From an uncultured beta proteobacterium (lineage in GTDB: Bacteria; Pseudomonadota; Gammaproteobacteria; Burkholderiales; Burkholderiaceae_C): a stretch of 36,858 bases of DNA. Below are positions 1 to 36,858 of this stretch, one piece after another. The stretch lies in NCBI GenBank assembly GCA_903822205.1, contig CAIJOK010000061.1, positions 1 to 36,858 on the forward strand. The letters are read 5' to 3'. The notes below the pieces were generated by a model. It ran no database searches and was not told the origin of the DNA. It saw nothing but the letters and a program-made list of their open reading frames with translations. Position numbers and translations under genes: made by a program. The first letter of the stretch is position 1; every line of letters starts with the position of its first letter.

Positions 1-30
1 GTCAAAGTCTAGCAGACGAAGGACATTCTC

Positions 31-396
31 GTGAGACCAACCTCAGGCAAATTTAGGTGGTGTCTCATGTTGACATACAGCGCTGAACATGATGCGTCAA
101 AAGTGATGATAGGAATGGAAAAGTCGCAAAAACTCCACATCAGCGGGGGTTACAGACCGCGTTTTGACAACTTTGGCATGGATTGCGTACACAGCACGAC
201 CTTGGATTACAACGTGAGACACCACCGCATCTTTGAGCGGCGCTCGCGCCCTGTCCGCGACGCCGATCAAATCATTGGACGGGTCTTTTCATTCAGCGAT
301 GCCACCGAACGCAAGGCCATCGAACAGCAACTGTCAAACCAAAATGCGCGGTTGGAAGAGCAAGTCCTGCAACGCACAGCCGCCCTAAGCCACTAA
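31..396 (+). pseudogene. Remnant of a PAS-containing sensor protein
   Basis: This open stretch of about 121 codons ends in a recognisable PAS/PAC tail. It contains FERRSRPVRD, then GRVFSF, then SDATERKAIEQQL, followed by the start of a coiled coil (LEEQVLQRTAAL) of the kind that normally leads into a HisKA domain. It then stops at TAA, so no kinase core follows. The first 65 or so residues do not resemble a PAS fold, and the GTG start has no clear ribosome binding site. I read it as the decayed 3' part of a sensor-kinase gene that lost both ends. It sits just upstream of intact hybrid kinases, but its PAS type is not one of those reused in the array. A short expressed protein is possible but unlikely. 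Confidence 0.55.
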
Positions 397-410
397 CTGG
401 CAACGAAGCT

Positions 411-442
411 GTAGCCCGTATGAAGCGAAGCGGAATACAGGG
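411..442. repeat. REP-like palindromic element
   Basis: The stretch GTAGCCCGTATGAAGCGAAG plus the following CGGAATACAGGG can fold: CCC and GTAT on the left pair with ATAC and GGG on the right. It resembles the extragenic palindromes with the pattern GTAGCCCGGATG...GGAATCCGGG that I know from proteobacterial genomes, here with several substitutions. It lies between the broken sensor gene and the first kinase. Confidence 0.5.
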
Positions 443-454
443 AAGTTAAACGTG

Positions 455-474
455 AATGCCCTGGATTCGGCATT
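455..474. other. Short perfect inverted repeat
   Basis: AATGCC (455-460) and GGCATT (469-474) are perfect inverted repeats around an 8-base loop. There is no run of T after either arm, so it is a poor intrinsic terminator. It lies about 30 bases upstream of the likely promoter of the first kinase and could be an operator or simply a decayed repeat. Confidence 0.25.
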
Positions 475-504
475 GAATGGAAAGTCACTGATTTGTAAAT
501 TTAT

Positions 505-534
505 TTGTCAAAAATTGCCGATTTGTGCTACTAT
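505..534 (+). promoter_or_regulatory. Candidate sigma-70 promoter for the first kinase
   Basis: TTGTCA (505-510) and TACTAT (529-534) are separated by 18 bases and match the -35 and -10 consensus at five of six and four of six positions. The surrounding bases are AT-rich compared with the neighbourhood. Transcription would start near 541 and give a leader of about 180 bases before the ATG at 721. In that leader GATGCCA (564-570) and TGGCATC (599-605) could pair. Nothing else coding is visible between 397 and 720. Confidence 0.45.
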
Positions 535-720
535 TTTGGGCCTTTGGTTTCGATTCACCGGATGATGCCAACTGGAATTCAACGACACCAGCCCCCACTG
601 GCATCGAAAAGCTGTAGGCCACGTGGGTAAGCTGGCATGAGCGGTGTGGCGTTTTGATTCTGCACCTGTGCGTTAGCCACTCACCCAAAAAGTCAATCGA
701 CAAGTTGATCGAAATAGCCA

Positions 721-2898
721 ATGAAAAAACTCATGCTATCCACCTGGTTACCCGCCATCAGGCGCTGGTTGGCATCGCCCGTTTTTGACGGTGATCCGGT
801 AAAAACAAGGCAGGCTGGCCTGCTCAATGTCTATGTCAATTTCAGCTTTTTGCTTACCTTGTTGTGCATGCTTGGCATTGTGTTGGGGCATAACGCGCCA
901 CGCAGCGCACTGAGCCTTGCCATGGTTTGGTTCGTTGTGCTTTTTCTGTTGCGTCACATGTTGCACCACGGCAAGGTAGCTTGGGTGACGTTCTGTGTGA
1001 CGGTCCCATTTTTTATCCTGATCACAGCAGTGAACATCAGTCTGGGAACCATCCGAACACCCACTGCCGGGACCTATCTGTTTTGGATGATCCTGATCGG
1101 GCTTTTGTTTCAATGGCCTGGCATTGTGATGTCCACTGTGGCCAGCTCGCTGGCCATTCTGGGGCTGATCGCAGCAGAAAACGCCGGCCTGCTACCCCAG
1201 GCAAATTTCAGCGTTGGCATCACCCAATGGATCGTTTCTTCGTCCGTGTTTGCCATGACAGGAGGCTTGGTGTACCACATCAACCGGATCACAAACAACG
1301 CGCTGTTGTGTGCCGGGCATGAAATTGAACAACGCAGACATACAGAAGAAAAACTACGCTTAAGCCGCGATGAGTGGAAACGCACTTTTGACGCGATGGC
1401 CGACCTGATTTTCATCATTGATGACCAGCATCACATTCTCAGGATGAACAAGGCTGCAAGCACTGCCCTGGGCATGTCCGAAGACCAAGCCAAATCTATC
1501 CCGTGCTACGTCTGTATGCATGGGACAGACCATCCCCCTGAGAACTGTCCGCATGTCAAAACTGTCCAGGACCACGATACCCATCAGGTGGATGTTCTGG
1601 TGGAGCGTCTGGGTCATCGTTATCAGGTCACAACAACACCCATTCTGAACGCCGATGGCCAATACGAAGCCACCGTGCATGTCGCTCATGATATTTCTGA
1701 ACGGATGCACCACGAACAGGAACTTGAAAAAGCCCGACAAGCAGCCGATGCCGCCAACCATGCCAAATCAGAATTTCTGGCCACGATGAGCCATGAACTG
1801 CGCACACCGATGAATGGCGTTTTGGGTATGGCGCAATTGCTCATCAAGCCTGAAATTCAGAATGACAAACGCATTCAATACGCACAGACCATTTTGAGTT
1901 CTGGCCACACGCTGTTGTCGCTGCTCAACGACATTTTGGACCTGTCCAAAGTAGAGGCTGGCAAACTTAATCTGGAGTCGATCGGTTTTGCCGTTGAACA
2001 GGTCGTGGGTGACATTTGCGCCCTGTTTGCCGAAACTGCCAACGCCAAAGGGCTGCAACTGACATCCGACTGGCGGGGGCCGACAGGGCCGTGCTATCTG
2101 GGTGACCCCTACCGGCTGCGTCAGATGCTCTCCAACCTGGTGGGCAATGCCATCAAATTCACCGATCACGGCTTTGTTTGCGTCTTGGTCACAGAACTTG
2201 AACGCCATTCGCAGCACGCTGTGCTCGAGTTTTCGGTTTCAGACAGCGGCAAGGGCATCACCGATGAGCAGCGGGCACGTTTGTTTCAACCTTTTAGCCA
2301 GGCCGACAGTTCAACCACCCGCCAATTTGGCGGGTCTGGCTTGGGGCTGTCTATCGTTTCACGGTTAGCGCGACTGATGGGCGGTGAGGTGGGCATTGAC
2401 AGCCAACCCGGCCAAGGGGCGCGTTTTTGGTTTCGAGTTCGCGTTGATCTCCAGCCTGACACGCTTGTGTCACCAGAAACCACGGCGGCCTCAGAGGCTA
2501 TGCCAGTCGAGGATTTGACAGGAACCGTGCTGATTGCCGAGGACAACCCCGTGAACCGGATGGTCATCATGGCGATGTTGGACGATCTGAATTGTTCGGG
2601 CTTGACGGTCGTGATCGCAGAAGACGGCTTGCAGGCGCTTGACCACATCACCCAGGGTGGCACGCCTGATCTTGTGCTGATGGACGTTCAAATGCCCATC
2701 ATGGACGGTTTGACAGCGACTGCGCACATCCGTTTGTGGCAAGCTGATCACGGCATACCGCACCTGCCCATCATTGCCTTGACGGCCAGTGCCTTTGAAG
2801 AAGACGGGCAAAAGTGTCTGGATGCCGGCATGGATGGTTTTCTGGTCAAACCCCTGGGCATCAAGAAACTTCAGGACACGCTGACCTGTTGGCTTTAA
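721..2898 (+). CDS. Membrane hybrid sensor histidine kinase (6TM-PAS-HisKA-HATPase-REC)
   Basis: This 725-residue protein should autophosphorylate on a histidine and pass the phosphate to its own receiver. Residues 35-190 hold about six hydrophobic helices forming a membrane input module, shared with the kinase at 10162. A PAS domain follows (about 215-328). It has an unusual cysteine cluster, CYVCMHG at 262-268 plus Cys276, also present in the kinase at 22348. The HisKA box is MSHELRTP with His358. The ATPase has N-box Asn476, DSGKGI (G1) and GGSGLGL (G2). The receiver has acidic Glu607/Asp608, phospho-acceptor Asp655 and Lys710. There is no HPt domain. The leader CAAGTTGAT...GCCAATG is repeated before the kinases at 2978 and 10162. 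No good Shine-Dalgarno is visible. The signal sensed is unknown. Confidence 0.93.
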   Translation: MKKLMLSTWLPAIRRWLASPVFDGDPVKTRQAGLLNVYVNFSFLLTLLCMLGIVLGHNAPRSALSLAMVWFVVLFLLRHMLHHGKVAWVTFCVTVPFFILITAVNISLGTIRTPTAGTYLFWMILIGLLFQWPGIVMSTVASSLAILGLIAAENAGLLPQANFSVGITQWIVSSSVFAMTGGLVYHINRITNNALLCAGHEIEQRRHTEEKLRLSRDEWKRTFDAMADLIFIIDDQHHILRMNKAASTALGMSEDQAKSIPCYVCMHGTDHPPENCPHVKTVQDHDTHQVDVLVERLGHRYQVTTTPILNADGQYEATVHVAHDISERMHHEQELEKARQAADAANHAKSEFLATMSHELRTPMNGVLGMAQLLIKPEIQNDKRIQYAQTILSSGHTLLSLLNDILDLSKVEAGKLNLESIGFAVEQVVGDICALFAETANAKGLQLTSDWRGPTGPCYLGDPYRLRQMLSNLVGNAIKFTDHGFVCVLVTELERHSQHAVLEFSVSDSGKGITDEQRARLFQPFSQADSSTTRQFGGSGLGLSIVSRLARLMGGEVGIDSQPGQGARFWFRVRVDLQPDTLVSPETTAASEAMPVEDLTGTVLIAEDNPVNRMVIMAMLDDLNCSGLTVVIAEDGLQALDHITQGGTPDLVLMDVQMPIMDGLTATAHIRLWQADHGIPHLPIIALTASAFEEDGQKCLDAGMDGFLVKPLGIKKLQDTLTCWL

Positions 2899-2931
2899 CG
2901 CATGTGCCATGCTGATGCATCACACACAACA

Positions 2932-2958
2932 GTCAATCGAGTCAATCGAGTCAATCGA
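2932..2958 (+). repeat. Triple 9-bp tandem repeat in a kinase leader
   Basis: GTCAATCGA occurs three times head to tail (2932, 2941, 2950), directly upstream of the ribosome binding site GGAG and the ATG at 2978. The first kinase leader has a single copy at 692-700 followed by nearly the same bases, so the repeat expanded after the leader was duplicated. Confidence 0.9.
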
Positions 2959-2977
2959 CAAATTGATGGAGTAGCCG

Positions 2978-5509
2978 ATGAAAAATTGCATTCAAGTGAC
3001 CTGGATACCCGCCATCAAACGCCGACTACAGGGGGTATTACAGGATGTGACCGAGATCATGCACAGCCACAAGCATGTGGCTAAGAACAAACTGCGGCTG
3101 CAAGAGGTGCTGGACATCGTCCAAGAGGCCGTGTGGGATTGGCATGTGCCGTCCGGTTGCGTGTTGCATAACCTGCAGTGGTATGAACTGCTGGGTTTGC
3201 AACCCGGTGAAATTGCCGATACGGTGGACGCGTTTGCTGCACTGATTCATCCTGACGACGCGCCTGTCGTGCGGCAACGTATTGAAGCCTTACAGAGCGG
3301 CAAGACAGTGGCCTACCAGTCCGAGCACAGGATGGTGGGACGACAAGGCACGATTTGGGTGCAAGACAGGGGTGGTGTGGTTGAACGAGACAAACAGGGC
3401 CACCCTGTTCGCGTGGTTGGCAGTTTTATTGACATCACCGAACGCAAATTGGCACAAATGGAACTGCAAAACTACCGCAATCATCTTGAGGAACTGGTGC
3501 AGATTCAAAACGTGGAATTGCAACAGGCTTTTGATGAATTGACGGTCTCTGAAACGAAATACCGAACGCTGATTGAAACCACGGGAACGGGCTATTTGAT
3601 CCTCGACTTGAATGGCTGTGTACTGGATGCCAACCCCGAATATGTGCGCCTATCCGGACACCAGGAACTCAAAGATATTCTGGGCCGATCGGTTCTACAG
3701 TGGACCGCTGACCACGAGAAAGTGAAAAACAAAAATGCCATAGCGCAATGCATCAAAGATGGTTTTATCCGGAATTTAGTTGTCGATTATGTGGACAAGT
3801 GCGGCCACATCACCCCCGTCGAGATCAATGCAACCGTTGTGACGGTGGGCGATTCACCGCTATTCGTATCGCTCTGCCGCGACATTTCTGAGCGCAAAAG
3901 GATGGAAGACACCTTGAAGGACAGTCACGAACGTTGGCAATTTGCACTGGAAGGGTCAGGCGATGGCGTTTGGGACTGGAATATTCAGACCGGTAAGGCA
4001 CAGTTTTCCAAAGTCTGGAAGGCAATGCTGGGCTTTACCGACGCTGAAATTGGCGACGATGCAACCGAATGGAGCAGCCGTGTTCACGCCGACGATTTGC
4101 CCAGGGTCATGAAAACCATTCAGGCACACCTGGACGGCAAGACACATTCTGTTGCCTGTGATTTCCGCATATTGTGCAAGAACGGAAGCTACAAATACAT
4201 GTTTGGTCGCGGCATGGTGGTCAGCCGCAGTGACGACGGGAGACCGGTACGGCTGGTCGGAACACAAACCGATATCACCGAACGAAAGAACCTTGAAAAT
4301 CAGGCCAATTTTGCCAACCGTGCCAAGTCAGAATTTTTGGCCACGATGAGCCATGAACTTCGCACACCGATGAACGGTATTTTGGGCATGGCGCAGTTGC
4401 TCGTCAAACCTGTCATTGCGGATGACCAGCGCATTCAATTCGCGAAAACCATTTTGAGTTCGGGTCACACCCTGTTGTCACTGCTCAACGACATTTTGGA
4501 CCTGTCCAAGGTCGAGGCGGGCAAACTTAAATTGGAGTCGATGACGTTTGCGGCTGACACCCTTGTGCGTGACGTTCATGCCCTGTTTGCCGAAGCCGCC
4601 AACGCCAAAGGGCTGCAACTGACATTTGACTGGCACGGGCCGGCAGGGGCCTGTTACCTGGGTGACCCCTACCGGTTGCGCCAGATGATCTCCAACCTGG
4701 TCAGCAACGCCGTCAAATTCACTGCCCATGGCTTTGTTTACATAGATGCCAGCGAAGTTAAACGCCATTCGCAGCACGCGGTGCTTGAGTTTTCGGTTTC
4801 AGACAGCGGCATTGGCATCTCATCTGAACAGCGGGAACGTCTGTTTCAGCCCTTTAGCCAGGCCGATCACGCGACCACCCGCCAATATGGCGGCTCTGGT
4901 TTGGGGCTGTCCATCGTTTTGCAACTGGCTAAGCTGATGGGCGGTGAGGTTGGCCTTGACAGCCAACCCGGCCTGGGCACGCGTTTCTGGGTTCGAGTTT
5001 GCGTTGCAACCCAAGCTTTGGTGGATGAGATGCCTCAGGCCGTCTTGGCATCCACCCCAGTGCCGGCCAAGGACTTGACAGGAACGGTGCTGGTTGCCGA
5101 GGACAACCCCGTGAACCGGATGGTCATCATGGCGATGCTGGACGATCTGAATTGTCAGGGCTTGACGGTCACGAACGTTGAAGACGGCCAGCAGGCGCTT
5201 GACCACATCACCCAGGGGGGGACGCCCGACCTGGTGCTGATGGATGTTCAAATGCCCATCATGGACGGTTTGACCGCGACTGAGCTTATCCGTCTGTGGC
5301 AAGCCGATCATGGCAAACCGCGTCTGCCCATTGTTGCCCTGACAGCCAGTGCCTTTGAGGAAAACAGGCAACAATGTCTGGACAGTGGCATGGATGATTT
5401 TCTGGTAAAACCCCTGGACATCCAGAAGCTGCAAGCCATGCTGACGCACTGGCTAAGGCCTGATGATTCGGATCAAAACCCCATGAACCCCAACCCTCCA
5501 TCAACATGA
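2978..5509 (+). CDS. Soluble hybrid histidine kinase (PAS-PAS-PAS-HisKA-HATPase-REC)
   Basis: This 843-residue hybrid kinase has no membrane segment and should be cytoplasmic. PAS1 (about 45-156) is of the WDWH...YQSEHRM...VQDRGGV type that also occurs in the kinases at 5506 and 18109. PAS2 (190-308) and PAS3 (315-436) are not found elsewhere in the array. HisKA His459 lies in MSHELRTP, the N-box is Asn577, G1 is DSGIGI and G2 is GGSGLGL. The receiver has Asp756 as acceptor and Lys811. The first 17 residues match the start of the membrane kinases at 721 and 10162, but the next residues (VLQDVTEIMHSH) match the end of a PAS domain found in the kinases at 5506 and 10162. The gene therefore looks like an internal deletion product. 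ATG at 2978 has GGAG six bases upstream. The stop overlaps the next start by four bases (ATGA), indicating coupling. Confidence 0.93.
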   Translation: MKNCIQVTWIPAIKRRLQGVLQDVTEIMHSHKHVAKNKLRLQEVLDIVQEAVWDWHVPSGCVLHNLQWYELLGLQPGEIADTVDAFAALIHPDDAPVVRQRIEALQSGKTVAYQSEHRMVGRQGTIWVQDRGGVVERDKQGHPVRVVGSFIDITERKLAQMELQNYRNHLEELVQIQNVELQQAFDELTVSETKYRTLIETTGTGYLILDLNGCVLDANPEYVRLSGHQELKDILGRSVLQWTADHEKVKNKNAIAQCIKDGFIRNLVVDYVDKCGHITPVEINATVVTVGDSPLFVSLCRDISERKRMEDTLKDSHERWQFALEGSGDGVWDWNIQTGKAQFSKVWKAMLGFTDAEIGDDATEWSSRVHADDLPRVMKTIQAHLDGKTHSVACDFRILCKNGSYKYMFGRGMVVSRSDDGRPVRLVGTQTDITERKNLENQANFANRAKSEFLATMSHELRTPMNGILGMAQLLVKPVIADDQRIQFAKTILSSGHTLLSLLNDILDLSKVEAGKLKLESMTFAADTLVRDVHALFAEAANAKGLQLTFDWHGPAGACYLGDPYRLRQMISNLVSNAVKFTAHGFVYIDASEVKRHSQHAVLEFSVSDSGIGISSEQRERLFQPFSQADHATTRQYGGSGLGLSIVLQLAKLMGGEVGLDSQPGLGTRFWVRVCVATQALVDEMPQAVLASTPVPAKDLTGTVLVAEDNPVNRMVIMAMLDDLNCQGLTVTNVEDGQQALDHITQGGTPDLVLMDVQMPIMDGLTATELIRLWQADHGKPRLPIVALTASAFEENRQQCLDSGMDDFLVKPLDIQKLQAMLTHWLRPDDSDQNPMNPNPPST

Positions 5510-8500
5510 ACGAACCCCTTGTGACCTTTCGCGCCCGGGCCTATGCCCTGGTAACTCTTGTCATGCTGGGCATTTTGAGTCTTCAATTGACCCATGCGCC
5601 CAGTTATGCCTGTCCGATTTTTCCGGCAGCCGGTCTGGCGCTGGTCTTGATGCTGATGTCAGGCAACCGGCAGTGGCCATCCGTTTGGGTAGGGGCGCTG
5701 ATCGTTTGCGGGTATGCCACCTACCGCCATGGCAGTGTGGATTGGGGCGATGCACCAGTGCTCCTAGCCACAGCCTGCGGGGTGGTGTTACAGGCCTGGG
5801 CAGGGGCCTGGCTTATTCGGCGCTGGCTGCCTCAGCACTGGCAGCATCTGGAAGGCCAGAGCGAAGTGCTGACGTTTCTGGCTTTGGGCGGGCCGTTAGC
5901 GTGTGTGATCTCGGCCACCGTGGGGGTGATGTCGCTGTATGCGGCAGGCAAAGCACTCGGGGCGGATGTGCCCTGGGTGTGGCTGACGTGGTGGTGTGGC
6001 GACCTCTTGGGTGTGTTGATGTTTGCGCCCTTGACGATGGCGTTTTTCAAGCGTCAAGAGCCATTGTGGCGGGGGCGATTGGGAATGCTGGGCGGGCTGG
6101 TTCTGGTCAGCGTATCAGCAGTGCTGGCGGTTTTTATTCAGCTATCCAAGATGGATCAGGCGAGGTATCGCGAAGAAATTTCCATCCATGCAGAGGTGAT
6201 CAAGCATCACATCGAAATACGCTTGGAAAGCTACAAGGAAATGCTGGAAATGATCGTCCACATGATCGAAGTTTCGCCCAATCTGAGCCGTGAGCAATTT
6301 GAGTATTTCACGTACCAGGCCATCAAGGACGATCCGGATCAGAGGGTGCTGGGTTTCAAGACTTACGTACCCAACGCCGGCTATGCCGCGCTGGGCTTAG
6401 ACGGTTCTTCTGATCCCACGCATGCCGCCGCTATTGCCGATGCCATTGAGCGCACACTTCGCTTTGGCAAACCCACTCTCACCGGCCCCATCGTGCTGAT
6501 GCGAGACCCCAAGGAGGATGCGTTGGTGCTGTACCCGGCCTACCAGCGAAACACAAAAAAGTCCGATTTGGACAAACCGCCCATCCCGCTGGGTTTTATT
6601 GTGAGCACCCTCAAGGTCGCCGAGATGGCAAAGATAGCGCAGACCGCCGTGGGACCGAGCTTTGATCCAGGTGTCGTGTTCACACTCAATGACCCCAAAG
6701 CCTCGCTTGGTCAGCACCTGCTGTTTCAGTCCGATCCTTCCCCACTACCGTCCCGGGTCCATCTGGTCTGGCATGACTCCATCAGCGTCTTTGACCGGAA
6801 CTGGGACATTGTGGTGTATCCAAATCAGCAGTGGCTGGGTGAACACCGCGCATGGACGGCGTGGGTTGTAGGCGCTGCGGGCTTGTTGTTGACCAGTGTG
6901 CTGCAAGTGTTGATTTTGGTCAGTACAGGGAGAACCGCACTGGTTCGCCGCCAAGTGCAGGAGCAGACGATCGAATTACGCGAAACGACCGATGCACTGC
7001 ATGAGCGCAGCCGGCTCATTCGCAACGTGATCGACAACATCGCTGACCCCGTGTTTTTGAAGGATGAACAAGGCACATTCGTCCTGGTCAATGCAGCCCT
7101 GGCACGCTTGTACAACACCCACCCGGCGGCCTTGATCGGCCTGCGTCCCAGCGACCTTAGCACGTCGGTTTCTTTGGCCAGTGGCTTTGTGCGGGGCGAG
7201 CAGTCGGCTCTGTCCAATGGCGAAACGCTGGTCTTTTTTGAGGACATTCAAGACAGCGCAACCGGCAAGGTTCGCCATTACAAATCCACCAAGACCCCCA
7301 TGACGGACCTGCAGGGGCGGCCTCAGGTGCTGGTGGTTGTTCAGGACATGACCGAGATCATGCGCAGCTATCAGCAAGTGGCCCAGAGTGAGCAACGGCT
7401 TCAAGATGTGATGAACATCACCCATGAGGCCATGTGGGACTGGCACATACCAACGGGTCGTGTGCTGCACAACCAGCAATGGTGTGTCACGCTGGGTCTG
7501 CAACCGAGTCAAGTTTCGGACACGGAGGACACGTTTTACGCCTGGATTCACCCGGACGACAAATCTGATGTCATGAAGCGCCTTGATGCCCTGCTGCGGG
7601 GTGAGACAGGCAGCTACCAGTCCGAGCACCGAATGCTGGGCCAGCAGGGCATGATCTGGGTGCAAGACCGTGGTGGCGTGGTTGAACGTGACGAACAGGG
7701 TTGTCCCGTCCGTGTGGTTGGCAGTTTTACAGACATCACGGAGCGACGCAATGCCCAGGACAGGATCACGGACCTGCTGAGTGAGCAGCGCGCCATTTTG
7801 CAAAGCGATGTCGTCGGTTTGCTCATCACGCAAGGCAGCCGGATGCTCTGGGTCACGCCATCTTTGCTGCGCACCTTGGGGTATGACTGGCTGCATGTCG
7901 AGGGCCTGGACATCCGCTTTATGTTTCAGAATGAAGAGGCTTTTTTGAGTTGGGGTGAAGCGGCATACCCTGTGATCCGTGCCTACCAGGTGTTTCGCAC
8001 ATCGCTACAGTTTTGCCACAAGAACGGCACCCTGATTTGGTTTGACCTTGCGGGCACGATGTTTGGCAAGAATTCGGATCAAGTGTTGTGGTCGTGTGTG
8101 GACATCACCGCCCAAAAATCAGCCGAGGCCAAATTGATCGAAGCCCAGCAAGAGGCTTTGGCGGCCACCGCTGCCAAAAGCCAGTTTTTGGCGACGATGA
8201 GCCATGAGGTTCGCACGCCGATGAATGGCATTTTGGGTATGGCGCAGTTGCTCGTCAAGCCTGAGATTCAGGATGAGAAACGCATTCAATACGCTAAAAC
8301 CATTCTCAATGCAGGCCAGACGCTTTTGTCGCTGCTCAACGACATTCTGGACCTGTCCAAAGTCGAGGCCGGCAAACTGAATCTTGAGTCGATTGCCTTT
8401 GCGGTTGACCCCATCGTGAGTGATATTCAAGCCCTGTTTGCCAAACCTGCCCACGCCAAAGGGCTGCAACTGACATCTGACTGGCAGGGACCGGCTGGTA

Positions 8501-9309
8501 CGTGCTACCTGGGTGACCCCTACCGGCTGCGCCAGATGCTCTCAAACTTGGTCAACAATGCCATCAAATTCACAGCCAGTGGCTTTGTTCACATTGTGGC
8601 CAACGAAATTGAACGCCAGTCACGGCACGCAGTGCTGGAGTTTTCTGTCTCAGACAGTGGTGTTGGCATCACCCTTGAGCAGCAAGCACGCTTGTTTCAA
8701 CCGTTTAGCCAGGCCGACACGTCGACCACCCGACGATTTGGTGGCACGGGTCTGGGGCTGTCCATTGTTTTACGGCTGGCGCATCTGATGGGCGGCGAGG
8801 TGGGCATTGACAGCCAACCCGGCCAAGGTGCACGTTTCTGGTTCCGTATCCGCGTTGATCTACAGCTTGATGCCCTTATGTCACCAGAAACCACGGAGGC
8901 ATCAGAGGATGTGCCAGCCGTGAGCTTGGCAGGCAAACTGCTGATAGCCGAGGACAACCCCGTGAATAGGATGGTCATCACCGCGATGCTGGACGACTTG
9001 AGTTGTTCGGGTGTGACGGTCACGATCGTTGAAGACGGCCAGCAGGCGCTTGACCACATCACCCAGGGGGGGGCACCCAACCTGGTGCTGATGGATGTTC
9101 AGATGCCTGTCATGGACGGTCTGACAGCCACCGAACTTATCCGTTCATGGCAAGCCGACCACGGCAAACCACGCCTGCCCATTGTTGCCCTGACGGCCAG
9201 TGCCTACCAGGAAGACAGGCAAAAGTGTCTGGACAGCGGCATGGATGATGTTCTGGTCAAACCCTTAGACATTCAAAAGCTGCAAGCCACACTGACGCGC
9301 TGGCTGTAG
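5506..9309 (+). CDS. MASE1-CHASE hybrid histidine kinase with three PAS domains
   Basis: This 1267-residue hybrid kinase is the largest sensor of the shared-core group. Residues 10-210 are a MASE1-type multi-helix membrane domain (FPAAGLALVLML near 39-50). Residues about 215-440 form a CHASE-type extracytoplasmic ligand-binding region, closed by a helix at 450-472. Three PAS domains follow: about 500-620 (VFLKDEQG...RHYKSTKTPM), 635-750 (WDWH...YQSEHRM) and 755-870 (LITQGSRMLW...DLAGTMFG). His900 lies in MSHEVRTP, G1 is DSGVGI and G2 is GGTGLGL. The receiver acceptor is Asp1197. The start overlaps the previous stop, so the two kinases are probably made from one transcript. CHASE domains bind small extracellular molecules, but the ligand cannot be read from the sequence. 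An eight-G run (9066-9073) lies in the receiver coding region. Confidence 0.93.
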   Translation: MNEPLVTFRARAYALVTLVMLGILSLQLTHAPSYACPIFPAAGLALVLMLMSGNRQWPSVWVGALIVCGYATYRHGSVDWGDAPVLLATACGVVLQAWAGAWLIRRWLPQHWQHLEGQSEVLTFLALGGPLACVISATVGVMSLYAAGKALGADVPWVWLTWWCGDLLGVLMFAPLTMAFFKRQEPLWRGRLGMLGGLVLVSVSAVLAVFIQLSKMDQARYREEISIHAEVIKHHIEIRLESYKEMLEMIVHMIEVSPNLSREQFEYFTYQAIKDDPDQRVLGFKTYVPNAGYAALGLDGSSDPTHAAAIADAIERTLRFGKPTLTGPIVLMRDPKEDALVLYPAYQRNTKKSDLDKPPIPLGFIVSTLKVAEMAKIAQTAVGPSFDPGVVFTLNDPKASLGQHLLFQSDPSPLPSRVHLVWHDSISVFDRNWDIVVYPNQQWLGEHRAWTAWVVGAAGLLLTSVLQVLILVSTGRTALVRRQVQEQTIELRETTDALHERSRLIRNVIDNIADPVFLKDEQGTFVLVNAALARLYNTHPAALIGLRPSDLSTSVSLASGFVRGEQSALSNGETLVFFEDIQDSATGKVRHYKSTKTPMTDLQGRPQVLVVVQDMTEIMRSYQQVAQSEQRLQDVMNITHEAMWDWHIPTGRVLHNQQWCVTLGLQPSQVSDTEDTFYAWIHPDDKSDVMKRLDALLRGETGSYQSEHRMLGQQGMIWVQDRGGVVERDEQGCPVRVVGSFTDITERRNAQDRITDLLSEQRAILQSDVVGLLITQGSRMLWVTPSLLRTLGYDWLHVEGLDIRFMFQNEEAFLSWGEAAYPVIRAYQVFRTSLQFCHKNGTLIWFDLAGTMFGKNSDQVLWSCVDITAQKSAEAKLIEAQQEALAATAAKSQFLATMSHEVRTPMNGILGMAQLLVKPEIQDEKRIQYAKTILNAGQTLLSLLNDILDLSKVEAGKLNLESIAFAVDPIVSDIQALFAKPAHAKGLQLTSDWQGPAGTCYLGDPYRLRQMLSNLVNNAIKFTASGFVHIVANEIERQSRHAVLEFSVSDSGVGITLEQQARLFQPFSQADTSTTRRFGGTGLGLSIVLRLAHLMGGEVGIDSQPGQGARFWFRIRVDLQLDALMSPETTEASEDVPAVSLAGKLLIAEDNPVNRMVITAMLDDLSCSGVTVTIVEDGQQALDHITQGGAPNLVLMDVQMPVMDGLTATELIRSWQADHGKPRLPIVALTASAYQEDRQKCLDSGMDDVLVKPLDIQKLQATLTRWL

Positions 9310-9329
9310 GGATGGCCCTGGGGTGTTCT

Positions 9330-9387
9330 GGTAGCTACCCTGTGTGATGGGCCTATAACGCCCGTCCAGCCTGCACGGGTAGCTATC
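9330..9387 (+). other. Nested inverted repeats (structured RNA or attenuator candidate)
   Basis: Outer arms GGTAGCTACCC (9330-9340) and GGGTAGCTATC (9377-9387) are complementary with one mismatch. Inside them GATGGGC (9347-9353) and GCCCGTC (9361-9367) pair around a 7-base loop if one G-U pair is allowed. It fills most of the gap between the kinase and the protease gene. No T run follows, so a classical terminator is doubtful. It could be an attenuator, a processing site or a decayed mobile repeat. Confidence 0.4.
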
Positions 9388-9429
9388 ACATTTAAAGTAA
9401 AACGCAAATTGACGGGACAGATCACATCC

Positions 9430-10113
9430 ATGCACCCACGTACCAACCTGATTCTCTCGGGTGTTGCCATTGCGCTGATTTGGCAATTGCCCTACGGCGA
9501 ACTGGTGCTGTACCCTTTTAGCCTGCTGTCAACTTACGCGCACGAAATGGGTCACGGACTGACTGCACTGTTGGTGGGGGCCAGATTTGATGCCTTGCAT
9601 ATCCACGCTGATGGTTCGGGTATGGCTGTCTGGCAAGGCAGCCCCACACACTTTGACACGGCACTGGTCGCAGCAGGCGGGCTGGCTGGACCCACACTGG
9701 CAGGCACGGGGCTGTTGTTGCTGTCTCGCTGGTCAGCCCGTGCCGTGCTGGCGCTGTTGGCCGTCTTGATTGCCCTGTCGGTGGCCCTGTGGTCACGCAA
9801 CACTTTTGGCGTGGTCTATTTGTTGTCAGTGGCTGCCACCTTGGCGATCGCTGCCAAGGTGCTGCCTGACATTTGGGCGGCATTTCTGTTGCATCTGGTG
9901 GCGGTCACTCTGTGTCTGTCGTGGTGGACTGATCTGAGCTATATGTTTGCCAAGCAGGCGATCGTCAACGGCTTGCCCCATCCCTCTGACAGTGCGGTTA
10001 TCGCACAAGCGCTGGGGTTTCCCTGGTGGTTTGGGGGTGGGTTGGTGGCTTTGTTGTCACTGACGGCGCTGTTGCTGTTGCTGGGAACGGGTTGGGTCAC
10101 CCGCAAGCGGTGA
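9430..10113 (+). CDS. M50B-like membrane metalloprotease
   Basis: This 227-residue protein is almost entirely hydrophobic, with about six membrane helices. HEMGH at residues 38-42 is a zinc-protease HExxH motif inside the first helix region, as in site-2 proteases and the M50B-like family. Such enzymes cut substrates within the membrane, often releasing regulators. A second clear metal-ligand motif is not obvious, so activity is inferred. I chose the ATG at 9430; an upstream TTG at 9409 is possible but weaker. The gene lies alone between kinases at 5506 and 10162, in the same direction, after a structured gap of 120 bases and only 48 bases before the next kinase. Its position suggests a link with membrane sensing, but no anti-sigma factor or other substrate gene is nearby. 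Confidence 0.8.
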   Translation: MHPRTNLILSGVAIALIWQLPYGELVLYPFSLLSTYAHEMGHGLTALLVGARFDALHIHADGSGMAVWQGSPTHFDTALVAAGGLAGPTLAGTGLLLLSRWSARAVLALLAVLIALSVALWSRNTFGVVYLLSVAATLAIAAKVLPDIWAAFLLHLVAVTLCLSWWTDLSYMFAKQAIVNGLPHPSDSAVIAQALGFPWWFGGGLVALLSLTALLLLLGTGWVTRKR

Positions 10114-10161
10114 CAGGTGATCGCAGTGCCACGAATTGCCACAAGTTGATACAAGTTGCCA

Positions 10162-12759
10162 ATGAACAAATATTTTCCATCCACCTTGGTCTTCGCTGTC
10201 AAGCGCTGGCTGGCACCGCCGGTTTTTGACGGCGATGCGGTCAAAACAAGGCGGGCTGTCTTGCTCAATGTCATTGTCATTTTGGGCCTTTTTCGTTCGT
10301 TGATGATCGTCGTTGGCGCTGCGCTTGGTGACAACATTCCAGTCAGCACACAGATCTTCGCCATCGTTTGGTTCATTTTGCTGTTGCTAATGCGACGCTT
10401 GTTGCACAACGGCAAGCTCGCGCTGGTCACCTTGGGACTGACGGGCATCCTTTTTATCGTTCTCACAGTGGCCATCCTCAGTCTGGGAACCATCCGAACA
10501 CCGATTGCTGCGGTCTATCTGTTTTGGGTGGTACTGATCGGGACGTTGTTTCAATGGCGTGGCGTTGTGGTGGCCACTGTTGCCTGCTCACTGGTTATTT
10601 TGGGGCTTATCCTGGCAGAAAACGCCGGCCTGCTGCCGCAGCCCAATTACAGCGTTGGCATCACCCAATGGTTTGTTTTTACGGCTTTGTTTGTCTCTGG
10701 CGCGGCGTGGTCTTACTACACCAACCGAATCACCAACATCGCACTGGAACGCGCCGAGCAAGAAGTCGAACAGCGCCGACGTGCAGAGGCACTGCTGCGT
10801 GCGGTGATGGACAACATGACCGACCCCGTGATGCTCAAAGATGCGCAAGGCCGTTTTACGCTGGTCAATCAGGCACTGGCCCGCCGCTACAACACCACCC
10901 CTGAGGCCATGCTGGGCAAACACGAGGGAGACTTTGGCGTGCCCACCTTACAGACCGACAGCCTGCGGCAAAGTGTGCAAGCCGTCTTGCAAACAGGCCA
11001 AACGCAAGTGGATTTGGAGGATGGACTGGATATGGCCAGCGGTGATGTTCGGCATTACAAATCCATCAAGACCCCCATGTTTGACATTCTGGGACAGCCT
11101 CAGGTGCTGGTGGTTGTGCAGGACATGACCGAGATCATGCGCAGTCACAAGCAAGTGGCCGAGAGTGAGCAGCGGCTTGCCGGCCTGCTGAGTGAGCAGC
11201 GAGCCATTCTGCAAAGCGATGTCGTCGGTTTGCTGATCACGCAAGGCAGCCGCATGCTTTGGGCTACTCCGTCTTTGTTGCGCACCTTGGGGTATGACTG
11301 GCTGGATGTCGAGGGCCTGGATATCCGCTTTATGTTTCAGAGTGAAGATGCCTTTTTGCTGTGGGTTTCAGGTGCGTACCCCGTGATTCACGCCTGTCAG
11401 GTGTTTCGCACATCGATTCAATTGCGCCACAAAAACGGCATTTTGTGCTGGTTTGACCTAGCAGGCACGATGTTTGGCGAACACGCTGAGCAAGTGCTTT
11501 GGTCGTGTGTGGACATCTCTGCCCAAAAAATGGCCGAGGCAAAATTGATCGAAGCCCAGCAAGAGGCTTTGGCTGCCACCGCAGCCAAAAGCCAATTTTT
11601 GGCCATGATGAGCCATGAGGTTCGCACACCAATGAATGGCATTCTGGGCATGGCACAGTTGCTCGTCAAACCTGATATGCAAGATGACCGGCGCGTGCAA
11701 TACGCGCAAACCATTCTCAGTTCGGGCCACACACTTTTGTCACTGCTCAACGACATCCTGGACCTGTCCAAAGTAGAGGCCGGCAAACTGAAACTGGAGT
11801 CCATTGCCTTTGCGGTTGATCAGGTGGTGGGTGACATTCAGGCCCTGTTTGCAGAGGCTGCCGGTGTCAAAGGGCTGCAACTGACATCCGTCTGGCAGGG
11901 TGCAGCAGGGCAGTGCTATCTGGGTGACCCCTACCGGCTGCGTCAGATGATCTCAAACCTGGTCAGCAATGCGATCAAATTTACTGCTCACGGCTTTGTT
12001 CGCATAGTGGCCAGAAAAGTTGAACACCCGTCCCAGCACGCGGTGCTTGAGTTTTCAGTTTCGGACAGCGGCATTGGCGTTCCCTATGAGCAGCAGGCCC
12101 GTCTGTTTGAGCCTTTTAGCCAGGCCGACACGTCAACCACCCGACGATTTGGCGGCACCGGTCTGGGGCTGTCCATCGTTTCACAGTTGGCGCATCTGAT
12201 GGAGGGTGAAGTTGGCATTGACAGCCAACCCGGCCAGGGCGCACGTTTCTGGTTTCGGGTTCGCGTTGCATTCCAGGCACAGGCGCACGAGCCACGTCTG
12301 ATGACGGCGGCATCGGACGCTGCATGGGTGGGAAACTTGACCGGTGTGGTGTTGGTCGCCGAGGACAACCCCGTGAACCGGATGGTCATCACGGCCATGT
12401 TGGGCGAGCTGAATTGTTCAGGATTGAAGGTCGTGGTCGTTGAAGACGGCCAGCAGGCGCTGGACCACATCACCCAGGGGGGGCAACCTGACCTGGTGCT
12501 AATGGACGTTCAAATGCCGGTGATGGACGGTCTGACGGCCACTGAGCGTATCCGTTTGTGGCAAGCCGAACACGGCCAAGCGCGCCTGCCCATCGTTGCC
12601 TTGACGGCCAGTGCCTTTGAGGAGGACCGGCAAAAGTGTTTGAACAGCGGCATGGATGATTTTCTGGTCAAACCCCTGGACATCCACAAGCTGCAAGCCA
12701 TGCTGCTGAGCTGGTTGCAGACAAGTGGCTCATCAGACACGCTGTCACCTACAAGGTGA
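10162..12759 (+). CDS. Membrane hybrid histidine kinase (6TM-PAS-PAS-HisKA-HATPase-REC)
   Basis: This 865-residue protein has an N-terminal 200 residues closely resembling the kinase at 721 (VFDGDAVKTR at 21-30, SLGTIRTP at 107-114, ENAGLLPQ at 153-160) and holding about six membrane helices. PAS1 (about 208-325) is the RHYKSIKTPM type and PAS2 (340-455) is the LITQGSRMLW...DLAGTMFG type, both shared with the kinase at 5506. His485 lies in MSHEVRTP, G1 is DSGIGV, G2 is GGTGLGL and the receiver acceptor is Asp782. The ATG at 10162 lines up with the starts of the 721 and 2978 kinases, so the in-frame TTG two codons earlier is unlikely to be the start. It is therefore a mosaic of the 721 membrane module and the 5506 PAS tandem. 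A seven-G run lies at 12477-12483. Confidence 0.92.
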   Translation: MNKYFPSTLVFAVKRWLAPPVFDGDAVKTRRAVLLNVIVILGLFRSLMIVVGAALGDNIPVSTQIFAIVWFILLLLMRRLLHNGKLALVTLGLTGILFIVLTVAILSLGTIRTPIAAVYLFWVVLIGTLFQWRGVVVATVACSLVILGLILAENAGLLPQPNYSVGITQWFVFTALFVSGAAWSYYTNRITNIALERAEQEVEQRRRAEALLRAVMDNMTDPVMLKDAQGRFTLVNQALARRYNTTPEAMLGKHEGDFGVPTLQTDSLRQSVQAVLQTGQTQVDLEDGLDMASGDVRHYKSIKTPMFDILGQPQVLVVVQDMTEIMRSHKQVAESEQRLAGLLSEQRAILQSDVVGLLITQGSRMLWATPSLLRTLGYDWLDVEGLDIRFMFQSEDAFLLWVSGAYPVIHACQVFRTSIQLRHKNGILCWFDLAGTMFGEHAEQVLWSCVDISAQKMAEAKLIEAQQEALAATAAKSQFLAMMSHEVRTPMNGILGMAQLLVKPDMQDDRRVQYAQTILSSGHTLLSLLNDILDLSKVEAGKLKLESIAFAVDQVVGDIQALFAEAAGVKGLQLTSVWQGAAGQCYLGDPYRLRQMISNLVSNAIKFTAHGFVRIVARKVEHPSQHAVLEFSVSDSGIGVPYEQQARLFEPFSQADTSTTRRFGGTGLGLSIVSQLAHLMEGEVGIDSQPGQGARFWFRVRVAFQAQAHEPRLMTAASDAAWVGNLTGVVLVAEDNPVNRMVITAMLGELNCSGLKVVVVEDGQQALDHITQGGQPDLVLMDVQMPVMDGLTATERIRLWQAEHGQARLPIVALTASAFEEDRQKCLNSGMDDFLVKPLDIHKLQAMLLSWLQTSGSSDTLSPTR

Positions 12760-12848
12760 ACCCGATCAATGCGAAAAATACCAACCTTCATAAGCATGTG
12801 GTGACGTTCACGATCGGTCCATTGCTGAATCAAGGTTCAAACGTCTCT

Positions 12849-12903
12849 CAGAGATTTTTGACATATATCAGGATTTTCTGACACATTTCTAAGGATTTTC
12901 TGA
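12849..12903 (+). promoter_or_regulatory. Iterated direct repeats upstream of the three-receiver kinase
   Basis: AGGATTTTCTGA occurs exactly twice (12870-12881 and 12892-12903), 22 bases apart. A looser third copy, CAGAGATTTTTGACA, starts at 12849, about 20 bases upstream. Repeats at about two helical turns present the same face of DNA and are typical of response-regulator or activator sites. A TTGACA (12858-12863) is within the first copy, but no convincing -10 follows at the right distance. I see no gene between 12760 and 13082; the remainder holds the decamer array described separately. Confidence 0.4.
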
Positions 12904-12936
12904 TTTTTTAGGCATTTTGTGCGAGACAATCTTCAC

Positions 12937-12986
12937 CAGCATTCGCCATCATTCATCATCATTCGTCAGCATTTACCGGCATTCGT
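12937..12986 (+). repeat. Five-copy 10-bp tandem repeat
   Basis: Five decamers related to CAKCATTCGT run head to tail: CAGCATTCGC, CATCATTCAT, CATCATTCGT, CAGCATTTAC and CGGCATTCGT. The period is close to one DNA turn. The array is in the 323-base gap before the kinase at 13083, downstream of the 22-bp direct repeats, so it is probably in the transcribed leader. Confidence 0.8.
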
Positions 12987-13082
12987 CAGTAGCCCCTCGC
13001 CCATGAACATCCCCGATACCTCGTCAAAAAACTTCAGCATGTTTGCAAGTCTGTGCGCTTGTTCAAAATAAACCACTGACTC

Positions 13083-16000
13083 ATGATGTTCAACATTTCA
13101 AGCCTTCGCGGCAAGCTGTACCTGGCTTTTGTTGCCATTCTCTTCATCAGCACGATTTCCCTGTCAGTTGGGTTAGGCCGCATGGCATCGCTCAATGATC
13201 GTCTCATGGAGATCGTGAGCCAGACAGCCCCCAAAGTCTGGCTGACCAAGGACATCCAGCGTCAATTGATGGCGCTCAGGAACAATGAAAAGAACGTCCT
13301 GCTGTCCGAGGGACAGGATCAGTTGGATTTGGCTCAGGAGCGTGGCAAAAAGTTGGAAACTGAGCTTGAATCGCTTGAGGGGCAAATTTCCCAGCTTGTG
13401 GTCAGCAAAGAGGGCAAAGCCAGTCTCAAAATTTACAGCGAGCAAGTTGAACGCTATCTTGCCGTGCGCCATCAGGTGATAGACCTCGCCAAAGAAGCCG
13501 TTGCCTTGTCTTCTTCTGGGAGTCAGGTCACAGGCGTTGAGGTCAATGCCCGGGCACTACGACTTTCGCAGGACAAGGGTCTGCTGCCTCTCGATGCCGC
13601 TGCATCAGCGCTTGAAGCGTTGTCTGAGCAGAATGTTGCGTGGATGAACGCATCAAAGGCCGCAGCCACTGCCGAGTATGACAGCGCTCGCACGGTGCTC
13701 ATTGGACTGCTGATCTTGAAGTTGTCACTGGGCCTGGCCGTTGCCTACGGGCTTACACGTACCTTGCTGGGGAGGGTGCAAGCAGTGACTTTTCGCAGCG
13801 AGCAGATTGTGCTTGGGAAATTTGATGTTCAAGAGGACCCTGCGGTCGATGAATTAACGGTGATCAGTCGGTCCCACGCCAGCGTGATGCGTGTCATGCG
13901 TGACTTGATCGAACAAACGCGCCAAGTTGCCCAAGCTTCACGCACGGGCGATCTCTCTAAAAGAATGAACACGGCAAACCTCAAGGGGGATTGGATGGCA
14001 CTGGGCCGAGGAATCAACACGGTGATTGAAGAATTGCTCAAGCCTGGCTATGCCCAAACTCGGTTACTGCTGGAAATGGCCGAAGGCCATTTGACCGCCA
14101 GAATCACCGACGAATTCAAAGGTGATCTTCATCGTGTCAATCAGGCATCCAATCAACTGGCAAAAAATTCGCAATGCGCGATCAACGCGTTTGATGAACT
14201 GATGGCCAGCTTTGCTGCGGGCAAGCTGGAAGGGCGTGCGCGTGTCGATGATCACCTGGGCGACTGGCGAAAGATCATGGTTGGACTCAACAGCATACTG
14301 GCCAACGTTCACCATGCTGCACAGGAACGAGAGGCCCAGAGCTGGGTCAAAACAGGCCTATCCGGACTTGCGCAGCAAATGCTGGGAGATCTCACTCTGA
14401 CCGATATGGCCGGCCAGATCATGACCTATCTTGCGCACTACGTCGATGCCCATGTAGGCGCTTTGTATGTCTGGAGTGAGGGTGAACGGGTGCTGCATCA
14501 AGTTGGCAGTTATGCCTACGAGCAAAGCGCGACGGTTCCCACCCGATTTGCCCTGGGTGAGGGTCTTGTCGGGCAGGCCGCACTTCAGAAACAAGCCATT
14601 TCCGTCACTGACTTGCCCCAGAACTTTGTTCGTGTCACATCCGGCATGGGTGCTGCCTTGCCCAAGAACTGTCTGGTGATTCCCTTGTTGTACGAAGGCA
14701 AGATCAAGGGGGTTATCGAACTGGGCAGTCTGCACGACTTTGACCCGCTGACCCTTGAAATGTTGCACGCAGCAGGTTCTTCTGTGGCCACTGCCCTCAA
14801 TACCGCAGAGGCCAATACCCGAACCCGCACTCTGCTGCAACGAACACAGGAGCAGGCCGCACAACTGCAACTGCAACAGGAGGAGTTGCAGCAGTCCAAC
14901 GAAGAACTGGAAGAGCAAGCGCAGAATCTAAAGTTAAGCGAGGAACGGCTTAAAGCTCAGCAAATCAAGTTGCAGCAAACCAACGAAGAACTCGAAGAGC
15001 AAACCAGGATGCTGGAGAGTCAAAGCGCTGCGGTTGCCCGCACCAATGCTGATCTTGAGGCGGCCAAGGTCGATCTTCAAATGCAAGCCGAAGCGCTGGC
15101 GATCTCTTCAAAATACAAGAGTGAGTTTCTGGCCAATATGAGCCACGAGTTGCGCACTCCGCTGAATGCCATGCTCATCCTATCGCGTTCGCTGGCAGAT
15201 AACCGTGATGGCAATCTCAATGACAAGCAGGTGACGGCAGCCAAAGTGATGCATCAAAGTGGCAATGATCTGTTGTCGATCATCAACGACATTCTGGACC
15301 TGTCCAAGATCGAAGCAGGTCACGAAATAGCCGAGATAGACGATGTTGATCTGACCATGGTTGCAGGTCAGCTCACCGCACTGTTCAACACGGTTGCTGA
15401 AGAAAAAGGCTTGTTCTTTCAATTGGAAATGGATGCTGCGCTGCCAAGCAAAATTCGCAGTGACCGCCAGCGATTAGGACAAATTTTGCGCAATCTTCTT
15501 GCCAATGCCTTCAAGTTCACCGCGCAAGGCGGTGTTGTTCTCAAGTTTTCTTTGGCCGATGCGCATCATGTGGCCATTGCTGTCATCGACAGCGGCATTG
15601 GCATTCCACAAGATAAGCAGGGCCACGTTTGGGAGGCCTTCCAGCAGGCTGACGGTTCGATCAACCGCGAATTTGGGGGGACGGGCCTGGGACTTTCCAT
15701 TTCACGCGAGCTGGCCAAACTATTGGGTGCCAAGATCGACTTGATTTCCAAGACGGGTGAAGGGTCCACATTTACCCTCTGTCTGCCCATTGATGGCCCC
15801 CCTCATGAACCTGATCAGCCTGGAGCGAAGATCACTGAAGCAGCAAACGACCGTCAAAGACAGAGCGGACAGAGCAGACATATCAGCCATATCAGCCATT
15901 TAAGGATGCCAGAGACGGCGAGTCGCAAAATTTTGGCTGCATCCCATTCAAGCCTCCACACAGGTGTCAAAAAGACCAAGGCCGTCGAACGAATTGCCGA

Positions 16001-17198
16001 TGATCGTGCCACCTTGGCGCGTGATGCAGCCACGATTCTTATCGTGGAAGATGACCCCCATTTTGCGCAAGTGCTGGCCGAACTTTGCCGCGAAAAAAGC
16101 ATGCCGTTTCTGGCTTGCCCGACTGCTGAAGAAGCGCTGGAACTTCTTGCCACGTACCGCGTTGTCGGTGTCTTGCTCGACATGAACTTGCCAGACCATG
16201 AGGGCTTGTTGGTGCTCAACCGAATCAAGGATAAGCTCGAAACACTCCACATTCCTGTCTATGTCATTTCCGTCGAGGAGAGGCGACACCAGGTCTTGCA
16301 TCACGGTGCAATTGGTTTTCTGCAAAAACCGGTATCACCTGAGCAATTGCAAGAAGCCTACACCACCCTCCATGAGGCCAGTGGCAAAAATATCAAAACC
16401 GTCCTGGTGGTTGAAGACGACGTAGCCCTGCGAGCAGCGGTGCGTACACTTTTGGATGCTGACGATGTCAGCCTCCACGAGGCAAGCACTGGCGAACAGG
16501 CGCTGGCGATGATGAGGCAATCGTCGATCGATCTCATCATCCTTGATCTGGGTCTGCCAGACATGAACGGCTTTGAATTTCTTGAACAAGCAGGTGTCAA
16601 GGAAGGTACACAACTGCCGCCAGTCATCGTATTTACAGGGCGCGAATTAAGCCGTGAAGAATACGAACAGTTGCAACGCTACTCTGCTCAGGTTGTCATC
16701 AAAGGCGTGCGCTCAGATGAACGATTGGTGAACGAGGTGGCGCTCTTTTTGCACCGTCGGGTGGCCACTTTGCCTGACAGGGCGCAGAAGATGCTGGCCA
16801 TGCTGCATGATCGCGATGCCTTGTTTACCGGCAAAAAGGTCTTGCTGGTGGATGACGACATTCGCAACATTTTTTCACTCTCGGGCCTATTGGAAGAGCG
16901 TGGCTTCAAAGTCATCACCGCCAAAAATGGGCAGGATGCCTTGGACAAGTTGGCTCTGCACCCAACTCTGGACGTGCTGCTGACCGATATCATGATGCCG
17001 GTGATGGATGGCTACGAGCTTATCCGGCAAGTGCGAAGGCAGGAGCGACACGCACGATTGCCAATTCTGGCTTTGACCGCCAAAGCGATGAAAGGTGACC
17101 GTGATCGTTGCATGGAAGCAGGTGCCTCAGATTACTTGAGCAAGCCGGTTGACACCGATCGACTGTTATCGACCCTGCGCGTTTGGCTGTACCGCTGA
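13083..17198 (+). CDS. HAMP-GAF hybrid histidine kinase with three receivers
   Basis: This 1371-residue kinase is of a different lineage from its neighbours. The N-terminus has a membrane helix (about 12-32), a helical periplasmic domain (33-200) resembling chemoreceptor four-helix sensors, and a second helix (203-225). HAMP-like segments (about 226-410) and a GAF domain (425-575) follow. A Gln/Glu-rich coiled coil (585-670) contains the repeated phrase QQ(S/T)NEELEEQ. HisKA has His688 in MSHELRTP; the ATPase has DSGIGI and GGTGLGL. After a low-complexity linker come three receivers with acceptors Asp1033, Asp1155 and Asp1302. The protein can integrate membrane and cytoplasmic signals and route phosphate through several receivers. 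Its stop overlaps the cheR start (TGATG). ATG-ATG at 13083/13086 are alternative starts, and no Shine-Dalgarno is visible. Confidence 0.93.
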   Translation: MMFNISSLRGKLYLAFVAILFISTISLSVGLGRMASLNDRLMEIVSQTAPKVWLTKDIQRQLMALRNNEKNVLLSEGQDQLDLAQERGKKLETELESLEGQISQLVVSKEGKASLKIYSEQVERYLAVRHQVIDLAKEAVALSSSGSQVTGVEVNARALRLSQDKGLLPLDAAASALEALSEQNVAWMNASKAAATAEYDSARTVLIGLLILKLSLGLAVAYGLTRTLLGRVQAVTFRSEQIVLGKFDVQEDPAVDELTVISRSHASVMRVMRDLIEQTRQVAQASRTGDLSKRMNTANLKGDWMALGRGINTVIEELLKPGYAQTRLLLEMAEGHLTARITDEFKGDLHRVNQASNQLAKNSQCAINAFDELMASFAAGKLEGRARVDDHLGDWRKIMVGLNSILANVHHAAQEREAQSWVKTGLSGLAQQMLGDLTLTDMAGQIMTYLAHYVDAHVGALYVWSEGERVLHQVGSYAYEQSATVPTRFALGEGLVGQAALQKQAISVTDLPQNFVRVTSGMGAALPKNCLVIPLLYEGKIKGVIELGSLHDFDPLTLEMLHAAGSSVATALNTAEANTRTRTLLQRTQEQAAQLQLQQEELQQSNEELEEQAQNLKLSEERLKAQQIKLQQTNEELEEQTRMLESQSAAVARTNADLEAAKVDLQMQAEALAISSKYKSEFLANMSHELRTPLNAMLILSRSLADNRDGNLNDKQVTAAKVMHQSGNDLLSIINDILDLSKIEAGHEIAEIDDVDLTMVAGQLTALFNTVAEEKGLFFQLEMDAALPSKIRSDRQRLGQILRNLLANAFKFTAQGGVVLKFSLADAHHVAIAVIDSGIGIPQDKQGHVWEAFQQADGSINREFGGTGLGLSISRELAKLLGAKIDLISKTGEGSTFTLCLPIDGPPHEPDQPGAKITEAANDRQRQSGQSRHISHISHLRMPETASRKILAASHSSLHTGVKKTKAVERIADDRATLARDAATILIVEDDPHFAQVLAELCREKSMPFLACPTAEEALELLATYRVVGVLLDMNLPDHEGLLVLNRIKDKLETLHIPVYVISVEERRHQVLHHGAIGFLQKPVSPEQLQEAYTTLHEASGKNIKTVLVVEDDVALRAAVRTLLDADDVSLHEASTGEQALAMMRQSSIDLIILDLGLPDMNGFEFLEQAGVKEGTQLPPVIVFTGRELSREEYEQLQRYSAQVVIKGVRSDERLVNEVALFLHRRVATLPDRAQKMLAMLHDRDALFTGKKVLLVDDDIRNIFSLSGLLEERGFKVITAKNGQDALDKLALHPTLDVLLTDIMMPVMDGYELIRQVRRQERHARLPILALTAKAMKGDRDRCMEAGASDYLSKPVDTDRLLSTLRVWLYR

Positions 17199-18112
17199 TG
17201 TGTGAATTAAAGGTCAGTGCAACACAGGACACCACCTTGGTGGAAGACCTGGAAATTACCTTGCTGCTTTCTGCACTAGAGCAGCGATGGGGCTATGATT
17301 TTCGTGACTACGCCCGGGAATCCGTCAAGCGACGTATTCGTGCAGCGATGATTCGCCACGGTGCGGCCCACGTCAGCGAACTGATTCCAAGGATGCTTTA
17401 CGACGGGGAGTTTTGCTTAGATATCGTGCAAGGCTTTTCTGTGCCGGTGACTGAAATGTTTCGTGATCCAGAGGTTTGGAAAGCTTTGCGTGATCATGTC
17501 TTTCCGATGCTGCGTACGTGGCCCTATTTCAAAATTTGGCACGCGGGCTGTGCAACGGGTGAGGAAGTTTATTCCTTGGCCATCCTGCTTTTTGAAGCCG
17601 GTTTGCTGGAAAGAGCCACCCTCTACGCCACCGACTTTAATGAGACGGTGTTGCAGCAAGCCCGTGAGGGGGTTTTTGACATCAAGCACACGCAAGTTGC
17701 CAGCCGCAACTACTTTCAGGCTGGCGGCTTGCACTCGCTCAATGCCTATTACCACGCCCAAGACCATCTGGTTCAAGTAAACAGCACCTTGCGCAAGGCC
17801 GTCGTATGGGCCAACCATAACCTGGTGGCCGACAGCGTGTTTGGCGAGATGAACCTGATCTTGTGCCGCAATGTTTTGATTTATTTCAGCCAAGCCTTGC
17901 AGAACCGCACTTTGGAACTGTTGACTTCCAGTTTGTCACCGGGTGGTTACTTGTGCTTGGGTACCAAAGAGACACTTGACTTTACCAGCGTCGGTCATTG
18001 CTATGAGCTTATTGCGCCCACGGAGCGCATTTATCGCTGTGTCCACGGCGAGATGATCGATACCCCAGATAGCGGCACATTCACCATCAACCCTCCACCA
18101 CTCACCGCATGA
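17198..18112 (+). CDS. cheR: CheR-type protein-glutamate methyltransferase
   Basis: This 304-residue enzyme transfers methyl groups from S-adenosylmethionine to glutamates, normally of chemoreceptors. An N-terminal helical domain (RESVKRRI) precedes TEMFRDP and the cofactor site HAGCATGEEVYS. NLILCRNVLIYF and GGYLCLGTKE are further family signatures. No TPR or receiver is fused to it. The ATG at 17198 overlaps the kinase stop and is preferred to a TTG at 17183. Its 3' end overlaps the next kinase start by four bases (ATGA). No chemoreceptor, CheA, CheW or CheB is present in the window. In this setting its substrate may be the receptor-like region or coiled coil of the 13083 kinase, which is my inference, or receptors encoded elsewhere. 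Confidence 0.9.
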   Translation: MCELKVSATQDTTLVEDLEITLLLSALEQRWGYDFRDYARESVKRRIRAAMIRHGAAHVSELIPRMLYDGEFCLDIVQGFSVPVTEMFRDPEVWKALRDHVFPMLRTWPYFKIWHAGCATGEEVYSLAILLFEAGLLERATLYATDFNETVLQQAREGVFDIKHTQVASRNYFQAGGLHSLNAYYHAQDHLVQVNSTLRKAVVWANHNLVADSVFGEMNLILCRNVLIYFSQALQNRTLELLTSSLSPGGYLCLGTKETLDFTSVGHCYELIAPTERIYRCVHGEMIDTPDSGTFTINPPPLTA

Positions 18113-21100
18113 ATCACTCTCAACCCTCCATCTTCCATCGTACGATTCACGCGAAACCATCGAATGTTCATCGTACACATCACGCTAAAGCCTGCAACAC
18201 CCATGGCATGAATCACTCAACCGGTTGCAAAATCCTGGTCGTTGACGATGTAGATGCCAATCTGTTGGCCATTGAGTCGGTACTTGCCGATATTGACGCT
18301 GAACTGCTTCTTGCTAACAGTGGTGAAGCCGCACTGGAACTGTTGATGCGTGAAACGGAGGTGCCGGCCCTGGCCTTGATCGACGTTCAAATGCCGGGCA
18401 TTGACGGTTATGAATTGGCACGACTGATCCGAGGGAATGTGCGCTTGCAGCATGTACCGATCATCTTTCTTTCGGCTATCTTTCGGGATGCTACGCATAT
18501 TTTTACGGGGTACGAAAGTGGCGCAGTCGATTACATCACCAAGCCCTTTAGTTCGGCGGTATTGCAAGCCAAGGCAAAGATATTTCTTGATTTGCACCAC
18601 TATCGACGTGCAGCGGTACAGGCAGAAATTAGCAAACGCGAGGCAGTTGCCAAGAGCGAAGAGCGTTTGAATGCCGTCATGCAAATCACGCGGGAGGCCA
18701 TCTGGGACTGGCACATACCGTCTGGTCACATGGTGCATAACCTGCAGTGGTATGAAACCCTGGGTTTGCAACCCAGTGCCATCCAGGATACGGTGGACGC
18801 GTTTGTCGCTTTGATTTACCCCGACGACAAACCTGAAGTGATGCAGCGCATGGATGCCCTGCTGCGGGGGGAGACCGATAGCTACCAGTCCGAGCACCGG
18901 ATGCTGGGCAAACATGGCATGGTCTGGGTTCAAGACAGGGGTGGCGTGGTTGAACGTGACGAACAGGGTCATCCCCTTCGTGTGGTCGGCAGTTTTACCG
19001 ACATCACCGAACGTCATATCAACCAAGACAGGATCACTGCTTTGTTGGGTGAACAACAAACGCTGCTGCAAAGGTATTACGAGAGCAGCCGGCTGGTTCG
19101 CAACGTGATCGACAACATCGCAGACCCCGTGTTTCTCAAGGACGAACAAGGCAAATTTGTCCTGGTCAATATGGCATTGGCACGCATGTATAACACCACG
19201 CCTTCAGCCATGATTGGCTTGCGTGCAAGCGACCTGGGTGTGTCGGTCACTTTGGCTGACGGCTTTTTTCAAGGTGAGCGGGCTGCTTTGTTAAATGGCG
19301 AAACGCTTGTTGTTTTTGAAGACATGCAAGATTCGGTTTCCGGCAAGATTCGACATTACAAATCTACCAAAACCCCCATGACAGACAGCCACGGGCAGCA
19401 GCAAGTGCTGGTGCTTGTCCAGGACGTGACCGAGATCATTCACAGTCACCAGCAAGTGGTTGAGAGTGAACGGCGGCTTCAAAATGTGCTGAATGTCACA
19501 CGCGAGGCCGTCTGGGATTGGCACATTCCATCTGGCCATGTGGCGCATAACCCGCAATGGTATGAAGTGCTGGGTTTTCAAGCGAGTGATATCGCCGATA
19601 CCCTGGACGCATTTGCTGCGTTGATTCATCCAGACGACAAGCCCGGGGTCATGCAGCGCGTTGATGCCCTACTGCACGGTCAGACTGACAGCTACCAGTC
19701 CGAGCACCGGATGGTGGGCAAACATGACACCCTCTGGGTGCAAGACCGAGGTGGCGTGGTTGAACGTGATGAGCAGGGTCATCCCGTCCGGGTGGTCGGT
19801 AGTTTTTCCGACATCACCGAACGTCGCGTAGCGCAGGACAGGATCACTGCTTTGTTGAGTGAACAACAGGCCATGCTTCAAAGCGATGTCGTCAGTCTTC
19901 TTCTCACGCAAAACAACCTCATTTTCTGGGCCACCCCATCCCTTTTACACGCTTTGGGCTATGACTGGCAAAAGCTTAAAGGGCGCGACATTCGGTTTAT
20001 TTTTCAAAGTGAAGAGACCTTTGGGGTTTTTAGTGAGGCCGCGTATCCTGTGATTCGTGCCCATCAGGTGTTTCGCACGCCAGTCCAATTTCGCCATCAA
20101 AATGGCAGCCTGTGTTGGTTTGACCTCGCAGGTGCGATGTTTGGTGAGCATTCGGATCAAGTGCTTTGGTCTTGCATTGATATTTCTGCCCAAAAAATGG
20201 CCGAGGAAAAATTGATAGCAGCCCAGCAAGAGGCTTTGGCCGCCACCGTTGCCAAGAGCCAATTTTTAGCCATGATGAGCCATGAGGTTCGCACACCGAT
20301 GAATGGTGTTCTTGGGATGGCGCAGTTGCTTGTGAAGCCTGAACTGTCTGATGACAAACGCGTGCAATATGCACAAACCATTCTTCGTTCAGGCCACTCC
20401 TTGCTGACATTGCTCAACGACATTCTTGACTTGTCCAAAGTGGAGGCCGGCAAGTTGAAACTCGAATCGATTGCCTTTGCAGTTGATTCGGTCGTGGGTG
20501 ACATTCGTTCCCTGTTTGCCACAGTTGCCGGAGCCCAGGGGTTGCAATTTCAGTCTGTCTGGGAGGGGCCAACAGACACACGTTATTTGGGTGACCCCTA
20601 TCGGCTGCGCCAGATGCTCTCTAATCTGATTAACAATGCCATCAAGTTCACCGATCACGGCTTTGTGAGCATGGTGGTGCGAGAAATTGAACGCCATTCC
20701 CAGCATGCGGTGCTTGAGTTTTCGGTGTCAGACAGCGGTATTGGCATCACGCATGAACAGCAGGCACGGTTATTTAAGCCTTTTAGCCAAGCCGACAGTT
20801 CGACCACCCGCCAGTTTGGCGGAACCGGTCTGGGGCTGTCCATCGTTGCACGGTTGGCGCAACTGATGGAAGGTGAGGTGGGTATTGAAAGCGAACCCGG
20901 CCAGGGGGCGCGTTTTTGGTTTCGAGTGCGCGTTGGTATCCAAGCGCAAGAGTCATCAGAAACCACGGTGACATCAGAGGCTGTGCCTGCTGGAAACTTG
21001 ACGGGAACGGTGCTGATTGCCGAGGACAACGCGGTCAACCGGATGGTCATCACGGCGATGCTGGATGAATTGAATTATTCGGGCGTGACGGTCACGATGG

Positions 21101-21393
21101 CCGAAGACGGCCAGCAGGCGCTTGACTACATTACCCGGGGTGGTGCGCCCGATCTGGTGCTGATGGATGTTCATATGCCCATCATGGACGGTCTGGCAGC
21201 GACCCAGCACATCCGTTTATGGCAAGCCGATCACGGCAAATCACCCGTGACAATTGTCGCCTTGACGGCCAGTGCTTTTGAGGAAGACAGGCAAAAGTGT
21301 CAGGACAGCGGCATGGATGATTTTCTGGTCAAGCCTCTGGATATCCAAAAACTGCAAACCACGTTGGGGCGCTGGCTCAAGGTCAGCGTTTAA
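18109..21393 (+). CDS. REC-4xPAS-HisKA-HATPase-REC hybrid kinase
   Basis: This 1094-residue soluble kinase begins with a receiver (about 40-160; DD at 46-47, acceptor Asp92, Lys145), so it can receive phosphate from another kinase, most simply the one two genes upstream. Four PAS domains follow. The first (190-305) and third (460-575) are near copies of the WDWH...YQSEHRM type. The second (325-445) is the RHYKSTKTPM type, and the fourth (585-695) is the WFDLAGAMFG type. His725 lies in MSHEVRTP, G2 is GGTGLGL and the terminal receiver acceptor is Asp1020. The annotated ATG overlaps the cheR stop. A second ATG at 18208 is preceded and followed by nearly the same bases and would remove a His-rich, repetitive 33-residue leader. 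Either start may be used. Confidence 0.92.
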   Translation: MNHSQPSIFHRTIHAKPSNVHRTHHAKACNTHGMNHSTGCKILVVDDVDANLLAIESVLADIDAELLLANSGEAALELLMRETEVPALALIDVQMPGIDGYELARLIRGNVRLQHVPIIFLSAIFRDATHIFTGYESGAVDYITKPFSSAVLQAKAKIFLDLHHYRRAAVQAEISKREAVAKSEERLNAVMQITREAIWDWHIPSGHMVHNLQWYETLGLQPSAIQDTVDAFVALIYPDDKPEVMQRMDALLRGETDSYQSEHRMLGKHGMVWVQDRGGVVERDEQGHPLRVVGSFTDITERHINQDRITALLGEQQTLLQRYYESSRLVRNVIDNIADPVFLKDEQGKFVLVNMALARMYNTTPSAMIGLRASDLGVSVTLADGFFQGERAALLNGETLVVFEDMQDSVSGKIRHYKSTKTPMTDSHGQQQVLVLVQDVTEIIHSHQQVVESERRLQNVLNVTREAVWDWHIPSGHVAHNPQWYEVLGFQASDIADTLDAFAALIHPDDKPGVMQRVDALLHGQTDSYQSEHRMVGKHDTLWVQDRGGVVERDEQGHPVRVVGSFSDITERRVAQDRITALLSEQQAMLQSDVVSLLLTQNNLIFWATPSLLHALGYDWQKLKGRDIRFIFQSEETFGVFSEAAYPVIRAHQVFRTPVQFRHQNGSLCWFDLAGAMFGEHSDQVLWSCIDISAQKMAEEKLIAAQQEALAATVAKSQFLAMMSHEVRTPMNGVLGMAQLLVKPELSDDKRVQYAQTILRSGHSLLTLLNDILDLSKVEAGKLKLESIAFAVDSVVGDIRSLFATVAGAQGLQFQSVWEGPTDTRYLGDPYRLRQMLSNLINNAIKFTDHGFVSMVVREIERHSQHAVLEFSVSDSGIGITHEQQARLFKPFSQADSSTTRQFGGTGLGLSIVARLAQLMEGEVGIESEPGQGARFWFRVRVGIQAQESSETTVTSEAVPAGNLTGTVLIAEDNAVNRMVITAMLDELNYSGVTVTMAEDGQQALDYITRGGAPDLVLMDVHMPIMDGLAATQHIRLWQADHGKSPVTIVALTASAFEEDRQKCQDSGMDDFLVKPLDIQKLQTTLGRWLKVSV

Positions 21394-21445
21394 GGCGAAA
21401 GGATGAACCGTAGGCGTTTAGATATCTCTCTGTTTCAACATTGAA

Positions 21446-21473
21446 TTGAATCGCACCAGACATTGGGTATGCA
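21446..21473 (+). promoter_or_regulatory. Weak promoter candidate for the solute-binding protein
   Basis: TTGAAT (21446-21451) and TATGCA (21468-21473) are 16 bases apart in the 119-base gap before the solute-binding protein gene. The match is moderate. The gap and the shift to AT-rich sequence suggest that the gene starts a new transcript rather than continuing the kinase operon. Confidence 0.25.
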
Positions 21474-21512
21474 GGGGCTAAACGGTTACTTTTGTGATTA
21501 AAGAAGGGTTTT

Positions 21513-22277
21513 ATGAAAATAGGAACATTTTTAGGCATCGTATTTTTTTTACTGGCTGCACCGGCATGGTCGCAGCCCATCATAACCATGGGCAGCGATG
21601 AATGGCTGCCATACGTAGGCACTCAAAAAGATCGCGGTTATATGATTGAAGTCGCGGATGCGATATTTGAAAAGCGGGGTATTAAAATACAAATCAATTC
21701 TTATCCCTGGCCACGTATTCTGCATATGGTAAGAAAAGGAAGCCTGAATGCCGCACCAGGCATGCAAAAAAATCAGGCCCCCGATTTTATCATACCCGAT
21801 GAACCGCTTGGAATTGATGAGGCCGCATTTTTTGTACCTAAGTCAGACCCATGGCAATACAAAGGCATTGAATCTTTGAATGTAAAAAAGATGGGTGTGA
21901 TCAAAGATTATACCTATGAGAAAGAGATTGACATTTATATTGCCAACAATTTTGGGGACAACAAAAGAATACATGTCGCCCATGGGGATGACCCTTACAA
22001 ACAAATGGTCAAATTGTTTCAGGCAAAACGTATTGATTTAATTGTCGCCAACCCGAATGTTTTTCTTTACAAGCTTTCTGTCATGGGGGTAAACAGCAGC
22101 GATTATAAAATGATACCGATACCAAACAGCACCCATTATGTTTACATTGGGTTTTCCCCAGCGATACAGCAGTCAGGGGAATATGCCAAGATACTCTCAA
22201 CAGGGATCATGGAGATGCGAAAAAATGGCCAGTTGGAAAGCCTGTTAAAAAAATACAGGATCAAGGACTGGAAGTGA
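21513..22277 (+). CDS. Periplasmic solute-binding protein, SBP_bac_3-like
   Basis: This 254-residue protein has a clean signal peptide (MKIGTFLGIVFFLLAAPAWS) with cleavage expected near residue 20. The mature part begins with the family pattern GSDEWLPYVG and GYMIEVADAIFEKRG, then NSYPWPRILHMVRKG and a central segment running into IIPDEPLG. This fits the bilobal type 3 (amino-acid or polar-compound) binding proteins. No permease or ATPase gene is nearby, so it is unlikely to serve an ABC transporter here. A membrane kinase starts 70 bases downstream in the same direction, and the pair could work as a binding-protein sensor. The ribosome binding site GAAGG lies just ahead of the ATG. The gene is visibly AT-richer than the kinases around it, a sign of recent acquisition. 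Confidence 0.85.
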   Translation: MKIGTFLGIVFFLLAAPAWSQPIITMGSDEWLPYVGTQKDRGYMIEVADAIFEKRGIKIQINSYPWPRILHMVRKGSLNAAPGMQKNQAPDFIIPDEPLGIDEAAFFVPKSDPWQYKGIESLNVKKMGVIKDYTYEKEIDIYIANNFGDNKRIHVAHGDDPYKQMVKLFQAKRIDLIVANPNVFLYKLSVMGVNSSDYKMIPIPNSTHYVYIGFSPAIQQSGEYAKILSTGIMEMRKNGQLESLLKKYRIKDWK

Positions 22278-22347
22278 TTTGCAATACGCGAATTCATAAT
22301 TATTTAACGCTACCATATTCTCTGCCATATCTCATTTAATATGATGA

Positions 22348-24831
22348 ATGATAATGAATTTTAATAAAACATCCATTGCACTGACCGTCACAATGACCAT
22401 CGTGATGGTTGTCACTTTGCTGCTTGGCGCAGTCGGAGTTTATGTTTACAAAATGCAGAGCTTGAACCAGTGGCGTGACCTGCATTCCACACTGAACCTC
22501 AGTGCTGACCAGCTTGCAACGGCGCTTACCTTGCCCGCATGGAACATGGATGAGGCCCAGATTGACCGCAACATGCAGGGGGTGATGCTCAATTCTGACA
22601 TCTATGGTGTCATATTTCGAGCGGAAGGTGACGTTAATTCACACGTGATTTCTTTGGTCAGAGGGGAACAGTGGGAAATAAAAAAATCTGACGGAGTTTT
22701 TGCGGTATCGGGCCTCATTGCTGTGGAACGAGTCATCATTTATGCGCATCAACAGATCGGTACGCTGCAATTGTTTTCTACCCCCAAGTTTGTCCAGGCT
22801 GACCTGCGCAAGGTTCTTCTCTGGAATATCCTCTCTGTGATTGCGCTGGATATTTTTATCATTCTTTCGCTGTATCTGGTTCTTTGGCGTATTGTCCTCA
22901 AACCACTTAAAAATATCGAACATTACGCCCTTGAGATTATCAGTCATTCTGATGTTCAAGATCAGATGCTCCACAACGCAAGCTTTCGGGGTGAGCTTGA
23001 TACCGTACGCAAGGCCATTGCGCGAATGGTTGAGCTTCTGTCTGCAAGATACCGAGAGCTTTGTGACAATCAATCTAAACTGGAAGAAGAGATTGATGAG
23101 CGCAGGACAGCACAGGAGGCTCTTGCGGTCAATCAGCAAAAACTAGAACGACTGAACAATGAACTTGAACAGCGGGTGCTGGACCGTACCAGCCAGATGC
23201 AAACTGCCAATCTTGAACTATTAGAGGCACGAGATGCCGCCATCCGCGAAATATCAGAACGCTGGCGTATAGAGACAGCGTTACGCAAAAGTCGCGATGA
23301 GTGGGAACGTACCTTTGATGCCATGGAGGACTTGATTTTCATTCTCGATGACAAGCACAATATTCTCAGGATGAACAGGGCTGCGACCCACGCCCTTGGA
23401 ATCTCCGAAGAACAAGCTAAATCAGACCCCTGCTATCTCTGTATGCATGGTACAAACAAACCCCCAGAGTGCTGTCCCTACGTACTCAGTTTGAAGGACC
23501 ACGAAACACATCAGGTGGATGTTTTTATGGAGCGTCTCGGTCGTTATTATCAAGTGACAACCATACCCATGATCGATTCCGATGGCCACTACGAAGCGAC
23601 TGTGCATGTAGCGCATGACATTTCTGAACGGATATGTCATGAGCGTGAGCTTCAAGAAGCCAGACAAACCGCCGATGCCGCTAACCGCGCAAAAAGTGAC
23701 TTTCTCTCAAGCATGAGCCATGAGGTTCGCACACCATTGAATGGCATTCTGGGCATGGCGCAGTTGCTCGTCAAGCCTGACATTCAGGTTGACCGGCGCT
23801 TGCAATATGCGCAAACCATTTTGAACTCTGGCCACACGCTGTTGTCGCTGCTCAACGACATTTTGGATCTGTCCAAAGTGGAGGCTGGCAAACTCAAACT
23901 GGAGTCCATTGCCTTTGCGGTTGCCCCCATCGTGAGTGACATTCATGCTTTGTTTGCCGAAACTGCTGATGCCAAAGGGCTGCAACTGGCATCCGACGGG
24001 CGGGTTCCGGTGGGGCCATGCTATCTGGGTGACCCCCATCGACTGCGTCAGATGCTCACGAATTTGGTCAGCAATGCCATCAAATTTACCGCTAACGGCT
24101 TTGTTCGTGTGGTGGTCACTGAGATTGAACGCCAATCCCAGCAGGCTGTGCTTGAGTTTTCGGTTTCAGACAGCGGCATTGGCATCACCTCTGAGCAGCA
24201 GGCGCGTCTGTTTCAGCCTTTTAGTCAGGCCGACAGTTCGACCACCCGACGATTTGGTGGAACCGGTCTGGGACTGTCCATCGTTTCACGGCTGGCGCAA
24301 TTGATGGGGGGGGAGGTTGGCATTGACAGCGAACCCGGCCAGGGCGCACGTTTGTGGTTTCGTGTCTGCGTGGGTCTGGCTGTTCAAACACAGGAGCAGG
24401 ATTTGCCTCAGACCTCTGCGTCATCACGTGCTGTGACGGCCCATCATTTGAAAGGAACGGTGCTGATAGCCGAAGACAATTTTGTCAACCGGACGGTCAT
24501 CATGGCCATGCTGGACGAACTGAATTGTTTGGGATTGACGGTGGTGACCGTTGAAGACGGCGGGCAGGCGCTTGACTACATCACCCAGGGGTATGTGCCC
24601 AACCTGGTGCTGATGGACGTTCAGATGCCGGTGATGGACGGTCTCGTAGCGACCAAGCACATCCGTTTTTGGCAGGCCCAGAACGGCAAACCACACCTGC
24701 CTATCGTTGCCCTGACGGCCAATGCCTTTGAGGAAGACAGGCAGCAGTGCTTAGCCGCCGGCATGGATGATTTTTTGGTCAAACCCCTAGACGTTGCCAA
24801 GTTGCAAGCCGTGCTGACGCGCTGGTTATAG
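22348..24831 (+). CDS. Membrane hybrid kinase with periplasmic loop and Cys-rich PAS
   Basis: This 827-residue kinase has a membrane helix (about 10-34), a periplasmic domain (35-155; [15 protein letters not shown]) and a second helix (157-180). A HAMP-like stretch and coiled coil (185-315) come next. PAS (about 315-428) carries CYLCMHG at 362-368 and Cys375/Cys376, matching the PAS of the 721 kinase. His458 lies in MSHEVRTP, G1 is DSGIGI, G2 is GGTGLGL and the receiver acceptor is Asp757. The first third is AT-rich like the binding-protein gene before it, whereas from the PAS/HisKA region on it resembles the other array kinases. This suggests a chimera. The start may be 22348 or the ATG at 22354. 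An eight-G run lies at 24306-24313 in the ATPase coding region. Confidence 0.9.
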
Positions 24832-24970
24832 CGACATGGAAACACTGCGGTGCGGGGGGCTGACCCACAGGGTCTTTGGTTTGCTTTGCGTGCGGTTCAC
24901 ATGCACAGACGAGGCAATGCATGTTGATTACCATCAGGGCTTGCCTAAAACCAAGACGAAGGAACGCACC

Positions 24971-25300
24971 ATGCACGCTACTCTTGAAGCCGAATCCACA
25001 CTGACCGAACGTTACCAGACAACTGTTCCAGAAACTGTTCGCCGAGCACTCAAACTGAGCAAACGCGACAAAATCCGCTTCACGATCCACCCGGGTGGCG
25101 ATGTCGTTTTGACACGTGCTGTGGTGACGGCCAACGAAGACCCTGTGATGGGCCAGTTTTTGGACTTCTTGGCGCACGACATGGCAACCCATCCAGAACG
25201 GCTGGCCTCCCTCAATACTGAACTGGTTCAGCGCGTGATGTCACTGGTTGGGGGCGTGAACGTGGATATCGATGCAGCGGTATCGGCAGAAGATGAATGA
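24971..25300 (+). CDS. prlF: Antitoxin of PrlF/SohA type (AbrB fold)
   Basis: This 109-residue protein should bind DNA through an AbrB-type swapped hairpin and neutralise the YhaV toxin encoded next. LTERYQTTVPETVRRALKL is the classic AbrB/PrlF strand-helix pattern, followed by IRFTIHPGGDVVLTR. The C-terminus, GGVNVDIDAAVSAEDE, resembles the acidic tail of E. coli PrlF, and the length is close to the 111 residues of that protein. The ATG at 24971 is preceded by GAAGGA with seven bases between; longer readings from 24836 add unrelated sequence. It overlaps the toxin start by four bases (ATGA). Such antitoxins usually repress their own promoter. The 139-base gap before it holds no other gene. 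Confidence 0.85.
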   Translation: MHATLEAESTLTERYQTTVPETVRRALKLSKRDKIRFTIHPGGDVVLTRAVVTANEDPVMGQFLDFLAHDMATHPERLASLNTELVQRVMSLVGGVNVDIDAAVSAEDE

Positions 25301-25800
25301 GTCAAGTCTCACCTGCACCCCTAGTCATTAACGGCTGGACCGTTTTCGCGCATCCTCTCTTTCTTGCTCAGCTTGAATTGTTGGTCCAACAGGTGGAGGT
25401 TGCTCGGCAAAAGGATGCCATTGGATATGTCAAAAAAAACGTTACCAAGCGCCTGGCTGCCATCGCCAAATTGGCGTTTCTGGTGATTCCGCAAGACCCC
25501 ACGAGAGCCGAGTACCGGCAAGGAAACACGCTTGGTGACAAGCATAAACATTGGTTTCGAGCAAAGCTTTTCCAGCAGTACCGACTCTTTTTTAGATACC
25601 ACGCCCAGAGCAAGGTGATAGTCTTCGCATGGGTAAACGACGAAGACACGAAACGTGCTTACCAAAGCGGTGACGATGCCTACCGCGTGTTTCGCAAGAT
25701 GCTCGAAAGTGGCCATCCGCCAGAGAATTGGGATACGCTTTTGCTTGAGGCACGAGCTGCATCGACCCGATTGCAACAAGTGGCATTGCAAAAGGGGTGA
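25297..25800 (+). CDS. yhaV: Toxin of YhaV type, a RelE-like ribonuclease
   Basis: This 167-residue protein matches the YhaV family along its length. It has INGWTVFAHP near the start, then EYRQGNTLG, FQQYRLFFRY, VIVFAWVNDEDTKRAY and KMLESGHPPENW. YhaV of E. coli (154 residues) is a ribosome-linked mRNA-cleaving toxin held in check by PrlF. The start overlaps the antitoxin stop, the usual order for this pair. The reading frame is intact with no missing motif, so it is probably active. After it comes an 85-base gap with convergent rimI on the other strand and no strong terminator. Confidence 0.88.
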   Translation: MSQVSPAPLVINGWTVFAHPLFLAQLELLVQQVEVARQKDAIGYVKKNVTKRLAAIAKLAFLVIPQDPTRAEYRQGNTLGDKHKHWFRAKLFQQYRLFFRYHAQSKVIVFAWVNDEDTKRAYQSGDDAYRVFRKMLESGHPPENWDTLLLEARAASTRLQQVALQKG

Positions 25801-25885
25801 CCAACAAGGCCATGAAAGTTAGTGCTAAGAAAATTGGGCAAAAATTTCCCAGTCGTGGGTGCAGCAACCTCAGGGCCATACCCAA

Positions 25886-26386
25886 TCAAGTTGGACAAAC
25901 ACCCAGTGTCAGGCACATGACCTGTGCGTCCTCACACAAGCCATCCGGCGTGGGGTAGTAATTGCGGCGCAAGGCAATTTTTTGAAAACCCGCCGCCTGA
26001 TAGACGTGCATGGCGCGGGCATTGCTGACTCGCAGCTCCAGCCACAGCGATCGGGCGTTTTGTTCGATGCTCCAGGCAGCCAAAGCCTTCAGCATCGTTC
26101 GGGCATGGCCACGGCGCTGGTGGTCAGGTGTCACCGCAAGCGTCAGCAGATGCACCTCTTCATAGCCCATCATGGCCACAAAATACCCAGACAACACGCC
26201 ATCAGCCAACAGCACACGGGCATGGTGTCCGTGGTTCAGACAGTCGTCAAATTGTCGGCGCTGCCATGGGTTTGAGTGGGTCTGCGATTCGATCACCATG
26301 ACGGCATCCAGCACATCGAAAGTCATCGGTTCAAGATGAACCGTGCGGGTCAAATTTGCCAAATGGGTCCATTGTGCCGAACACAT
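25886..26386 (-). CDS. rimI: Ribosomal-protein alanine N-acetyltransferase
   Basis: This 166-residue GNAT-family enzyme has LLTLAVTPDHQRRGHARTML, which contains the acetyl-CoA loop (Q/R-x-x-G-x-A), and LELRVSNARAMHVYQAAGF, a RimI signature ending in the YxxxGF pattern. RimI acetylates the N-terminal alanine of ribosomal protein S18. The ATG at 26386 is five bases after the tsaB stop, giving a tight tsaB-rimI pair common in proteobacteria. An internal ATG about 20 codons later would cut into the first strand of the fold. The gene converges with yhaV. Confidence 0.85.
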   Translation of the reverse strand: MCSAQWTHLANLTRTVHLEPMTFDVLDAVMVIESQTHSNPWQRRQFDDCLNHGHHARVLLADGVLSGYFVAMMGYEEVHLLTLAVTPDHQRRGHARTMLKALAAWSIEQNARSLWLELRVSNARAMHVYQAAGFQKIALRRNYYPTPDGLCEDAQVMCLTLGVCPT

Positions 26387-26391
26387 GGCAT

Positions 26392-27102
26392 TCACACGAC
26401 CGCTTGCAAGCGCTCCAGCGTCGTTTGCGCCACCTTGTCCCTGATGTAAGTGGGCAAAGCCTGATCTGCTGACACGGCCAAACCGGCGGCCAAGAGACCA
26501 GGGGCCAAGCGCAGCATGGCGGTGGCTGTGGGCAAAGCCATGATCTGCTGCACTGCATCGGGCCACACCCAGCCCGTGAGGGCAAATACATTGCCAGCCA
26601 ACACAGTGATGCCATCCCATTCAGCGTTGGAGGGGTTGATCAGGCCACTGTCTCGGACCACAGACCAGATGCCCGCCTCAAACGCAAAGCTGCCGGCGTA
26701 AATTTCGCCCATGCGGGCATCCAACAAGGCTGTCACTGCAAAGCGATCGGGGACACCCGATTGCCAACGGGATTCTTCAGCCACTGCCAGCAAGGTGTTG
26801 ACGGGCAGCACCGGCACATCAGCCCCAAACCCCAAACCCTGGGCCACAGAACATGCCGTTCTCAGGCCTGTAAAAGACCCTGGGCCTGCACCAAAAACAA
26901 GGGCATCCAAGTCGGTTAATGCCAATTGCGCTTGCTGCATCAAGTGCAAGATGCACGGGATCAGGTGGATGGAGCTGTTGGCACCGCCTGCAGCCGTGTG
27001 CTGCCAAAGGCTAGTCAAGTCATCGTTCGCCGCAGTTCGGATGGTGCGCTGTACCGCGACCGACATGCACTCGGTGCTGGTATCAATAGCCAACAGGTTC
27101 AT
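26392..27102 (-). CDS. tsaB: tRNA t6A modification protein TsaB
   Basis: This 236-residue protein acts with TsaC, TsaD and TsaE to add threonylcarbamoyl to adenosine 37 of ANN-decoding tRNAs; TsaB is the scaffold partner of TsaD. It has LLAIDTSTE at the N-terminus, GAGPGSFTGLR near residue 85, DARMGEIYAG in the middle and PTYIRDKVAQ at the end, all family signatures. The ATG at 27102 is chosen because it begins the IDTSTE strand and has GGTGGGG upstream; a longer reading adds nine unrelated residues. It is followed tightly by rimI. Confidence 0.9.
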   Translation of the reverse strand: MNLLAIDTSTECMSVAVQRTIRTAANDDLTSLWQHTAAGGANSSIHLIPCILHLMQQAQLALTDLDALVFGAGPGSFTGLRTACSVAQGLGFGADVPVLPVNTLLAVAEESRWQSGVPDRFAVTALLDARMGEIYAGSFAFEAGIWSVVRDSGLINPSNAEWDGITVLAGNVFALTGWVWPDAVQQIMALPTATAMLRLAPGLLAAGLAVSADQALPTYIRDKVAQTTLERLQAVV

Positions 27103-27123
27103 CAGACCCCACCGTGGCAGGTG

Positions 27124-27183
27124 ATACAAGGCACGTCAATACAAGGCGCATCAGTACAAAGCACATCAGTACAAAGCACAAGC
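27124..27183. repeat. Four-copy 15-bp tandem repeat
   Basis: Four head-to-tail copies of a 15-mer fill the gap between the Tim44-like gene and tsaB: ATACAAGGCACGTCA, ATACAAGGCGCATCA, GTACAAAGCACATCA and GTACAAAGCACAAGC. They lie 22 bases upstream of the tsaB start, so changes in copy number would change the distance between any upstream promoter and tsaB. Confidence 0.9.
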
Positions 27184-27193
27184 GCAGGGCACG

Positions 27194-28180
27194 CTATTGC
27201 AGTGTTTGCACACCGGCTACCAGCCAGCCGGTGGCGTTGTCCTTGGGACGGGTCATGTTCCACACCTCACGGAAGGGGCCAGGGTCTTGAACGGGCGACT
27301 CCCGAATCACACCTGAAAATTCCACACTGGCCAGATGGTGATCGCCACAGTCTTCAATGCCCAGTAAATGGGCATCGAGCATCCCCACGTCGGTTTGGTT
27401 GATGCCCCCACCAGGCTGCGCATTGCGATCGACCATCTGAGCCTGAATCTCCATCAGCATGGCATCGGTCACCATGGAGCGCAGGGCCGTGGTGTCAGAC
27501 CTGTCCCAGGCGGCTTGCAACAACACAAAGTTGGCCTTGGCGGATTTCAAAAAGCCCTCTGTATCAAAACCTGGCGGAATGGACCAAGTCGCAGGCCCCG
27601 AGGTCTGTGATGCCGTTGCGTCAAAAGAAGCGGTGTGTTGCTCCCATGGCCTGGCTGAGGCATCGTTGCCCACTTTGTCCACTTGATAACCAGCCGGCTG
27701 GTTGATGCCATTTGCCGCACCAGCGCCCGCCAGTGCAAAGGGCGGGGCGGTGTGATGCCTATAAGCACCCAATTGACCCAATTGACCCAATTGACCCAAT
27801 GGGCCTGAAGATCTGCGTTTAAACCAGACGATCGCCACCATGACCAGCAGTGCCAACAGGACCACCATCCCAAATGACCCCACCCCCAACCCCATCGAAC
27901 TGGCCAGCCAAGCCAGCCCCAGACCAGCGGCCAGTCCACCCAACATACCGCCCCAGGGGCGCTTGGGGGGCGGCACGGGGGGGGTGGCACTGGGCTGCGG
28001 CGTGTTTGGCCGGGCAGCGTTGGGGGCCGTTCCCTGTGCTGGGGCTGCGTGACGCTGTGTCACATTGCCAGACTGTTGTCCGATGGACCTGCCACCGCCC
28101 AAACGTTTGGCATCCACCGTTTGAGCCGTCATCATGACCAGACAAATCACCATCATCCACGCGTATTTTTTCATCATCAT
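27194..28180 (-). CDS. Tim44-like membrane protein
   Basis: This 328-residue protein has a signal-like start (KKYAWMMVICLVMMTAQTVD), then KRLGGGRSIG, a Pro/Ala-rich stretch, and two hydrophobic segments (GGMLGGLAAGLGLAWLASSM and MVVLLALLVMVAIVW). A linker with three LGQ units precedes a C-terminal domain (about 210-328) with the Tim44/MBA1 pattern: FLKSAKANFVLLQAAWDRSD, then LRSMVTDAMLMEIQ, and a final strand with W.L.GVQ. Tim44-like bacterial proteins of this type often sit beside ubiE; their role is not well established. Three ATG codons (28180, 28177, 28174) are possible starts, and I use the first. A run of eight C on the coding strand (27977-27984) lies in the proline-rich part. Confidence 0.82.
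   Translation of the reverse strand: MMMKKYAWMMVICLVMMTAQTVDAKRLGGGRSIGQQSGNVTQRHAAPAQGTAPNAARPNTPQPSATPPVPPPKRPWGGMLGGLAAGLGLAWLASSMGLGVGSFGMVVLLALLVMVAIVWFKRRSSGPLGQLGQLGQLGAYRHHTAPPFALAGAGAANGINQPAGYQVDKVGNDASARPWEQHTASFDATASQTSGPATWSIPPGFDTEGFLKSAKANFVLLQAAWDRSDTTALRSMVTDAMLMEIQAQMVDRNAQPGGGINQTDVGMLDAHLLGIEDCGDHHLASVEFSGVIRESPVQDPGPFREVWNMTRPKDNATGWLVAGVQTLQ
27768..27800. repeat. In-frame 9-bp repeat inside the Tim44-like gene
   Basis: CCCAATTGA is repeated three times plus a partial CCCAAT. On the coding strand it gives the tripeptide unit LGQ between the membrane part and the Tim44 domain. The 9-base unit preserves the frame, so copy changes alter only linker length. Confidence 0.9.
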
Positions 28181-28237
28181 TCCAATCCATTTCAACAAAT
28201 AACAGAGGTCACCATCAGACTGTGTTGACCAACATGC

Positions 28238-28969
28238 TTAACATTTCACACCCACGTGCAGGGCCACCAAGCCTGCATTCAGATTGTGGCAATCCACATG
28301 TCCAAAACCATGGGCCTTCATCAAAGCCTTCAGAGCCTCCTGCCCGGGGTGCATTCGGATCGATTCAGCCAGATATTGATAGCTTGCGGCATCGCCCGTC
28401 ACCCACTGACCCAGACGCGGCAAAACCTTAAAAGAATACCAGTCGTAGGCCCGGGCCAGGGGCTTGGCAATTTTTGAAAACTCAAGCACCAGCAGTCTGC
28501 CTTGAGGTTTGAGGACGCGGCTCATTTCAGTCAGCGCGATGTCCTGGTGGGTCATGTTGCGCAGTCCAAAAGCCACGCAAACCAAGTCAAATTGCTCGTC
28601 CTTGAAGGGCAGATGTTCGGCATCGCACACCAGGCTGGGCAAGACGACACCTGCATTGATCAGACGATCACGGCCGGTTTTCAGCATGGCCAGATTGATG
28701 TCGGTGTGGACCACTTGCCCATGCACACCCACCTTCTTGGCAAAGGCCAGCGCCATGTCGCCGGTCCCCCCCGCGATATCCAGCACACAGTCGCCCTCCT
28801 GAACGTGCGAAACAAAGACAGTGTAGGCCTTCCAGAATCGGTGAAGGCCCAGGGACATCAGGTCATTCATCAGGTCATATTGGGGGGCTACCGAGTCAAA
28901 AACGGCCTTGACGTGGCCGGATTTTTCAGTTTCTGCAACGGTTTGGTAACCAAAATGAGTGGTATGCAT
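28238..28969 (-). CDS. ubiE: Demethylmenaquinone/ubiquinone C-methyltransferase
   Basis: This 243-residue enzyme methylates the quinone ring in ubiquinone (and menaquinone) synthesis. It begins with [13 protein letters not shown], an UbiE hallmark, and continues with [20 protein letters not shown]. The S-adenosylmethionine site is [16 protein letters not shown], followed by [10 protein letters not shown] and LEFSKI near the active region. The ATG at 28969 gives the usual family N-terminus; a longer reading from 29035 adds 22 unrelated residues. The Tim44-like gene starts 57 bases downstream, suggesting co-transcription. Confidence 0.95.
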
Positions 28970-29032
28970 GGTCGGTTTTTGTGACACGGTCGGATCGTTG
29001 GGACTGACGCAAATCAGCAAGGCGTTGTCACT

Positions 29033-29057
29033 CAAGCAAACCCACAGGGTTTACTTG
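29033..29057 (-). terminator. Hairpin overlapping the stop of the beta-propeller gene
   Basis: On the minus strand CAAGTAAACCC and GGGTTTGCTTG pair over 11 positions around a three-base loop, with one U-G pair that would be a C-A mismatch if read from the plus strand. The stop codon TAA is inside the left arm. No strong T run follows, so it is either a weak terminator or a 3' stabilising hairpin of the minus-strand transcript. Confidence 0.5.
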
Positions 29058-30343
29058 CCTAGCGCTGTTTTCCAGTCGTGGTACAGGTCCAAATCAACGC
29101 CATCGGGGTAATTGAGCAGGCCGGGTTTGTAGCCTTTTTTGTTTTTTTCGCCATACTGCCAGATCACCTCTTTGGTCTGGCGGTCGATCACCATGATGCG
29201 GTCGTTCAAATCATCCACGATCAAAATATCGCCAGTGCCAGGCAGCTCACGTGCAATGGACGGGTGGTCCAGGGCCTTGATGCCGTCTTTATAAAAATAC
29301 TCCCAGGTGATTTTGCGTGTAGCGGGGTCAAAAATTACCACACGACCCGGCTTCCAGAAGTCCGCAACGATGATCTGCTTGCCATCCACTGTGGGAAAAG
29401 CATCCGACGGGTAATGCATATTGGGTGTCTTGACGCTCCAGAGTACCTTGCCGTCGCGGGTGATGCGAGAAGTCCAGGCATCGGTGATCTCGGTAACCAA
29501 AATGTCGCCGTTTTCAAAGGGAGTGGCTCCATTGGCGTGCGCCAGTTGGTGCGGAGGATTGTGCTTGCACTGGCCCGCTTGGCCCCATTGCGTGGCAACA
29601 GCATCGGTCTTGGGGTCGATGATCAAAATGCGGCAATTTCGAATGTCGGCGGTGATGAATTTGCCGTCTGACAGCAGGTGCGAATCATCAGGGTAGTTGA
29701 GCAAGTTACTGCCATGGCCTCGGGTGTCGGGGGTGCCCCACGTCCACGTCAGGGCGCGTGTGTCGTAGTCAACAATGTGAATATCAAAGTTGTCTTCTTC
29801 GCTGATGGCCAGCGATTTGCCGTCTGCCGAAAAATTGACATCTTCATTGCCGCGATAGACCGCCAGACTGGGCGATGGAAACTCCCAGACGATGGACTTG
29901 TCAGGGGCGATCTCGATCAAACGGTTATTGCGACGGTCGGCGACGATGATGGGGTAGGGCAGGGGCTTGCCCCAGGATGGCACGGGTTTTTGGCGGGTGC
30001 CCGTCACGGGCGGAATGGCCGGCAGCGTCACCCCGCTTGAGACAATGCCCGCACCGGTCATCTCGGGGGTTACCTTGACGGGGATGCCTGTGGCACCAGA
30101 TGGCCGGGCGGGGGTGGGTTTTGCAATCGGTTTGGTCGCAGCAGATGGCGCAGAAACGGGTTTGACGACAGGTTTTGCATCAGGTTGAGCGAGGGGCTGG
30201 GCGACCGAATGCACCATGGGCTTGAGCTCTGCGCTGGCGGGGCTGGCGGCAGTGGGCGTTTGGGCATTGGACAGGGTGAGGCAGGGCAGTAGCAGGACCG
30301 CAGCCAAGGGGGTTTTGAAGGGGTTTAGGGTTAAGAAGTGCAT
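29051..30343 (-). CDS. Secreted beta-propeller protein of unknown function
   Basis: This 430-residue protein has a signal-like N-terminus (PLAAVLLLPCLTLSNAQ). A Pro/Lys/Ala-rich linker follows, then about six repeats of a propeller fold (about 125-430). Typical blade phrases are IIVADRRNNRLIEIAPD, LAISEEDNFDIHIVD, FITADIRNCRILIIDP, IIVADFWKPGRVVIFDP and ILIVDDLNDRIMVIDR, each followed by a (V/I)xWxx strand. This resembles NHL or arylsulfotransferase-type propellers, but I see no catalytic His set and do not assign an enzyme activity. The ATG at 30343 is preferred; a GTG at 30373 starts inside a hairpin. The carbonic anhydrase gene lies 65 bases upstream in the same direction. Confidence 0.75.
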   Translation of the reverse strand: MHFLTLNPFKTPLAAVLLLPCLTLSNAQTPTAASPASAELKPMVHSVAQPLAQPDAKPVVKPVSAPSAATKPIAKPTPARPSGATGIPVKVTPEMTGAGIVSSGVTLPAIPPVTGTRQKPVPSWGKPLPYPIIVADRRNNRLIEIAPDKSIVWEFPSPSLAVYRGNEDVNFSADGKSLAISEEDNFDIHIVDYDTRALTWTWGTPDTRGHGSNLLNYPDDSHLLSDGKFITADIRNCRILIIDPKTDAVATQWGQAGQCKHNPPHQLAHANGATPFENGDILVTEITDAWTSRITRDGKVLWSVKTPNMHYPSDAFPTVDGKQIIVADFWKPGRVVIFDPATRKITWEYFYKDGIKALDHPSIARELPGTGDILIVDDLNDRIMVIDRQTKEVIWQYGEKNKKGYKPGLLNYPDGVDLDLYHDWKTALGK

Positions 30344-30360
30344 GAGGGAAGGTTGTGAAC

Positions 30361-30384
30361 GCACCGGCAGCACGTCGCCGGTGC
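30361..30384 (-). other. Perfect 8-bp hairpin between carbonic anhydrase and propeller genes
   Basis: GCACCGGC and GCCGGTGC are perfect inverted repeats with an eight-base loop, 17 bases upstream of the chosen propeller start. No T run follows. It could limit read-through or protect the upstream message. Confidence 0.45.
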
Positions 30385-30408
30385 AGGGGCGGTGATTTTA
30401 GAGAGGCC

Positions 30409-31080
30409 CTACAGGCTTTGTTTCACCCGCCGGCCACGCAGAGGCTGAGGGCCACGCATGTTGTCGGCAAAATGTTTGCGCCAGGTGGCCAACTGCGCTG
30501 CTGACAGTTGCAGCGGATGCTTCATGACCAGCCACGTCACGCCTTCGGTGCAGGGCGTGTCGGTCAGCGACCCCGCGTACCGGTAATAGGACGGGTCAGA
30601 GGGCAACAGTTGCCGCGCATGGACGTTGATGCCAGGGTGAAGGTGGTCACCATCGACGCGTGGTGGGATCAGGGGCAGCAGTGTCCGTAGCAACGCGTTC
30701 TCAGCCCCCAGCCTAAAAGGCACGGTCACGGCCAGCAGGTGGCCTGTGGCGCTTTTGTGCAGCAGGTGCGCCGCAAACGGAAAAGCCTCACCGTCGATTT
30801 GGTCGCCACCCGGGGTATGAAAGTGAAATTGTTGCAGCGTATAGCGCTCGGTACCCAGCCGCAGAATGTGCGGTCCAGACCTCAAGCGAACCCGCAGCGT
30901 GTGGCCGTCATTGGCTAGTTTGAGAGCGTCCTCTTGGTAGTCTGCCGCCATGGCGGGCAGGGCAGGGGACACCAGGGCATCTGGGGTGATGTGGATGGGC
31001 GACTGTTGGCGACCATCCTGACACAACGATGCCCAACTGATGTTGGCGGTAAAAAGTAGCAACACAAAAATTGTCTTCAT
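30409..31080 (-). CDS. Periplasmic alpha-type carbonic anhydrase
   Basis: This 223-residue protein has a signal peptide (MKTIFVLLLFTANISWAS) and the alpha-class fold markers QQSPIHI, NDGHTLRV, QFHFHTPG, AHLLHK and LTDTPCTEGVTW. The zinc ligands are the two His of QFHFH and the His of AHLLHK; the proton-shuttle His of NDGH and the catalytic Thr of SLTD are also present. The two glutamates that normally support the active site are replaced: the SEH/SEN motif reads GGD, and the residue two before the third zinc His is Ala. I recall related betaproteobacterial proteins that share the GGD pattern, so this may be a subfamily with modified activity rather than a defect. The enzyme would interconvert CO2 and bicarbonate in the periplasm. 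No Shine-Dalgarno is visible before ATG 31080. Confidence 0.85.
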   Translation of the reverse strand: MKTIFVLLLFTANISWASLCQDGRQQSPIHITPDALVSPALPAMAADYQEDALKLANDGHTLRVRLRSGPHILRLGTERYTLQQFHFHTPGGDQIDGEAFPFAAHLLHKSATGHLLAVTVPFRLGAENALLRTLLPLIPPRVDGDHLHPGINVHARQLLPSDPSYYRYAGSLTDTPCTEGVTWLVMKHPLQLSAAQLATWRKHFADNMRGPQPLRGRRVKQSL

Positions 31081-31090
31081 GGCACAAAAC

Positions 31091-31160
31091 GGAGTAGGGG
31101 TAAGGAGTAGGGGTAAGGAGTAAGGGGTAAGGAGTAAGGAGTAAGGAGTAAGGAGTAAGT
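31091..31160. repeat. Ten-copy heptamer tandem repeat
   Basis: About ten units of RGTARGG (mostly AGTAAGG, some GGTAAGG or AGTAGGG) run without interruption immediately upstream of the carbonic anhydrase start. On the transcript side this is a CCTTACT-rich leader that replaces the normal ribosome binding region. The pattern recalls the short tandemly repeated heptamers known from filamentous cyanobacteria. Confidence 0.95.
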
Positions 31161-31428
31161 GAGCTGAGAATACCTGTATAAAAACACCGCCATTAGGCGA
31201 TATCGGTTGATGTCAAGAGCTAAGCAACCGTGGGCCTGTAAGCGCTTGGGGGGTACTGGGTCAGCAGGTTCAAGCGTATTCTTGCATTTGGTTGTCGGTG
31301 TAAGCAGATAAAACAACCCTTGCTGCCGAAACTTTTCAGAGATTCTCGCCTGAATTTCAGGATTGGCAAAACACCGACAATTCCATTATTGACTGCGCCA
31401 ATTGATTGAAATCGCAAACCTTCCCCTA
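31161..31428. other. Intergenic stretch without a recognised gene
   Basis: Short open frames exist here, but none has a known motif or a ribosome binding site. Visible items are a perfect palindrome CGCC-ATTA-GGCG (31188-31199) and TTGACA on the minus strand (31216-31211). The latter could be the -35 of a promoter for the carbonic anhydrase gene, though no good -10 follows at the normal spacing. Confidence 0.4.
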
Positions 31429-31671
31429 TTATTCATGCACAGGCAGCATTTCAGACTTAAGAGTTTCAGGATCAATATCCTGATCATGCGGCCAAGTCAC
31501 GGCTCCAAACAAAATTCCAACCTGATTGAAATAATGAATATCTTTAAGCTCTTGCAAAACGCCGTGGTTAAGGTAGGGTTTCAAGTCGTAAATGCCTTTA
31601 CTTCCGTCCTTTATCTCAACATATATTCTGAAATCGGGCAACGGCTTGACCGTGATGACATCCCAGTGCAT
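31429..31671 (-). CDS. DUF2442 protein, first copy
   Basis: This 80-residue protein has the full DUF2442 pattern: WDVITVKPLPDFRIYVEI, KGIYDLKPYLNHGV, ELKDIHYFNQVGILFGAV and TWPHDQDIDPETL. The family is small, of unknown function, and is usually encoded right after a DUF4160 gene, an arrangement that resembles toxin-antitoxin pairs without proof of that role. Here the DUF4160 partner is reduced to a 28-codon stub ending seven bases before this ATG. I take ATG 31671; a GTG at 31713 and a TTG at 31719 are upstream alternatives that would overlap the stub. Confidence 0.8.
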   Translation of the reverse strand: MHWDVITVKPLPDFRIYVEIKDGSKGIYDLKPYLNHGVLQELKDIHYFNQVGILFGAVTWPHDQDIDPETLKSEMLPVHE

Positions 31672-31678
31672 GGCAAGC

Positions 31679-31765
31679 TCAGAGCGGAGTGATTTTGTAA
31701 GGGGTTTTGCCACTGACAAGATATAAACGGATGATAATTCCGTAAAACATAGAGATGATTGGCAT
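31679..31765 (-). pseudogene. Truncated DUF4160 gene, first copy
   Basis: The frame begins MPIISMFYGIIIRLYL, which is the conserved start of DUF4160 proteins, but it then runs through 12 unrelated residues to a TGA, for 28 residues in all instead of about 80-90. A strong ribosome binding site AGGAG lies six bases upstream of the ATG. Roughly 65 codons appear deleted between the conserved start and the DUF2442 gene. The stub may still be translated and couple translation into DUF2442. Confidence 0.65.
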
Positions 31766-31832
31766 GATTTTCTCCTATAGGTGTTCTGGCTATTAAATGT
31801 GATTTAAGTATTTGAGTTCAATCGAACCTAGT

Positions 31833-32048
31833 CTATTGAATTACAACCGTATCCCAAGCAAATTGCATAGGCCAGCACACGATGCCCAAGGCAACGTAGG
31901 CCTGTTTGAACAACGACACATTCGTCAAACGTGAGAATACCCCGCGCTGCAAGTAAGGGCGGGCATCAAACAGGCGATGGTCTCCGGTGTTAAACCAAAG
32001 CTCCAGTGAAAAATTATTATTTGCTACAACGCGAACGACAGTTTCCAT
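31833..32048 (-). CDS. DUF2442 protein, second copy, diverged
   Basis: This 71-residue protein reads RVVANNNFSLELWFNTG, HRLFDARPYLQRGVFSRL, LFKQAYVALGIVCWP and AWDTVVI, a shorter and diverged DUF2442 pattern. It lacks the C-terminal DIDPETL extension of the first copy. ATG 32048 starts two bases after the stop of another DUF4160 stub. Sequence differences from the first copy are large, so the duplication is old or the two modules came in separately. Confidence 0.7.
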   Translation of the reverse strand: METVVRVVANNNFSLELWFNTGDHRLFDARPYLQRGVFSRLTNVSLFKQAYVALGIVCWPMQFAWDTVVIQ

Positions 32049-32050
32049 AA

Positions 32051-32116
32051 TCAATACCTAGCGTAATGGGTCAATAGCAAGATGATGATTCCGTAAAACA
32101 TGCTGGTGGTTGGCAT
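32051..32116 (-). pseudogene. Truncated DUF4160 gene, second copy
   Basis: The frame reads MPTTSMFYGIII and then nine unrelated residues before TGA, 21 residues in total. As in the first copy, only the conserved DUF4160 start is left and the DUF2442 gene follows at once. An in-frame ATG four codons upstream has no better ribosome binding site. Confidence 0.6.
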
Positions 32117-32166
32117 GGTGTGTTCCATGAAAAAAAGACCTAACTCCAAGTGTAGAGAAAAACCAA

Positions 32167-32289
32167 AGTGGCCCCCGAATTTGAGACAAGAATTTAAGAT
32201 GTCCTCAAACCCAGGAGTTCAAAAGAGTGAGCGAGACAAGAAAGCGAAAAGACCCTGCGCCAGAATTCAAAGCCGCATTTGCCGCATCA
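32167..32289 (+). mobile_element. Left-end remnant of an IS3-type insertion sequence
   Basis: AAGTGGCCCCCGAATTTGAG (from 32166) resembles the ends of IS3-family elements. After AGGAG (32213-32217), a GTG at 32227 opens a frame reading SETRKRKDPAPEFKA. This matches the start of OrfA transposases (basic stretch then PEFKA). The similarity ends after about 20 codons, and the next gene begins at 32352. It is therefore a broken end, useful as a sign that this region took up mobile DNA. There is no other gene between 32117 and 32351. Confidence 0.55.
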
Positions 32290-32351
32290 CGCGCAGCGCC
32301 TTTACACTTTGATGCAAATCACCGACAACGCAGCGTACACCACACCACACC

Positions 32352-35300
32352 ATGCAAGGGCAACTTTTTACGCAGGACTTTCTGACGCGCGGCATCTTTG
32401 AGACGCCGCCGCATCAGGACTTGACTACCGCAAACTTTGCCACCTTTCGTGCCGAAATGGCAAGCATTTTCAAGGGCTTTGACGGCGCTTCGAACAACAA
32501 CGAAGCGCAGACTGAAAACCTGCTGATCACCAAGGTGCTGGTCGCCTTGGGCTGGGGTGACGACACGCTGCCGCAGGTTAATTCAGACCCCAAAGGCCGT
32601 CAGGCCGTGCCCGACTGGCTGCTGTTTGCCAGCAGCGACAAGAAGGCCGCCGCTCGGGCACAAAGCAAAGACGACCAACGTTACCGCCACGGCTTGGTTA
32701 TTCTGGAAGCCAAACGCTGGCTGCGTCCGCTCGACCGGGGCGACGGCAAAGATGCCTTCGACCCTGACGCACCCTCATCGCAAATGCTGCGCTACCTCAG
32801 CCGCGTCGATGTGGTCTCTGACCGTGCTGTCAAGTGGGGCATGCTGACCAATGGTGCCGTCTGGCGACTGTACTGGCAGGATGCCCGATCCCGCGCCGAA
32901 GAGTTCTTTGAAGTCGATCTGGCTGCTGCGCTGAATCTGCCCGGTATTCAACACGAGATTGATGCCATCACACCTGACCACGCCCTGCGGCTATTTTTCT
33001 TGTTCTTTCAACGCAGCGCCTTTCTGCCGCAAAGCTGGGACAGCGCCGATCGCACGTTTCACGCCTACGCGATCAACGAAGCGCGGCTCTACGAAGAAAA
33101 AGTATCGCAAGACTTGGGCTCGCGTGTCTTCACCGAAGTTTTTCCGCAACTCGCCGACGCATTGGCGCGAGGCGACCTGCAAGCAAAAACGCACGAGGTA
33201 GGTATCGGCCAGTTCAGACGCTCGCAGTTCACGCCGGAATACCTGGACGAAGTGCGCGAAGCCGCGTTCGTGATGCTGTACCGCTTGTTGTTTCTGTTTT
33301 ACGCCGAAGACCGCAACCTGCTGCCGGTACGCGATGCACGTTACGCGCCGTACAGCGTTCGCCGCTTGCGCCAGGAGATTCGCGACAAGGTGGATGCGGG
33401 TACTACGTTTTCGCGTACCGTCAGCGGTATCTGGTTCAACTTGCAAGCTGTGTTCGAGCTGATCGACATCGGCGACGACGATGTTGGCATGCCAGCGTAC
33501 AACGGCGGCCTGTTTGACCGTTCGCGTTCACTCTTGCTGGTGCGTACTAAGGTGGCCGACAAGGTGATGGCACCCATCATCGATGCGCTGTCGCGCCGCA
33601 CCGAAGACCGGCTGCACGGCTGGATCAACTACCGCGATTTGGCTGTGGCACACCTGGGCGGCATTTATGAGCGTCTGCTCGAATACAGCCTGGTACACGA
33701 GGTGCAGGCCAAGGACGACTACAAAGACAAGCAAGAGATCAACCGCATCATCGCGGTCCCCGCCAGCTTTGCGCGCAAGGTCTCGGGCAGCTACTACACG
33801 CACGACGACCTGGTGCGCCTGATCCTGCGCGAGTCGGTGGGGTTGTTGGCAAGCGAACGCATGGATGCTTTCAAGGCACACGTCAAAAAGTTGGCAAAGA
33901 GGAACGCACTCAACCCTGGCGACTGGGATGCGCTCGATGCCAAAGACCCTGCGGCGCAGATTCTGGAACTCAAAATTTGCGACCCGGCCATGGGCAGCGG
34001 CCACTTTCTGGTGGCCCTGGTGGACGATTTGGCTGATCGTGTGCTTGAAGCTATCACCACGGCCACCCACACCGTCAATGCACAGCCGTGGGCATCACAT
34101 CTGGTAGAGAGCGGCAGACCCTGGCATAGCCCGGTGCTACAACGCGTCGCGACCATTCGCCAAAGCATCAAGACCACCGCCCGGGACCACGGCTGGGCCG
34201 TGACCGACGCACAACTGGATGACCGTCACATCGTTCGCCGCATGATCCTGAAGAAGTGCATCTTCGGCGTTGACAAGAACCTGATGGCGGTGGAACTGGC
34301 CAAGACCGCGCTCTGGCTGCACACTTTTACCGTGGGTGCGCCTTTGAGTTTTCTGGACCACCACTTGCGCACTGGCGACAGCCTGCACGGTGAGCAGTTG
34401 CCGCAGGTGCAACGCGGCCTGCAAAACCTGGGTGCGCTGCTGCTGCAAAGCGAATTTGACCGGCTGGCGCGAGCAGCCAGAAACATCGCCCAGGTGGCTG
34501 ATTTGACCGACGTGGACATTGCCGAAGCGCAACTGTCCAAACAGCTTGCCGACGAAGCGCAGACCCAATTGGCACCGATTCACGCCGTACTCGACTTTTG
34601 GCGCGCCATGCGCTGGCTGGTGCCGGGCTGGCCCGTGGACAAAATTTCCAAGCTGGCGCAACTGCTCAAGCTGCCCAAAGACGTGGATGAGCGATCGGCA
34701 CAAGTCGCAGCGGGCCAGCATTCGGAATATGCCGGTCTGCTCAAGCTGCTGGAGCCAGGCCATAACCTAGTGCAGGTACTGGCCTTAGGACGAATCGACG
34801 GCAATGACAGTGCGACGCAAGCCGCAAACGATCTTATGGCGCGTGCCCGTACCTTGGCCGCGAACGAAACATTTTTCCATTGGTGGACCACGTTCCCCAC
34901 CGTGTTTGGTGTCGGGTCGCGCGCCGGCTTTGATGCCGTCATTGGCAACCCGCCGTGGGACCGCATCAAGCTGCAAGAGGTGGAATGGTTTTCCGAGCGC
35001 AACCAAGCCATTGCAGCCCAGCCTCGCGCTGCTGACCGCAAAAAGATGATCGCCGCGCTGCAACACGTGAAGATGATGCAGACCGGCATCAACACGCCGC
35101 CCGTCATGGACCTCTGGGCGCAATACCAGGCAGCCGCCGCCAAGGCTGAGACCCATGCCCGCGTGCTGGGCAACGGCAAACTCGGCTCTGGCGACTACCC
35201 ACTGCTGGGCGGCGGTGACCTGAACCTTTACAGCCTGTTTGTGGAACGCGCCCAAGCCCTGACCGCTGTCGATGGCGTGGTGGCACTGCTGACACCGAGC

Positions 35301-36707
35301 GGCATCGCTGCTGACAAGGGCGCTGCCGAATTCTTTCGATCCATCAGCAGCAGCGGCAAACTGCGCGCCCTGTTCGATTTTGAAAACCGCAAGGTGTTCT
35401 TCCCGGACGTGCACGCCAGTTTCAAGTTTTGCACCCTGGTGTTTGGCAAACAGCAACGCTTAAGCCAGGACGAGCCACCCAAACCGCTGCCTGCACGTTG
35501 CGCCTTTTATCTTCACAGCCTGGACGAACTGGATGCACCCGATCGCGTGATCACGCTGTCTGCGGACGACTTTGTGCGCGTGAACCCAAATACCGGTGCG
35601 GCCCCCATTTTTCGCAACCGGCGCGATGCCGACATCACGCTCAAGCTCTACGCCAGGCATCCCGTACTCGTGAAGCAAGGAGGCTATAGCGAAACCTTGG
35701 GCACGCTGCCGGACGTGAAGGTCTGGCCGGTGAAGTACGTCACCATGTTCCACATGACCAACGACTCGGGACTGTTCTTGAAATCGGAAGAACTGGAGCA
35801 ACAGGTCTGGCGGCGAGCGTCCTTGAACTGTTGGGAAAAGGGCGGTGCGAGAGCCGTGCCTTTGTACGAGGGCAAGATGGTTCAGATGTACGACCATCGT
35901 GCGGCTGATGTTGTGGTGAACACTGAAAACCTAATGCGTGCAGCGCAGCCAGAAACCATTTCACAGATCGAAAAGGCAAACCCCGCACGTTACCCTCAGC
36001 CACAGTATTTTGTTGTGAACACTGAGACCTCGGCCAACCCCTACAAGTGGGCGTTAGGCTTCAAAGAAATTTCAGCACCCACTAACGCCCGCAGCATGAT
36101 CGCAACGCTCATGCCGGGCGTTGCCTTTGGCAATAAAGTGCCGCTACTGATACCGCAAGCCCAAACACCACAAGCAGCCGCGAACACAGCCAGCTTGATT
36201 GCGGCAAATTTCAACAGTTTTGTTTTTGACTTCGTGCTACGTCAAAAATTGCAAGGTCAAACCATCAACTTATTCATTCTGGAACAACTCCCCGTCATCG
36301 CCCCCGAGCGTTTCAACGAAGCACTGCCCGCCTCTTTCGCCGCCACCATGTGCGCAGCCAAGCTGATGAACGCTCACCACGCGCACCCGACAGTGGCCGA
36401 CTTCGTGATCCAGCAAGTGCTGGCACTCAGCTACACGGCGCATGACATGGCACCGTTCGCCAAAGACCTGGGTTATGTGGACGCTGCCGGCCTGGTGCTG
36501 CCGCCCTTTGTGTGGAATGAGGAGGAACGCCAAGCCCGCATGGCAGCGCTGGATGCCCTGTTTTTCTATCTCTACGGCCTCAATGCCGAAGATGCCGCCT
36601 ACGTCCTTGACACCTTCCCCATCGTGCGTGAACAAGACCAGAAGGCTTTTGGCCACTACCGCACCAAGCAAGAAATCCTGCGTCTGCTGGCCGTACTGAT
36701 CGCTTGA
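32352..36707 (+). CDS. Single-chain type II restriction-modification enzyme (type IIG-like)
   Basis: This 1451-residue protein should carry both DNA cleavage and adenine methylation. Near the N-terminus VPDWLL (Pro87-Asp88) and ILEAKRW (Glu119, Lys121) form a PD-(D/E)xK nuclease site. A helical region follows, then SGSYYTHDDLV (478-488), the SAM-binding motif CDPAMGSGHFL (543-553) and the catalytic NPPW (876-879) of an N6-adenine methylase of the gamma type. The C-terminal third (about 1080-1330; YPQPQYF, ILEQLPVI) is likely the target-recognition part. No separate specificity or helicase gene is present, so BREX, DISARM or type I systems are less likely. There is no Shine-Dalgarno before ATG 32352. 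It lies between two insertion-sequence ends, consistent with horizontal gain. Confidence 0.87.
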   Translation: MQGQLFTQDFLTRGIFETPPHQDLTTANFATFRAEMASIFKGFDGASNNNEAQTENLLITKVLVALGWGDDTLPQVNSDPKGRQAVPDWLLFASSDKKAAARAQSKDDQRYRHGLVILEAKRWLRPLDRGDGKDAFDPDAPSSQMLRYLSRVDVVSDRAVKWGMLTNGAVWRLYWQDARSRAEEFFEVDLAAALNLPGIQHEIDAITPDHALRLFFLFFQRSAFLPQSWDSADRTFHAYAINEARLYEEKVSQDLGSRVFTEVFPQLADALARGDLQAKTHEVGIGQFRRSQFTPEYLDEVREAAFVMLYRLLFLFYAEDRNLLPVRDARYAPYSVRRLRQEIRDKVDAGTTFSRTVSGIWFNLQAVFELIDIGDDDVGMPAYNGGLFDRSRSLLLVRTKVADKVMAPIIDALSRRTEDRLHGWINYRDLAVAHLGGIYERLLEYSLVHEVQAKDDYKDKQEINRIIAVPASFARKVSGSYYTHDDLVRLILRESVGLLASERMDAFKAHVKKLAKRNALNPGDWDALDAKDPAAQILELKICDPAMGSGHFLVALVDDLADRVLEAITTATHTVNAQPWASHLVESGRPWHSPVLQRVATIRQSIKTTARDHGWAVTDAQLDDRHIVRRMILKKCIFGVDKNLMAVELAKTALWLHTFTVGAPLSFLDHHLRTGDSLHGEQLPQVQRGLQNLGALLLQSEFDRLARAARNIAQVADLTDVDIAEAQLSKQLADEAQTQLAPIHAVLDFWRAMRWLVPGWPVDKISKLAQLLKLPKDVDERSAQVAAGQHSEYAGLLKLLEPGHNLVQVLALGRIDGNDSATQAANDLMARARTLAANETFFHWWTTFPTVFGVGSRAGFDAVIGNPPWDRIKLQEVEWFSERNQAIAAQPRAADRKKMIAALQHVKMMQTGINTPPVMDLWAQYQAAAAKAETHARVLGNGKLGSGDYPLLGGGDLNLYSLFVERAQALTAVDGVVALLTPSGIAADKGAAEFFRSISSSGKLRALFDFENRKVFFPDVHASFKFCTLVFGKQQRLSQDEPPKPLPARCAFYLHSLDELDAPDRVITLSADDFVRVNPNTGAAPIFRNRRDADITLKLYARHPVLVKQGGYSETLGTLPDVKVWPVKYVTMFHMTNDSGLFLKSEELEQQVWRRASLNCWEKGGARAVPLYEGKMVQMYDHRAADVVVNTENLMRAAQPETISQIEKANPARYPQPQYFVVNTETSANPYKWALGFKEISAPTNARSMIATLMPGVAFGNKVPLLIPQAQTPQAAANTASLIAANFNSFVFDFVLRQKLQGQTINLFILEQLPVIAPERFNEALPASFAATMCAAKLMNAHHAHPTVADFVIQQVLALSYTAHDMAPFAKDLGYVDAAGLVLPPFVWNEEERQARMAALDALFFYLYGLNAEDAAYVLDTFPIVREQDQKAFGHYRTKQEILRLLAVLIA

Positions 36708-36722
36708 TTGAAAAAACGGTGG

Positions 36723-36858
36723 CAGGGCTGTCCCATCTAAATTTTTGCTGTAAACTCCTAAAAGTATAGTGTCTAATGGAGATTATTGACAATGGCAACA
36801 GAAACAGAAACGATAGCAGGATTTCGGGAACATTTTGGTAAAATCCCGGATCACAGGA
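36723..36858 (+). mobile_element. Start of an ISAs1-type insertion sequence, cut by the window end
   Basis: CAGGGCTGTCCCATCTAA (36723-36740) looks like a terminal inverted repeat and begins 16 bases after the restriction-modification stop codon. TATAGT (36765-36770) may serve as the -10 of the transposase promoter. The right end is outside the window, so the repeat cannot be confirmed by pairing. Confidence 0.6.
36792..36858 (+). CDS. Transposase, ISAs1/H-repeat family, N-terminal fragment
   Basis: Only 22 codons are visible: MATETETIAGF followed by REHFGKIPDHR. The pattern of an aromatic or hydrophobic stretch followed by IPD(H/Y)R matches the start of ISAs1-family (H-repeat) transposases. 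GGAG lies ten bases before the ATG. The frame is open to the window edge. Confidence 0.7.
   Translation, partial: MATETETIAGFREHFGKIPDHR

Follow-up and report, generated by a model that had tools for sequence, protein, structure and literature searches.

Within the window, the whole stretch of 36,858 nucleotides that we analysed, the interval 721-24831 encodes seven hybrid histidine kinases (K1 to K7). They were delineated from open reading frames and Pfam profiles, with HisKA, HATPase_c and a C-terminal Response_reg domain above cut-off in all seven. All features of this interval given below with coordinates lie on the plus strand. K1 (721..2898) combines a 6TM module and a Cys PAS with a kinase core that recurs in five of the other kinases, K2 (2978..5509) carries a WDWH PAS, a PASx and a PAS_3 module before this core, and K3 (5506..9309) has the order MASE1-CHASE-RHYKS-WDWH-DLAG-core. 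An M50B-like peptidase gene (9409..10113) is located between K3 and K4 (10156..12759), the latter being organized as 6TM-RHYKS-DLAG-core. K5 (13083..17198), with 4HB_MCP-HAMP-GAF-HisKA-HATPase and three REC domains, has a core of a different class. A CheR methyltransferase gene (17183..18112) overlaps both K5 and K6 (18109..21393), which reads REC-WDWH-RHYKS-WDWH-DLAG-core. Finally, a stand-alone gene for a family 3 solute-binding protein (21513..22277) precedes K7 (22348..24831), in which an N-terminal region without Pfam match is followed by a Cys PAS and the common core. We considered that this gene and K7 might be a split kinase resembling K11, which is encoded on contig C16; the idea was dropped because the gene product gave no match to the K11 solute-binding domain at 1e-3. 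In a comparison of 28 proteins, the N-terminal parts of K7, K9 and K11 had no relatives.

A kinase core common to otherwise unlike kinases

The HisKA-HATPase-REC core shared by K1 (1738..2895), K2 (4298..5455), K3 (8149..9306), K4 (11560..12717), K6 (20227..21378) and K7 (23668..24828) is 70-78% identical in amino acids over the 15 pairs, and the core-spanning stretches of the six kinases are 76-82% identical in nucleotides (blastn). The K5 core is unrelated (31-40% amino acid identity to the shared core). An earlier note on this DNA had described six kinases with one core in 24 kb, which is borne out for the six, while the interval holds a seventh kinase. The core family also extends past this interval, with ten members in the genome, of which four are found on three other contigs. 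The ten family cores are 72-81% identical to that of K3, compared to 59% for the next best core in the genome. The end of contig C55 has an exact 141-base overlap with the end of the window contig, and if C55 abuts the window, a single strand would hold eight of the ten family cores in about 47 kb.

Across the ten aligned cores H19 of the MSHE motif, D316 of LMDV and K371 of KPL are invariant; we take these to be the phospho-acceptor histidine and the conserved receiver aspartate and lysine. Mean pairwise identity amounts to 80-84% in the DHp region, 75% in the catalytic domain, 77% in REC and 77% in REC helix 1, so REC helix 1 does not stand out in conservation. The core has a sharp boundary. 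In ungapped comparisons, pairs with unlike inputs are 0-30% identical 21-40 residues before the phospho-acceptor histidine and 62-95% identical at most 10 residues from it. The median dN/dS is 0.23 in the cores, compared to values of up to 0.85 in 6TM paralogues.

Input modules are reused and differ by single PAS domains

The module counts given in the earlier note were all correct. The 6TM module occurs in K1 (721..1320) and K4 (10162..10755); it has no Pfam match, and the K1 copy is 56% identical in amino acids to that of K4 and 61% to that of K8, which is encoded on C55. The Cys PAS is present in K1 (1354..1728) and K7 (23281..23655) with 71% identity. The WDWH PAS is found once in K2 (3077..3457), once in K3 (7381..7773) and twice in K6 (18634..19026 and 19456..19848), where the first copy including its linker is 81% identical in nucleotides to the second over 388 nt. 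K3, K4 and K6 each contain an RHYKS PAS (6973..7380, 10765..11160 and 19060..19452) as well as a DLAG PAS (7774..8130, 11173..11544 and 19849..20208), and the nearest relative of the K3 DLAG PAS is that of K4 (82% amino acid identity). Overall, the reused modules are 54-82% identical in amino acids, far above chance (blastp). Further input regions are the MASE1 and CHASE sensor region of K3 (5506..6945), the N-terminal REC of K6 (18226..18588), and PASx (3545..3907) and PAS_3 (3914..4288) of K2. PASx is 79-81% identical to a PAS of the kinase on contig C118, and PAS_3 about 36% identical to the WDWH modules.

Counterparts of K3 and K4 with like architecture are present in both G104 and G106, two close genomes of the same genus, so that part of the diversity is older than this species. 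Module gain and loss, for which the earlier note had looked to close relatives, is visible here: K4 lacks a WDWH PAS, while its counterparts in G104 and G106 carry one between RHYKS and DLAG. Nucleotide identity between K3 and K4 climbs to 92% at the end of RHYKS and is 95% from the start of DLAG, i.e. on both flanks of the WDWH PAS that is missing in K4.

Module trees contradict one another and the core tree

The earlier note had proposed separate trees for the core and the PAS modules. Our RHYKS tree comprises 13 of 14 rows (the partial G104_MASE row was excluded), the DLAG tree all nine rows, and the core tree 18 of 22 rows, leaving aside C38, C118, G024a and G024c as members of other subfamilies; G104_6TM, which covers 46% of the core columns, is possibly identical to the gene listed as G104_up. 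In the RHYKS tree one group (99/97) unites K4, K8 and the G106 and G104 6TM kinases, and another (100/99) K3, K6, G106 and G104. Pairing K3 with K4 in this tree is rejected (lnL 104 lower, AU p 1.9e-59). In the DLAG tree, by contrast, K3 and K4 form a starred pair (100/99), as K8 and C38 pair with 100/99, and a clade of the 6TM class is rejected (AU test, p 1.3e-69). The core tree rejects both the 6TM class (p 4.5e-5) and the MASE class (p 8.7e-4) in AU tests. Thus, the core and PAS trees disagree, and the exchange of modules that the earlier note had suggested is strongly supported by these conflicts and by a recombinant kinase on contig C38 (below).

The core tree is star-like, with three of its 15 inner branches starred. 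The cores of the window do not form the clade expected of a tandem array, those of K8, K9, K10 and K11 being intermingled with them in the unresolved star. Some cores follow orthology, as the K10 core pairs with its G106 counterpart (100/100). The like-built G104 and G106 counterparts of K3 and K4 have cores that group with neither the K3 nor the K4 core, and the two G106 cores are 85% identical in amino acids to each other, compared to 77-79% to K3 and, for K4, 78% (6TM) and 75% (MASE).

These data bear on the view that core likeness stems from a recent radiation alone, with no homogenisation between cores. The star-like tree and the PHI test on third positions (p 0.24) are consistent with it. 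On the other hand, inputs of the K3 and K4 kind predate the split of G104 and G106, yet the cores do not sort by assembly; the mutual likeness of the two G106 cores points the same way, as do Sawyer's SSQ (0/500) and PHI on all sites (p 0.001). We regard radiation alone as possible but doubtful. Fine-scale conversion inside the cores has at most moderate support; in the test within cores one pairwise run reaches 7/500 globally.

Whole-gene tandem duplication followed by module loss, with no exchange between kinases, would account for the same-strand series of six kinases, which are spaced by -16 to 323 nt, for the internal WDWH duplicate of K6, and for K4 and K8, which resemble deletion forms of a 6TM-RHYKS-WDWH-DLAG kinase retained in G104 and G106. 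It is at odds with the conflicting module trees, with the scatter of cores over other contigs, and with K2 and the C118 kinase, which match in WDWH (69%) and PASx (79%) but have cores of 42% identity; the recombinant kinase on contig C38 (below) argues further against it. We therefore consider this explanation improbable. The tandem duplication invoked in the earlier note is, in its pure form, too simple, with four of the ten cores elsewhere, a star-shaped core tree and no window clade; given eight of ten cores in about 47 kb if C55 abuts, local duplication may nevertheless have contributed.

A recombinant kinase and decoupling of input and core beyond the window

The kinase on contig C38 matches K8 in its 6TM module (85% amino acid identity) and DLAG PAS (83%), but its core is only 53% identical to that of K8 and 79% identical to the core of the C142 kinase. 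The switch occurs at most about 30 nt from the MSHE codons (H-box). Judged from its sequence, the C38 kinase is a recombinant that changes over at the phospho-acceptor H-box from a K8-like input half to a C142-like core, which belongs to another family. Relatives of both parents are present in the same genome. The H-box is not the sole island of similar DNA, as a second one at positions +135 to +180 is 76-92% alike between both core families. Contig C38 starts within its own kinase gene, the genome being a draft of 146 contigs.

Assembly chimeras in this metagenome-derived draft could in principle create apparent shuffling, all the more with 146 contigs and with contig ends falling within repeats or a kinase. 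However, the window comes from a single contig, in which the overlapping frames are intact, and G106 has the same K3-like architecture on a contig of its own. In addition, the modules common to C38 and K8 differ by 10-12% in nucleotides, hence a simple misjoin of existing copies cannot yield C38. An assembly artefact is hardly credible as the source of the pattern.

We compared input and core partners for 43 of the 92 HisKA matches in the genome, i.e. those in fetched stretches with 130 residues upstream; here "core" denotes the kinase part without REC. Eighteen of the 20 kinases with an input paralogue of at least 55% identity have a different best core partner. A core paralogue of at least 65% exists for 34 of the 43 kinases, and the input is common with that partner in only three and differs in 31. 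One pair retains both halves. In the control relative G064 (30 kinases from 31 stretches), two of four testable kinases have different best input and core partners. Selection for both samples relied mostly on resemblance to the K3 core or on adjacency to kinases with such resemblance. Within these samples the decoupling of input and core is a feature that reaches beyond the window.

A lineage-restricted family

Among 60 relatives scanned, no full-length core exceeded 58% identity. Cores of at least 73% were found only in G104 and G106 (73-79%), and G101 has 63%. Among the matches listed in a scan of named genomes the best core match was 58%, in a betaproteobacterial metagenome-assembled genome. 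Distant single orthologues, which the earlier note had set against its own reading, were seen neither among the 60 relatives nor among the matches listed for named genomes, in line with the restriction of cores of at least 73% to G104 and G106. By these identities the family is a lineage-specific expansion, its copies being nearer to each other than to the kinases of most relatives, with G104, G106 and G101 as exceptions.

Repeated horizontal transfer of ready-made kinases could take the place of shuffling at home. The cited passages of PMC4618731 trace the hybrid kinases of Azospirillum chiefly to transfer, and our named-genome scan, covering only the matches listed, leaves room for unseen donors. 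Given that the nearest core and module relatives come for the most part from this genome itself or from G104 and G106, and that relatives of both C38 parents occur in this genome, we consider transfer very improbable. Taken together, it is highly probable that this is a lineage-restricted hybrid histidine kinase family whose input and catalytic halves have recombined among themselves within a single genome.

Proposed mechanism and known systems

Histidine kinases are built of separable sensor and catalytic halves, which engineers join close to where the DHp helix begins. For the natural kinases described here, comparison shows that inputs are assembled from one pool of modules, in which single PAS modules have been lost, gained and duplicated. 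Stretches of near-identical DNA in otherwise unrelated kinases, chiefly the H-box codons and PAS linkers, would be preferred sites of crossover. Joining the halves at the beginning of the DHp helix would keep the signalling helix in register and might allow new inputs to work at once. A more far-reaching and tentative extension, which we think rather less likely to be right than wrong, is a standing combinatorial assembly in which H-box codons and PAS linkers act as recombination islands, inputs are exchanged within and between core families, the cores undergo partial homogenisation and the membrane sensors evolve rapidly. New sensors would then feed an output that stays as it is, and the network would be rewired without new partner specificity.

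In 2006, Alm, Huang and Arkin reportedly described lineage-specific histidine kinase expansion accompanied by domain shuffling. The kind of event is already known, and the present one is an unusually dense and well-resolved case. Recognisable relatives of both chimera parents in one genome are part of what sets it apart. One genome and its close relatives show the natural products: individual PAS modules that some kinases have and others lack, a changeover at the H-box, and a ten-copy core with differing inputs. This provides an unusually clear natural example of new bacterial sensors built from reused pieces on one signalling core, and makes the DNA-level route of sensor exchange and a possible shared output wiring of duplicated hybrid kinases testable.

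Lineage-specific expansion with shuffling is summarised in PMC4618731; in the passages cited, recent kinase duplicates likewise have an input unlike that of the closest paralogue, whereas here the shuffled blocks, a recombinant whose parents both have relatives in one genome, and the crossover site are resolved. Dechloromonas aromatica, as covered in part of PMC2907700, is similarly kinase-rich with recent kinase duplication without adjacent response regulators, but recent paralogues are typically far apart there, compared to eight of ten probably within about 47 kb here. Myxobacteria also have many kinases, whose input domains have been gained and lost; the cited section of PMC4603909 describes domain shuffling as rare and favours loss and subsequent gain over direct protein-to-protein shuffling, while the C38 and K3/K4 results support direct exchange.

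Phosphorelay partners and output

A profile search gave 36 Hpt matches in the genome and none in the window. Two of the 36 are in short open reading frames, at C5:126-443 (at the contig start, perhaps a fragment) and on C104 (254 amino acids, also with a REC match). A dedicated Hpt partner was sought among these matches, and none could be named. No output regulator was found in the window with Pfam.

The single phosphorelay proposed in the earlier note is at most plausible, the cores being similar enough for a common partner. Each kinase would sense its own cue via its input, autophosphorylate and pass the phosphate to its C-terminal REC. As the cores are nearly alike, their partners would probably be identical or overlap, and might be reached directly or via Hpt domains of other hybrids. 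Such shared wiring of duplicates would stand against the usual expectation of pathway insulation. The Pseudomonas GacS multikinase network is comparable in that related hybrid kinases have similar transmitter and receiver domains, which, according to the excerpted part of PMC8175716, can cross-talk and converge on a common output; interactions there were tested with chimeras, while the shuffling here is natural.

Genes for c-di-GMP enzymes (REC-GGDEF, REC-HD-GYP and PAS-EAL-REC) lie beside three related kinases outside the window. This suggests a c-di-GMP output for the related kinases, and the kinases described here might act at least partly on these enzymes. One of the three neighbourhoods adjoins the B-core chimera.

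The kinase array and its core family

The interval 721-24831 on the plus strand of contig C61, which is the entire window, carries seven hybrid kinases (K1-K7) interspersed with genes for an M50B peptidase, CheR and a solute-binding protein, and the intergenic gaps from K1 to YhaV range from -16 to 323 nt. The earlier note had described six kinases with a common core; these six indeed share a HisKA-HATPase-REC core at 70-78% amino acid identity, but the interval also holds K5 (13083-17198), with a core unrelated to the others. Module comparison of the window kinases bore out every one of the note's module counts.

Ten cores in the draft genome (3.05 Mb) match that of K3 at 72% or more: six in the window, two on contig C55 (K8 and K9), one on C67 (K10) and one on C16 (K11), the next best reaching 59%. 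Full-length matches reach at most 58% in 60 relatives (36 from the same genus and 24 from the same order), and partial ones covering the first 236 residues reach 62-63%. When seven genomes were searched in a second round, one of which belonged to both sets, the core subfamily was located in G106 (79, 77 and 73%, plus a partial match of 75%) and G104 (79% and two partials), and a relative of 63% in G101. The 6TM kinase of G106 is followed by what looks like a decayed member of the array (L155:12896-14866): a 6TM fragment of 279 aa and an A-type core fragment of 357 aa that starts past the H-box.

Over their first 141 bases the window and C55 are exact reverse complements of each other, up to the ends of both contigs. 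The overlap falls in a dispersed, possibly REP-like repeat (1-141); of its 33 matches in the genome, several differ in orientation, and only C55 and the window match over all 141 bases. If the two contigs truly join here, the strand of K1 also carries K9 and K8 upstream of it, placing eight of the ten cores within about 47 kb.

The genome has 92 HisKA matches. Its density of first-look candidates per Mb (98 in 3.05 Mb) is the highest of 90 same-genus genomes searched, in a rough ranking with up to about 59 matches counted per genome and the sizes of relatives rounded. Further dense clusters lie on C113 (L036; five HisKA matches in about 14 kb) and C82 (L040; four in about 7 kb).

Conflicting trees of input modules and core

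The inputs ahead of the shared core comprise a 6TM region and Cys PAS (K1), three PAS (K2), MASE1-CHASE and three PAS (K3), 6TM and two PAS (K4 and K8), REC and four PAS (K6), an N-terminal region of no assigned domain and Cys PAS (K7), a region without Pfam match (K9), REC alone (K10) and a solute-binding domain (K11). Immediately before K9 stands an alpha/beta hydrolase gene (L031:12612-13451), an arrangement reminiscent of RsbQ with its PAS partner.

Separate module and core trees, the check proposed in the earlier note, were built on codon alignments and conflict. The RHYKS tree unites K4 and K8 with the 6TM kinases of G104 and G106 (support 99/97), and K3 and K6 with the MASE kinases of the same genomes (100/99), and rejects K3+K4 (lnL 104 lower, AU p 1.9e-59). 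The DLAG tree instead groups K3+K4 and K8+C38 (both 100/99) and rejects the 6TM class (p 1.3e-69); p values of this size lie beyond the resolving power of resampling, and the differences in likelihood are more reliable. The core tree is star-like, with 3 of 15 inner branches supported, rejecting both the 6TM (p 4.5e-5) and MASE classes (p 8.7e-4). An exception to this conflict is the K10 core, which pairs with its like-built G106 counterpart (100/100).

Between K3 and K4, most nucleotide windows of RHYKS are 38-70% identical, with an increase to 92% where the module ends; DLAG is 87-95% identical in its first half and then drops to 73-82%. These high-identity tracts flank the WDWH PAS, which K3 has and K4 lacks; K4 and K8 have an exact 54-base stretch in common at the RHYKS-DLAG joint. 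Since WDWH occupies this position in the 6TM kinases of both G104 and G106, the difference more likely arose by loss in the K4/K8 line. The RHYKS-WDWH pair recurs at about 45-52% in other same-genus genomes, and the K6 PAS region has some match in 71 of 90 genomes (E 1e-20).

A recombinant kinase with its breakpoint at the H-box

Input modules of the family are also present on other cores. The C118 kinase has WDWH and PASx (69% and 79% to those of K2, respectively) ahead of a core 42% identical, with a terminal Hpt; that of C38 has 6TM (85% to K8) and DLAG (83%) ahead of a core 53% identical to that of K8. C38 tracks K8 (67-93% per 30 aa) to about residue 250 and thereafter C142 (mostly 57-97%), the changeover lying no more than about 30 nt from the MSHE codons. 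Two C142 kinases match the C38 core at 79% and 74%, and one kinase in each of G104 and G106 does so at 77-78%. In an ungapped comparison, in which register may be lost at later positions, particularly against C118, the two core families are 82-84% identical over the 45 nt from the MSHE codon onward (36-68% before, 37-57% just after), with a second island of 76-92% at +135 to +180.

The kinase parts on C69 and C38 are probably one gene, since the contigs overlap exactly by 141 bases within the 6TM region, as do C55 and the window. The C142 kinase sharing the C38 core (1510 aa; L037:9367-12306 region) lies among further clustered kinases, and, going by a sequence motif, its start looks like that of a bacteriophytochrome.

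Decoupling across the genome

A census covered the 43 own kinases with enough sequence, out of the 92 HisKA matches. An input paralogue of at least 55% exists for 20 of the 43, the best core partner being a different kinase in 18; a core paralogue of at least 65% exists for 34, the same partner sharing the input in three. Applied to 30 kinases of G064, whose genome belongs to the same genus, is rich in kinases and comparable in size, this measure gives nine with a core paralogue (input shared in four) and four with an input paralogue (different core partner in two). Expansion and decoupling are both stronger here than in G064, on small control numbers.

According to PMC4618731, which cites an earlier study, more than 70% of recently duplicated kinases have an input unlike that of their closest paralogue; PMC4603909 describes shuffling as rare, with loss plus gain preferred, and PMC8175716 shows promiscuity among related hybrid kinases (further background in PMC2907700 and PMC8895600). 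Judged by titles and abstract openings, the literature searched describes neither this cluster nor H-box recombinants that arose naturally, a weak negative. The family is a genuine and clear case of an evolutionary process already known, and an unusually complete one, its strongest new elements being the C38 recombinant and the cross-family decoupling of input and core.

Constraint, activity and output

When the polymorphic sites of the ten cores were permuted, SSQ exceeded 500 of 500 shuffles, and the longest single run was equalled in 7 of 500. PHI gave p 0.001 for the ten cores and 0.003 for the six in the window (third positions alone, p 0.24). Homogenisation among the cores would be a plausible reading of these sequences. 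The median core dN/dS (NG86) is 0.23 over 45 pairs; values for 6TM are 0.65-0.85 among K1, K4 and K8 and 0.26 for K4 against its G106 counterpart, and for CHASE 0.59 (K3 against G106). Fast-changing membrane sensors beside a constrained core fit either sensor diversification or relaxed constraint.

The kinases look active, since none of the ten cores departs from the HisKA His or from the REC Asp and Lys. A profile search of the window found neither an Hpt match nor an output regulator; the cores may feed the single phosphorelay that the earlier note proposed. Neighbours of related kinases outside it point to c-di-GMP as one output: a REC-GGDEF gene follows K10 and likewise its G106 counterpart, another overlaps the C38 kinase gene, and REC-HD_5 and PAS-EAL-REC genes lie downstream of K8. 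REC is the first domain of K6 as well as of K10, and each of them is preceded by a kinase of the HAMP/GAF type that has REC domains (K5 for K6, a K5-like one on C67 for K10), which suggests that an upstream kinase gates these two cores.

A PrlF/YhaV toxin-antitoxin pair (24836-25800) starts 4 nt past K7 and overlaps internally by 4 nt, and may therefore be co-transcribed with the array. Close to the contig end, an ORF of 1451 aa (32352-36707) with an Eco57I match and weak MmeI-type matches likely encodes a single-chain restriction-modification enzyme, and the minus strand carries an alpha-type (eukaryotic-type) carbonic anhydrase (30409-31080).
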